Below, piece by piece: positions 1 to 64,000 of a DNA stretch of 64,000 bases. Under the pieces are notes generated by a model, which was not told the origin of the DNA, ran no database searches, and saw only the letters and a list, made by a program, of their open reading frames with translations. The translations under genes were made by a program, and so were the position numbers. Every line of letters begins with the position of its first letter. Positions within the stretch are counted from its first letter, which is position 1. The stretch comes from Tetradesmus obliquus (lineage: Eukaryota > Chlorophyta > Chlorophyceae > Sphaeropleales > Scenedesmaceae). The stretch is taken from positions 5,986,501 through 6,050,500 of the forward strand of contig CP126192.1 in assembly GCA_030272155.1 (NCBI GenBank). Reading direction: 5' to 3'.

Positions 1-267
1 CACCATGGAGAGGCCCAAGTTGGGTTTTAACACAGGATTGAACCCTGAACTGCAAAGCCCTCTTTGCCAGCTGCACCCATGGCGGTGCCTTGTGCGGGAG
101 ATAAGGAGAACAACCATGCTTTGCCTCCAATCAACATGCTGCTCATGCAGCAGAATCAGCCAGTCGTTTGCCACAGTCATATTCACTTTTGTAGGTCTTA
201 GGCTTCAGGTTCAGAAGTAACAAGTGACTGTACCGCTCCACCTGCCGCCCTTGATCTTTTGCCTCAG
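1..267. other. Probable intron at window edge
   Basis: No coding exon could be supported here. The stretch ends in a good 3' splice site (TGCCTCAG at 260-267) that opens the first visible exon of the beta-propeller gene, so it is most likely the intron upstream of it. Upstream exons lie outside the window. Confidence 0.5.
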
Positions 268-2800
268 GCTGCCCCTGGCGCTACAACCTGTCTGTTCTGG
301 CCAGCAACACAAATGAGATCCTTGACACCCTCATTGAAAATAACGGTGCTGTGTGTGGCACTGGCACGCTGAGCATCATCCCTGAGGACAGCATTCCGAA
401 CAGGGCAGCTGGGTTTGTGGTACCACCCCCAGCACTGGACAGAGCGGGCCAGGTAAGCAGCAAGTTACAAGTTGCACGTCCTGTTACTTTACGGATCAGA
501 AGCAGGCGAGCCCGCTTTACCCTAAGATCGTCCGGGCGTACTATAAGTTGGTTGATGGGGACAACAATATGCCTGGTGTGGGCATTACTGGGCAGCAGCA
601 CAAACCAGCACACCCGCTGCTGTAGGGCGTGCATGGCTGTACTGCATGTGTAGCTTCTGCCGGCCTGCACAACGTGCTTTCTGTGGTAAAGAGAGAAGGG
701 TCGAGAGTGGTTAGTCGATCAGCGTTGCGCATTGCTGGGGCAGAACAAGTGGGAAGAGGTGTGGTGACTTCCCACCCTTGCTAGATTCAAGTACTCTGAT
801 GCCCCCTGATGCAGCGCACATAGCTTCCAGATCACTCCATGCTGCACCGGCCTGAAGCCTGTGCTTGTTTGTGCTTGCTCTTGTAGACTTTCTACATGAA
901 GTTTGCGCGCAACATCTTCAGAACAAAGGTGCGAAGTCCTGCTGCCGCCAGCCCAGCTTGTGTCCTAAGACAATACATGCGGATATGTAGAGGGCGTGGA
1001 GCCCAGGGGCGCCGCCCTACAAACACCCTCTCCAGCCTCAACTTACCTAGAAGCTGCACAGCGGCCTAAATAGCTACTCACTCATCTACTCAATCAATCT
1101 CTCACTACTGTCCTGCAAGGCGCCCCAAAGGGCCTATTATGCTGTCAAGTAGGCTAGGGAGCAGCTGTGTTGTGCTGCAACCAGCTGAGTTTCTCCGCAG
1201 GGTGTTATATGTTGGCAGCAGGAGCGGCTGCTGAGCGCTGTCACAGCAAAGTTATGTCACTGGCGCTCCTGCAAACTCACCTGAGTTGTGGTGGTTGCTG
1301 TATTACCGGCGGCAGCGTACGCCCGCTGCTGCGCAAATGCACGTCACAACGTATTTGTACTTCTGCTGCTTGCTGCTGCTGCTGCTGCTGCTGAACCGCG
1401 GCATCTGCATCTGCCTGCGGCTGCGCACTAATGCATGCCACAACTTCCACACACTGATTGGGTGTGCCTGCTGCTGCAGAACTGCGGCAACGAGTGGAGC
1501 ATTTGGGCTGGTGTGTTGCGGGGCACCGGCCTGCCTGCACCCGTAGTGCAAGACACAGGCGATGATGACCCCTGCTTGGATGCCGGCTGTGAGTGCGCAT
1601 TCGGCAAACACATGCTTGGGGTTTACAGCTCCTATGACGTGTGCTTAGGGTTCAGGGTTTTTGGTTTTGAGGATTAGCGTGCCTATCACAAACCCTGATT
1701 GATGCCGGCTGTGAGTGCATGTGCACTGCTGCCTTTGCTATACAGATGCTGAACGTTTGTTAGATTCATGACAAAATAATGGCGGCTTGGCGTGTGTCAC
1801 TTTTGGAGGGTTAAGGCTCTTTTGACGACCCCTGCTTGGATGCCGGCTGTAAGTGAATGTGCACTGCTGCATGTGGCTAACAGATGCTTGGGGTTTACAG
1901 CTCGCGTGGCATGTGCAAGAGGTGTAGGTTTAGGAGCGTTTGAGGACGTGACAAACCATGGTGTACTTGATGATGTTGCTGCTGCTGCTGCTTTGGCTTG
2001 TGGTGTGCAGGTGACAACACAGGCTCTGCACTGTGGGGCGGCTGGGGTGACTCAACAGGTGGGACAGCCAGCCAGCTGTTACAAGCAGCCAGTCCTGTTA
2101 CCATTGCAAAGCGTCTGCTTTGGGCAAGCCTGCTGCAGCCTGTGCCCCCTGCTGCGCGTGAAGTGTACATGAAGTAGAAAGAGACGAGCACGAGCCTGGT
2201 GCGGGCTTGTGAGTACTATCGTCGTTATTCATGCCTATCCTTTTACCAGCCAGATGTCCCTGGCTTTGTCAGCCCAGGTACTGCCATGCACTGGCCTGCA
2301 ACTTGTCAACAACCACAGATTTGCTGTCAAAGGAATGGAATGTTGAACCCCCTTGAGGCACACTTGCATGCTGTAGAATTGTCATGCACAATCCACTGCT
2401 GCGCGGGCTCTGCTCAACTGTTGCATGCTGCTGCTGCTTCTGCTGCTGCTGCTGCTGCTGTGCAGGCAGCATCACGCTGGGCCTGCACCCCCGCAACATC
2501 CTCAGGGCCGCCTCGCTGCTCTTTGTGAGCCACACGAAAGATGACCCGGCCACTCCCGCCATTGCCATCACTGCGAATGATGGAGCCAGCTGGACCACGC
2601 AGAGCTTCAATGTGAGGCGGTGCAGCAGCAACAGCAGCAGCAGCGCAGCTAGCTACAGCAACAGAGTGTACAGCGATTACGACAGCATCTTGAACAGGCA
2701 TGGACAACAAACAATGCCTTGACAGCATCAGCTGCAACGACCAGACCGGCAGATCCCACTTACCATTGTGGTCTGCGCACGCCACTGCTGCTGCTGCTAC

Positions 2801-2839
<39 letters not shown>

Positions 2840-3276
2840 AGGTCCCAAACTGGTTCCCCCGTTCCACTACCTCCCCTACCTTCTCATCAGATGGCAGGCG
2901 CCTCTTTGTAGCATACACAGCCCCAGGGACAGGCGCACCGGCTCGCATCCTGGCCAACAACAACCCTTTTGCAGCCGGCGCAGCTGGCGCAGTGTGGCGG
3001 CCGCTGCCTGCTGCTGGCCTGCCGCGAGATGTGCCTGTGCTGCGCATTCTTGCGCACCCGACCATTGCCAGGACGCTGTTTGTGGCTAACTGGCTGGGTG
3101 TGTATGTTACATTTGATGGTGGGCTGACCTTTTCAAGGCTGGGTGATGATACAGATGAGCCACTGCCGCTGGTGCAGGTTTCAGATCTGGCGATCATTCC
3201 GCGCGCAGCAGGGGGCTTTGTGTTGCGTGCTGGCACCCGCGGCAGGTCCGTGTTTGAGTATGACAGGGTGCTGTGA
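268..3276 (+). CDS. BNR-repeat / sortilin-like beta-propeller protein, 5' end missing
   Basis: Visible exons are 268-452, 887-928, 1480-1588, 2011-2058, 2466-2611 and 2842-3276; their phases join without a break and the last ends at TGA. The protein segment has repeated Asp-box/BNR-like turns: ITANDGASW in the 2466 exon, and SSDGRRLFVAY and YVTFDGGLTFSRL in the last one. It finishes with VSDL...LRAGTRGRSVFEY, a typical closing blade of BNR/VPS10-like propellers of the glycosyl-hydrolase-like type. Substrate and cellular location cannot be told, because the N-terminus with any signal peptide is outside the window. The Cys and Asn content of the middle exons would fit an extracellular protein. 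The 1480 exon end and the stop region are each repeated downstream (see repeats). Family assignment is by motif only; the exact function is not recognised. Confidence 0.75.
1565..1910. repeat. Three copies of an exon 3' end with its donor site
   Basis: The last bases of the 1480-1588 exon plus its donor (CTTGGATGCCGGCTgtgagt) recur at about 1692-1735 and 1826-1860. Copies one and three also share a following block, ATGCTTGGGGTTTACAGCTC, at 1612 and 1885. Only the first copy fits the reading phase into the next exon at 2011. Confidence 0.8.
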
Positions 3277-3500
3277 GGCCTTGGAGATGTTTGAATGTTT
3301 GAGTTTGGCAACGTCCTGCCAGGTCTTTTTGAATCTGCCAAGACCCTGTGGGGCCTGCGTTTGAGTAAGGCAGGGTCCTGTGAGGCCTTGAGAATGTTTG
3401 ACTGTACACGAACGTCTAATATTGGCAAGGTGCTGTGAGGCCTGTGTGAATTTGGCACGGTTCCGGTGGGCCTGTGTTTGAGTAAGACAGGGTGCTGTGC
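3254..3500. repeat. Repeats of the last exon's stop-codon region in the 3' flank
   Basis: The end of the beta-propeller exon (TTTGAGTATGACAGGGTGCTG then TGA) is echoed downstream as TTGAGTAAGGCAGGGTCCTG near 3361, GGCAAGGTGCTGTGAGGCC near 3423 and TTGAGTAAGACAGGGTGCTG near 3478. Each is followed by a related GTGAGGCC tail or a variant of it. The copies are imperfect and lie after the stop codon, probably in the 3' UTR. Confidence 0.75.
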
Positions 3501-5076
3501 GCCAAGAGCGCATGTGATTTACACGCCACACAGCACTGGCAGCGGCAGCACTGGCTCTTGCACGCTGCTTCAGTTCTGTGCAGACGTGTTGGCCCTGGCA
3601 GGCTCAAGATGCAGCAGTGTCTGGAATGTGGAATGTGGTTGCCAGCGACTGCTGTTGCAACGACGGCTGGTTTGACGCGGGCATCAGTGACTGTTGTTGG
3701 GCACATCGAATGCATACAGCCTCAGCAAACAGTAGCAGCAGGCAGCTCCGCCCTGCGCTCTGCTAGGCTGTGGTGCTGGGACATATGTGACTCTGGTGTG
3801 CTGACTCGCAACCTTCAAGATGTAGTTGTTGAAGTTCTCCTGGTCTGGCATGCATCTTCTGGGCGGGAACACAGCCTGGTGTTACAGTGCATGCCACACA
3901 CTGTATGTTGCTGTTTAATATTGATGACTGCTTGAAGCACGCAGCAAGGTAGACGCAACGCAACATGCTGCGCTGGTCAACTGAAACAAAAGAGCATCCG
4001 GAGCTGCCGTCTGGATGCAACTGATCTGGGTGCTTTCCAATATATGCAGTAATGCTACAGTTTGCTATGGTCCTACACACAATCATGGGGCTTGGATGCT
4101 GTGAGCGGGCACAATGTTGCACAGTTCTTTGCCTTTAATTGTGCCAGCAATAAGTGCTGTTTGTGGCAGCGCACGTATGAATGCAGTTCAGCTCGCAAGG
4201 TTTGTGGTTGCGCATGCGCTCCGTGCAGGGTGTGGTGCATAACTGCGCAGCAGAATCACTCTTACACCCCAATGCCCTGCCTACAAATGTTGAGTTGGTG
4301 GCAATGCGTGACAGAACAAGTTTACTTGATGTGAAACAATCACATGGTTGATTGCTGACACGAACTGGTGCACGTGTATGGGAGCTGCAGTGTCAACAGC
4401 AGGACCGATTTGAGCAAGTGTTGGTGATGCGTTCAGCTTGAGATGCATTCAACAGCATTACACATCAACCCATTATCCGCCACTCGCGCTGCAGGTGTTT
4501 TGCATAATCAACGGGGAGGGCTTACTGGTTACATATCTATAGCTCAAAAAGGCCATCAAAGTGTCTGCGGACCACAGTGCATGGTTGATGGCTGGGCGGG
4601 TTGCATAAGCCCTGGCGCTGTGCAAGGTTTGCGGGTGGTTGTGGGGGCAGGGCGCGATATCTCCCGCCATCTGCATGGCTGTGTCGATCGCCGCCACAAT
4701 GAGGAGGTGTGGGCCGACGTATTTTCAGCTCTAGCACGTGCAGTGTGATACGAACAGCAACGCCTGTGAGCATCATTGACGCTTGATATGGGTGCAGGCT
4801 CGCTGCTGCTTATCATCAATGTCAGTTATGGTGTGAAGTTTGCCACTTGTCCATCTGCGCAAGTCAGGCAACATGTTGAGCTTCCAACAGCAGTGCAACA
4901 TGCAGGTAACAGTGTACCGCAGCTGCCTGTGTTTTCCGCAGCATGCCATATGCTGTTGTGCGTGCAGCACGTGGTTGTGAGAGTTGCATCACAGCGAGGG
5001 TGCAGCACCAGCTAACGTTCTAACGATACCACAAATGTTACAACAATCGACTGCACACCGAAAACACTAATAAGGG
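3501..5076. other. Intergenic / 3' flanks, no gene seen
   Basis: Between the 3' end of the beta-propeller gene and the convergent 3' end of the NEK-IFT57 gene. The short open frames here have no recognisable domain, no consistent splice structure and no coding bias. I see nothing else supportable. Confidence 0.5.
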
Positions 5077-8000
5077 TCAACCCACTGCAGCTGCCCGATC
5101 CTTGGACTGCTGATCGCGCTGCCGCTGCCTGTCTGCCTGCTGCTGCTTGCACTTCACCAGCTGATGCGACAGCAGCCCAAGCCGCAGCTCCATCTGCTGC
5201 AGCTCATCCCGCAAGCTGCCAACAGCAGAGCGCTGCCGCTGCAGCAGCACAGAGCCCTGCAGCTGGTCGGTGCGCTCGGCTATCTGCTGCTGCACGTCCT
5301 CCATGCGGCTGCTGATCTGGTGCAGCTGCTGCTGCGCTGCCTGCACTGCATCCTCTAGGCCTTGTCGCTGCTGCACCACTGCCTCCAGCTGCTGCCGCGC
5401 CTGGCTGAATTGTCCTGCAATAGCACGCGACACAGTACAAGGGCATCTCAGATACGACATGCAGGTGCACTGCAGTCAGGTAAGCCTGCCCTTGGCCTGC
5501 AACATGGCCTGTTTCATGAAGAATTGTGCAGTGAAAGCTTGACACGCTGCAGCCTGCAGCCTCTCAGCATATATAATACCTCAAAAGGCATGATTATCCT
5601 GGTGACTATACAGTGCAGCAGTCCACTTCAAACTTCAGCCCGCTCACCTAGCGGCTCATCCATCTCCTGGTTCATGCGCTGCTCCACCTGCACCAGCCGC
5701 TGCATGTCTGCTGCAACGCGCTGCTGCACCCCAGGCAGAGCTGCGCCGCCCTGCAGCTGCTGCACCAGCGTGGCCAGCTGCTGCTGCAGCTGCCGCGTTG
5801 CCTGCCAGCGTGCTAGCCACTCCTGGTCCAGGCCTGCTGCTGCTGCTGCTGCCTGGCCAGGTGGTAAGTAAATGCGTGCTAGCTGCGGGGCAAGGCGCTC
5901 CGCATCAGCCTTCCATGCTAGTGGGTCCACCTGCCACAGGTTCATATGGGCCATACACAGCATGACACATGTAACACATGCAAGCTGGTCAAGCTGCGGG
6001 GCATCTACAAGATAAAGGGTGCTTCCTTGCTACTGCATGTTGACCAGCTGTGCGCATGGTCTCACCGGCTGCTACCACTGCAGTTCTGGCTGTTGTTGAT
6101 GCACAGCGCTGCACAAACACATGCAAACAGCATTGATGTGCACTGCATAGCGCAGATGGCAGGTCGTACCTGTGTTTTGATAACAGCAGTGTGGCCAGCA
6201 GCTGCTGGCTGTGCCTGCCTGCCTGGGCTGCCGTGCGGCCTCTCTTGCAGCTGGCCACCAATCATCCCTGCAAATCCAGCTTCATCCAAATCCTGCGAGC
6301 TGTCTGCTGCCGCAGCTGCAAGAGCTGCTGCTGTGGCTGCTATGTCTGCCTCATCCTCTGCATCATCCTGCTGCAGCTCCTCCTCACAAGGCGCTTCTTC
6401 CTGTGCTGTTCTGCTGCCAGGTTGCTTGCAGGCTAGCTGCAGCTGCCCCCACACAATGTCCGCCATGCCCTGCAGCAGCCAGCACACTGCCCTGCCGTGG
6501 CCCTGTGCAAGCTGCGCTGCTGGCACTGCATCCACTCCTTGCAGCCCCGTGCTCTGTGCTGCTCTGCGGGCCACCTCAGCAGCACGCAGGCAGTCTTTAC
6601 ACATCGGCAAGCGCCTCAGGCTGCTGCTGCTGCTGTTGCCATCTGCACTGCGTGGGGCTTTCAGCTCAGCTTCAAGCAACTGAGCAGCATCCAGCTTGTT
6701 GGCCAGCCTGGCTAGCCATGCACACACCTGGCAACAAGGGCGAAGCGCACAACATACCAAGCATTGTTAGGTGTGAGCATGCGACATAGGCTTGTGATGC
6801 ATGTGCTGCTTGCTTGGGCGCCCCACACACGCGCACCCTCCAGCAGGCTGCCTCAAATGCTGTGCTTTTGCACTTGACAGTGATACTCTGCCAATGCAAC
6901 CTACATGCTCAGGTACTCACCGCTACTGCGACACCCATCTGCTGCTGCTGTGCCCGCTCCTCTTGCAGCACTCCTGGCAGCGCCGCACTGCCTTTGCTGC
7001 TGCCAAACGCCGCCAGAGGCTGGGCAAAGAACAATGGGTGCAGCTGCTTGAGCAGAGCTGCTGCGCCAGTTGCCGCGCTGCTGCCACTGCCAGATCGATT
7101 TCTGCTGGGGCTTTTGCTGAGGCTGCTGCTGCTGCTGCTTCTGCTGCCGGTGCTGCTGGCTAGCACTTGCAGTGAGTGCAGCAGCTGCTCTGACAGTAGG
7201 CAAGCATCCTCTGGAGCCGCGTCCTGCACATGCAGCCGCAAATTTTGTGAGGCACGATATGGCAGCAACAAGAGCTGGCATGCCTAGTTTGCACGGGATG
7301 CATGTGAGCAACCCATCACCCAGCGAGAAAAGCTTCTGTAGAACAACACCTGATGCCCGCCTTGTCCCCAAGCTCACCTGCTTCTGCCTGGCAGACCCAC
7401 TCTGCTGCAGCTGCCGCTGTGGCTGCCCGGCTTGCTGCTGTGGCTGAGCCAGCTGCCCCGGCACAGCTGCCAGCTGCTGCAGCTGCTGCTGCACCAGCAG
7501 CACCTGCTGGTAGCACTGGTCGGCACTGGGCCGTGTGTTGGGGTCCTGTGCCAGCAGCTGCTGCACTGCCCCGCGCATTGCAGGGCTGAACCTGTCTGCT
7601 GGTAGTGGCTGGAAGTCGCCGCGCCCAATCTTCTGGAACACATCGTATAAGTTTGCGCCCTCCATCTGCACAGCGGCAAGCAGCAGTACAGCAGCATGTG
7701 CGACAAGATGCTGGCACAGCGCGTGGCTTGATTTGCAGCTGGACATGTGCTACGTGTCACCAATTGCATGCACCCCTCAGAATAGGTCCGAGGACGCGAG
7801 GCACACGCGCCCTGTGCTGTTATCTAGCAATTGTGTCACCAGGTGTGACCTGGCCTGCAGCCCTGACCTCGAAGGGCGACTTGAGCATGGCCAGCTCGTA
7901 CAACAGGCAGCCCATGCTCCACATGTCACTCTTGAAGTCGTACTTGACACCCTTGACCACCTCGGGGCTGCAAAGGAAAATCGCCGCAACATCAACACCA

Positions 8001-9609
8001 TCATCAGAGCAGCAATGCCTCACATCAGGGATAGCAAGCTCATCAAGTGCCCCTGCTTCATGCTCATGGTGGCATCTGGCGCTGGTGCTGCTCTGCTGTA
8101 AGTGTGCTGCCGCTACTGATGCCTCCTGCCAGCTGCGCTGCCGTTACACTAGCGGCGCATCTCACCTGCAGTAGTAGGGCGTGCCAACCTGCAAACACCA
8201 AGAAAGACAAGCGTCAGCCAACGTGTTAAACAACAACCGTGCATAGTGGCTGGCTGCACACAGCACACGAAAAGACATGCACAGCAACAATAACACCATC
8301 GAAGCACATCGGCAGCATCCACCTGCAGCTCACCTTGGTGGCCACATCAACTGTCTGTGGCCCCATCTTCCTGCCTAAGCCCAGGTCACCCAGCTTCAGC
8401 ACGCCCGCAGCACACACCTGCAGCCCCATGAAGCACGTCGTTGCCACCAGCCTGTTGGATAAAGCACGGCGTACATGCACATGCAAAAAGAGCCTGTTGG
8501 ACGCATGCTGTGCGCTGGTCGTGCAGTTCAGTTGGCTGCTGCTGCTACCGCTGCTGGTGCTGCTGCTTAGGCTAGGCTGAAGCAGTTGCAGCAGAACCTC
8601 GTGTTATCAGTGCTGCTCAGCCCCTGCTCACCAGCACGTTTGCTGGCTTGATGTCCCTGTGCAGGATGCGCGAGGCGTGCATGCCGCGCAGGCCGTCCAG
8701 GATCTGGCTGAAATAGAGCCATATCTCAGGCTCGTTGAAGCTGCGGCCCGCCTCGCCCATGCGCCTGATCAGGCGCTTGAGGTCTCCTGCAAGATACAGC
8801 CGGCAATGCGTATGCGCACGCTATCGGCACAGCTGCGTTGCTGCATGCCGACCAGCTTTGCATGGAGGCATCTGGTGGTCGCACTACTTCTGACCATGTG
8901 CTGCTGCTCCTGCTTCTTGTACCAGCACAAGCAGCTATGCCCCTTGACATACTCGCTGCTGGTACAAATTGATGCAGAACGCTGCTGCTGCTGTCCACAA
9001 CCCCAGCGTGCACGCACCGCCTGGGGCCCACTCCGTGATGATGACCAGCTGGTCGCCATCCACAAAAGCATCAAACATGGTGATGATGTTTGGGTGGCTG
9101 AGCTGCTGCAGCAGGTGCACTTCCTTGATGCAGCGCTCCCGCTTCTTGGGCGGCATGTCTGCAATCTCAACGCTGCATACACACCGTTTGCAGCAGCATC
9201 AAGCAGGCAGGCAGACCACTGCTATTGCGGGCTGGGCGTACCACGGTGGTGATGTAGTGCATCAGAGTAGTGTGTGTAAATGTTCTGGCGCTATACACAT
9301 GTGATACGCATGACTGACCCAGGCAGCACGCTAGGTTACGCCACTTGCAGGAACACAGCTCTACAAGGCTGATTTCAACCACGCGTCACACGCCATGTAC
9401 ATATGCTAGTAGCAAGCAACGGCTCACCGTTTGATTGCCACCACTTGCCCATCAGACTTCCTGCGTCCTTTATAGACAACAGCATAGCCGCCCTTGCCTA
9501 TTGCCTGCTCTACATCATAGTCAGCAAGGCCGCCAGTGACTATTGGGACTGTGCCATCCTTTCTGCTAGCCTGCTGCTGGTTAGACTGATGTTCTGATTC
9601 GTGAGCCAT
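5077..9609 (-). CDS. NIMA-related kinase (NEK6/7-like) fused in frame to IFT57
   Basis: Exons (minus strand): 9609-9428, 9172-9018, 8786-8632, 8417-8334, 8188-8166, 7967-7868, 7665-7378, 7223-6921, 6727-6170, 5930-5648, 5414-5077. All phases close, giving 822 aa. Residues 30-290 are a complete kinase: glycine loop GKGGYAVVY, AIK lysine 60, HRDIKPAN 154-161, DLG 175-177, VGTPYY, SPEVVKG and DMWSMGCLLYE. The DLG and the C-lobe wording match NEK6/7. From about residue 330 the protein matches IFT57, an IFT-B subunit: an N-terminal calponin-homology-like part (CAWLARLANKL, GHGRAVCWLLQG), then VDPLAWKADAERLAPQL, then coiled coils ending QQMELRLGLLSHQLVK. No ATG or stop separates the halves: exons 7665-7378, 7223-6921 and 6727-6170 join in phase 0. 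The start is the first ATG in frame ahead of the glycine loop. The alternative is two adjacent genes with an unseen IFT57 first exon. Confidence 0.8.
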
Positions 9610-9888
9610 GCTGCTTTTTGACAATCAGCAGCTGCCACTGTGCGCTCACAGCGCTCATGCAGCTGCCAGCACTGCACAAAGCAGCAGGACACCAAGCTGC
9701 ACTGTGTTGCAGACCATCCGAGGCAGTCTGTGCTATCAACCTATTAGAAAAGGGTAGCAAACGGTATGACAGCCCACAGCCAAGTTCTTTCGTGTTCTGG
9801 GAGCTGGGTGGAGAACCCTGCAGAGATGGAGGGAAGAGACCTTGGCGTGGTGATGTGGCACGACTGGCTGGTGCTCAGTCTTGCAGGG
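9610..9888. other. Promoter side of the NEK-IFT57 gene
   Basis: Sequence upstream of the kinase ATG at 9609, between two divergently transcribed genes (NEK-IFT57 on minus, pheophytinase on plus). No coding exon is supported. No clear minus-strand TATA box was seen. Confidence 0.4.
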
Positions 9889-9896
9889 TATAAAAG
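9889..9896 (+). promoter_or_regulatory. TATA-box-like TATAAAAG
   Basis: A good TATA match on the plus strand, upstream of pheophytinase. It lies about 390 bp before the proposed ATG, so it would be a second, distal promoter or a decoy relative to the one at 10050. Confidence 0.35.
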
Positions 9897-10049
9897 GAAT
9901 ACAGTGAACATAAACCGTTCGGCCCGACATCTGCAACCTCTGCCTCGGCTGTCATCGTAGTTTCAAGTTCATCGCAGGGGTTAGTCATGGTGCGTGGTCA
10001 CGATCTTCTTATGCAGGGACTCGAAAGTCCCCCATGTATTGTTTTTTGG

Positions 10050-10057
10050 TATAAAAG
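10050..10057 (+). promoter_or_regulatory. TATA box, likely for pheophytinase
   Basis: TATAAAAG about 230 bp upstream of the proposed pheophytinase start at 10279. With transcription starting about 30 bp downstream it would leave a 5' UTR near 200 nt. It resembles the element at 9889, 161 bp upstream. Confidence 0.45.
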
Positions 10058-10278
10058 TTGGGTTGTAGCGAAGCAACTGGTGGTGAAGAAGCCTGGCGCT
10101 CCGAGTTTAAGCAAGCAAAGCAGTGAAAGGACGACTTGCTATTCTGTGATTGTAATATAATTACAGCAGTTTTTTACACGTGTTCAGCCATGATCTTGCG
10201 GGGTCGGCCTGGACTTGCAGCACAGCAGCACCGTGGGTGGGTTGGTGTGGCTGTGCTGTTTCACCTGCCTTGAGAGCC

Positions 10279-12265
10279 ATGCAGCTTCTCAATGTGCTTG
10301 CATTGAGAAAACATGCTGTTATGTCTCATATGTGCAGCTTGTATGGCGGATTCATGATGTTACTCACCTGACTTTGCTGCTGCTGCAGCAGGTGCTCACA
10401 TGACAAGCCAGCTGTGCTTGTTGGCCAGCCAGCAACAGCAAGGAGGCAAAGAATAGTTGCTCGTTCGAACACAGCGTCTGAGCCTACCAGCACACAGCAG
10501 CCTGTACAACCCAGCAGCAGTGAAAGGATCAACCCTGGAGTAACCACGTTTGATGATGACCTGCAGCACCAGCTGGAGTTTTGTGAGTTATGCTTGCGCC
10601 AAGCGTTTGTTACACCACAAGCAGAATTTGCCACAGGTAGCATAGCACACAGCAGCGGCGCGTGCTGCCTCATGCAATGCAGTCCTTAGCTTTGCAGCCC
10701 ACGCCAAGCAGTCAGCATGCAGTACAGATCCGAGTGTTGCCGGTGCACTTGAGTATTTGTTTTTCTCCGCAATTGCACTGCACGCACGCAGCCCATCACT
10801 CACAGCTTGCTGCCTGCCTTGCAGATGACTGGAAATGGGGCAGCAAAATCAGCTACGTCCGCGCTGGCCGCACAGGGCCGCCGCTGCTGCTGGTGCATGG
10901 CTTTGGTGTGGGGGCCTACCACTTTGACAGAAATATACCAGAGCTAGCACGCAACCACAAGGTGCGCAGCAGCAGCAGCAGCAGCAGCAGGGGTGCAGTG
11001 ATGGCAGTGCCTGACAGCAATGGTGTAGCCCAGCTGTGCTACAGCAGTTATGCAGGAAGGGACGGCGCCCTGCAGAAGTCTAGTGCATGCACCCTGCAGC
11101 TGCATAAAACCGGTGCCCTGCATGTGCTTCTTGTCCGCACTAGCAGCAGCCGCCTTTATACCTGAAATCATCGCTCATTCAAAGCTTGCCCATGAGAGCA
11201 GCAGCTGTGGGCTTGGTTTACAGCTACTTCACATCCTGACAAACCAACATCGTTTCTGAGGGCCTAGTGTTGCTCAGAACATGCTATGCCATTGTCATCC
11301 TTATCGCATGATGTGCCACCCTGTCTTTAGAGGTGTATGGCGCTCGCCAACATGCCGCTGCTGCTACTGCTGCTGCTGCCTGCTGCTGTTTGGGCAGGTG
11401 TACGCCATAGACCTGTTGGGGCAGGGCCAGAGCTGGCCCACGCAGGTGCAGTGCCAGGCCAGCGGCCCGCTCTGCTACAGCGCTGACACCTGGACGGAGC
11501 AGCTCTTTCACTTCATAGAGGAGAAGATCCGGCAGCCGGTGTACATTGCCGGCAACAGCCTAGGTGAGGCTCCTCTTTCTGTGTTTTCATGCACGTCTGC
11601 GCTGGCAGCAGCAGCAGTTAGACAGCACATCAGCTCACATAGTAACGGCCAGCACAGAAGCTCCTTCATCTATGTCAAATACTCATCACCTCACATGCTG
11701 CCACAGACCGCAGACAAGCCAACCCCCCACGCTGTGTGCTGACATGACACTGTTGCTGCTGGCGGCATTGCTCTTGCCACGATGCAGGCGGCTTTCTTGC
11801 GTGCAACCTTGCAGCCAAGCACCCCGATGCAGTCAAGGGCCTGGTGCTGCTGAATGCGACACCTTTTTGGAGCAGCAGGCCGCCAGCAGGGCAGGAGGGG
11901 CTGCTGTGGAAGCTGCTGCCCTCAACAGTGCCGGTGCCCAAGGTGCGGTGCGGTCATGTGTCAGCTTAGGCTAGTTAGCTGCAAGGTTGGGTGTCTGAGG
12001 CGTCTCCTGGCAGGTTAGGTGCTGCTGGCGGTGGGTTGGGTGGAAGCTGCTGCCATCGACAGTACCAGTGCCCAAGGTGTGGTGCGGCGCTGCTTCTAGC
12101 TCAAGTTCAGCCAAGCTGTCAGGCGCAAGCATACTGCTACAACTTCTGTAGTACCAATGTTATTGGGTGGTGCGACTGGCGGATTGTCCTGTGCCTGTCG
12201 TTGCAGACAGCGAGCGTGGACGCCTGCTCTTGTTGGTTGGAGTAACGGCCTGCTGCCGTGGTTGA

Positions 12266-12312
<47 letters not shown>

Positions 12313-13979
12313 GTGCAGATGGTGAAGGCCACCATTGAGCGCTACTGGTGGGACAAGATCCGCAACCCTGAGACCATCCGGGGTCTGCTGCAGCTGGTGT
12401 ATGCACGGCCCAGCACCATTGATGACTCATTGCTGGAGCGTATTGTGCAGGTGGGCAGGTTATTACGGCAGCAACAGCAGCCGCCGCAGCAGCAGCATGT
12501 GTGCAGCTGCTTAGGCAGCGACAGCAGCACGAGCACTTGTGGTGAATGACTCCCTGCTGGAGCGCATCGTGCAGTTGGGGGTGTCGTGGCAGCAGCGGCG
12601 GCGGCGGCATGGCTGCAGCTGCTTTGGCAGCTACAGGACAGGACCCTGCCCATGAGCAACTGCATGGTGCAGCCTGCGTCTCAGTGGATCGCAGCACGTG
12701 ATGGTAGCTTGAAAACACTGGCCAACTGTTGTGTGCCCGAGGACCATTCACGCACCCTCATGAACAAGTGTCTGCGCCTGTTGCGAACACACTGCGCTGC
12801 AGGCCACGCAGCACCCTGAGGCGCTGGACGCGTTCACCAGCATTGTGCTGGCGCCAAAGACGCAGCTCAGCTTCGACGAGATGCTGGCGGCTGTCAGCTG
12901 CCCCGTGTGCCTCGCCTACGGTGCGTGCGGCTTGCTATTTACATGTGTATCTGCATTTGGTATTTACATGTGTATCTGCATTTGGTATTTACATGTGTAT
13001 CTGCATTTGGTATTTACATGTGTATCTGCATTTGGTATTTACATGTGTATCTGCATTTGGTATTTACATGTGTATCTGCATTTGGTATTTACATGTGTAT
13101 CTGCATTTGGTATTTACATGTGTATCTGCATTTGCGGCTTGCTATTTACATGTGTATCTGCAGAAATCATAGGGAGTGTTCACTGAGGTGTGGTGGCAGT
13201 ACCGCTGTGGGTGATGCTGGCGGTAGTCAGCTGCCCCTTGTGCCTGGCCTACGGTGCGTGTGGCATGGCACACAGCGCACTGATGGACAGCAACATCTAG
13301 GTGTTAGTGCAGTACCTGGCTCGTTCTTGTGGCTGCTATGCCTGCATGCCAACCAGCAGTACCAGCATCCGCCTGATGCAGAGCCACATGCCTGCCCATT
13401 CCACCACAGCCAACCATCGCAACAACCGCTGCTGCCCCCGCAGGCCGTGGCGACCCTTGGGTGGTGCTTCTGCACTTGCTGCTGCGCCACCTCACCTGCT
13501 CGTGCGCCACTTGCTGCCGCTGCTGCATCGCTGCACTTGCCCGCTGACTGAGCACTTGCTGCTGCGCTGCTGCTGCCCTGCAGGCCGCGATGACCCCTGG
13601 GTGGTGCCGCTGTGGGGCCAGCGCCTGAAGCGCACACTGCCCCAGGCGCAGTACCTGGAGCTGGCACCTGCAGGGCACTGCCCACACCATGAGGCACCCA
13701 CAGGTAGGCCAGTAGAGCTGCAGAGGCAGAATGAATTGCGTTAGCAGCAGCAGCAGCATAGCACCTGGAGCTGGCACCTGCAGAGCGCTGCCTCGGATCG
13801 CGAGGCGCCCACAGGCAGGGCGGAGGGGCTGCAGAGGCAGTCTGAGTGGGGTTAGTAGCAGCAGCTGCCCCAGGCGCAGTACCTGGAGCTGGCTCCTGCG
13901 GGGCACTGCCCACACCACGAGGCACCAACAGGTGGGCGGGCGGGGGCTGCAGAGGCAGTGTGGCTAAGTTTGGTTAGGT

Positions 13980-14025
<46 letters not shown>

Positions 14026-15372
14026 TAGTTTTCAAATGGCGCCCGTGGGGCACTGCCCGCACCACGAGGCGCTCACAGGTAGGGCAGTAGGGCTGCAGAT
14101 GCAATGTGGGTTCGGTGTGGTTGGATAGTTGCAGCTGCCCCAGGCGCAGTACCTGGAGCTGGCGCCTGCGGGGCACTGCCCACACCACGAGGCACCCACA
14201 GGTAGGCCAGTAGAGCTGCAGAGGCAGAATGAATTGAGTTAGCAGCAGCGGCATAGCACCTGGAGCTGGCACCTGCAGAGCGCTGCCTTGGATCACGAGG
14301 CGGCCACAGGCAGGGCGGAGGGGCTGCAGAGGCAGTCTGAGTGGGGTTAGTACCAGCAGCGCAGCAGCAGCATAGTACTTGGAGCTGGCGCCTGCAGGGC
14401 ACTGCCCACACCACGAGGCACCCACAGGTAGGCTGTACGGCTGTAGTAGGCACACTGTTGTAGGCAGCTGCTGCTGCAGCAGTAGCCATTCAGCATTGTA
14501 AGTCACTGAACAACGGCGTCAATGCTTTCGTGCTGTGGGTTGGTGAGACACTGCGTGCTTGTTATGCTGTCATCGAGTTATCTCAGCTGACAAGTGCTGC
14601 TGCTGCTGCTGCTGCTGCGTGGCGTCTGCTGCTGCAGCCATCAACAGCATCATTGGCAGCTGGGTGTCAGCAGTGGAGGCAGGCCGCCACCAGGAGCTGG
14701 AGCTGACACAGGTGCGGCGACAAGCTGCTGTTGCTGCTGCACCCTGCTGGAAGCGATGTGCCAGGCTGCTGCCAGCTGGCGTTTCTCAGGACATGCCACT
14801 GCTTGCTTTACACGCCATGCTATGTAAAAGGTATTCTGCCGAACTCCCATGTGTCAAGCAAGATTGTGAGCGCTTGGCTACTGCTTGAGGCCAACACCAT
14901 GCTGTTGTTTGTTCACTTCTTCCATTGCAGCTGCCGCAGGTTGGTGCCAGCACCAGCATCCGTTTCCGTGCCTGCTGCTGCCGGAGGCCATGCTGCTGTT
15001 TAATCCACTTTGTTTCATTTGTGTCCCACAGGTTGGCGCTGCCACAAGCTTTGAGGAGGCTGCCGGCCGGCTATTTATTTCTGGGTGCTGCTCGACGCCA
15101 TAGCATGCTGTGTGTGTGCTGCGTGTACCGCTGCGAAAAAAGCAGTTGTGCAGTTGAACTGCGTGTGTATTTCTATATGTGTTCCGCAGGTTGGCGCCGC
15201 CACAAGCTATGAAGAGGCTGACGGTCAGGTGGTGACTGTGTCCTGCCTTGAGGGCGCCCCCCGCAACGTGTTTGAGAAGTGGGACAACGCCAAGTGGCAG
15301 CTCAACAAGGCCTGGCAGCAGGCGCTGCAGCGGGCAGCTGGCACACGCAGCAGCGGAGCAACGAGTGCATAA
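10279..15372 (+). CDS. PPH: Pheophytinase (pheophytin pheophorbide hydrolase), alpha/beta hydrolase
   Basis: Exons: 10279-10340, 10392-10636, 10825-10961, 11398-11563, 11788-11942, 12319-12450, 12803-12920, 13584-13703, 14638-14711, 15190-15372; phases close to 463 aa. The family removes the phytol tail from pheophytin a in the plastid during chlorophyll breakdown. Hallmarks of plant PPH are all present: HGFGVGAYHFDRN, DLLGQGQSWPT, YIAGNSLGGFLACN, LLNATPFW, TQHPEALDAFTSI, LAYGRDDPWVVPLWGQ and ELAPAGHCPHHEAP. The catalytic triad reads Ser202 (GNSLGG), Asp342 (RDDPW) and His370 (AGHCPH). The first exon (MQLLNVLALRK...) is my best phase-consistent start and looks like part of a transit peptide, but it is the least certain piece. 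The C-terminal about 60 residues differ from the plant protein. Introns are unusually rich in copies of the neighbouring exons. Confidence 0.88.
11895..12100. repeat. Exon 3' end duplicated into the intron (pheophytinase)
   Basis: The block ending the 11788-11942 exon, GTGGAAGCTGCTGCCCTC...GTGCCCAAG with donor gtgcggtgcgg, recurs at about 12039-12090 as GTGGAAGCTGCTGCCATC...GTGCCCAAG gtgtggtgcgg. The second copy keeps a GT after the same AAG, so it could act as a competing donor. Confidence 0.8.
12936..13163. repeat. 25-bp minisatellite in a pheophytinase intron
   Basis: Eight near-perfect head-to-tail copies of a 25-bp unit (TATTTACATGTGTATCTGCA plus TTTGG) begin at 12936, 12961, 12986, 13011, 13036, 13061, 13086 and 13111. 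A ninth, shortened copy begins at 13143 and ends in CTGCAG. It lies between the exon ending at 12920 and a decayed copy of that same exon end at about 13205-13262, inside the intron 12921-13583. Because 25 is not a multiple of three and no unit holds a stop, it is open in all three plus frames. Confidence 0.95.
13205..13475. repeat. Decayed copies of two pheophytinase exons within the intron
   Basis: About 13205-13262 repeats the end of the 12803-12920 exon (GATGCTGGCGG...GTCAGCTGCCCC...GCCTACGGTGCGTG). About 13436-13475 repeats the start of the next exon (GCAGGCCGTGGCGACCCTTGGGTGGTGC against CAGGCCGCGATGACCCCTGGGTGGTGC at 13581). Neither copy fits the reading frame as well as the functional exon. 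Confidence 0.75.
13640..14432. repeat. Seven-copy array of a pheophytinase exon tail
   Basis: The second half of the 13584-13703 exon, encoding QYLELAPAGHCPHHEAPT plus its donor, is repeated downstream at about 13757, 13868, 14028, 14140, 14247 and 14366. Spacing is roughly 100-160 bp. The copies at 13868, 14140 and 14366 keep the encoded GHCPHHEAPT; those at 13757 and 14247 are variants with ALPRIARRPT-like changes. Spacer blocks containing CAGTAGAGCTGCAGAGGCAG also repeat, so the unit includes intron sequence. Confidence 0.9.
14927..15080. repeat. Two partial copies of the start of the last pheophytinase exon
   Basis: The last exon begins after CCGCAG with GTTGGCGCCGCCACAAGC at 15190. Related sequence follows an AG at about 14939 (GTTGGTGCCAGCACCAGC) and at about 15031 (GTTGGCGCTGCCACAAGC, then TTTGAGGAGGCTGCCGGC). 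The upstream copies run into stops or lose the frame, so 15190 is the best-supported exon. Confidence 0.75.
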
Positions 15373-16919
15373 GGCGAGAGACACTACTTCTGGTTTGTTG
15401 CTGGGGTAGTAGGAGGGTCGGGGCGTGTAGGACAGAATGCACGTGGTTGGTGGGGTACCACTATTAGCAGCATGACTATTAGTAGCATGGTTGTGCTTCA
15501 TGAGATGATGTGTCCGGTGGATGCAGCAATGTCAGCTGGTCGGAGTGTGCAGTGTGCAGCGGTGTTTTGTCGAGTTCATGATGGCATGCCACGCATGCCT
15601 GTCAATGTGATCTAAGTCGTGGTGACGGTGTGATGCAGCAGCACTACAGCAGCTGCGGTGGAAGGTTTGTGTAGGGTCTTAAGGCTTGGTGTTGATGCAC
15701 GGGCTGCTCATGTGGCTCTTTGGAGAGAAAAGGAGCAAGTGTTTTCCGTGCTCTGAAGCGCTAGGGTTTTGGCGTGGTTGCAAGGAGCAAGTGCTTGCCT
15801 GCTCTGGGAGTATGGTGCATGCCAGAATGGAGCGCTTTTGAGTGCGCTCTGCCAACAGCAGTTCGTTGGTGTTGCGGCTGTTTGGATGTTTGCCATGCTG
15901 CGTTGCTTCCCAGGTGTTGCAGACCCGGTGACAGTTGCATGTTGCTGATAGTGACTGTCGTCAGTGGTACATGCAGATGTTGTGCATGCAGTGCAACAGT
16001 ATCAAGCATGATGGTGCTGAGCATGCATGTCATGCATGCTGCTTGCACGTTGTATCAATCGAATATCATACATGCTGCTTGGCGAGGAGGTGCATGTACC
16101 ACACACGTGTCTGCATTTTTATCACATCTTCTGAGTGTAGCGTTGGTGTGGTCCGCTGAGTTTTTGAGTGTTCATTGTGGAGATGATGGGCCTGTTGGCG
16201 TAGTGGAGTTCCATGACAGCACGCATGGCATGGCGAGCATCCTCCAGATTGGGCCAGGCTGGGCACCAGCAGTACAACCGTGGGCATAACAGCGAGGCAG
16301 GACCAGCAACGATGACCGGCAAGCCTCAGTCGGTTAGTTCTTGAGTTATTTGTTTTCATGTGTGAGAATGTGGCACACCGGCTCCTCATATGGATTGAGG
16401 CGCCTCAGGAGTGACAGGCCTGCTGGCGATTATTGCGTTTTCCGCCAGCGGGTGATATGTCTGCTACTTACTTTCACGTGCTTGTAATGCGTATTAAGTC
16501 ACCAATGGCATTGTGGAATGCATACGTTCTGTGATATGCGTGGCATCTTGAGGCTGTGTTTCGTGGTGTGGTGTGGTGTGGTGCACGCGCTGCAATCTCA
16601 CAAATACGTTGCTAAGTGTTACAACGTAATCATGTCGTGACACGGACACCTCTGCAGTACCTGACAGCCGTGATCCGGTGGGAGAAGGCAGCTGACCACG
16701 TCATTTGGCTTGTTCGCGACCCGATCATCGCACTAAGGCCCTAAAATTGTTTCGTTACTAAACATAGTTCAGTGGTGAGCTGATCACAGGGTTTGTAATA
16801 AGCAGCCTGTTGATCAAGCTGCTGCAGCAAATCCGGGACAAACCGGCAAATCCTCCGAAAGTGTCGCACCGCGCACGCCAGCTGACCCTGCACTGTGCTT
16901 TGCAGGCTGACACTCACCA
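15373..16919. other. Intergenic region, no gene seen
   Basis: Between the pheophytinase stop and the DEMETER ATG. Short frames here have no domain or splice support. There is a small GTGTG repeat at about 16563-16583 (gtggtgtggtgtggtgtggtg). No clear TATA box was found close to 16920. Confidence 0.45.
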
Positions 16920-17511
16920 ATGGACGACACACTCGCAAGCGGTCCTTCCGACGAGCAGCAGCAGCAGCAGCAGCAGCAGGCACTACAGCCCGCCCAACAT
17001 CATACCGCCATGCCAGACACCTGCAGCGCCCACGCCTCCTCAGCAACAGCCACAGTGCCCGAGGAAACAAACCCCTCTAGCCCTACCGCTGCTGCTGCTG
17101 CTGCTGCTGCTGATGCCGGCAGTACAGCAGCATGTGCGCCAGCCACGGAGGTGTTGATATCCTGCCAGGGCCTAGAGGCTCTGCTGTTTTTGGACCCAAC
17201 TTTCCCCAGGGGCCTGGCCAAGCCCAACTGGCTGGTGCGCTGCCTGTGCCCAGCCTGCCAGCAGGAGGCAGGGCCAGACGGGTGAGTGAGCGCCGTGCAA
17301 GCTTGCTGCCGCTGCAGAAGTACTTATGGGTTTGGGTGCATTGTGGCCCTTGCAACTTTTCGTCCCCATGCCACAGATCCGGCCGTACATAGACGCGCGC
17401 TGCACTACGCTGCTTTACAGCAGCGCTTGAATTCTTGCCTGCACATGTCTAGTTGTAGTCATTGTCGGCTTTCTGCTGTCAAGCCGTCTTGACACCTGCT
17501 TGCTCCACCTG

Positions 17512-17556
<45 letters not shown>

Positions 17557-20500
17557 ATATATGCCCCCCCCCCTGCAGGTGTGTTATGGGCCCCAGCCCC
17601 TTTGAGCGCCACGCAGGCGCAGGCAGCAGCAAGAAGTGGAAGGCCAGCTGCAGGTGATAACAGGACAAGAAATAGAGCAGGCAGCAGCGCATCTAAACGT
17701 CCTGGGCAGCCATGGTGGGGTTGCCCCTTCTAGACATGTGAGTACGCATTACGTGTTCAGGTATAGCAAAGTAGTTCTTTTTGTGCATCTTTTCATTGCA
17801 GGGTGGCTGAGCCAGGCAGCCAGCAGTTTGGGCGCACTGTGGTTGCCTGGCTGGTTGAGCAAGGATATGAACAGGCGTCAGAAGATAAAGCAGCAGCAGC
17901 AGAAGGAGGGCCAACTGCAGTGCTTGCTGCTGCGGCGGCAGCGCTAGGAGTGGATGTAGAATCTGGTGTGACTGCTGGCGGCGGCAGCAACAAAGCAGAC
18001 AGCAGGCAGCAGGCTCGGGTGCAGCAGCGGCAGCAGCAGCTGCGGCAGCTGCGGCTGCTACTGGCTGGCATGCCGCTGCTGCAGCTGGCCAGCAGCAGCA
18101 ACGCTGCAGGCACTGCTGCTGCTGCTGCTCCTGCTGCTGCTATCGAGGGCACTTCTCCTGACAGTGCAGCACCAGCTGCAGCCGCGGCAAGCGACCTAGC
18201 GGCAGCAGACTTGCCAGTATCACTGCCATCCGGCCGCTTTAATGCATGCTGGCAGCTTCCCAGCAGCACATACCCCAACCTGCCTGCTATAGAAGCCGCC
18301 CTCAAAGGCAGCAGCGGCAACAGCAGCAGCCTAGGGACCACTCCCAAAGCAGCACAGCACAAAGCAGCTGGTGCAGGCGCAGCAGGCAGTAGAGTGCATG
18401 GCAGCGCAGCGGCAGGAGGGGCAGTGTGGCCGCAGCAGGATGGCTTGCCGGCAATGCGCGCCAAGCGTGCGAGGATACTGAAGGATGGGTCGCTGACGCT
18501 GATTCCGTATGGCCACGATGAGAGCATGCTGTGGCTGCAGCGCGTGCACTCCTTCATTGGAGCTGTTAGGTGCGGCTGTCGCATGCCAATTGCTGTTGGC
18601 TGCTGAAGTGTGGTGGTTTCAGTGGCTGGGATCGGGTGCTTGTTGTGCATCACATGTTGCTGTGGCTGCAGCGCCTGCACTCCTTCATCGGCGCTGTCAG
18701 GTGGGGGTGTGGCATGTCGACTGCTGTTTGCTGCCCAAGTGTGTGTGGCGGTTTCAGTCGTTGGGACTGGGTGCCTGTAATTTTGTTTTGATGTGTCTGC
18801 AGGCACTGCCCTTGTGCTCAACACCGCCTCCAGATCCTCTGCTGCTGCTGCTCGTGCGCTTGCTCTCCAGGTCTGTACTGGGCGGCCGGCCTTGTAGCGT
18901 GCACTGGGGCGGCAGTGTGCTGGACAGCGTGGTGGGAGCATTCCTCACACAAGCTGCTACTGCTGCTGCTGCTGCTGCTGCTGCGGCTGCTTACTCTTGC
19001 TCTCCAGGTCTGTGCTGGGCGGCCGTCCCTGCAGCGTGCACTGGGGTGGCAGCGTGCTAGACAGCGTGGTGGGAGCATTCCTCACACAAGCCGTCAGTGA
19101 CGTGCAGTCTAGCACTGCCTTCATGAACCTGGCAGCAACGTGGCCTGCACGGCAGAGGCAACCTGCATCAGCTTCAGCAGCAGCAGGAGCAGCAGCAGGA
19201 GCAGCAGCAGGAGCAGCAGCAGCAGCAGTGATGCCAGGCATCAGCAGGGCAGCAGGCTGTGGCGATGATGTGGCAGCAGGCAGAGCTGATGGTGGGGAAG
19301 GGAGAGTGATTGGTGATGATGGTCAGGAAAAAGGTGCCGCATATGCAGCAGGTGGTGGTGGTGGCAGTGCTCCTGCCTGGTACCAGCTGGGAGCAGTAGG
19401 TGAGGCTTCAGCAGTGGCAGGCTGTAACAAATCTATTTGAGGTGTGTCGAGGCCTCCTTTGATTACTGAAGAAGAGCTGCAGGCGTGCAGTAGGCGAGGC
19501 TCCAGCAGTGCCAGGCGCCCTGTTGGCTGCTGGGGGAGAGAGGTGCCAGCTGCTGCCGAGCTTGCGTCTGCGTGCAACCAATGGCATACATTGCAGCTGT
19601 GCTTGCCAGCAGGGAATGACTAATAATATGATGATGCGCTACATCTTATAGGGCTTGAGCCTACAAGCTGCCAGAGCCTATGGTGTGCTGCGTGACGCTG
19701 TCTGTGGTTGGTGCCTGCGCTCACATATAGATCATGCTGTGTGTGTGTGCCACTTTCAGCTTGTGCCTGCCTGTGGACTTGCAAGGACATGGTTGACTAA
19801 GTGGCTGTGCCTGCACCCACCTGTACATCAGACTGTCTACTGTTAAAGTACCTCAGTTTGTGTCTGCCTGTGGCTTTGCAGGTGTGGGTGAGGACATGAT
19901 CGACTACGTGGCTGTCATGAATGCACCGCAGCAGCAGCTGGAGGAGGCGCTGCACGGCAGGTGAGGGGGTGGGTTGGCTGGCACAGCAGGCAGGCAGCTT
20001 GTCTTGCCTGCAGCAACCCACTCGGTTGCTGTCTGGTACATTCAACAGGCCTTGCTCACTGTTCGTCATGAAAAATAATGTTCCATCACCGTCATTTTGG
20101 TTGTGCTTTCTGCTGACTGCCTAAACGTTCTGCCAGTGGCCTGCAAAGATTCCTAACACGCCGCAATCAAGGGTCTTGATTGTGCTTTGTGTTGCCATGC
20201 TTGGAAATTTGTATACCCATTGCTGCCGCCAGGTGCCTGCAGGGACTGCTGGTGACCAGGCCCTGGGTGCCTGCACTATGAGCAGCCCTTGCACACTGTC
20301 CGCTGATAAATGTTCCACTTCAACCGCATCTTATTGATGGTGATTTGTGCCAATAGAAGATGTGTGCCGCCGCGCTTGATTGTTCTGCTGCTTATTGCTG
20401 CCGCCAGGGGCCTGCAGGGGCTGCTGGCTCGCCGCATCCAGGCCTTCCTGAGGCAGCTGGCTGCTGACCCACGCTGCGTCATACAGCAGCACGGCCGCAG

Positions 20501-20560
20501 CAGCAGCGGCAGCGGCGGCAGCGGCAATGGCTGCGATGTTGGCGCTGACCTGGAGCCAAT

Positions 20561-20597
<37 letters not shown>

Positions 20598-21739
20598 GAG
20601 GAGGTAGCACCAGACCGGCAGCAGCAGCACCAGCAGCAGCAGCAGCAGCAGGAGGGGGAGGTGTTGGTGGTGCCAGATGCACAGCAACCGCAGCCGGATG
20701 CTCTGCAGCATGCGGCGAGCTTGCTGTCATCCACGCAGCAGCTTGGCGCTGCACCTGCTGCGACGCCTGCTGCTGTGGAGGCTGTCGCTGCTGTCACAGG
20801 CAGTGTCCCGCCAGGCACCCTGGCCCCTACAGCACCACTGCCAGCTGTATTGCCAGGTGTACTGCCAGGTGTACTGCCAGCTGTACTGCCAGATGCATTG
20901 CCAGGTGTATTGAGTCCAGCAGCGTCACTTGTAGGTGCCTCAGGTGCGGCAGCAGTGGGAGATGCTACAGCTGCAGCAGCCAACAGCACTGGCGCAAGGG
21001 CAGGCAGCCCTGGCAGTAGCAGCTGTCCTGTTGGCGGCGCCAGCAGCAGCACACCCGACAAAGTGATGACTGCGCCGGGTGCAGATGAAGCTGCAAGCCC
21101 TGCTGTGGCTGGCAACAGAAGCAGTGCACAGCTGAGCAGTGCCCCACCAGCAGCAGCAGCACCACCAGCAAGCACCGCCACTGCTGAAACTGCCGCTGCT
21201 GCAGACGCAGCAGCAGTAGCGGTGGGCCCGTTCACACCCCCAGCTACCCCAGTTGCTGCAGGCAGGAAGCGCAAGGCGAATGCTTTGCTTAGCCAGCAGC
21301 AGCATGAGACAGCTTCATCTGCAGCAGCAGAGGTTGCCAATCCAGCAATGCAAGCTGCTGGTCAGGTGCCTGCACCCGCTGCAGTGGGGGCCAGCCGGCA
21401 GCTGCAGCTGCAGCAGGATGCAGCTGCTGACACATGGTACGACAGCATCAGCGGCAGCGGCAGCGGCAGCGTTGCACCTTACCGGCTGGTGCCGCCTGCA
21501 AGGCAGCACCAGCCTGCAGCAGTACAGGAGCTGAGCCAGCAGCAGCAGCAGCAGTGTGAGTCCGATGATCTGCTGTCAGAAGAAGCAGATGCAGGAGACG
21601 AGGAACTTGAGGAGCTTGGTTGTGTGCCAGACAGCAGCTGCTTGCAGTCCATGCAGCTGGATCCCTCCAGCCTAAGGGTGGCTCTGGGTGGTTCACCAGC
21701 AGCAGCAGCAACTACTGCTCATGGTGGTTCAGACAAAGC

Positions 21740-21777
<38 letters not shown>

Positions 21778-24310
21778 CTGTCCCTGTTGCTGCTGTTGAT
21801 GTTGGTGAGGCGGTGTCACCTGCTGCCGATTTCCCGCCCTGCAGCCCTGCTGGAACCTGCACACCAGCAGCAGCAAGGAAGCGGCTCGCCAGCAGCACCA
21901 CCAGCAACAGCAGCATCAGCTGCATTACAAACGCCCACACTGCCGCAGCAGCAGCAGCAGCAGCAGCAAAGTCTGAGCCAGTATCAGCAAAGGACGGTGC
22001 CACACATGGGCATGGCCGGCAGTCTGCAGGGCAGCCACTGAAAACGGCGACTGCCCAGCCACAGGAAGCAGCAGCAGCAGGGGCAAAAAAGCCGCTTACA
22101 CAGCAAAGTGCAGCAGCAGGCCCCACCTCACCCAAGACACCCAAGCCACAGCTGCCGCGCGCAGCTGCTGCTGCTGCTGCTGGATGTGGAGAGGCCAGCT
22201 GGCATGGGCCGCCAGCAGCCAAGCGCAGCTGCACTCGAGCAGTCAGCCGGCAGCTGGGCCTGCAGCCGCAGCAGCTGGCATACATACAGCTGGGAGGCAG
22301 CGCTGCTGCTGCTGCTGATGATGATGATGATTATGTTGTCGGTGACAGCAGCAGAGGTGGCAGGAGCATCGGCGGCAGGAGCAATGGCGGCAGGAGCAGC
22401 AGTGGCAGCGCTGATGTTTGTGAAGGTGAGGCGGGCGACGGTGGCAAGGAGGTTGCCGTTGCTGCTGCTGCTGCTGCTGCTGCTGATGGGCTGAGCGATA
22501 AGCAAGGCAGTCGCGGCAGCAGGGGTGCGAGCAGCAGGAGCAGCATTGGTATGGTGCGCAGGAGTGCGAGCATAGGCAGCAGCACTGCTGCCGGGCGCCA
22601 CAGAGGTACCAGAAAACCTCAACAGCAGCAGCAGCAGCAGCAGCACAGACGCAAGCTGGAGGTGGCAGTAAAAGAAGAAGACACAGAGGAGCCAACAAAG
22701 GGTAAAGAAGAAGCAAAAGGTGAAGCCGCTGCTGGTGACCTGCAGAAGGTGCCTGCAGCTGCGGCTCAGTACCTCATTGGTGATGCACTGGCGAGCGGTG
22801 GCCGCGACAGCAGCAGCAGCGCCAGCCTTCCAGGTGCTGCCAGCAGCCAGGCAGCAGGCAGCAGCAGCTGCCATGCCACTCGCAGCTCTACCCGCAAGGC
22901 GCACAGCAGCGCAGCAGCGACAGCGATCACTGCTGCATTCGCAGCTGCAGTGCAGCAGGGCGAGGCAAATGCATTGCGCAAGCTGACACCCTGCAGAAAG
23001 CAGCAGCTGGCTGGTGGCAAGCTGATGGCAAGCCCCAGCAGCCTCAGCCAGGCAGCTGCAAAACAGGTAGCGGCACGCAGCAGCGGCAACAAGGCTGGAG
23101 ATAGCAGCAGCAAACACGCTGCGAGCACGCCACAGCAGCAGCTGCAGAAGCACAGGCCAGCTGGCAGAGCGGCTAGCCTGCTGCAGCAAGTGATGGCGCC
23201 TGCTGGGATCAGCAAGAAGCACAAGCGCCCACCAGCCGCCGCTGCTGCTGCTGCTGCCAAGTCTGGCACAAAGCATGCACGAGCTAGCAGCGCTAGTGAC
23301 AAGGCCATCACAGGTGCTAAACCTGAGGTTGCGGCAGTTGGCAGGGCTGCTGCTGCTGCTAGACAGGGCAGCAGCAGCCAGCAGCGCCGCAGTAGCAGCA
23401 AGAAGAAGCAAGCAGGACAAGCTGCAGAGCCGCAGCCGCAACCGATACCGCAGGAGGTGCGGAAGTCCAGCAGGCAGCGTATTCTCAAAGCTGTCGCCCA
23501 CAGAGACACACAATTTGAATACGAAGCAGCAGGCAGCGGCGATGAGGGTGCAGCACAACCTGCTGGCCCCAGCAGCAGCAGCAGCAGTGGCAGCAGTGAC
23601 AGTGATGCATCTGAGTGCAGCAGTGACTGCAGCAGCAGCACTGACAGTGGTGAGGATAGCGGGCTGGACTCGGGTGCAGAGGAAGAGGCAGGGGTTGGTG
23701 GTGTGGCAGCAGAAGGTGTTGCTGGAGCTGTGAGGCGCAGGAGGGCTGCTGCTGTTGAGGGGGCAAGGTTGTCGAGAGTGGGAGGCAGTGATATCAGCCG
23801 ATGGCTGTCTGCTAGGAAAACGGTAGCAGGAGTACGGCTGGCAGCAGCAGCAGCAGCAGATGTTTCCAGTGTCAGTGCAGCAAGCAAGCAAGAAATGCCA
23901 CTGATAGAGCGTACAGCAGCAGCACTGCCAGGCAAAGCAGCAGCAGATGGTGGCTCAGCTGAGACAGCTGTGCAAGAGGCCACAGCACAACAGACAGCTG
24001 TGCTGCTGGGGCAAGGGGCTGCAGGGGGTGGCACAGCAGACAAAGAAGCAGCAGCAGCAGCAGCAGCAGCAGCAACGCACACAGTAAGTGAGGAGGCAGG
24101 CAACAGTGGACTTCTGGCATCGTACTGCCATGTTATTGGTTGTGAGGGCACAGTGTCAGGTGACACTCAAGCACCTGACAGTGCAGCAGCAGCAGCGGCA
24201 GCAGCAGCAGCAGCACCGACGGCAGCGGAAGCAGCAGCCGGCATCGTGATGTTGTCTCCAGCAGCATCTTTAGCTCAAGCACCTGAGAGCTTGGTTGTAC
24301 TGCTGTGGCA

Positions 24311-24341
<31 letters not shown>

Positions 24342-24540
24342 GCTGATCAGCTGCACTACCAGCAGGCAGCAAGCATTGCTCTGCCCGCAGATGCTGCTGC
24401 CTTTGCTGCCGCCTACACTGCCAGATACTGGCAGCAGCAGCAGCAGCAGCAGTGGCTGCCTGTTGCGCCTCCACCCCGGCGGCTGTTCAGCAAGGCAGCA
24501 GGCAAGCCAAAGTACAACAGCCAGCTGAGCAGCACCAAAA

Positions 24541-24571
<31 letters not shown>

Positions 24572-26980
24572 TGCGGACGTCATACACATCACAGTCCCAA
24601 ACATCACTGTCAGGACAGGCACTGCAGTGACAACCGGCAGCAGCAGCACGCCATCTGCCTCTTTTCCTGCTGCAGCTGCCAGTGGTGTTTCCGCATCTGC
24701 CTCACGTTCAACGGGTAGCACAAGCGGCAGCAGCAGCAGCAGTAATAACATACGGCTGAGCCTTGAGTGGCTGCGTGGCAAGCCTGTGTCCGAGGTTCGC
24801 TCCTTCCTGAGCGGTGTGTATGGCCTGGGCCGCAAGAGCATCGGCTGCGTGTCGCTGCTCAGCCTGGGGCTGAGGGACTTTCCGGTGGATGTGAACGTGG
24901 GCCGCATCTGCGCACGCCTGGGGTGGATCCCGCTACAGGTGGGTGTGGGTCATCTACGTGTAAAGCATGTCATATGTTCATGGGCCTGTTTGAGCAGGTC
25001 TGGGCTGGAACGGGTGCAAACCCTTCTCTTCCAATACTGCAGGCTGCTGCCTTGTTGGAAGCCCTTCAAGCCTAACCCGAGGCGCTGCTATATATATACT
25101 TGTAGAGACCTTGAGTGCTGCCTGTGGTGCAAACATGTTTTGACATGCTGCTGCTGCTGCTGCCGCTGCTGCTGCTGCTGGTGCTGCTTTACCAGGCTGC
25201 CGCTGCGCTTGAAGCCCTTGAGGCGTACCCCCAGGAGCCCGAGGTGCACGCGTACCTGCTGGACCGGCTCACTCGTGTGGCTGGGCTGGAGGCGCTGTAC
25301 GAGCTGCACTACCTGGCCATCACGCTGGGCAAGGTGCGGCTAGCTTCACTGCTTGTCATACCCAATTTTCTTTAGTTTGGTCGGCTATCATCGTCCATTT
25401 GCACTGTGACTGGCGCTTTCTTGATGGAATACCAGGGTGCTGTACGAGCTGCACTACCTGCCATCACGCCGGGCAAGGTGCGCAGCTGTGGAATAGTTCA
25501 TCTGGAGCTGGTGTCAAGCTGCAGCTTAATCAGTGGGTTTGTGGTTGGTGTCGTGGCTGTGTGTGTGGTGGTGGTGGTCTGTGAAGGGATGCTGCTAGGC
25601 GCTGATTTTCTGTAGCAAGTTTGCATATCTGCCCTGTCAGTACTGGAGCAGCTGCACCCCAAAGAGCCGAGACAGCTCCTTGCCAACATGCTGTTGCACC
25701 GTCCTGCTGCCCCAAACACCGCAGGTGCTGTGCACCAAGCAGCTGCCCAACTGCTCAGCTTGCCCACTGCAGCAGGCCTGCGAGTACGCACTGGCAGGAG
25801 GGCCCCGCCTTGAGGAGGGAGGCCCGCGCCGCAGGAAGATGATCCGAAACATTCCACCCACCTATGCAACAACAACAGCAGCAGCAGCAGCAGGTGCGGC
25901 TAGCTATAGTGCAGCAGGCAGGGCGGCAGCAGCTGCAGCAGGTTTCAGCTCGAAGAAAAGCAGCAGGAGCAGCAGCGGCAGCCGCCGCAGCAGAGGCAGT
26001 AGGAACAGCTGGTTGCGCTGGTATGACGATGATGACGATGATGATGATAATGGTTATGCTGATGAGGCTTGGGGGGTAAATGATGTGGAGGATCTGGACA
26101 TCCTGTTTGCTGCTGCTCCTAGGCAGCGGCGTGGCGCGCGGCGCAGCAGCAGCAAACGGCCAGCTGGCATTGCTGCTGCTGCTGCTGCTGGTGATGAAGT
26201 AATGCATACTGACTGTGAAGAGCAGCAGCAGCAGCAGCAACAGGATGGGTCTGCTAGTCATCAGTCCAGCTGGGCTCGCCTGTTTGATGCTCTACTGGCA
26301 AATGACTGCAGCAGGGCAGCTGAACAGCAACAGCAGCAGCAGCAGCAGGATGGCTGCCGTGCCCAAGTTCAGCAGCCAGAGCTGCACCTGAACATGCCAG
26401 AGGAGGCAGGTGGCAGCATTGCTGAGCCAGCAGCTGCTGCATCCTCTGCTGGTCTGACAGACCCTCACGACAAAACTTCCAGCAAGCAGCAGCAGCAGCA
26501 GCAGCAGCAGCATGCATTCATGGATCGGGACCTAGCTGGTACGCAAAGGGCAATGCATTGTGCTGCTGCTGGTGACGCGGCTGATGCGGTGCAAGCAGCA
26601 GCAGCAGCAGCAGCAGGGGTGGCGGCCGCTGCGGCACCGGCAGCCGCTGCTGCTGCCGCTGCTGCCGTGCAATCTGAGACACAGCTGCTACAGGAGCAGC
26701 AGCTGTCACGGCTGCAGGCTGTGCATGTCCCGGCACACTGTGGTGCTGATGCAGCACACAGCAACAGGGCATGCCACACAGCTCGTGGGCAACCAGCAGC
26801 AACAACAGCGGCAGCTCATGGCTACGCACAACCAGCAGCAGCAGCAACAGCAGCAGCATGTGAGACAGCTACAGCAGCAGGTGAGACAGCGACAGCAGCA
26901 GCAGCAGCAGCCAGTGGTCAGAGCCACCACTGCAGCGCCACTGCTCTGGCATGGTGCTATGACGTGCTGGAGCTGGAAAT

Positions 26981-27035
<55 letters not shown>

Positions 27036-27122
27036 GCAGCTGAGCCCAGTGATGTGGATGCTGCAACGCCAGCTGTGGTCCAGGCAGCAGCAGATGATGG
27101 TGATCAAGACACACATCCTCAA

Positions 27123-27169
<47 letters not shown>

Positions 27170-27977
27170 CCCAGCAGATGCTGCGCTGCTGCTGCCTCGT
27201 GAGGTTGATGTCAGGTCTGCCTACCGGCGCCTGGCAGTGCTGCTGCACCCAGACAAGTGCGGCCTTCCGGGTGCTGCTGCTGCCTTTGCACTGGTGAGGA
27301 GAGCGCACACCTGCCTCATGCAGGCCCTGGCAGCGCAGCGTGCTGCTGCTGCCGCAAGCCTTGAGCAAGTAACCAGGCGAGATCAGGCACCTGGAGAAGC
27401 AGAAGAACAAGCGTCTGCAGACATGCAGCAGGCTGCAGAGGATGAAAATGCACAGCGGTCGGCTGCTGCAGCGACAAGCAACAGGAACAGGCGGGCAGTG
27501 GTAGGGCTGCAGCTGACGCCCCCGCTGCTGCAGCTGCTGCGGCTGCCAGCTGGCTGGCTGCAGCCTGCTGTGGCTGGCGACAGCCAGCTGCCGCTGCTGC
27601 TGCTGGTCAAGGTGAAGCCAGGTGCGGCTATACTGTAACTTGATGGAATTGATTTCATTAGTGTTGGAGTGGTTCCTTTGTCGGCAAGCATGCTGCTGCT
27701 GTGACAAAGCGTATGTCCTGTGCTAATTGATGCCCAGCATTTGTTTGTATGCTGCTGTGTTGTCTACGAGGAAAAGAGTTAGCCTTGAACCCGAGCGCCT
27801 GGACAGGCTAGCACGGCTGTGGCTGTCATTGTAGCTGACTTGACAGCTTTGCTGCATCAAGTAAAGCCCTTACCTTACTGGCATTGCATGATGGCACCTC
27901 TCTGCTGCGTCTGTGTCTGCAGGTAGTGTGGAGCGCGCAGCGGCAGACAGGCAGCGTGCAAAGCAGGAGAGGGCTCT

Positions 27978-28028
<51 letters not shown>

Positions 28029-29723
28029 AGGTGCTCCACCGGCTGCAGTACAGCAAGCCCTGCATCAGGGGTTGCAGGCTCTGTCGCCTGAGGCTGCTGC
28101 AGGCATGGATGCGCATTGTGTCCCCACAGCCACAGAGCTGCAGCTGCTGGTTAGTTCCTCGCCTGCTTCTGCTGGTGCTGCTGTTGTTGAGTGCGGTCCT
28201 TCAATGACAGTAGCAGCAGCAGCAGCAGCAGCAATGGCGGAGGATGTCATGCTGCAGTGCGATGAGCAGCTGCTGGATGTAGAGTTTACAGAAAGCACCC
28301 CTTCACCTCCAGCAGGTCCTGCTGCTGCTGCTGCAGCTGCTGCTGCTGCTGCCGGTGATTGTGATGAGCATGGTGCAGCAGGCAGTAGCCCAGTATGTAG
28401 CTTGGAAGCCAGCATGCAGCAGCATCCTGGGCCGGCTGTACAGCTGGCAGCTGGGCAGTGTGCTGCAGCTGCAGCACTAGATACAGCGGAAATGAGCCGG
28501 CTCAACAGCACGCACACGGAAAGTAGCGCAGCTACAGCCTTTGTAGGCTCAGGTGCAGCTGTATCGGCAGCTGGCAGTGTTGGAGAGGCAGTGGCCGCGC
28601 CAGCAGCAGCAGAGGTTGATGCCATCGCTGCTGCCAATGCTGCTGCAGCAGCAGCCACTGCAGCATTCCAAGCTGCGCCGATGGATTGGGATGCTGCAGC
28701 AGCTGCTGTTGCAGTGAGCAACACAGCAGCGGAAAGTGCAGAGGCCGCATTGATGGCAGCATCAGCATATGTAACTGCTGCTGGTGCTGCTGCTGTGCCG
28801 GGGGAGGAGCAGCAGCAGCTTGACTACCAGCAGCAGCAGCAGCAGTGGGATGCTGCTTATCTGGAGCAACAGCAGCAGTGGTACGCGTGGCAGCAGTGGC
28901 AGGCCATGCAGCAGCCCAGCAGCAGCGACAGTGCTGGCAGTTTGACCTGGGAGCAGCAGCAGCAGCAGCAGCAATCGGCTGGCCAGGGTTACTATGGGTA
29001 TGGCTGGTGGGTGCCTGGTGGGTGGACAGACAGCAGCACAACTTGGATGGCTGATGAGTATGGCAGCAGCAGCGGCAGCGGTGGGTTTGCAGCCTTGACT
29101 AATCATGGCAGCAGCAGCAGCGGCAAAGGAGGCAAGAAAGACAAGCACAAGCAGCAGAAGAGGCTCATGCTGCCACCTAAACCTCGCAAGAGTGCGGCAG
29201 CAGCAGCAGCAGCAGCAGCAGCGGCGGCGGCGGCAGCGGCAGCGGCAGCCAGTGTTGGCATGCATCCCCTGCCGCTACCAGGTGCAGCAGCAGCAGCAGG
29301 GGCAGCAGCAGCAGCTAGCCCTAGTGTTCTGCTGGGAGCGCATGCTGGCATGCGCTCTCAAGCAAGAGCTCAGCTGAGGACTCTTGCATTGCCAAACTGC
29401 CAGCCCATCAGCACACAAGGCCAGCTGGCAGCAGCACTGACTTCTTTACCATACAACAGGCTTGATGGGATCGGCTCTGCAGGATCAGCAGCAGCAGCAG
29501 CAGCAGGATCACATGGTGAGGAGGTGCGGGGGCTGCTGCTGGTGCCAGTGCTGGGTGCAATGCGTGGCGGCTTCCCTCTGAATGGCACCTACTTCCAAAG
29601 CAGCAATGAGGCCTTCCTGGACCAGCGCAGTCTGATGCAGCCGCTGCAGCTGCCGCAGGAGCTGCTGCAGCTGCTGCACCAGCAGCTGAACGGCAGCAGT
29701 TTTTTGCAGCAATGTGGTGAAAC

Positions 29724-29756
<33 letters not shown>

Positions 29757-29855
29757 TGGGCAGGATGAAGATCATGCTCAGCTGCAACAGCAGAAGCAGC
29801 CAGAGGCGTTTGGTGGGGAGGCTTGTGCTGCAGTACTACCTGCAGATTGTGCGGA

Positions 29856-29892
<37 letters not shown>

Positions 29893-30090
29893 CCTGCCTT
29901 GCTGTGGCGTGACGTGTACTTTGGCTCCAGTGTGGCCTCCATCTGCAGCGGCATGAGCCAGCAGCAGCTGAAGGCTTTCTTCAGCCCCCGGGGCTGCATG
30001 TGCATCCGCAGCTACGATCCGCTCACTGGAGGGGCTTCATTGAAGCTGCCTGCGTACTTGGCGCCAGCAGCAGCAGGGGGCGTTGACTAA
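16920..30090 (+). CDS. DME-like: DEMETER-like 5-methylcytosine DNA glycosylase with J-domain
   Basis: Exons: 16920-17281, 17579-17653, 17802-18569, 19008-19399, 19882-19960, 20408-24938, 25196-25333, 25725-27621, 27923-30090; phases close exactly to 3,469 aa. The family excises 5-methylcytosine to start DNA demethylation in the nucleus. Order: Cys-rich segment plus FERHAG/KKWK SAND-like motif (about 105-150); glycosylase half 1 (VHSFIGAVR, GGSVLDSVVGAFLTQ, SSTAFMNLA, GLQGLLARRIQAFLRQL); low-complexity insert (about 582-2006); glycosylase half 2 (LSLEWLRGKPV, GLGRKSIGCVSLLSL, FPVDVNVGRICARLGW) with Lys2035 and Asp2053 as the expected catalytic pair; a 4Fe-4S cluster Cys2118/2125/2128/2134 (spacing 6-2-5); an acidic tract; a J-domain with HPD 2623-2625; and the DME C-terminal RRM-like domain (FPLNGTYFQ, DVYFGSSVASI). 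The plant permuted CXXC unit was not found. Poly-Gln, Ala and Ser fill the linkers. Confidence 0.85.
18530..18705. repeat. DEMETER exon end duplicated in the intron
   Basis: TGGCTGCAGCGCGTGCACTC...GGAGCTGTTAG with its donor (18534-18569) is repeated at 18665-18702 as TGGCTGCAGCGCCTGCACTC...GGCGCTGTCAG followed by GTGGGG. The second copy has an AG (CTGCAG) at its start and a donor at its end, so it could be spliced in place of, or in addition to, the first copy's end. Confidence 0.85.
18860..19095. repeat. Tandem copies of a DEMETER catalytic-domain exon start
   Basis: CTTGCTCTCCAGGTCTGTAC...CTCACACAAGC at about 18858-18953 recurs at about 18995-19090. Both copies carry a 3' splice site in the same phase (exon starts 18871 and 19008) and encode the same GGSVLDSVVGAFLTQA. 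Only the second continues into VSDVQSSTAFMNLA; the first runs into a CTG tract with no evident donor. I therefore used 19008. Confidence 0.9.
20225..20430. repeat. Duplicated acceptor and exon start before the giant DEMETER exon
   Basis: ATTGCTGCCGCCAGGTGCCTGCAGGGACTGCTGG at 20220-20252 and ATTGCTGCCGCCAGGGGCCT plus GCAGGGGCTGCTGG at 20395-20428 are copies of one acceptor and exon start. The second is in phase and continues into LLARRIQAFLRQL. Surrounding intron sequence (tgattgt.cttattg-type) is also partly shared. Confidence 0.75.
25295..25490. repeat. Copy of the ELHYLAITLGK exon end in the following intron
   Basis: CGCTGTACGAGCTGCACTAC...GGGCAAG with donor gtgcgg (ending 25333) recurs at about 25438-25485 as TGCTGTACGAGCTGCACTAC...GGGCAAG gtgcgc. 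One base is missing within the copy (CTGCCATC against CTGGCCATC), which breaks its frame, so it is not the functional exon. Confidence 0.85.
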
Positions 30091-30285
30091 AGTTTGACCA
30101 GGCGTGGGTATCTGCAGCTGCGCATAGCTCACATCAACCCCTGACTAAAGGGGCTTCATTGAAGCTGCCTGCTTACCTGGCGCCAGCAGCAGCAGGGGGC
30201 GTTGACTGATATTTGACTGGTGAGGGGAGCTGCCTGTGCACCTGGCGACTGCAGCAGCAGGGGGCGTTGACTGAGGTTTGACTGG
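30030..30285. repeat. Stop-codon region of the DEMETER gene repeated three times
   Basis: The last coding block, GGGGCTTCATTGAAGCTGCC ... GGCGCCAGCAGCAGCAGGGG with GCGTTGACTAA (to 30090), is followed by two further copies at about 30146-30210 and 30222-30275. Each ends in GCGTTGACTGA followed by TTTGACTGG or a variant. The copies lie in the 3' UTR or flank. Confidence 0.9.
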
Positions 30286-30799
30286 CGGCTGTGGTACAGG
30301 GTTCCACCAGAGTTGGATGGTTCACGGGGAGATAGTTTTGGCGCATGGATGTCTGTTGCTGTCATTGGCGGAGGTTTTGCGTTGTGCAGCTGCGTAGCTT
30401 AGTACTGCTCCCTCAGGGTGAAGTTAACTGCCCGTGTGCAGGCCGCCTGACCCTGAATTGCCACAACAGCCAGCAGCCTTGCCAACGGCCTGATAAAAAC
30501 CGAAATGGTACATATTGAGTTTTGTTGTCCTGTTAGTGGACATCACTGCGTGCTTGATGCAGAAACAACTGCAGCTCATGGGACTCCTGTTTGAACAGGC
30601 TGTCGCCAATTGGTTCGCACACGAATGTGAAGTTGCAACAGATTTTCACGGTTCTAACCAGCGCAAGCCACGACGCCCCATGATTAGCAACGCCGTGACA
30701 TACACGTGTACTATATAATCCCCTGCGAGTGCATCAAATGCTGCAGTGTGACTTGAATGGTCGCCTTATCTAATAGCCGTGGTCACCCGGTGCCCCGGG
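30286..30799. other. Intergenic region, no gene seen
   Basis: Between the DEMETER 3' repeats and the TATA element of the next gene. No open frame with domain or splice support. A second AT-rich element, ACTATATAATC, sits at about 30710. Confidence 0.45.
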
Positions 30800-30807
30800 T
30801 TATATAG
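30800..30807 (+). promoter_or_regulatory. TATA-like element upstream of secreted protein 1
   Basis: TTATATAG about 85 bp before the ATG at 30886, in a position typical of a core promoter. No other element was recognised. Confidence 0.45.
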
Positions 30808-30885
30808 CACCGCGATCGCTGAGATTCCGCATAGAGTTTTCTATGTCATCTAACTGTCTATTGACCACCCGCTCACATCGTTAAA

Positions 30886-31982
30886 ATGGCGAAACTCCTG
30901 GTATGCACCTGCCTGCTTGCCGTCCTTACAGGTGAGTGCCGTTGCTGCAGCTGTTTTCAATCAATAAAGCACTTAAACTAATGATTGCTACCCTGCTTTG
31001 TGTCAGATCACTGCCTGTCGCTGCTGACCAACATGACGGAACTCCGACACTGCTTTTCTCGTGCTTGCAGGGCACGCATTGGCTGCACAGCCTGCTGATG
31101 GTACTCAGCTGGTCGAGGTAGGTGCTGTAGGTGCTTGCCTAATCCACTGCAGCGGGCGTGCACATGGATCGACTGCAACTGCTGCTGCTGCTACTGCCGC
31201 GCCCTGGCAGATCAACAGCTGATCAGCTGCCCACCGTGCTGGTTCCAGCAACGCTCTATGGGTTCTGAATTGAACGTCGCTGTGTCGTACTCGGGAGTGT
31301 GGCTCCACCTCAAGCACCTGCAACCTGCACTGCGCTGCAATCGCACACAACCACCTGCTTTGCACATGTATGAAGAAGAATTGCAATGCTGACTCGCCAC
31401 TGCGCTGCTGCCTGGCCAATTTCTGCAGGTGCGCGTCGCATCGGATGATGACCCGAAGCAGGTCACACTACGCCTGAACGCCATCAAAGAGTGAGTGGTT
31501 ACCCTCTGGTTGCTGACTCTGCAGCATCATCTCTGCAGCAGCGGCCCTCTCGCACTAGGGCTACAGGCTAGCACTATGCTGCAGCTGCAGGATCCTGCAG
31601 CATGTTATAACATGATCAGGGTATGGTGAGCAAGTGCCCGTCCCTCACTGGCCCCAAGCACAGCAGCAGGCACTGCAAGTGCTGTGCATAGACACCGCAA
31701 CATACGCGAAACATCACATGCCGTATCGTGTTGACGACTGTTGGTGTGCTGCTGTGTCCTTTCCTGCAGGGCCATCGCCACCAACCTGTGTGCTGTGCCT
31801 GTGGCTGACGTGCACATCAGCTCGGTGAGCAAGCAGCCGGAGCGCAGCGACAACACTTTCATTTCGCATGTGCACACTGCAAAGCATGCACTGCGGCGTT
31901 TATGCTCCTGCATGTCACAGTCTTGCCGGCAATATGACGCACCGGCCCTCACCAGCGGTACTGCTTTCACTGCATCCATCGG

Positions 31983-32027
<45 letters not shown>

Positions 32028-32159
32028 GTGGCACAGGTTGAGCCCGAGGTGGACAGGGACGGCCAGGTGGATGGCAGCAGGGTGGTGGCCACATGCACGC
32101 CGGCAGCGGGGCAGCTTAAGGCCGTGAAGGACGCATGCATCGCAGGGGTGAGCCCACAC

Positions 32160-32200
<41 letters not shown>

Positions 32201-32742
32201 AATGGCTGGTGCTGTTCATGAGAGGTTGTGCACTGACGGGATGTCTGTGTTGAACATGAGTGTGGAAGCAGCGCAGCGGCATTGGCTGGACTGCTCCACG
32301 CATCAGTGCAACAGGCTCAATCTCGCCCATGACCTTGCAACTGCTGCTGCTGTTGCTGCTGCTGCCGCCGCTTGTGCAACAGGCTCGTCAGACTCGCTCA
32401 GCAGTCTGGGCTGACGACTTGAACATCCAGAATGTCAACTGCGGGGAGGCTGTTGCAGGCGCAGCAGCCGCAACCAAGGGTGCCACTGCTGCCACAGCCG
32501 CCGGCAGCACAACCATGCCAGCAGCTGCAGCCACAACTGAGGCCCTGCCAGCAGCTGGCAACAGCGCAGCCGCTACTACTGCTGCTGCCGGCACCACCAC
32601 TCCAGCAGACGCCAGCGCTGCGGCAACGACCGCCACCGCAACAACAGCTGCAGCAACGGCCCCCAAGTCTGGCGCAGGCGCTGCTGCTGCATCCACTGTG
32701 GTCATGGCCCTGGCAGGCGCTGCAGCGCTGATGCTGGTGTAA
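30886..32742 (+). CDS. Secreted, probably GPI-anchored Ala/Thr-rich protein
   Basis: Exons: 30886-30931, 31071-31117, 31429-31490, 31770-31824, 32037-32147, 32383-32742; phases close to 226 aa. It starts with a clear signal peptide (MAKLLVCTCLLAVLTGHALA). A compact domain of about 100 residues follows, with four Cys after the signal (NLCAVP, ATCTPA, DACIAG, VNCGEA), repeated Val/Asp motifs and the phrase LRLNAIKEAIATN. Then come about 80 residues of Ala/Thr/Pro-rich linker of the kind that is heavily O-glycosylated, and a hydrophobic tail (VVMALAGAAALMLV) ending the protein, as in GPI-anchored proteins. The family is not recognised; a cell-wall or surface role is inferred from architecture only. 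The last exon start (AACAG then GCTCGT) was chosen on phase. Confidence 0.75.
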
Positions 32743-34270
32743 CCTGGCAGGCGCACTGTTGGCAAGGTTACAGTTCCAAGACACGCATTTGTGTCAGGCT
32801 TGGCTGGACAGGGAAGCGCATTACATTGTCAGCGCAGCGATCGCGTGTGGCAAATTCGTGCAAGGCTAAGAGACTGCCATTTGTCGTGGCGTTGATGTTG
32901 GCTGTTGTACGGTGTTGCTGTGTTGGTTGTCTTCACAAATTAGTTGTACACGAACAGTGTACGGCAGTGCTGGTCTGTGGCCGTTGAGTACCTCTGTGAC
33001 TGGTGGTGCCCGCATGACCAAAAACCTGGTGATTGAAGATGGAATTGCACCTCTTGTGGTGTTTCAGAGCAATGCACTTCAACATAGCATGGCGCTTGAT
33101 TGTTGCCAGTTCTGGCGCAGCTTGCAGAGGCATGGCCATGGCCATGGCATTGCCTTGCATGTTAGAAAGACAGCTGCCAATCGCGATCATTTTGGCTGTC
33201 CTGCGGCTGCTCTGCAAAATTCCTCCATGGCTACACTTGATGGCTACATGATATCTACGGACAGACCAGTGTCTGTTGCATTTGTAGCAGCAAGGTGGTG
33301 GTGTTGTTCGCCGTTTTGGCGTGCTGTGGCAAGTGGACATGTCTGATGTTGATCACAGTCATCTGCACATCTGCACTTTGCCTGGCATTCTTGCTGGCTA
33401 TGAAGAGTGTTGCAATCTCATGCGTCACAAATAAATGCTTTCGATGGACTAAGGCGCCCTTTATTTTCATGCTAGATGGGGGGACGCATGCTGTAAATCT
33501 GTGCTTCAACACTGTGACACTTCCAGTCTGTCACACACCAACTTGAAGTTATAGAGGAGCCAAGTGGAGGAGCGCACGCGTGCCGTCACCAAGTACAGGC
33601 CTTGCAAGCTGGGTTACATATGTCTATGCATAGACACCATAGCACATGCCGGAAATGCAAAGCAAGAACCTGTGCAGACCCTGGATACGTGAGGTATACC
33701 CAGCCTGAACATGCATGCCCAACAATATAATTGCCATTCAGCGGCGGCGACTGTTGCAGCAGCTGGTGGCCAGCCTGAGCCCGCATCTCACCCAACGACA
33801 CATCATAAGTTTGCGAAGTTGCGAACGTCATTGATCAGCATTACTCGTTCATCAAACTGGCCACCGTCAGGCTGCACTACTCCGCCAGCAGCGCGCACTT
33901 GAGTGCGCTCGAAGCTTCGCAGCCACTGCGTTGCAGCTGCAGCCGCCACCATAAGCAGCAGCGCTCGCCCCTTGCTGCACGCGCACAATTTGTGTGTCAC
34001 ACGACGGGAACAAGCCCGTTTTCGAGCAAATGACAGGCTCATTGGGCAACCACTGCATCAGCCATTTGACTGAATTTGGCCAGTGACGCTAACGCACTGG
34101 CAAGCTGCACTATGGCAAGCAGCCGCTGTTCATGACTACTTGCGTCCTGCAGCACATCAGCTCGAGTAACCACACTCTTCAACGCCTCAGCAGCTCTGCT
34201 TACAAGCGCTACTGCCTGCTGCACCACGCCAGCAGACTGGCTGCTGATGGTGGCTGCCGATGGTGCAGCT
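32743..34270. other. Intergenic region with a decayed copy of a neighbouring exon
   Basis: No gene with support. On the minus strand, 34039-34290 encodes a segment (GVVQQAVALVSRAAEALKSV) clearly related to the C-terminal part of the next gene (GLVQQAAELVGRAGEALQGV). It is therefore a downstream copy of that exon's end, beyond its stop codon. Confidence 0.55.
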
Positions 34271-34765
34271 TCAGCCCTCCACCAAGCTAGCCACAATCGC
34301 GCAGCACAGCTCCGCTAGCAACGCACACTCCACAGCCACAGCACTGCAGCTGCAGCCATCACTGTCACCACTGCCTGCCGCTTGCTCCACATGTCGAGCA
34401 CTCCCATTCTGCCCTGCAGCAGCTTGAGTAACAACACCCTGCAGTGCTTCACCAGCTCTGCCCACAAGCTCTGCTGCCTGCTGCACCAAGCCAGTAGGCA
34501 ATTGGCTGCTGCCATCTGCTGCTGCATCGGCCATAGCGCTGTCCCCACCGCCGCCAACCAGCTGCAGCACATGACCCAGCTGCTCGCCTGGCAGCAGCAG
34601 CACCCGCAGCACCTGCGCCACTGCCGCTGCCAGCTGCAGCAGCAGCTCGCGTGCCGGCTGGTGCTGCAGGCGGGCTAGGCCTGCTGCCAGCACTGCTGAC
34701 AACGCTAGAGCCAGCTCACCCACTGCCTGCTGCCTCTCAAGGCCCTGACAGTTGCCCTGCTGCTG

Positions 34766-34815
<50 letters not shown>

Positions 34816-35117
34816 CTGCTGGCTGTTGGTACGCCCGTGGAAGCGCTGTGTCCCTGAGCTGTCTCAGCTGCAGCTGCGACTGCACAGACAGCACATCAAG
34901 CAGCGCAGCCAGCACTGTGTGTGTGCCCTCAGCCTCACCAGCAGCAGCAGCGTCATATGCAGACGCTGCAGCCGCACTGCATGCAGCACTGCTGAGCACT
35001 GCCTGCAGCGCACTCGCAGGAGCAGCCTGAAGCAGTGCCAGCAGCTGCCGCAGTATGAGCAGCAGCACAGGCTGCACCAGGTCTTGACAAGCGAACGCAG
35101 CAACCCCAGACCCATCC

Positions 35118-35169
<52 letters not shown>

Positions 35170-36737
35170 GCAGCAGGTAGATCAGCGGGTCCCATACTGC
35201 TGCTGGCAGTGCTGTGCCATGCAGCTGCTGCAGCACAGCCTTACACTCCCTCAGCAGCGCATCACTGCTGCTGAGATCGCGCACTGCTGCTGCTGCCGCA
35301 GCAACAGCCATCACTGCAATGTGAGCACAGGAGCTGGGAAGACCCTGTGTGGCAGCCTGGTTGCTGAGGTGCAGCATCTCGCATACTAGCCCTTGTGCTG
35401 CCTCCCGTCTGTTGGTGGTGGGGGTGCCACCAGTGGCGCTGCTGCTGCTACCCCTGGCTGCACCAGGTGATGGAGCTGCACTGCACACGCTGTGGTGGTA
35501 TGCTGCCTTCACAGCGGCACAGCAGGACTGCTCTGGCGCTTGCTGGGCATTCACATCTGCCTCACCACCACCACCAGCAGCAGCAGCGGCCCGGCTGCTG
35601 CCATGCAGCACCATCTGCAGCAGCAGGCCAGGCACGCCACGTGCCTTCAGGCCTGCCCAGTCCCACCCTGCTGGCCCCTGCTGCACTGCCCTTCCGCAGC
35701 TGACACTGCTGCTGCCAGCCTCACCCTCACCAGCAACATTCCCTCCCTGCACTGTTGAACCTGCTGCTGCTGCCAGTGTTGCTGCTGCTGCTGCTGCTGG
35801 GTTAGCTGACTCAGCGCACATCCAGAAGTCCATTAGGCGGCCAGCTGCCTGCAGCTGCAGTGCTGCTGTGCCAGGGTCCTGCCCTGCCTGCTGCAGCAGC
35901 AGCTGCCTCAGCTCAGGGCAGGCGGCAGCAAGGCCGGGCACCCTCAGCAGACGCAAACCCAGCCTAAAGCGTGTTGCCTTCAAACTGGCAGACGCCTGCT
36001 GCTGCTGCTGCTGCTGCTGCCGCTGCTGCTGCTGCTGCTGCTGCTGAGTGCCTGCAGGCTGCTGGTCATACCCAGGTAAGTGTCCTGCTGTGCGTGGCTT
36101 CTTCAAAGCTGGGGTGACTGGCTGCTGCTGCTGCTGCTGCTGCTGCTGCGGCAGAGAGTCCTGCCTGGCTGCTGCTGCTGTGCCTGCACTGCTGACGACC
36201 AGTGTGGTGGGGTCAGGCTGCTGCTTGGCTGGACAGCCGTCAGGCTGTTGCACGCGCTTGCCAAGTGCCGCTGCATCAGCCAGAACCTCATTAGGGGGTG
36301 GCTGGCAGTGCTGCAGACCCTGCTGCTGCTGCTGCTGCTGCTGCTGGGGCGGCGGCAGCGGCGGCTGCAAAGCGCTGACCGCTCCATCACCGTCGTCATC
36401 ACCTGCATCACCCTCCTCCTCATCAGCAGCAGCTTCAGCCACTTCTGTTGCCAGAAGGGCGCTAGAAACCCCGTCTGATGAAGCAGTGGCTAAAGAAGTG
36501 TCACGCGATGACCAGGAAAGCATGCCGCCTGCTGTGCCCTGTGGCCTTTGGTCTTGCTCAGCAGCCTGCTCTCCTTCACTGCATGCCTGTTGCAGCTGCT
36601 GCAGCTCCTCTTGCAGTTGCTGCAGCTGCTGCCGCTGCGCTTGCAGAGCAACATCCGGCTGCCCCTCATCCTGTTGCTGCTGTTGATGCTGGTCTCCTTG
36701 CTCTGCTGCTTCAAGTGCCTCTTGTGAAGCAGCACCA

Positions 36738-36778
<41 letters not shown>

Positions 36779-36992
36779 CAAGTGCCTCTTGTGAAGCAGC
36801 ACCACGCTGCTGCTGCTGCTGCTGGTGGTGGAGCAGCAGCAGGGGAAGCGTCACCATCTTGGCCCTGCACACCTTCTGCAGCAGCATCAGCCATCAATGC
36901 ATCTGGCTGTAAGCCTGCTGCAGCACCTGCTGCTGCATGCTCAGCGGTATGGTGGGAGCTGCTTGGGCTGCTGCTGCCTCCTGACTGGCCTG

Positions 36993-37027
<35 letters not shown>

Positions 37028-37379
37028 ATCAGGTGCCTGGCGATGTCACTCAAGCTCAGGCCCCGCACCTCACCCCCGCCCGCATCAACAGCAGCACCTG
37101 ACACCACCAGCTCCTGAGGGAAGCTGTGCCTGGCAGAGCCATGGCTATTGCATTGCTGCTGCTGGTCTAAGCCTGCCAGGCTGTGCTGCACAGCTGCTGC
37201 AACTGACACCACTGCTGCATTGCACACCACACAGCGTAAAGCTAGCAGGTGACGTGCCTGGTGTGGAGCACCAGTGCTCCAAGATGCTGCTGCTGCTGCC
37301 GTCCCTGCTGCCGCTGCTGCTGCTGCCGTCCCTGCTGCTGCTGCCGCTCTGCTGGTGCCGCTTTTACTACTGCAACCAC

Positions 37380-37421
<42 letters not shown>

Positions 37422-38234
37422 GAGCCGGCATCAGCTGGAAGCGGCACCTTGCCCCGCCCTGCCACACATACTCCAGCAGAGTGGCTTGCCCGCCTACCTG
37501 TACAGGCAGCAGGCCAGCTGTCAGCAGCTGCTGGCTGGCTGGCTGTTGCTGCAGCTGCTGCTGTCCTCGATATCCATTTATAACATTTGTTGATTGATGT
37601 AATGGATCAAAGCCGTAAAAAGCTCTGCCCCTAGCCATCACCACTCCCTGCTTAGACAGAACCACAGCACCACTCATGAAACTGCCATGCGCGCTGCTGC
37701 TGCTGTCGCCATAGTTGCCTCTAGCTGATTCTTGGTTGCTTGTTGAGACGCAACAGGCATGCCACCTGCGTCTACTGATGCTGCTGCTGCTTTCAGGGCC
37801 GGGCATTCCTTGGAATGGCCTTTGGTCCAGTCGGTTCGCTGCAGGCAGTCACAACACACGCATGTCAGCCTGAGGAGTGCCGCTACTAGCAGTGGCACTG
37901 CTGCATGGGATAGCATGTACCTGCTGTCAGGGGCATTTGAAGCAATGACCTACACAGCAATAACCAAGGATGCTGCATGGGCACTTTAGGCACACACAAA
38001 GCTCACCTGGCAGTGAGCACTGCAGTAGAAGCGTTGCCTGCAGCTGCCACAGCGTTTGAATGCTGCCACGCCTACACCTTCAACTGCCAGGCACGTGGAG
38101 TTGCTGCAGCGTCGGCCCCTGGCTGCTGTGTCTGATTCTAGCACGACTGCTGCTCCAAACCTTGCTACACCGCTGTCTTCTCCCATTTGCTGCTGCTGCT
38201 GCTTTCTGCACAGCACCTCTTCTGTAGCTGCCAT
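34271..38234 (-). CDS. Gln/Ala-rich MYND-type zinc-finger protein
   Basis: Exon 1 (38234-38007) and exon 2 (from 37838) together encode a MYND finger: CSNSTC, then FKRCGSC, then RFYCSAHCQ, then RTDWTKGHSKEC, with the splice falling at the usual CQ/DW point. MYND fingers bind Pro-rich partners in regulatory proteins. Beyond exon 2 the structure is uncertain. The frame continuing from the finger stops at 37674, but a second frame is open to 36778 (LLEYVWQGGARCRF, LRCVVCNAAVVSVA) and a third is open from 36805 to 34271. The long third frame has poly-Gln runs, KKPRTAGHLPGY, and helical segments such as RFRLGLRLLRVPGLAAACPEL and GELALALSAVLAAGLARLQH. The open stretches abut on the same strand, so I treat them as one gene with unresolved introns. 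A short MYND protein of 130 aa plus a separate Gln-rich gene is possible. Confidence 0.5.
36705..36825. repeat. Frame-shifting tandem duplication in the MYND gene
   Basis: TTCAAGTGCCTCTTGTGAAG followed by CAGCACCACGCTGCTGCTG occurs at about 36708 and again at 36777. The copy spacing is about 69 bp including a CTG run. On the minus strand the two copies are read in different frames (VLLHKRHLKQ and RGAASQEALE), so the reading frame upstream does not simply continue downstream. Confidence 0.75.
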
Positions 38235-38740
38235 GGCTGTACCAGCCTGCTATGATAACGTTCTGCTTACCAGTGTGATACCGTTCAGGTAAGTTGCGGA
38301 AAAGCAGCCAACTCTACGTGTCTGTGAAGTAAGTGATTGCTTTGGCGGGAACGTGCTGACGAGGAGCCTGAAGCAGTTACTTGGTCGATGCCGACGCTGA
38401 TCTTGCATATATATGCGTGACGACAATGTAGATGTATCTTCAAAGCAATTGACGGTCACGGCAAGTGACAGCTCCTGACATAACACCTCCAGCTGAAGGC
38501 TTCAGCCTGAAGCCACTGTTCTCCAGCTCGTTTGCACTTGGATCGCACCAGAACGATGACAGCCACTATACACCACCTCTCTGTGAACCTCAATATGTTA
38601 CACGGTGATGGGATTGTACCCAAGAGGTGCATGTACACCGCCCTGCCATGCCACCCATACCACGACGCATGCAGCAGGCGCTGCATCACACACAGGGCAA
38701 GCAACGGCAGCCCAACTTCAAATAAATCAAACACCCAGCA
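38235..38740. other. Promoter side of the MYND gene
   Basis: Between the 3' end of the EamA gene and the MYND start, both on the minus strand. It holds an AT-rich stretch (GCATATATATGC at 38404-38415), which could serve as a TATA element about 170 bp upstream of the MYND start. No coding sequence seen. Confidence 0.4.
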
Positions 38741-41067
38741 TCAATCCTTCTTGGCAGCAGCCTCGCGAGGCTTGTGGCTTGCAGGAGTGTTGATCATGAA
38801 GACAGCGGCCAAGGTGATGGCAGCGCCGATCAGCTGCACAGGCGTGAGCGTCTCGCCAAGGAACATGTAGCCAGCGCCCGCAGCAAACATGGGCGTCAGG
38901 AATGTCAAGCTACTAATGGCTGTGAGGCTGCCATGCGTTGCCTCGTAAAAGAATATGCTGCAGCAGTGGGAAGGACAGTACAAGAGGAGAGCAGGCAGCA
39001 CCAGCAACAGCAGCAGCAACAGCAGCGACAGCAGGGGCATGTGAGCAGAGCGACAGGGAGCAACCGGCAGGGCGCTGTGCATGCAACCAGGGTCTGCTGT
39101 CCTGTCTTTAGCAAACTGCTGGGGAGCAGACACTGAGCATGAACGTAGCTGCTATGTGTTTTTGACCAAGGTAGAAGAGTATCACAAACACATGCAACAG
39201 CAAGCCATACACATGTGCCAGGCAAGTGCTCTCACCCGTAGCTTGCTGCGCCACCAAGCAATGAAACATACGCCATCGCAAGCGCGTCGCTGCTGCTGAA
39301 CTGCGCCAGGCGCCCGGCCAGGTCCCCGCTGCTGCCGTCTGCTGCCACTGCTGCTCCTGCAAGCATGACCCCTCCCAGCACCATGTGCCAGGCTGTGGCA
39401 GCAACTGGGTCGCTGTGCTTGGTCACCCATCTGCAAACACACAATATTATCAGCAGCAGCAGCAGCAGATCCGCACCATACTGGGCAACAGCATCATGCT
39501 CAGAGATATGTCAAAATTGTGCCTCCACTCACCTGCAATAGAGCAGTTGCTTGCAGCTACTCCATTGCTTCCTTTGTCTAGAGTATGTGCACAAGCAGGA
39601 CTCGGCCGCCATCCCTGTCAGTCTGCAGAACATCACGCAGTGCCCAGCAAACGGAATTCCTGCTGCTGAGACTTTCAGCAAAGCACCAGGGCCGCTGCTG
39701 CAACCATGTCAGTTCACAGGCACCAGCTGCTCTGTTGCAAACATTATCAATTCAAAGCCGCTCCCGCCACGCACCTGACCATGACAGTGCCCACCGCCAT
39801 CGACTGCGCAGCCAGCAGCATGTAGAACTCCCCGCTCTCCAGCAGCGACCAACTGCCGCTGCTGCCAGCTGCCGCTGCAGCCGCCAAGCCCCGCTCCACT
39901 CCTGCCTCAACCCCAGCCACTAAACCACCAAGCGACGCCGTAGAACCCTGGAATAACAACTCCTGCGGCACCTCCAGCAGCAGCAGACCTGCCACACCAA
40001 TAAACAGCCCTGCCACGCCAAGGCCTGAGAGTGCTTCGCCAAACAGCAGCGCTGCTAGTACTGCTACACTGAGGGGCTGGCTGTCAATAATGACAGAGCC
40101 CAGGCCTGCACTGGTGCGCTGCAGGCCTTCGGCCAAAAAGCCCTGCGGCACAGCAGCAGCAACAGCAGCAGTGCACATCAGATCAGAGCCCATGCTGCTT
40201 TTCATTCAATGGGCGGCATCTTGTACAAGCCAAAACACCACAGTTTGTCACAGTGACACAGCTGATGCAGATGCATGGCACACCTGCCAAGCCGCACAGG
40301 CTGCTGCCCCGCCACAGAGAAGCCGCTCGCGCACCTGGAACGCTGCGCCGTCCACGAGAGCGAAAGCTGCAATCCACGCCCACGCGACTGCTGTCTTTGG
40401 CACGACCTGCTGCCTGCCTGTTGCTGCTGCCCAGCCCAGCAGGGCCAGGCCAGCAGGCAGCAGCCGCATGGCACCCAGCATCAGTGGGGTGGTGTGTGCT
40501 GTCACAGGCTGCAGCACAGCAAGCATGAGCACGGACATAACATGTTACATGTTGCAGATTGTGGTACAAGCCAGCAATGCATGCGGGGCCAGTGTGTAGA
40601 TGCCATCGTGGTGGGATACTGGCAACGCTGCTGCCTCTGCTTGAACTGGTGGAGCAGAATTGTGCATTACGGCCCCTGTGATGCATCCAGACCTGCCACA
40701 ACGCTGCTGGAGCTATTTACAGGGCTCCCAGAATGTGCAAAGTGTTGTGGATAACAGTGCATTGTGCAGCGTGCCTGCTGTTGTTGCAGCTGCCGCGTTC
40801 TGCAACTACTGCAGTTCTAGACAGTAAGACACCCTCTGCACTGCTGTCAGCACAGCTGCTGCATTTGTCAACATGCTGTCAGGCTGAGACTGCTTCTAGC
40901 TTTTGATAAGGCTGCTGTCACAGGTGCTGCTTTCCTGTGCTGCTGCCTCACCTTCATAGCTACCATGCTAGTCCCCCAGAAGAAGAATGGTGATATCAGC
41001 AGCGCCACACCAAGCAGCTGCTGCAGCAGCCCGCTGCTGCCTGACGCTGCTGCAGCTGCTGTCATTG

Positions 41068-41102
<35 letters not shown>

Positions 41103-41563
41103 GCAGGTGGTGGTGTTTGTGTCAGGCTGCTAGGCTCATCGTCTGCTATGAAGCAAGACACCCCAAAGCCTGTCTCTACACATTCTACATGCTGCCCCTG
41201 GTGCACATCTTCATCTGTGAAGCCATATGTTTTGCCCTCTGCTGTGCTGCTGCTGCTGGCGAGGCTGCTGTTCTTCTGTGCTTCATCATCGTCTGAAATG
41301 TAGCACTGCACGTCCATTCCAGTGCCAACGCAGTCAATGTGAGGGCCATCTGTCCCTTGTGCATCAGCGCTGTTGCTGGCAGTGGTGCCGGTTCTGCTGC
41401 TAGAGGCAGTTGCTGATGCCTCTACGTCTCTGCTGCTTGCTACAGGCCAGATGGCTCGCTGCCTGGCTGGTCTCCATGAGCTAGCTGTTGCTGGCAGCAG
41501 CTTGTGTGTGGTGAAGGACCGCCTGGTGCCCATGCGCTGGGCATGCCGCTGCAGCAGCACCAT
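38741..41563 (-). CDS. Plastid EamA/DMT-superfamily transporter (At3g02690-like)
   Basis: Exons (minus): 41563-40952, 40508-40335, 40142-39775, 39430-39236, 38957-38741; phases close to 521 aa. The start is the ATG in frame inside an N-terminus rich in Arg, Ser and Ala (MVLLQRHAQRMGTRRSF...), typical of a chloroplast transit peptide. Strong family landmarks: LLISPFFFWGTSMVAMK, FALVDGAAFQGFLAEGLQR, TSAGLGSVIIDSQPLSVAVL, GVAGLLLLEVP, MLLAAQSMAVGTVMVRWV, LTAISSLTFLTPMFAAGAGY and LTPVQLIGAAITLAAVFMIN. Together these make two EamA repeats, about ten membrane helices. The plant homologue is a plastid-predicted EamA-family membrane protein of unknown substrate. Upstream of the membrane part sit two copies of a short acidic Cys motif (CVGTGMDVQC and CVETGFGVSC) and a poly-Gln tract. 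It shares a short head-to-head promoter with the CCDC174 gene. Confidence 0.88.
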
Positions 41564-41945
41564 GGTCCGTGATCCGACGCTGTGGACAACGTTACAGCAG
41601 CGACAAAGTCTTGCAACGCTGCCTTGCGTCAGAAGCAACGAAGTGAAGCCAGAGCTTCAAGCGACAGAGGTGCGTAAATCCCAATAAATTGTGCTAGAAA
41701 ACTTATGACAAGGCGATCGGCAGCGAGCCATGTGAAATGTGCGTTGTTCGAGAGCCAGGGTTGTGCAGGAAGGACAGACAGGTGGTTCATATGCTAGGCG
41801 TAGCTGCGCCCTTTTGGATCGCTCACTAACAGTTTATTGGTGTCTGTAAGAAGTACTTATGCTGACAGAACGATATGAGAATGAAATGCTGCAGTAGACA
41901 GTAGCAACAGCAGCACTGCCAGCTCCTGCACCACTTACTCCACAA
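41564..41945. promoter_or_regulatory. Shared divergent promoter region
   Basis: Only 382 bp separate the proposed starts of the EamA gene (minus) and the CCDC174 gene (plus), so both promoters must lie here. No TATA box is evident on either strand. The EamA 5' UTR may occupy part of it. Confidence 0.5.
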
Positions 41946-44034
41946 ATGGCTTCCAAAAAGAAGCACAGGGAAGAGTCCCCGGAGCGTGAAAACCTTGGGT
42001 GGCGTGCCAGCAGTGCAGCTCCAGCCAAGAAGCACAAGCCAATAGAAGGTGAGTGCACATGCACTGCGAGTGGAGTGCATGCCGCATGCCTGCAGGAGTA
42101 CCTGTCAGTGCTGCTGTGCTTGCAAGCAACAGTGCAGACGGTGCATATTCCAAGCACCAGCTGCACACAACTCACACCTTAACCCTCATGCCTCAGTGCT
42201 CCTGCAGGAGTCAGCGGCAAAGGAGTGGTGGAGCTGCAGGCGCAGCTGTACCGCACTCAGGAACATGCCAGGTTAAGAGCAGAGGGCGTGGTCGATATCA
42301 AAGACAAGCACGTGCGCAGAAAGGCAGGTGAGGATGTGAGGCTATTGAGCTCAGCTATATAGGCGCCAAGCACAAGCATGAATGCGTGTCAGGGATGCAG
42401 CTGCAGCTGAGTGCTGACAGTGGGGCTCTGATGGATGGAGTAGCAGCTCGCGTAGCGCTGACTGTCTGCCTGTGCTAACGCTGACACAATCGCACTCAGC
42501 AACACCATGTTGTATGTGGGGCGTGTTTCAAGCCACATGACAGCTGGTGACGCACTGCGCAATCACTGTCTGCTTGCAGGCATTGACGTAGCCAGCATAA
42601 AGAACCCTGGCGTAGAAGCGCGCGAGGCGCGCGACAAGCAGCTGCAGCTGAAGAGCACAGGCAGCGGGGCGGAGCGCCTGGCGGAGAGCAGCGCCGCGCT
42701 GCAGCGCAAGGCGCAGCTGTATGAGCGGCTAGCACGCGGGGACGAGGACGATGAGCATGAGCGATATGAGGTGAGCTTGGTTCAATGTCAGAGCAGCGCT
42801 GCAAGCTAGTCGCCGGTGACGGGATGTCAAAACAAAAGAGCTGTAACACGCATGTATGCTGCAGGTATGTGTGTATGACACTCGCTGCGCACGGCAAGAG
42901 CCTGTGGCATGTGGTTACTTCTGCGCCAGATACGCAAATGCCATCACCACAGCAGCACCGCCGATGCATTGGGCCCACGCTCTTTTCCAGGTATATCGAC
43001 CCTGTGGCGTGCATCTCAGATACTAGATTACTGTATGGCTGCAGGTTGAGTTCTGGCGCAAGGGGGCATCACACCAGCAGGAGGAGCAGGAGCAGGACTG
43101 GCTGCAGCATGGCAGGCGGGAGCATGTGGACACCTCAGCAGCAGCTGTTGCTGGTTCAGGCGGCATGATGAGTGAAGACATGGCCAGGTGCGCAGGCAGC
43201 GCGGCAGAGGCGGATGCAAGCTAGAAGGTGCCGTATGGCTGTATGGGCAGCTGGAGGCTGTGCTTGAATGTTGAACTGGACGCTCGTTTGTTGTTGAAGC
43301 AGAACATGAGCAACCCGCAACTGTGCACGCTGCGTAGCTGTGGCAGAAGCTGGCTTGGTCTGTCGTGTGCACGTTGCCATTTCATAGCTCAGCTGCTGCT
43401 GCTGCACGTGGTGTAGGCATCAGCAAATGGTATCATGATTGTAACAGCCGCTGACTCTCCGCCTGTCCTTGGTATGCCGGGTGTTGTTCAGGGAGCTGCA
43501 GCGAAGAGAATGGGAGGAGCGGGAAGCAGCGCTGATGCAGCAGCAGGAGGAGGAGCAGCAGCGGAGGACCGCCCGCAGGAATGCAGTGAAGGAGCTCAGT
43601 GGGCTCACTGAGGTGGGTGGCGCTGTGGCTGCACTGTGGTCTGAGGGATGTATTTCAAAAACATGTGCAAACGCCGTTCTTAACCAGATGTCGATGGGCA
43701 ACCCAGTTTGCTTACTCGTGCATGCATCGCTTTCATCATCACCTGCAAATGCAGTAATGCATCGAAGCGCATAGTTTGAAGGGCCGTTTGTGTCAGGAGT
43801 GCTGACAGCCGCCTTTGCCCTGATCGCGCATCGTGCCTGATTGTGTTGCTGTCGCTGCTGCAGGCTGGGCGCGAGGCAGCAGCAGTTGCCAAGGCGCAGC
43901 GGGAAGAGCAGCTGGCAGCAAAGCGTGCACGTTTGAAAGCAGCCTTCATCCAGCAGCAGATGAAGGCTGTCATGGATGCAAAGAAGAAAGGCAAGAAGGG
44001 TGCTGAGGCCAGCAGCGGCAGCGGCAAGCAGTGA
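41946..44034 (+). CDS. CCDC174: CCDC174 family coiled-coil protein
   Basis: Exons: 41946-42048, 42208-42327, 42580-42770, 43045-43187, 43492-43612, 43864-44034; phases close to 282 aa. The protein is charged and helical, and it carries the order of motifs seen in CCDC174: VVELQAQLYRTQEHAR, then LQRKAQLYERLARGD, an acidic patch with VEFWRKG, then SEDMARRELQRREWEEREA, and a Lys/Arg-rich C-terminus (AAKRARLKAAF, DAKKKGKKG). CCDC174 is a nuclear protein reported to associate with splicing and exon-junction factors in animals. It is shorter than the human protein, mainly at the C-terminus. Assignment is by motif order; confidence is fairly good. Confidence 0.78.
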
Positions 44035-44656
44035 TGCAGGGCTGCAGGCTGCTGCGCAATGTTGGGCGCTGGCTGTTGCTGCAGGGCACGCCTGCAGCAG
44101 CGTGCGCTTCTACAATATGCCCTACGCAAATACTTGCGGCCCTTTTTTTGAGCCCAGCAGCAACAGGCCGGACAGTTGCGGGCTGTGCCTTTGAGCACTT
44201 GCACATGAATGCTGCCAACAGCAGCCATTTGTTGCTGTGAAGCTGCGTCGTGTAATCGACTGTGTGTGCTTCACTTCTTACCGTGTCATACACAGCTTTT
44301 GAACAGCATGTTCATGCTTTCAAGCATGGCGTGGGGAGCGGAGGTGTGATTTTCTGGCAGCAGCAGTCCAGTTGCTCAGCATGCGGCATGTTGCTCTGCA
44401 CAGTCGGTTGCGAGCATAAAGCGAAATTGAGGGATGTACATGCAGCACATGGCAGCCGACTGCACCTGGAATGCGCGGATGGCAAGTGCACAGGCAGTAC
44501 TACCCTCATGGGCTCTGTCACTTGGGTGTGTTAGTGCAGTGCAAGGTCCCTGAAGCAGCGACAGCAGCAAGCAGAGAACAGGCGCAGCTAGCTGTGTTGA
44601 AGATCGTTTGAATCCACTAGTTGAAAGCAGCGTAGGGGCTGCTGCCTTTTGCAACG
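44035..44656. other. Intergenic region, no gene seen
   Basis: Between the CCDC174 stop and the start of the peptidase gene, both on plus. It holds the 3' UTR of the first and the promoter of the second. No TATA box or coding exon was supportable. Confidence 0.5.
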
Positions 44657-47541
44657 ATGCTGAACACAGTGCAGAGGCAAGCGGGCCAGGTGCTGGGCCT
44701 GGCAGCCCGCGCCTTCGCCACAGCAGCAGTCGAGGTCGCTGGCAGCCCTTTCCTGCGTTACAGCAACCCCTTCCCTGCAGCAATTGATCACACACCCCTG
44801 CTGTCCTCTATCCCTGAGACCCAGGTGAGGCCAGGGGCTGGTAGCTGCGTACAGATTCAAAGGTTGAGGTGATAGATATACTCGACTGGGAGACGAAGGC
44901 GCTCTGGTGCCGTGGGGCAGGGCCTGTAGGCAGAGATCTGCAGGGTTAGGCTTGGGGAGTGCGTAGTAGATCGGGCCTCGTGCGAGCAGCAGCTAGTGTA
45001 GGATGCAGAAGATGCTTTTGCTACAGGTTGGCTTCTGCTGCCTCATGTATGCCAGGTGACCACACTCGCCAATGGCCTGCGTGTTGCCACTGAGGCCAAC
45101 CCATATGCGGAGACTGCAACAGTGGGCATTTGGATCAACTCTGGCAGCAGGTTTGAAAACGATGCCAACAACGGCACGGCTCACTTCCTGGAGCACATCC
45201 TGTTCAAGGGCACAAAGGTGGGCAGCAGCACTAGCAGCAGCAGCAGCACCAGCAGCACCCTGTTCTAACCAGCAGTGCTCATTGCCTGCAACAGCATGCT
45301 TTCGTTCATAAACATCATGTGACGCGCTGCTCAACTGCAGAACCAGCTCATGCACACTGCAATGCGGCAGCACATATGTGTCAATCCCGCAATCGCTGTT
45401 GTCTGCTGTCGCTTGCTGTTTCCTGCACGCGCAGACGCGCACGGTGAAGGACCTGGAGGTGGAGATTGAGAACATGGGCGGCAGCCTCAACGCATACACC
45501 GGGCGCGAGCAGACCTGCTACTACGCAAAGGTGCGCAGCACTGCTGAGCAGCACTCGAGTCATGTCTCTACTGGCGCAGGCTGCGGCGTGTTGTTTCTGT
45601 AGTGCTGCGCAGGAGCTCTGGTGGGGAGCACCGCAGCTGGGCAGCAGGCCAGGGCTTTGTTGAGCTGCAAGGGCAGCTGCATGCAAGACCGCAGGGCAGC
45701 AGCTGCACTTGCCGCAGTTTGCAGCAGGCTGGCGGTCTGTAGCAGCAGGCGTTGCTGGTGCATCAGCAGCAATGCAGCTACAGCAGCAGTTTGGTCGGCG
45801 ACGCTGGAGCACTGGCGGCTGTTTGGCTGGCTAATGGCTGGCTGGCTTACAACTTATTGGTGTGCGCATGCAGCTGGTCTCCTGCAGGAGCAACTGACTT
45901 GGCAGCAGCAGGTTCGGCAGCACTGCTTGCTGGCATGGGGTAGCAAGTGCCGGATGGCTGCCGTGGCTACCTCTGCTGCTAAGCAGACAAGTTCCTCGCT
46001 ATGCGAGGGAGGCTGCTCTCAGCTGCAGCTTGCAGCGGTGTTGGTCTGTGTACGCGTCTGCAACAGCAGTGCAAGCAACAGCGTAGTTGCCATGCCACCG
46101 CTTCATTATCTTCATGCCACGGTTCGCACACCTTCCTGTAGCGCGCCCTCGACGCAAGTTCAGCTATGCCAGCGGTCCATCTAACTTTGTAAGGCAGGAG
46201 AGGGTGTCATTCAGTGTTTCCATATCTTGCTGCAGGTGATGAAGAAGGACGTGGGCAAGGCGCTGGCCATCCCCCCCCCCCCGACCTGTGAACCCTTGCA
46301 ACACACAGCTTGATGTTTTGCTGCTGCTGCTGCTGCTGCTGCGTGCACTCGCAGGTGATGAAGAAGGATGTGGGCAAGGCGCTGGCCATCCTGGGCGACA
46401 TCCTGCTCAACAGCAAACTGGACGAGGCAGCCATCGTGCGCGAGCGCGACGTCATCCTGCGCGAGATGGAGGAGGTGAGGCTGGCTGGCTGGCTGCTGAT
46501 GTGGCAGCTTTGCTGCTGCTGAACTGATCAAGTGCACGAGGCAGCTGGGCGGAGTGCAGCGGCTTGCTGCTGTGCTGTGTGGGCGCGGCACCTGGCAACG
46601 GTATTGTGCTGCAGCATTGACTGCTGAGGTCAACACCGTAGACGGTAATGACATGGCTTGTGGGCAGCAGATGGGTGCCAGTGTTATGTCCCTTATTCAG
46701 CGTTGCAAGAGCAGGATGTAAGGATAGATGCAGGTCGCCGCTGGCACCATTCATGCGGTCCATGCTGCTTTATACTCACAAATTGGTTGCATGTCGTCAC
46801 TGTTGCTGCCGCAGGTGAACAAGCAGACCAGCGAGCTGGTGTTTGACCACCTGCACGCCACCGCCTTCCAGCACTCGCCGTTGGGCCGCACCATCCTGGG
46901 CCCCGAGGAGAACATCCGCAGCATCAGCAGGCAGGACCTGGTGGACTACATGGCAGCACACTACAGGTGAGCAGTTGGTTGGATATGTGGTGCTGCCAAG
47001 TAGCTTAGTAGCAGCAGCAGCAGCAGTAGCATCAGCAGGCAGGACCTGGTGGACTACATGGCAGAACACTACAGGTGAGCAGCTGGTTGTGTTATTTGTG
47101 CGTGAGTAGCATAGCAGCCAGCAGCAGCATCGACAGGCAGGACCGCGTGAAGTACATGGCCGCACACTGAAGGTGGGGCTGGGGCTGTTCTGCAAGCAAC
47201 AGCAGCATAAATATAGTGCAGCTTGGCTGTACAGCATGCATGCCAGTCTGGGCAGCATACCAGTTGGGCGAGTTTGCCCTGCCTGGCTTACTTGCTTCTT
47301 CGTATATTGTGCGCTGATTTGCCTTGACATATGCATGCACTCAATAGTGTGCGCGTCTGCTTTGTCTGTCTGCTTGTTTGCTGCAGGGGCCCCCGCATGG
47401 TGCTGGCTGCTGCTGGCGCAGTGGACCACAACGACCTGGTCAAGGCAGCAGAGTCAACGTTTGGCAGCGTGCCAGATGAGACGCCAGAGACCAGCGTGGC
47501 AGCACTCGTGGCCAAGGTGCGGCTTGGAGCCAGCTGTTTGA

Positions 47542-47581
<40 letters not shown>

Positions 47582-49443
47582 AGTAAAGACAGCTCAGCAC
47601 GCCGCTGCCGCTGGGCTGCTGGCGAAGTGTGTGGATTACTGGCTTGGCTGACCAACAGCGACCACATGGACAAGGAATCCCGCAGCGCCTGGCAGGGCCC
47701 CAGCAGTAGCAAATGAATTGCTGTATCCGGTTTGTGCCGCTTCCACACACTGGACCACTCTGCCAGCAGTGCGTTGACAGCTCTTAGTCAACTCTGCAAT
47801 CAACACATGGTTGCTGACTCTTGCTGCTGCTTGCCGCTGCTTGCAGGAGCCCTCGCTGTACACTGGCTCCTCAGTGCTGGACCGCCACCCCGACCAGCAG
47901 CAGTGCTGCATGGCGGTGGCCTTCAAGGGCGCGGCCTGGACAGACCCCGACAGCGTGCCGCTGATGGTGATGCAGACCATGCTGGGAGGCTGGGACAGGA
48001 ACAACACCAGCGGCAAGCACGCAGGTGCGTGCTGCACGTGATTGATTAGTTTGGTCTGGGCACTGTGTCGAGCAGCACGCAGCAGGTGTAGCGTGCCATC
48101 GTCACCCCTGTAGCGCTTGCTGTGCTGCTGTTACTTTTTTTTAATTTTTCTGATTTTGTTCACTGAATCCTGCTGCTGCCCCACAGGCAGCGTGCTGACG
48201 CAGAAGATTGCCACTGACGAGCTGGCAGACGCCTTCATGGCCTTCAACACCAACTACCACGACACCGGGCTCTTTGGCGTGTACGCCGTGACGGACCGCG
48301 AGCGCAGCCAGGACCTGTCCTGGGTGCTCATGAACGAGATCACCAAGATGTGCTACGAGGTGAAGGAGGCTGACGTGGCGCGCGCACGCAACCAGCTCAA
48401 GGCCAGCCTGCTGTTCCTGCAGGACTCCAGCCAACGTGAGTGCGGGTTTTTTTGGTTTGGTGGTTCTGCGTGGTTAAACGTTGCTTGAACCCCAAGTGGT
48501 GCATATTTGACTTTAGAGTGGTCGTCTGGGTGCCTCGAATCTGATGTGCACTCCCTGGGTGCTCATCAATGAGAGGATAATCTGGTGAATTGATGAGGCG
48601 AAGGAGGCTGACGTGGCACGTGCACGCAACCAGCTCAAGGCCAGCTTGCTGTTCCTGCAGGACTCCAGCCAACGTGAGTGCCATAGTGTTTAGACAGTGG
48701 TGGTTAGTTTTGGGGTTCTGGACAATTAAAGGTTGCTTGAATAAGAAGGAACTGGTGCAGGGTTTGACTTCAGAGTGGTTGTTCAGGTGGCTGATGTTAG
48801 ATGTGCACGATTGCGTGTTGTGCTGCGGGTGTGATGACTGTACACTCTGCCTCATACTTCGCTGAAAGCCCTAGGGCCATGAGGATAACAGTGTTAGCTC
48901 TGACCTGACGTTTTGCCCACGGTGCTGCAGTGCGTGTAGTTGTGCCAGTGTGCGTGCTGTCACAACGCTTTGTCGTGCTGCGGGTGTGATGACTGTACAC
49001 TCTGCCTCATACTTCGCTGAAAGCTCTTCGGGGCCATGAGGATAACAGTGTTAGCTCTGACCTGACATTGCCTAGTGTTTAAGCAACGCACTCATCGATG
49101 CCTTTGTGCCTTCTGTGCACAATGGTCGTCGTGCTGTTGCTGTGTTGATTTCACATCCTTCCAACTGTTTGTGATGCTGCTTGCTTGCTGCTACCCTGCT
49201 GCTGCTGTTTGCCGTCCTGCAGACGTCGCCGAGTCCATTGGCCGCGAGCTGCTGGTGTATGGCCGCCGCATCCCCAAGGCAGAGATGTTTGCGCGCATCG
49301 ATGCCGTGGACGCAGACGCGGTGCGTGCAGTGGCTGACCGCTTCATCTATGACCAGGACGTGGCCATTGCTGCTGTGGGCGACACGCAGTTCCTGCAAGA
49401 CTACAACTGGTTCAGGAGGAGGACGTACTGGATCAGGTACTAA
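44657..49443 (+). CDS. MPPB/QCR1: Mitochondrial processing peptidase beta / complex III core protein 1
   Basis: Exons: 44657-44824, 45056-45217, 45435-45530, 46355-46474, 46815-46966, 47387-47516, 47847-48024, 48187-48435, 49223-49443; phases close to 491 aa. This M16 metallopeptidase removes mitochondrial presequences; in plants and algae it is also the core 1 subunit of the cytochrome bc1 complex. The N-terminus ([20 protein letters not shown]) is a mitochondrial presequence. The zinc site is intact: His99, Glu102 and His103 (HFLEH) with Glu179 76 residues after the second His. Other landmarks are [59 protein letters not shown] and the C-terminal [13 protein letters not shown]. Several exon edges are copied into the introns; the chosen exons are the only set that keeps phase. 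Confidence 0.93.
46232..46392. repeat. Decoy copy of a peptidase exon start with a poly-C break
   Basis: GCAGGTGATGAAGAAGGACGTGGGCAAGG... CTGGCCATC at 46233-46270 is an earlier copy of the true exon start at 46352-46390. It runs straight into a run of C (about 46271-46281), which destroys the coding sequence. Both have a usable AG. Confidence 0.85.
46925..47172. repeat. Three copies of a peptidase exon end and donor
   Basis: CAGGACCTGGTGGACTACAT...CACTACAG with donor gtgagc (to 46966) is copied at about 47037-47080 (GAACACTACAGgtgagc) and, more decayed, at 47135-47172 (CAGGACCGCGTGAAGTACAT...CACTGAAGgtgggg). The first two keep identical donors. Confidence 0.88.
48350..48690. repeat. Copy of the [15 protein letters not shown] exon end
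   Basis: GAAGGAGGCTGACGTGGC...CTCCAGCCAACgtgagtgc at 48362-48440 is repeated at 48600-48680, with the same donor. The intron sequence that follows each (TTAAA(C/G)GTTGCTTGAA...) is also repeated, so the unit of about 240 bp spans exon and intron. The second copy is preceded by a changed, stop-containing sequence. Confidence 0.88.
48817..49072. repeat. Near-identical 155-bp intronic duplication
   Basis: GTGCTGCGGGTGTGATGACT...GACCTGAC at about 48818-48912 recurs at about 48974-49067 with few differences over nearly 100 bp, the least decayed duplicate of this length in the window. It lies in the last intron of the peptidase gene and matches no exon. Confidence 0.9.
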
Positions 49444-50486
49444 GCGGCGCGGCTTGCAGGAAAGGGGATGCAGGTGCAACCGCGGGCTTGTGCAGCAGCA
49501 GCCGCAGCAGCCGGGCGGCTTGCAGGACAACGGAGACAGGCGCCGATGCAGGCTTGTGCAGCAGCAGCAACAGCAGCTAGTTGTGCAGCCTGTTGTTGTT
49601 GAAGGCAGCAGCAGGTGTGCCTGCAGCTTAGCAAAATCAACAGCATCTAGCTGCGTTTGGCTCTGATGGCAACAGAGGGCTGTTGCCTTGATATGGCCAC
49701 GTAGTTACGGTTTTGGCAGCTGTGTTGCAGCAGGGGTGTTTGCAGGCGTTACTACTGCACACCCAGTTTGCGCTGTTGTTGCGGCTGTGTTGGCGTGAGG
49801 CGGGTGGAGACGGAGTATTGCGTGTGAAGTTGGACATTCAAGTGATGTGCCTGTGCACAAACTTCTGCAGGTGCGCTAATGACTGGCATGCCACAGCAGG
49901 GTTGCTGGACACAGTTGCATGGCACGACGCCACCTGGTGGAATCAGTGTGTAATCCTGCATATGCAGGATATGCAGATCTCTGCACCATGTCTGTCTCGG
50001 CAGCCCTCAAGGCGGACTGATCTTGTGATGTTGATCCATTGGCAGAATCATGGCCATGTCGCTATGTTTGTGCAGTTTCCTGTGTGTCCACTGCAGCATA
50101 AGCACCTCAGCAATAGGCCACATGTTAGGGCCACGCACGTGTGGCCACGTCCTTGGGGCAAAGGGGCGCGTGTGCACAAGGCTTGACAAGATGACACGAG
50201 CTTTTTCCAGTTGATTACGGCGGCATGGGAGACTGTGTGATGTAAACAAAGATGAGCTCGTGAGCAGTACAGTGGTCATGGTGTGGCGAGCCAGGTGTGT
50301 TGCTGCGCTTGCAGCACTGGCACCGCCAGGCAACACATAGAGAGCATCCTTGCATGCTACACTGTGCCTACTTTCCGAAAGTAGGTACTCCGGAGTGTGC
50401 ATTCTGCAAATCTTTCACCCCGGAGGTCGTGTGAAGGTGCTGGTCACCAAGCCATGACCAGCACCTTCTGCACTTGACCTGCAGGT
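49444..50486. other. Intergenic region with inverted repeats
   Basis: Between the peptidase stop and the promoter of secreted protein 2. No coding exon. Two perfect inverted repeats stand out: CCTACTTTC/GAAAGTAGG with almost no loop at about 50368-50386, and AAGGTGCTGGTCA/TGACCAGCACCTT, 13-bp arms at 50434-50446 and 50455-50467 with an 8-nt loop. Confidence 0.55.
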
Positions 50487-50558
50487 AGTGCTAGCCAGCT
50501 GTCACTGACGCCTAATGACAGCTCAGTGCCCAAATGTTTGAATTCAGTTGCTAGCACT
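50487..50558. promoter_or_regulatory. Nested palindromes just upstream of a TATA box
   Basis: Outer arms AGTGCTAGC (50487-50495) and GCTAGCACT (50550-50558) are perfect inverse complements. Inner arms AGCTGTCA (50497-50504) and TGACAGCT (50516-50523) are too. The outer right arm overlaps the start of the TATA box of secreted protein 2. They could be sites for dimeric regulators or a cruciform; that is inference. Confidence 0.5.
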
Positions 50559-50565
50559 ATATAAG
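50558..50565 (+). promoter_or_regulatory. TATA box of secreted protein 2
   Basis: TATATAAG, 73 bp upstream of the ATG at 50631, implies a 5' UTR of about 40 nt. It is the best TATA match in the window. Confidence 0.7.
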
Positions 50566-50630
50566 ATAATCCAACGTTTGCACCATCCATCTGCAGACAT
50601 ATAGAGCAGTCTCACAGGCACCGAGGCAAA

Positions 50631-52812
50631 ATGAAGCTGTACACAGCCCTCTTCCTGGCCTTGCTCGTGCTGGCTACTCAAGCCGAACAAGAACAGGACG
50701 ACACCCACGACCAAAATGGCTACAGCCTCAAGTTCATTGGCAAGGCGCCAAAGTTCCAGTTCGCGCCCTCAGCGGACAACAGCAGCTGGGTGCGGGTTGA
50801 GTTTGGCTCCGTCTTCGAGGCGACTGACTCTGGAGACAAGGTTGCTGTTCACAGCATCGAAAGCCTTGCTGCTGTGAAGCCTGTGTACACAACTGGTAAG
50901 CTTACACAACTGCCAGGCCTGGTCAGGCCGCATGAGGCAGGTCATCAGTAGCTGCTGTGCTCTGCCAGGTTGCGTTGTATGGGTCCATGTTTCAGCTTGC
51001 AATGCATCCTAGTTCGCTTGAAAATGGCAAGTTTATGGGTCAAATGTCAAGCCTGGCTCACCCATCAGGTAAGCACACCAGCAGCCAAATAGTACTGCTG
51101 TACTGCTCAACCCTGTTTCACTGAATGCAGGACGCGTAACTTTGACTTGGCTCTAAGCGGTCTCTATGATGTACTTCTTCAAACACGTGATGTCTACGCA
51201 CTGCTGCTGCCTGCTATGCTTGCGCAGGCTATGAGACCGTAAACAACACCAACGTCACATACGTCCTGATGAAGCTGCTCTTTGCCAACCTCACTACCCT
51301 CGAGTACAATGGCAGCAATTGCGCAAGCCCTGTAGTGAGCGCAGATGACTTTGCTGCTGGCTACCTGGCAATCAAGGTGCAGTTTGGCTTCAGCAATGAT
51401 GTCATCTTCCCATACGGCGTCAACAACACTGTGGTTGCGCTGGCCAACTCCACCAAGTTCAGCATTGAAGCCAAGGGATGGTGAGCACCTCATTATTCCG
51501 CTGTAGGCAACACTTGTCCCTGCACACCGCAATGTGGCCATGCAGTCTGTAGCTATTGCTGTTGCTTAGTTGTATGCCACACAGCACAGTTACTGTCCTG
51601 CAGGAGACCAACTGCTGCTGGACAGTAGTAGTTGGTCAACTGCTGTGGTCGTGACCGTGCCACTTCTGACGTGATGTTTTTGTTCCTGCTGGTGTCCTGC
51701 AGGCCGTTCTGCAGCATGAACAATACGCTTCAGATTGAGATGGAGACAAGTACTGCTGCCGGCAACGAAGCAAAACCCATCCACAGCGATCAGTCAGAGG
51801 ATGGTGAGCAAGGTGAGCAAGCAGCTCACTGTGTCAGAAGCAGCAGCATCAGCCCCTGTGAGGGCGTGTGCACAGCTGCCACAGTTAACCTCTGCACTGC
51901 CTGCACGCTGTTCCCGTCATGCTGCCACCAACCAAGCCTCCTGCAAGGGCCTTCGGTGCTGATGCGCTTACTGCCGTGGTGCCACCTTGATCGCAGATGC
52001 CCCTGAGCCTGTAAGCACCAACGCCACAGAGGGCGGCAACGCCACTTCTACGCCCTCCTCACCAACCAGGAAGCTGCTCAAGGACGGCAAGCCCCAGGAG
52101 CACGGCAGCAGCAATGGTGACCATGATCGCAATAGCCCTGAGCCAAGCACTGGCAGTGGTGCTGCAGGCCATCCCTCTGGCCGGCCATCTCGCCCGCCCC
52201 ACCCTCGTGACCCCCGCGTGGTGAGTGGCTGGGCCAAGGGCTGCAGGATAGGTGGTAGCTGGCAGCAGCTGCTACAGATAAAGCTCTCCAGCCTGATAAC
52301 ATGCGCTGCAATCCATGTTTGTTGCTGTCCAGGTGCGTGGAACTTTTGTATGCTGCCCATCGCAGGCAGCAGCATACCTTGCGTATTGACATGATGACAT
52401 GACATGTCGACAGTAGCCCTGCGCTGACTATGTGATGCTGCTGCTTCCCACACACGTGCAGGTCGACAAGCCCCGCAAGCAGGTGGCCATGCTGACCGGC
52501 AAGCCAGGCAAGGCCGCCATGCTGGACTTTGAGGCCTACGCCTACGACGCAGTGGACGGCAGCCAGCTGCTCAACGTCACAACAAGCGTGATGGAGCACG
52601 GCTCACACCTCATGGTCACCCTGGGCTTCCCCTACTTCACCTCCATCTACTACGACCCAACTGTCGCAACAAACGTGGACAGCGCTGTGGCAGGCTACAC
52701 CGCAAATACCACGGCTGAGGTTGTGGCTGCACCCAAGAATGCCGGCGACTCGCTGCGGCTGGGTGCCGTGTCTTTTGTGGCTGGCGGCCTGCTGCTGGCG
52801 CTGCTGCTGTAG
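50631..52812 (+). CDS. Secreted N-glycosylated protein with hydrophobic C-terminus
   Basis: Exons: 50631-50895, 51228-51480, 51703-51803, 51997-52220, 52462-52812; phases close to 397 aa. It has a signal peptide (MKLYTALFLALLVLATQA), many Asn-X-Ser/Thr sites (for example NNTNVT, FANLT, NNTVVALANST, NNTLQ, NATEGGNATS, NVTTS, ANTT), and a central Pro/Ser/basic low-complexity linker. It ends in a hydrophobic tail (LGAVSFVAGGLLLALLL) fitting a GPI signal or a membrane anchor. Two conserved-looking patches, KGWPFCSMNNTLQIEM before the linker and LGFPYFTSIYYDPTV after it, suggest one folded domain interrupted by the linker. I do not recognise the family by name. It shares the general layout, but no clear sequence, with the secreted protein at 30886. 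Confidence 0.78.
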
Positions 52813-55305
52813 GAGCTTGGCGCAAATGAGCACACACTATAGCGATGGATACATTGCAGCTGCTACTGCTAAATGGCTAGCCGTCAACGCTGCTGGTTGA
52901 GTGTGACGTCATGATCACAATTAAGTTTGTGTGCAGTTACGGTTTGCAGGGGCTGTCGGTTGCAGTCCCTGGATGTTGTATGCCTATGAGAACTGCACTG
53001 GGTACTTGTGAGCAGCGGGGGTTGAGTCCCACCACATGCAATATCTATTCTAATCAGCACGAAGGGAGGAGTGCATGTCAACCTGTCATTTCATCATGTA
53101 GTCTTCTCCTTTGATCACAAATGGTCTTATCAGCAGATGTTCTGATGTACTTCTGTACTTCCTGTGTGTGCCACATTCACAGACACACTCCAGTGTTTTC
53201 CTGCAATGCGGTGTTTGCTGGGATAGTTGCAAGACCGCCAGCAGCTGAAACCATGCTGCAAACCACCCAGGTTGCCTTGATGGTGGGTATGACATACAAC
53301 AGTACAGTGGTTATCTGAGCAGATTTTTGTGGAGTATCTGCATCATTGCCAAGCAGCTGAAACCATGCTGCACTCCACCCAGGTTTTTCTTGATGGCGCG
53401 TATGATTTACAACAATACAGTGCGGTGGTTACCGCATCATGCATGCTGCAAATATTGTAGCAGAAAGCGAGTGCAGTCTGCTTGGCAGCGTCTGCAATCC
53501 AACTTTTGGCATTGCACTCTCTTTATGGCTTGCACGTTGGTGGTTCTGCATCAACGTGTTCTCCTTGGCAACCAGCATAGTGACATGGCAGCTGATTGCT
53601 CCACTGACCCGACAGGAAACTGCCAATCGGCAGTGCTTGCAAGCATCCCGGCTGCGAGCTGCTCACCTTCAAATCCTGCTGTTGCGGTGGTGTCAGATCC
53701 CTGGCTCTGCCAGTTCTGTAACACAGCAAGCTTTACACAGTCACAAACGTCACCACAAAGGGAGATAGTTACATATGCGTCCTGGCACCACCTTTGATGG
53801 TATGAACCACAACAGGGTGAACACAAGGTCTGAGACCAGCACAGGGGTTGTGAACTGTCGTTGCCTCGCTGCTGCAGTGGCACCATCACCAGGCATGCAG
53901 CACACCAGCAGATGTGCCACTTGTGGTAGCCCATCAACGCCTTGTTTCAGCGCATCACAGATACAACACATACGTAAATGATGTTGCTTAGAGCTGGCAC
54001 AGCCAAGCCTGACAAGCACCGTGCACACACAACACGGACATCAATATTTCACACTCTCTTCCTTGAAAGAGCACCTCCTGCTCTGTGATCAAGTCTGCTT
54101 TGTATACAACGCCAGCACGCCATGTGCGTCTAAGTGCATGAAAGAATTCAAGTACCACAACAGGAGCAATGGTGCCCAATCCAGCTGCCTTGCAGCCATC
54201 ACTCAGCATTGCAAGGCATGCAAGGCAGAAAGCACACAGCATGGCAAGACTGCTTCCAGCCGCAAGTCCTTCCTGCACAGATACGCACCACACTATAATG
54301 CACAGATACGGAACACACAATCAATACCGTGCATCTTGTACCTGACACGCGCTGGGTCGCAATGTCACCATGATGCATCATGCCGTATGGCAGCTGAAAA
54401 CACTGCCAGCATGGACCCCTATTCCTTTGGAGCACGTCAGCAAGCAAGCAAGAATTCGTCTCTGCAGCACTGCACAACAACTCCTAGAACCATTGCCAAC
54501 TTTGAGCTGCATAGAGCAGGCAGCTGGTGTGCAGCCCTGCTGCTGCAGAGCGCTGTCGAAGCACACCACCTCTGCCTTCAACCTGCAACCACCCGCCTGT
54601 GGTGTAGGTGCAATCAACAATTCCAGGATGCTGCAAATTGCAGAATGCTCACCTAATACCCAGAACAAATCCCTGCAATGATGCTGGCGGCTGCACCGCT
54701 GCACATGATCATCACCTCATGGCCGAGGCATCCACGGCAAGCCTTAGCAGAAGACATCACAGGGCAAAGCAAGCCCAGTTGTCATACACGACACTCGGCC
54801 TCGCCCACAGTCACTACACTCATCAATGAGGGCTGGAGGTCCAGCCCATGCAGTGTCATGCCATCCAAGTTTGCAAATACACAACACTTGGCGTCAACTG
54901 CATCGTATACACTGAACCACAAGAGCAATCAGCTAGTCCCTTGCTTGGCAGAGTATGCGCAAAACATCTCGACTATTAATCAAATTGATTCGCACACAAT
55001 GCTCAGAAATGCACTGGCAAAAGGACCGCCTACACAATCATCTTGATCAAGCGGACAATCACTGAGGACTAAGCAATGCTGCAGGGCTGCTGCATGCTTG
55101 GCCAACACCTACTGTGTTTGCACAATAGGCTTCTGTACTACACTGCTAGTTCAACACAGAGACTGCAATTGGCTTATCTTGCATGCTGTCATGACCTGAC
55201 CGCAAGATCGTCACACAGTGTCAGCATGGCATAAATGGACTGCCCTCCAACACTCCAGCTGACACCTGCAATGCTATATCCAGACCACAGCTGAAGCATT
55301 GTCAC
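52813..55305. other. Intergenic region between convergent genes, no gene seen
   Basis: About 2.5 kb between the stops of secreted protein 2 and the sphingolipid synthase. Open frames are short and featureless. It contains one imperfect tandem duplication at 53232-53432. Confidence 0.5.
53232..53432. repeat. Imperfect tandem duplication, unit about 110 bp
   Basis: GCAGCTGAAACCATGCTGCA...CCACCCAGGTT...TTGATGG followed by ATGA(C/T)(A/T)TACAACA(G/A)TACAGTG occurs at about 53241-53313 and 53352-53425. No coding assignment. Confidence 0.75.
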
Positions 55306-57017
55306 TCACAGCCCAGCACTGCCTGCTTCAACATCTGCAGCAGTTCCAGCAGCAGTCGCTGCAAACTGCTGCTGCTGCCGCCACGGCGCATGCCCAAACA
55401 GCCACACATTGCGAGCACGCCGCGGAGAAACAGTCCGACCGGTACTGCTGCTGCAACCAGCGCCCGCAGCACCTGCATACCCACCGCCGCTGCGAGGGCT
55501 GATGTTGTAGCTGCTGCAGTAGCTGCTGCTGCCGGTGCCTGGAGCAGTGCCATCTGCGCTGCACCTACAGCTGCTGTCTGCAGCCCCCCAGCTGCTAGGC
55601 AGCTCCAACTCCTGCTTGCCGCTTGCAGGAACACCAGTCACCGTCACAAAGCAGCCCGCTGTTGCCTTGCCTGGTGGCATAGCCATGCTATCATCTGCTG
55701 TGGTAGGCAGCGCATCGTAGCTGCTGCTACTGCTGCATCGCTGCCGCCAGAACACATGCAGCAGCGTGTAGACCATGGGTACGACGTACCATGCAATGAC
55801 AACGTCGACTGTGTAGTGCTTGCGTGCTGCAATAATGAGCAGCGCCAGCACTGCTGCTGCTGCCCATGCTGCTGCCTTCACCAGCCGCTTGCTGCCGTAG
55901 TGCGTGTAAGCAAGGACACCTGCAGGGCACACCACCAAACCAGGCGCAGCAGCCACTGTAAATTGCAAAACAAGGTTACTGCTGAGAGTGCCTGGCTCAG
56001 GGTGTTCTATTCATTGGCGAGCTGTGCTGCAGCAGCATTGCCACGACACCGGACCAGGACGACGAGGCTGCATACATGCTCTCTGACTCTGCTTTACCTG
56101 TGCATTGCTTGCATGACATGAATGCACTGCGTCTGCCTACCTGGCAGTCCTGCAGCTGTAGACTCCAGGTGCGCTGCCCGCAGGACATGACCTCAAGCAC
56201 CTCTAGCATGCAGGCCTTGCCCTGCTGTCCCCACAGCACGCAGTGCACATGCTTCTCAGTAGTTGCTGGCACTCACCGGTGAGTATAAAAGTCATGTGTG
56301 AGCTGAAAATTAGGTCGCCGCAGCTAGTGGCCACCTGCCGCCTCACATCCACCACCAAGTGCTGCCACCAGGCAGTGACAGGGGGCCGTGTGGCAGTGAG
56401 AGTGCCAGCATGGCAGTGAGGGGCCGGGCCAGGTAGCTGCGTGGAGCTGAAGGAAAGGATGCGCAGCGACTGGCACACTGCGGCAGGAGACAGCCAGACA
56501 GATAGACAGCAGGCAGATGATGATGGAGTTGTGAGCGGTGTATGTTGAGCAATTTGCCGGAGGCTGCATGCTGTGTTGCGAGGCATGATCTACGCACGTT
56601 TGCAGCTGCTGGCGCCCTGCCTTCGGTGCCGCGTTGTACGCCGTTCAGCGTTGGTCTCACCTACAAGCACTGTAAGCAGCCGCGTCCACAGCACTGCAGT
56701 GGAGAAGCTGCGCTGCGCCAGCAGCGGGGTGAAGCTCCAGGCAATGAATGACAGCAGCAGTGCGGTGAAGATCGCTTCTGACACCCAACGAGCATCAGCA
56801 GGCAGCTCCTGCAGCAGCAGCAGAGGCAGATGATGCATACATCTTCATGGCGGGAGCAGAGAGGGCAGAGCATGGGTGGCCACTGGCAATGCACATGACA
56901 TCTGTTGTAGCAGTGCAGTTCTTGACATGCTTCGAGTGCATCTGCTGCTCAGTATGATGGCCATTGAATGCTGCTGAGTCATTTGCTGCTGCTGCGGTGG
57001 CCAATGCCACATCTGGA

Positions 57018-57060
<43 letters not shown>

Positions 57061-57687
57061 ACCGGAATCAGCTCGAAGCCAACGTCATGCAGCGGCTGCC
57101 CTGTTGGCTGGTGCATGCGGTACGCCAGCTGCGTGAAGATGCCATGCACATACTGGAAGGCCAGGCCAAGCAAGATGATGTGCCAGCGGCTGCGCAGCAG
57201 CAGCAACTGCAGAGCGCAACAAGAGGCGTGTCAGTCCCTCATCAACTGGCTTGCATGAAGGCTGTAGTTGCTGGCCTGCTGCAGGCACTCCTGCAGGTGA
57301 TGTTTCTGCATACAGATATCAGCTTGATGCCATAGTGTTGCTTCACGCCACACACAGTGCAGGCCACAGTGCATCCTGCAAGGCCCACAGCGCTACTGCA
57401 CAGCACAAATGGACACAGCCTGATACCACCCTGATGCTCCTTAGACAGGGCAGGCTGGCCACTTCCGGTTGCTGAAATGAAGCTCGTATGCCCACAATAG
57501 CCTTTTATATGCTGCTGCCGCATCATGGTGCTGTCAGCACCCGTGGTGGTGCATTGATGGCTAGGTGCACAGCTGGTGTCGCAACCAGCCAGCTCTCACC
57601 AAAAGCACATACCTCGTTCCTGATGCGCTGCCGCGTGCTGGTTGCATTCAAAGTGACGCCAAAAGGTTGCTTTTGGAATTGCTCCAT
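55306..57687 (-). CDS. IPCS: Inositol phosphorylceramide synthase (plant IPCS / sphingomyelin-synthase family)
   Basis: Exons (minus): 57687-57613, 57206-57063, 56808-56661, 56477-56277, 55919-55306; phases close to 393 aa, though a further short exon between the first two cannot be excluded. The enzyme moves phosphoinositol from phosphatidylinositol to ceramide in the Golgi membrane. The order of membrane segments and motifs follows plant IPCS: LLGLAFQYVHGIFTQLAYRM, HDVGFELIP, WVSEAIFTALLLSFIAWSF, LLTVLVVCQSLRILSFSSTQ, LPGPAPHC, then the catalytic CGDLIFSSHMTF and RKHYTVDVVIAWYVVPMVY, which carry the His/His/Asp triad. The last about 130 residues are a Ser/Ala/Gly-rich tail with no counterpart I know of. 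The short first exon (MEQFQKQPFGVTLN...) has a good donor (GAG then GTATGT) but is the weakest part. Confidence 0.9.
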
Positions 57688-58859
57688 GCCTCGATGACTA
57701 GCCTAGCACTGCAGCAGCTGTCCCGATCTCGAGACGAGCGTTAGATGACGCCTTCTGCAAACGTGAGGCGTTCAGCGAAGTTAGTCGCTGTCACAGCTAT
57801 CAGATGGATGCGAATAGACTTGGGAAGTTCCTTCCGCGTGACTAAGTGACAGATGACGGCAGTGATTACCCAAGCGTGCTGCTGCTAAGCGAGTGCAAAC
57901 GCTACGCTTGAAAGGCACTGAACGACACTCAAACACACACAGTAGATGCAATGCAACCAAACGAGGCACAAAGCGCTTTGTCGGTGCCAGGTTCAGCAGT
58001 GCCACCGCAAGTGTGAGGTGAGCTGATGACACATGGCCCTGCACTGCTGTCACCGACTGCTTGTGTGGATACTGGTGGCAGCCAGGCATCGCACAACCTG
58101 CACATATTCCACTGTTAAGGCGCGTACTATTACCAGATCATAAGCCCAGTTCACTCCAGCAGGCGGGTGCCATTGCTGCTGCAGTCCTAGTACACAGCAC
58201 CGCAGGCTGTCAACAGGCGCTGTGCGGCACAGGTTGTTTGCCTGCGCTGCAGCACCTGACCTTTGAAAGCTGCCGCAATCCTGTAACATGATGCAGCCTC
58301 CTGTGCTGCACCAGAAACCAAAAATTGGCTACGCTTACATGGCGGGGCCCCCCAAAAAGTGCTGCAGAAGTGCTGCAGAATTTGCTGCATGTATGTAGTA
58401 CATGGGAAATTGTGAGGTGTCATTGCAACGTGCAACTTTATGTAGTCGCAGCTTTTCTTCAAAGCACTACAGAAAGAGGGTGCAAGCATAATGATGCGTG
58501 TTACATTAGGTGTAAAATGACGAATCCTTTACAAAGCCAGGAACTAGGTGTAAAGCAAAGGCATCTGCATATAAGGAGGGTTTAAGCATGATCAATGCTT
58601 GTTACATCAGGTGTAAAGCAAAGGCCACTGGAAAGTGCAAGGCAAGGCCACCACCAAATGAAGAGGATGCCTAGCGACTTGAATCATTCAAGTGATCATC
58701 ATCACTGATCATCATCATCATAGCACTTGCAGTGCCGACGCGACACACCTGAAGGATGGTATCGGAGAACGCAGAGCAGCCAGCATGGAGACGTGGAAAT
58801 GTTAGTAGCTGCAAACAAGGTGATGGCAGCTACTAACAAGCTGACAAGGAGCATATGTA

Positions 58860-58860
<1 letters not shown>
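57688..58860. other. Promoter side of IPCS and intergenic sequence
   Basis: No gene seen. It includes an imperfect duplication at about 58472-58520 and 58573-58625 (GGGT..AAGCAT.AT...TTACAT.AGGTGTAAA). Confidence 0.45.

Positions 58861-58950
<90 letters not shown>
58861..58950. repeat. Perfect (CTG)30 microsatellite
   Basis: Ninety bases of uninterrupted CTG, the longest pure triplet run in the window, in a gene-free stretch. The flanks (GCATATGTAG before, TACTGACAAC after) are unique. I found no exon or splice site supporting its use as coding sequence. Confidence 0.97.
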
Positions 58951-58955
<5 letters not shown>

Positions 58956-60447
58956 ACAACCCCAGCAGACATAACCACAACAGCAGAAGCTGTGCGACTC
59001 TGATGCATGTAAGTTAGTGTATGTTACACATGGGGGCCAGGCAATTCCAGCCTCTTGAACTGGCGTATCATACCAGCCAGGTAGGGTTTCAAGTCCAACT
59101 CCGTCCCCCACCACCATTTCGACGGAACAGCAAGTCTGCAGCCTCACTGCCCGCCGAGCAAAATGACCACAATGCTGCAGCAAAACCGAGTGGTCGCCTC
59201 CAAGGGACAGCATGGCATGGCAAGCAAGCATGTAAGCGCATAGCATGATAGAGCATGCAAGCAACGCTGACAGAGACCTGGCTGCAACACCACACTGCTG
59301 TTGCTGCATGATAAGCACTAGGCTGCACTACATCCAAGCAAAAAGAAAATCACTCCTACCGCTGCAACTAGCTAAGCTGACCTACAAAAAAAAACACTCC
59401 TACCGCTGACTACATGCAGCAACTCCACCGCATGGCTACACTGTCACCACAAGCAAGGGCACCACCACCGCCCCAGGTAGCTGCCAGACCAGCAATGCAG
59501 TTAACAACCGGCTGATGTGAGTGCAGCAATATGAATGCAAGCACATTGCTGCTCCCTACGCACAGCAGATGAAAAAACAAGCATGTAATAATATCCAATT
59601 TAATGCAAGGACGATTGTATATAAAAATGTATGTAGAGGCACGAAGTGCATAAGCGTATTGTGTCACCAATGTGTGTCACACCGGGCAGTGTGTTGCCTA
59701 AATTGTGTGCAGTGTGTTGTCAGAGCTGCGCAGCACAACAACTTCTAAGCATTTTGTCGCAGTGTTTTCTGTCTCGTTGCTTGCTGTTAGCAGCATGGCT
59801 ACGTCACAGTCAGCGTGAGTCAGCACACGCTGTTATCGCGCTTAACTTTTCATACCGATGGGGATCTTCCCTTTTATCACCGCTAAGAACGTTGGATGTC
59901 TCAAGAGCTGCAACTTTGTCGATAACTTCTGGTGCTGCCGTTGCGTGACTAGTAAACTGCAATTTCCATGTGCAGCAAAGTGTGGTTGCTGTGTTGTGTT
60001 AAAACTAATCTGCTGGCATCAATATAGTAAATTGAATCTCCATGCCAATGGCAGCTGCAACAGAAACATGGGAAGTGTAACTCGACGATTGCAGACGCTG
60101 CGTGGCATGCAATCACCGTAGCCGGGGCGCATTCACTCGTAGCTGAATTTACGCAGAGCATCAGTAATACGAATGGTGACGCCGCTCCAAAAACAGCGAC
60201 AGTAGAATCGAGCAGTTACGTCCGCTATAGTAGCACCTTACGGGCCCCGCCAAAAAACCTGCAATCATAAAGACAGTACTGCCGCTTACAGCCTCTGCAG
60301 CGATCCTGCAGCCACCGACACTGCCCAACTCACCCAGCACTTTTTTGGGCCAGGCAGGCAACACACCCACTCTGCTCACACTCTGCCAGCAGGCCGCCTC
60401 AGGGCTATCAGAACACCAGAAGCGCAACATACTATCTAGCATTGGGC
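58951..60447. other. Intergenic region, no gene seen
   Basis: Between the CTG tract and the 3' end of the unrecognised gene at 60448. No exon with domain or splice support. Base composition is more AT-rich around 59560-59640 (AATATCCAATTTAATGC, GTATATAAAAATG). A TATA-like TATATAAAAAT at about 59619 has no visible gene to serve. Confidence 0.45.
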
Positions 60448-61117
60448 TCAGAACGCCCCAAGCTGGTCTGCCACCGTCTGCACCGCCTTGTGCCTCACAA
60501 ACTTGGTGAATGGCCGGCTCACCACACCCCCAAGCGCCATGGTACGCCCAATCACTGCATCCCTCAGCCGCGCAGCCGGGTTACGCCTGTTGCCATCATT
60601 TTTTGGCGGCACCCAGCCCCTCACCAAGCCATCTCCGCTGCTGCTGCCATCATCTTTGCCTGCTGCTTCCTCTGCAATATCCACCACTGCTGCTGCTGCG
60701 CTCCCAAGCCCATGCTGCAGCCCCTTCTCTGCCTTCGCCCCCACCTTTGCTGCCCGCATCACCCCGCCAGGCAGCGCAGCAGCAGCAGACGTCACATCCT
60801 GCATCAACTTCCCTGCTGCCTCTCCCGCCTCCCCAACCGTCGCCATCATAGCAGCAACCGGCCCCACCACATCCCTCCGCTTCCCTTGTTTATCTTTCCG
60901 CAGCGCCTGCACACCTGCAGCAGCACTCCACGCAAGCAAGCCGTAGCCCAGCCAGCGCAGCAGCCGCTTGTGCTGAGGCTCTTTTGGCGGCAGCATGCTG
61001 CGCAGCGGCACGAAGCTCACACGGTGCAGCTGCGCTGTGTAGTCTAGCAGGCCTTGGTGCAGCGAGACGCCGCCCAGGTTGGAGCAGGCGCCCAGCGCCT
61101 GGCTGACCTGCGCACAA

Positions 61118-61156
<39 letters not shown>

Positions 61157-61675
61157 CCATGTGGAGAAGAAACAGGACGCAAAGCAGGCCCTTGATGCAC
61201 AAACAGTGCGCTGCAGCATGCCAATGCGGCATGGATGGCTGGAAGACTTCCAGCAACCATTCCTTGCAACAACATTCAGACCAGTTCCCCCAGCAGTGCT
61301 GGCCCCTGCACAACGTACAACACTGCAGTCTCAAGGATGCTGCACGACAGACCTGCATTGTTCCTGGCTATGACTGTTACAGATGAGTGTTACAACGACG
61401 CCCCGGCCACCCCACCTGCATGATGTGCCTTCAGCGTGGCCGCCGCCGCATCTCCAGCCAGCTAACCGATGCAGTCAACAAATAGGCTTATGTTTACACA
61501 GCGCAGCCACAACATCACTAGACCTGAGCATAAATTCCTCGCACCTGCATGATGTGCCTCCAGCGGGGCCGCCGCCGCATCTCCAGCCGCCGCAGCGCGT
61601 CACGGCTCACACCGCACGCCATCACGGCAGCACCCAGCTCCGCGGCGTCCTCAAAGGCCTGGGAGATCTCTTGGC
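60448..61675 (-). CDS. Unrecognised protein with one hydrophobic segment, 5' end not found
   Basis: Two exons are supported (minus): 61675-61545 and 61107-60448, joined in phase 0. Upstream coding should exist, because the first visible exon opens in phase 1. The visible part is about 263 aa: an Arg-rich helix (ISQAFEDAAELGAAVMACGV, RRLEMRRRPRWRHIM), then SQALGACSNLGG, VSFVPLRSMLPPKEPQHKR, a hydrophobic stretch (LLRWLGYGLLAWSAAAGVQAL), a basic patch (RKDKQGKRRD), and an Ala-rich helical region of the TVGEAGEAAGKLMQDVT type. I do not recognise the family. A retrotransposon lies just upstream (from about 61862), so the missing 5' exons may be beyond it, or the gene may have been cut by it. Confidence 0.6.
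61415..61592. repeat. Copy of an exon end in the intron of the unrecognised gene
   Basis: CCTGCATGATGTGCCTCCAG plus CGGGGCCGCCGCCGCATCTC (61544-61583) is copied at 61417-61456 with few changes (CTTCAGCGTGGCC). On the minus strand this is the exon's donor end carried into its own intron, as in the other genes here. Confidence 0.88.
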
Positions 61676-61861
61676 CTGCAGGGAAGGTGTGTGAATGCGA
61701 TGTCAGGAGCTTCTTGACACATATATAGTCTGTGATTTGCAGCGCTCTGCTGTTGCTGTGCACTGCTCTGTGGTTGCAGAACCCTGAGTAACACATGCCC
61801 TGCTCGGTGCTTGCCTATCGCCAGCACACTCGCAGAGAAACACTGTTGGGTGTTAGATTAA
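61676..61861. other. Short gap between the unrecognised gene and the retroelement
   Basis: Sequence upstream of the first visible minus-strand exon. No confident start exon. No LTR end, target-site duplication or primer-binding site could be recognised at the element junction. Confidence 0.35.
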
Positions 61862-64000
61862 AGTAAATGCTATCTTTGGCAGGTCCTCATCGATTTCAGT
61901 CCCGCCGCCTTTGTGTGAAAAAGTGAAAAATATATGGATACACCAACCCCTGCACGCGCGTTTGCGGTTACGAGCTTCAACACCCCGTGCTTGTATGAGT
62001 ACAAATCTTTGTGGTGGAGATTGAGGGAAACTTTTGATACTTTTGTGTTTACAGCAACTTTTGAGCAGCAGTTGGCTTCCTTGGCATGTGTCTTTCAGCG
62101 CAGTCGGGAGTACAACTTGAAGATGAATCCTCTGAAGTGCCGTTTCTGTGTGCCGCAAGTTGTGTGCCTGGGCCATTTGGTGTCTGCTCAAGGCATTCGG
62201 CCTGTTATGGATAAGGTGGCTGCCATCATGGATCTGCCCCGTCCAAATTCTGTCAAAGGTATGAAGGGTTGTTTAGGCGTTATGGAGCAGTACCGGAAGT
62301 ACATCAGCGGTTATGCAGCGATGTGTGCGCCGCTGCAGCTGATGACGCGCCGCAATGTGCCGTATGTTTGGACAGCTGAGGCTGTTGCTGCTTTTGATGC
62401 AGTGAAGCAGGCGCTGTGCTCTGCGCCGGTGCTTGCACTGCCAGACTGGGCCATGTCTTTCATTTTGACTACGGATTGGAGTCGGCTGGCGATTGGGGCC
62501 GTTTTGTCGCAGGAAACGGCTGATGGTGAGGAGCATCCTCTTGAGTTTGCTTCACGTTCGCTCACTTCTGCTGAGCAGAACTATGCTGCTACAGAGGGTG
62601 AATGTCTGGCTGTGAAGTGGGCTGTTGAGAAATTTCACTATTATCTGCATGGCAATCGTTTCTTGCTGCGCACAGATCACAAAGCATTGGAGTGGCTTGA
62701 CAGCGCGCGTTTCACCAACTCCAAGCTGGAGAGGTGGGCGATGCAGCTGCAGGCGTATGATTTTTCAGTGCAGTACAATAAAGGTTCCACCAACTGTGTG
62801 GCTGACTACTTGTCACGTCCGCAGCCTGGTAGTTCGTGTGTTCTGGAGCATGAGGATGGTCGGCAGGAGAGTGTTTGTGCTGGTGCTTTGGTGATTTGCA
62901 GCGCTGCGTGGCCTAGCAGTGTTGTGAAGCAGTCGGATATGAATGCTGTGGGTTGTGAGGTTTGTCAGGATCCGGGCGGTTTTGATAACATGGCTACCTG
63001 CTCTGGGTGCGATCGGTGCTATCACCTGCGCTGTGTCATGCCACCCATGTCTACTGTTCCCAGTGGTGACTGGTTTTGCCCTGGATGTGATCCTTGGTTT
63101 TCCAATGTTTCTGAGCTGTGCGATCCAGATACAGTGCTGCTGTATGCGCCTGGAGATCCTCACGTGGATGATTTTTTGCTTGCTTATGTGCGTAGTGGTA
63201 TGGATGATGGTGTTTTGCAGGGGCTGTCTCGTAGCAGGGTGCGCGCCATCCGGCACAGAGCTACTGCTCTGCGGCCTCACCGCACTTTGCAGGACTGGTT
63301 GATGGTGTTGCGGCATGTGAAAGGCGCTTATCCTGTGTGGTTGTGCTGCCCTCCTGTGTCTTACCGCTGGGACTTGGTGCGCAGTATGCATGATGCTTTG
63401 GGACATGCTGGAGTCCAGCAGACATGTGCTTATCTGCAACAGCATTTCCACTGGCATGGCTTGCCTGGTGATGTTCGGCTGTTTGTGGCTCAGTGTGATG
63501 CGTGTCAGTGCCGGCGGCTGGCACTGCCTGCACCTTTCTTCATGCAGGAGCCAGTCGTTCGGGGGCCGTTTGAGCACTTGCATATCGATTTGTGTGGCTC
63601 TTTTGTGACTCCTTGTGCTGATGTCTTTGGACGATTGTATTTGCCTGAAGCAAAGGAGAAGGTGTTCAAGGTTTGGGTGGTAGTTATGATTGATTACTTT
63701 ACAAAGGCTGCTGAATTTGCTGTTATTTATGACAAGACCGCTGCTTCGGTGGCGCGTGCTTTCTACTACAGTTGGATTTGCCGGTATTTTGTGCCGAGTC
63801 ATGTTGCAAGTGACAATGGTACTGAGTTTGAGGTACAGTTTGGTCACTTGCTGGCTCGTTTGGGCATCAAGCATGTTCAGACGTCAGCGTGTCATCCTGC
63901 TGCTAATGGTGTGGCAGAGCGGTTGGTGGGCTCTTTCAAAAGCATGTTGGAACGGCATGTGAAATCTCATCCGATTTATTGGGTGCAGAGTGTTCCTGTG
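61862..64000 (+). mobile_element. Ty3/gypsy LTR retrotransposon, 5'-truncated, continues past window
   Basis: The plus strand carries pol in the order reverse transcriptase, RNase H, PHD finger, integrase, which is Ty3/gypsy order apart from the PHD finger. There is no gag or protease and no LTR at the left end; the right end lies outside the window. Codon choice is richer in T at third positions than in the neighbouring genes and the run has no introns, both signs of foreign origin. A degenerate RT stretch with an in-frame TGA at 61916-61918 precedes the open frame. Confidence 0.9.
61934..64000 (+). CDS. pol: Retrotransposon pol fragment: RT (damaged) - RNase H - PHD - integrase
   Basis: Open in one frame from 61919 to the window edge; the ATG at 61934 is only the first Met. 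RT pieces: VTSFNTPCLYEYKSLW, then REYNLKMNPLKCRFCVPQV and LGHLVSAQGIRP. The stretch that should contain the YxDD catalytic box is missing between about 62030 and 62045. RNase H is complete in appearance: ILTTDWSRLAIGAVLSQ, TEGECLAVKWAVEKFHYYL, LRTDHKALEWL. A PHD finger (C4HC3) follows at 62954-63088: CEVC, CSGCDRCYHLRC, WFCPGC. The integrase zinc-binding HHCC motif then appears (GHAGVQQTC...QCDACQ). The integrase core has its acidic residues in HIDLCGSF, SDNGTEF and NGVAERLVG. With the RT box deleted, this copy should not be autonomous. Confidence 0.88.
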   Translation, partial: MDTPTPARAFAVTSFNTPCLYEYKSLWWRLRETFDTFVFTATFEQQLASLACVFQRSREYNLKMNPLKCRFCVPQVVCLGHLVSAQGIRPVMDKVAAIMDLPRPNSVKGMKGCLGVMEQYRKYISGYAAMCAPLQLMTRRNVPYVWTAEAVAAFDAVKQALCSAPVLALPDWAMSFILTTDWSRLAIGAVLSQETADGEEHPLEFASRSLTSAEQNYAATEGECLAVKWAVEKFHYYLHGNRFLLRTDHKALEWLDSARFTNSKLERWAMQLQAYDFSVQYNKGSTNCVADYLSRPQPGSSCVLEHEDGRQESVCAGALVICSAAWPSSVVKQSDMNAVGCEVCQDPGGFDNMATCSGCDRCYHLRCVMPPMSTVPSGDWFCPGCDPWFSNVSELCDPDTVLLYAPGDPHVDDFLLAYVRSGMDDGVLQGLSRSRVRAIRHRATALRPHRTLQDWLMVLRHVKGAYPVWLCCPPVSYRWDLVRSMHDALGHAGVQQTCAYLQQHFHWHGLPGDVRLFVAQCDACQCRRLALPAPFFMQEPVVRGPFEHLHIDLCGSFVTPCADVFGRLYLPEAKEKVFKVWVVVMIDYFTKAAEFAVIYDKTAASVARAFYYSWICRYFVPSHVASDNGTEFEVQFGHLLARLGIKHVQTSACHPAANGVAERLVGSFKSMLERHVKSHPIYWVQSVPV

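Follow-up and report, generated by a model that had tools for sequence, protein, structure and literature searches.

What process leaves near-copies of exon edges in the introns and 3' flanks of neighbouring sequence, as seen in a 64-kb stretch of the Tetradesmus obliquus genome (hereafter the window), and does the same process act elsewhere in this alga? To place the window in its context, it was compared with 20 control stretches of 10 kb (200 kb) spread over the 17 contigs of the 104.7-Mb assembly, giving 264 kb in total. Gene models were home-made, without transcripts, and all intron and exon counts rest on them. Simple repeats (3.7% of bases) were masked before repeat pairs were counted, and only pairs of at least 44 bits were kept.

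Alignments and controls, in the window and in the 200 kb alike, confirmed that exon edges recur in introns and 3' flanks. On the home-made models, 37 of 270 introns (about one in seven) hold a copy of the adjacent exon edge, and the frequency in the window (9/69) resembles that in the control stretches (28/201), as the original prediction of a recurrent, genome-wide process had it. When exons and introns were paired across genes, the exons of other genes gave 0 matches in 2,700 comparisons at a threshold score of 50, against the 37/270 for own edges, and own exons reverse-complemented gave 0 in 540 at the same score. Exon interiors matched in 3/206 cases, and exon edges matched non-adjacent introns of the same gene in 8/772.

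The copies are also closely tied to the exon border. Among 44 exon-side matches, 37 reach or pass the predicted border while 7 end short of it (two by 2 and 4 nt), in keeping with the earlier statement that the splice site is nearly always included; the stop codon is not part of the 34155/34417 pair. Pairs of the border/non-coding kind (16 observed, 8.8 expected) and of the border/border kind (14 against 4.3) are in excess, whereas pairs confined to non-coding sequence fall short (9 against 19.7). In single pairs lying exon to exon, the offset is divisible by three in 5/7, four of these being in one stretch (L008). About 17 to 18 families with exon-edge copies were counted in the window, close to the 18 or so instances first claimed for 62 kb; they comprise the copies recovered in alignments, given below, together with two decayed ones, near 12541 and 19762, that were recognised by eye alone.

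1563..1916, plus strand: exon end and 5' splice site of the beta-propeller gene; copies at 1563, 1665 and 1823, those in the intron spanning 1665-1750 and 1802-1916 (donor GTGAGT near 1589 judged by eye; the gene model ends the exon at 1510).
3252..3499, plus strand: end of a last exon with its stop codon, copied in the 3' flank; 3252/3359, 73% identical, offset 107 (border partly by eye; the model ends the last exon at 3276).
11906..12087, plus strand: 37 nt of exon and 11 nt of intron in the pheophytinase gene; 11906/12040, offset 134.
12880..13267, plus strand: exon end with GTGCGT; 12880/13213, offset 333, with a 25-bp minisatellite (12932-13134) between the copies.
13427..13607, plus strand: intronic copy of a 3' splice site and exon start, upstream of the original, whose exon begins at 13584; 13427/13565, offset 138.
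13625..14500, plus strand: the pheophytinase array, in which a unit of exon end, 5' splice site and flanking intron occurs seven times in tandem at spacings of 107-147 bp.
15013..15224, plus strand: 3' splice site and start of the exon from 15190, with an upstream intronic copy; 15013/15170, offset 157.
18527..19090, plus strand: donor-side and acceptor-side pairs in a DEMETER-like gene; 18527/18658, offset 131, and 18859/18996, offset 137.
20219..20427, plus strand: acceptor-side copy; 20219/20394, offset 175.
25291..25482, plus strand: 43 nt of exon with GTGCG; 25291/25436, offset 145, with a 1-nt deletion in the copy.
30019..30285, plus strand: three copies of the exon end with the stop codon of a long ORF (TAA, 30088-30090); 30019/30138/30228, offsets 119 and 65 (the gene model alternatively sets a donor after 30079).
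46232..46391, plus strand: gcag and 37 nt of exon start (46355) in the MPP-beta gene, with an upstream intronic copy; 46232/46351, 97.6% identical, offset 119.
46918..47175, plus strand: MPP-beta exon end with GTGAGC and two intronic copies; 46924/47032 and 46918/47124, 97% and 83% identical.
48357..48808, plus strand: 79 nt of MPP-beta exon duplicated together with intron; 48357/48595, offset 238.
61413..61588, minus strand: 44 nt of exon with GTG; 61413/61542, offset 129, 95.7% identical.

The labels beta-propeller, pheophytinase and MYND are names from an earlier reading of the sequence, and the identities are putative. When single exons were scanned against Pfam, 4/10 had a match, one of them under its curated cut-off; an RRM_DME match falls in the DEMETER-like gene (within 28105-30078). 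The 36713/36780 pair is simple-repeat-like.

The repeats are short-range and share one orientation. Self-comparison of the window (E<=1e-6) returned 32 pairs, of which 31 are direct with offsets up to 724 bp and one is inverted, its arms ~15 kb apart. After masking, 34 direct pairs of at least 44 bits lie within 500 bp in the window and 130 in the control, 164 in all, against 0 and 3 inverted pairs within 1 kb; more distant inverted pairs number 13 and 6, and sequence reversed without complementing, used as a null, gave 3 matches in total. Window pairs no more than 1 kb apart number 36; offsets of 65-333 bp, compared with the 70-330 bp first noted, apply to 31 of them, and the remaining 5 belong to the pheophytinase array. 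The pairs fall into 90 clusters, 53 of them single pairs, and 37 of these 53 have offsets of 96-175 bp. Among pairs within 1 kb, a spacer separates the copies in 141/182, most often of 40-60 bp. Minisatellite-like head-to-tail copies occur in some families only (e.g., 13625-14500), and full-unit arrays that keep both halves are found there and in control stretches L017, L018 and L019. Repeats away from exon borders average 53% G+C, a value on which base composition as the whole cause was rejected. Taken together, the orientation and range support a local DNA process that would make same-orientation duplications. Pair identities form a continuum from below 70 up to 100%; because they spread so widely and arrays reach 7 copies, an assembly artefact is an unlikely source.

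The original prediction spoke of exon edges being copied, which may be only half of what happened. On the exon side the end has the look of a genuine junction, the copies being unrelated beyond it, while the intron side seems at least sometimes to have been duplicated too and then to have decayed. In the flank-homology test, from which pairs without a clear exon side were left out, decayed homology continues past the copy on the intron side in 13/41 pairs and on the exon side in 2/42 (Fisher p=0.001); outside arrays the figures are 7/26 and 0/27 (Fisher p=0.004). Introns without copies already score 10/90 (p=0.005 against 13/41), which limits this evidence to moderate weight, and same-geometry stretches without repeats score 10/187. 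The non-array excess over copy-free introns is marginal (7/26 vs 10/90, p=0.05) and, at the stricter p<0.01 level, comes to 5/26 vs 8/90 (p=0.13). Ten of the thirteen positives were aligned, and in these the flank homology sits 6-85 bp off the diagonal of the copy, nine times in the same direction; at 20219/20394 it lies 62-80 bp off (p=0.005). Intron-side homology was undetectable in 28/41 pairs, and some very young ones are among these (46232/46351, p=0.82; L014 591, p=0.40; 61413, p=0.31). With moderate confidence, we favour a duplication that spans the exon-intron border over copying of the exon edge alone.

These data bear on two rival explanations. Repair of a break in the intron might copy a nearby exon edge from the sister and insert it 40-100 bp away, by SDSA or template switching. 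This is consistent with the usual presence of unmatched spacers, with the 28/41 pairs that have no intron-side homology (part of the remainder being background) and with the orientation bias, which fits an intact sister as template; donors lie within 5 kb, as repair-mediated duplication by capture requires, the listed pairs being all within 1 kb by selection, and Pace et al. 2009 (PMC2671141) describe such events in vertebrates. Capture of this kind nevertheless predicts common exon-interior copies that miss the splice site, whereas only 3/206 interiors match and 37/44 edge matches reach the border; it leaves the above-background intron-side homology unexplained and gives no reason why homology in young pairs should end 2-19 nt into the intron. 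We regard it as unlikely, if worth keeping in mind. Alternatively, both overhangs of a staggered break might be filled in to give a direct repeat, with unrelated filler DNA joined between the copies. Such a model yields repeat, spacer and repeat in one step and requires the splice site to lie within the repeat for survival, as is observed, and published work (PMC8355091) records small tandem duplications where breaks are staggered. It is improbable all the same, since it predicts neither intron-side homology nor the hugging of the splice site, 50/77 spacers have no match anywhere in the 264 kb, and a genome search across one repeat-spacer-repeat (46200-46480) matched a single place, itself. 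The same search, together with the mere 27/77 spacers that have any match (E<=1e-3, 264 kb), led us to reject a transposon or introner in the spacer; among the matches listed (best 3 per spacer) no recurring spacer family was seen, only array copies and short or repeat-like matches.

Comparison with a paralog extends the picture. Long-query genome searches for recent paralogs differing in whether they carry a copy returned mostly dispersed short repeats, and the only useful hit was a diverged pheophytinase-like paralog on C6, which has duplications of its own, including its own array. This paralog apparently lacks two introns that hold exon-edge copies in the window; the array-bearing intron 13704-14637 is among those apparently missing from it, and in the window the outer copies are not contiguous with the following exon. 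A gain of introns in which the copy would directly adjoin the exon after it was rejected, the copies being mid-intron in the cases inspected.

The two halves of the duplicated unit differ in their preservation. From the sets used for codon positions, young pairs, flank matches and flank homology, blocks that were long, spacers that were short and pairs of low identity were dropped as well. In young pairs, with contiguous arrays filtered out, the intron part is short in 16/22; the 6 long ones become 8 when two more long families are added. Simulated neutral decay of a full unit gave short intron parts in only 0/30, 5/31 and 1/15 young pairs, so that simple one-sided neutral decay was rejected: the exon-derived half is better preserved than ordinary neutral decay allows. 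At 48357/48595, for example, 4/87 sites differ, with 1 gap, over the exon part plus 8 nt of intron, and 23/106, with 8 gaps, over the intron part. Across 42 pairs with one intronic copy, differences at codon positions 1, 2 and 3 number 61, 46 and 121, close to the pattern of a neutral copy beside a constrained exon. In pairs of at least 90% identity with one intronic copy, position 3 takes 28/42 differences, which exceeds the at most one-half that a copy drifting freely should show (p=0.02); all four exon differences of 11906/12040 fall there.

Could selection keep the copies because they are functional, for instance in gene regulation through alternative or decoy splice sites? The long survival of exon-derived halves relative to the simulations would fit, but we give this hardly any credence: the pooled codon positions are near neutral, GT is lost in L014 7495 and L017 7274, one-base indels occur at 25291 and L017 6882, and the peptides of the extra MPP-beta copies are present once only in the protein of the nearest solved homologue. 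Offsets are divisible by three in only 3/16 young short-intron pairs; on these and the two indels, in-frame alternative use was rejected. New exons arising from the copies, as originally suggested, would be speculative; the protein of that MPP-beta homologue lacks the extra copies. A mixed-haplotype assembly or hybrid, in which one consensus holds the exon edges of two diverged homologues whose exons match and introns do not, would explain why young homology ends near the splice consensus and why young differences lean to position 3. This too is very improbable, given the arrays of three to seven copies, the identity continuum, the C6 paralog's own array and the nearly half of all differences (107/228) carried by positions 1 and 2; moreover, sequence beside the copies matches at chance level only, and there was therefore nothing for an assembler to join by.

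The reading we find best, and to which we give about an even chance, is that local tandem duplications across exon borders are filtered by selection and that their exon half is refreshed by exchange. Units of about 100-175 bp, at times some twice as long, would be duplicated throughout the genome; slippage, template switching and a staggered break followed by fill-in are candidates for the initiating lesion. Duplications wholly inside an exon would be purged unless in frame, while those crossing a splice site or stop codon would be tolerated, splicing or termination still using the exon-proximal site so that the outer copy is lost from the product; the apparent aim at splice sites would thus be partly a filter of selection. 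The intron-derived half would decay in both copies, and the exon-derived half would persist far longer, partly because selection holds the exon copy. Since simulated neutral decay seldom yields the short intron parts observed, we infer that gene conversion or unequal exchange with the fixed exon refreshes the intronic copy; arrays of three to seven copies would reflect further rounds of the same duplication process. That this amounts to selection-anchored concerted evolution, the constrained exon serving as a master template that rewrites copies in the adjacent intron, is a tentative suggestion.

Short paired duplications and close direct repeats are known from other eukaryote genomes, where nearby repeats in the same orientation, separated by a spacer, are likewise in excess; what is added here is the association with exon borders and the uneven preservation. 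Ma et al. 2016 (PMC4974935) describe one tandem genomic duplication across an intron-exon boundary, in potato RdRp, which made a new intron. As there, the duplications here take in the border with its splice site and leave the gene with two copies; unlike there, thousands per genome are implied if our sample is representative, they lie mostly within existing introns, and the exon half is better preserved. In Table 2 of Pace et al., partial exon/intron donors account for 4/824, and one duplicated exon is inverted; those duplications are likewise short, close, continuous over time and in some cases over splice sites, whereas here the orientation is the same and exon borders dominate. The staggered-break fill-in treated by Schimmel et al. 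2021 (PMC8355091) offers a candidate lesion for local duplications in the same orientation. Rogers and Bendich 2025 (PMC11782384) also deal with direct repeats near splice sites; theirs measure 4-30 bp and set one border of an intron against the other, while ours are copies of a single exon edge and mostly exceed 30 bp. The type of mutation is already known, and its density and uneven preservation appear to be new.

Genomes of this kind will mislead gene finders and surveys of exon duplication, as this one did our own home-made model, which predicted spurious exons at two MPP-beta copies. Splicing, if one intron in seven holds a near-copy of its exon edge, must constantly pick the true site over decoys mostly 100-175 bp off, and such introns are a natural test of splice-site choice where local sequence alone does not decide. 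If concerted evolution holds, intronic splice-site decoys would stay young-looking for long while the surrounding introns turn over. The genome would also offer a dense record of small duplications, of the filter of selection and possibly of the exchange of exons with their own debris.

The repeats are genuine, lie close together and share one orientation. We compared the window, placed at C2:5986501-6050500 of a 104.7 Mb genome in 17 contigs, with itself and with 20 control stretches of 10 kb, taken at the 1.0 Mb position of each of the 17 contigs, plus three at 4.0 Mb. With simple repeats masked and at a threshold of at least 44 bits, the window had 34 direct pairs within 500 bp and no inverted pairs within 1 kb, the control had 130 and 3, and comparison with the reversed sequence gave 3 matches altogether. 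The offset between copies was 100-159 bp in 70 of the 182 direct pairs within 1 kb, with a smaller group at 220-279 bp (29 of 182). An unmatched spacer, with a mode of 40-60 bp, was present in 141 of the 182, and only 4 had a spacer of -20 to 19 bp, the appearance of a simple contiguous pair.

Repeats of other kinds were also present. The window contains a nearly perfect intronic array of eight 25-bp units (12932-13134) that adjoins an exon-edge copy, a perfect run of thirty GCT triplets (58860-58950), and frequent CAG/CTG runs, some of them immediately upstream of a 3' splice site. A pair at 48816-49069 (94% identity) lies wholly within an intron, has a 78% relative at C4:2900780-2901052, and may be a dispersed element instead of a product of exon-edge copying. 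Outside the window, repeats of 63 bp (L019 1418-1480) and 70 bp (L017 9304-9373) are dispersed over ~35 or more listed genome places at 94-100% identity.

The repeats are concentrated at exon borders. Under gene structures taken from a self-trained model in place of an annotation, which are rough and wrongly call some copies exons, the 53 single pairs were distributed as border/non-coding 16 (8.8 expected from random placement), border/border 14 (4.3), exon/non-coding 7 (6.1), non-coding only 9 (19.7), exon only 7 (10.9) and border/exon 0 (3.2). At a score of 50, 37 of 270 introns held a copy of a flanking exon edge, 27 on the donor side and 17 on the acceptor side, whereas pairing introns with exons of other genes gave 0 of 2,700 and with their own exon reversed 0 of 540; exon interiors were found in introns in 3 of 206 cases, and exon edges in introns of the same gene one or two away in 8 of 772. 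This comparison with mismatched genes, which the original prediction had proposed, confirms its observation. Introns with edge copies are no more frequent in the window (9 of 69) than in the other stretches (28 of 201), so that the observation holds genome-wide as far as the genome was sampled.

The gene structures have some independent backing. Among the affected genes, the peptidase gene encodes the beta subunit of mitochondrial processing peptidase (the best match of solved structure is chain 9f5x_1M, which bears the name MPP-Beta), and an RRM_DME match backs the identification of DEMETER; beta-propeller, pheophytinase and MYND are putative names carried over from the original prediction. 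The gene-structure model had a VMKKDV-matching peptide and one 10-residue peptide twice each in the MPP-beta gene; because the corresponding peptides occur once each in 9f5x_1M, the second copies lie outside the usual protein.

The idea that exon edges as such are copied may hold only in part. Of 22 pairs with at least 92% identity and a predicted border inside, 16 reach 13-111 nt into the exon and merely 2-19 nt into the intron (three of these bear another predicted border, by which they would be classed as long), and 6 extend further into the intron; at acceptors the intron part frequently consists of cag or gcag alone, and at donors of gtg to gtgagtaa. These short intron parts resemble targeted copying. 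However, 13 of 41 pairs had homology in the intron-side flank of the copies (9 of them at p<0.01), compared with 2 of 42 in the exon-side flank; outside arrays these counts were 7 of 26 and 0 of 27. As background, introns proved to have a degree of self-similarity of their own: it occurred in 10 of 187 non-exonic stretches without listed pairs (4 at p<0.01), and among 90 introns free of edge copies, neighbouring stretches at the donor end resembled each other in 10 (8 at p<0.01), which may represent older, decayed duplications. Over the latter, stricter control, the intron-side excess had p=0.005 with every pair counted and p=0.05 with only the pairs outside arrays.

Ten of the thirteen positive cases were aligned. 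Differences affect 7.9% of sites in the copy part, where there are 0.8 gaps per 100 bp, and 19.2% of sites in the flank part, where there are 7; the flank match lies 6-85 bp off the copy's diagonal, in the same direction nine times. The pair at 48357, in the MPP-beta gene, holds both parts in a single alignment block (4 of 87 sites differ in the exon part plus 8 nt of intron; 23 of 106, with 8 gaps, in the intron part), and the array of seven copies in the pheophytinase-like gene retains both exon and intron halves. We conclude that the duplication junction appears to lie at the exon-side end of the copy, and that the intron side would have been duplicated and then lost in some pairs, perhaps in the majority.

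We simulated, at three indel rates, the decay of units of ~125 bp in which the exon copy is constrained and the outer copy drifts freely. Intron parts of at most 20 nt were seen in 0 of 30, 5 of 31 and 1 of 15 simulated pairs of at least 92% identity, compared with 16 of 22 in the data (the filter behind this count omits contiguous arrays; two further long families bring it to ~16 of 24, with p=0.0002 against the most favourable rate). Simple drift of a full unit is therefore rejected: provided that the intron was duplicated in the first place, its half is outlived by the exon-derived half more than such drift allows. Our preferred explanation is that the fixed exon exchanges sequence with its copy, which would preserve the exon-derived half, while the main rival for pairs without flank homology is capture without the intron. 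In the 42 pairs in which one copy is intronic, differences at codon positions 1, 2 and 3 numbered 61, 46 and 121, with position 3 close to the half that a freely drifting copy next to a constrained exon should show; in 26 pairs with both copies called exon by the model they numbered 28, 42 and 85. Among pairs of at least 90% identity with one intronic copy, position 3 holds 28 of 42 differences (p=0.02), a mild excess over a freely drifting copy that exchange and capture both predict poorly.

The preference for borders could reflect a filter. A duplication inside an exon would add ~125 bp to the message, and one including a splice site or stop codon would leave it unaltered, which would explain why exon interiors are seldom copied into introns. 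Offsets were divisible by three in 5 of 7 exon-exon single pairs (four of the five in one stretch, L008), as if the other exon-exon duplications had been removed. The filter accounts neither for the shortage of intron-only pairs nor for the shortness of the intron parts.

A related gene on another contig offered a comparison with the window gene at 10876-15373:

C6:1158301 onward (L004 1-2600 and L045 1164-3179), pheophytinase-like paralog

Its matched exon stretches mostly share 72-78% identity with the window gene. The paralog carries a three-copy array of its own (L004 276-1002, 86-89%), where the counterpart window exon has one outer copy, and copies of its last exon past a stop codon placed by eye (L004 1994-2554, 70-89%); its self-comparison gave no copies at the exons matching 11906 and 15190. 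On this comparison, the two lineages seem to have acquired their duplications separately. Two introns of the window gene (12451-12802 and 13704-14637) appear to be missing from the paralog. Both carry exon-edge copies in the window, so duplication may be linked to the gain or loss of introns.

The mutation itself is of a known kind. Tandem duplication across an intron-exon border is reported to have given rise to a new intron in potato (PMC4974935), close duplications including splice sites occur in vertebrates, with partial exon/intron donors in 4 of 824 (PMC2671141), and small tandem duplications can arise by break fill-in (PMC8355091). The literature listings searched, which cover few subscription journals, showed no report of exon-edge copies at such density or of exon halves preferentially surviving. 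What appears new and worth following is this density, the border filter read at such scale, and the uneven preservation.
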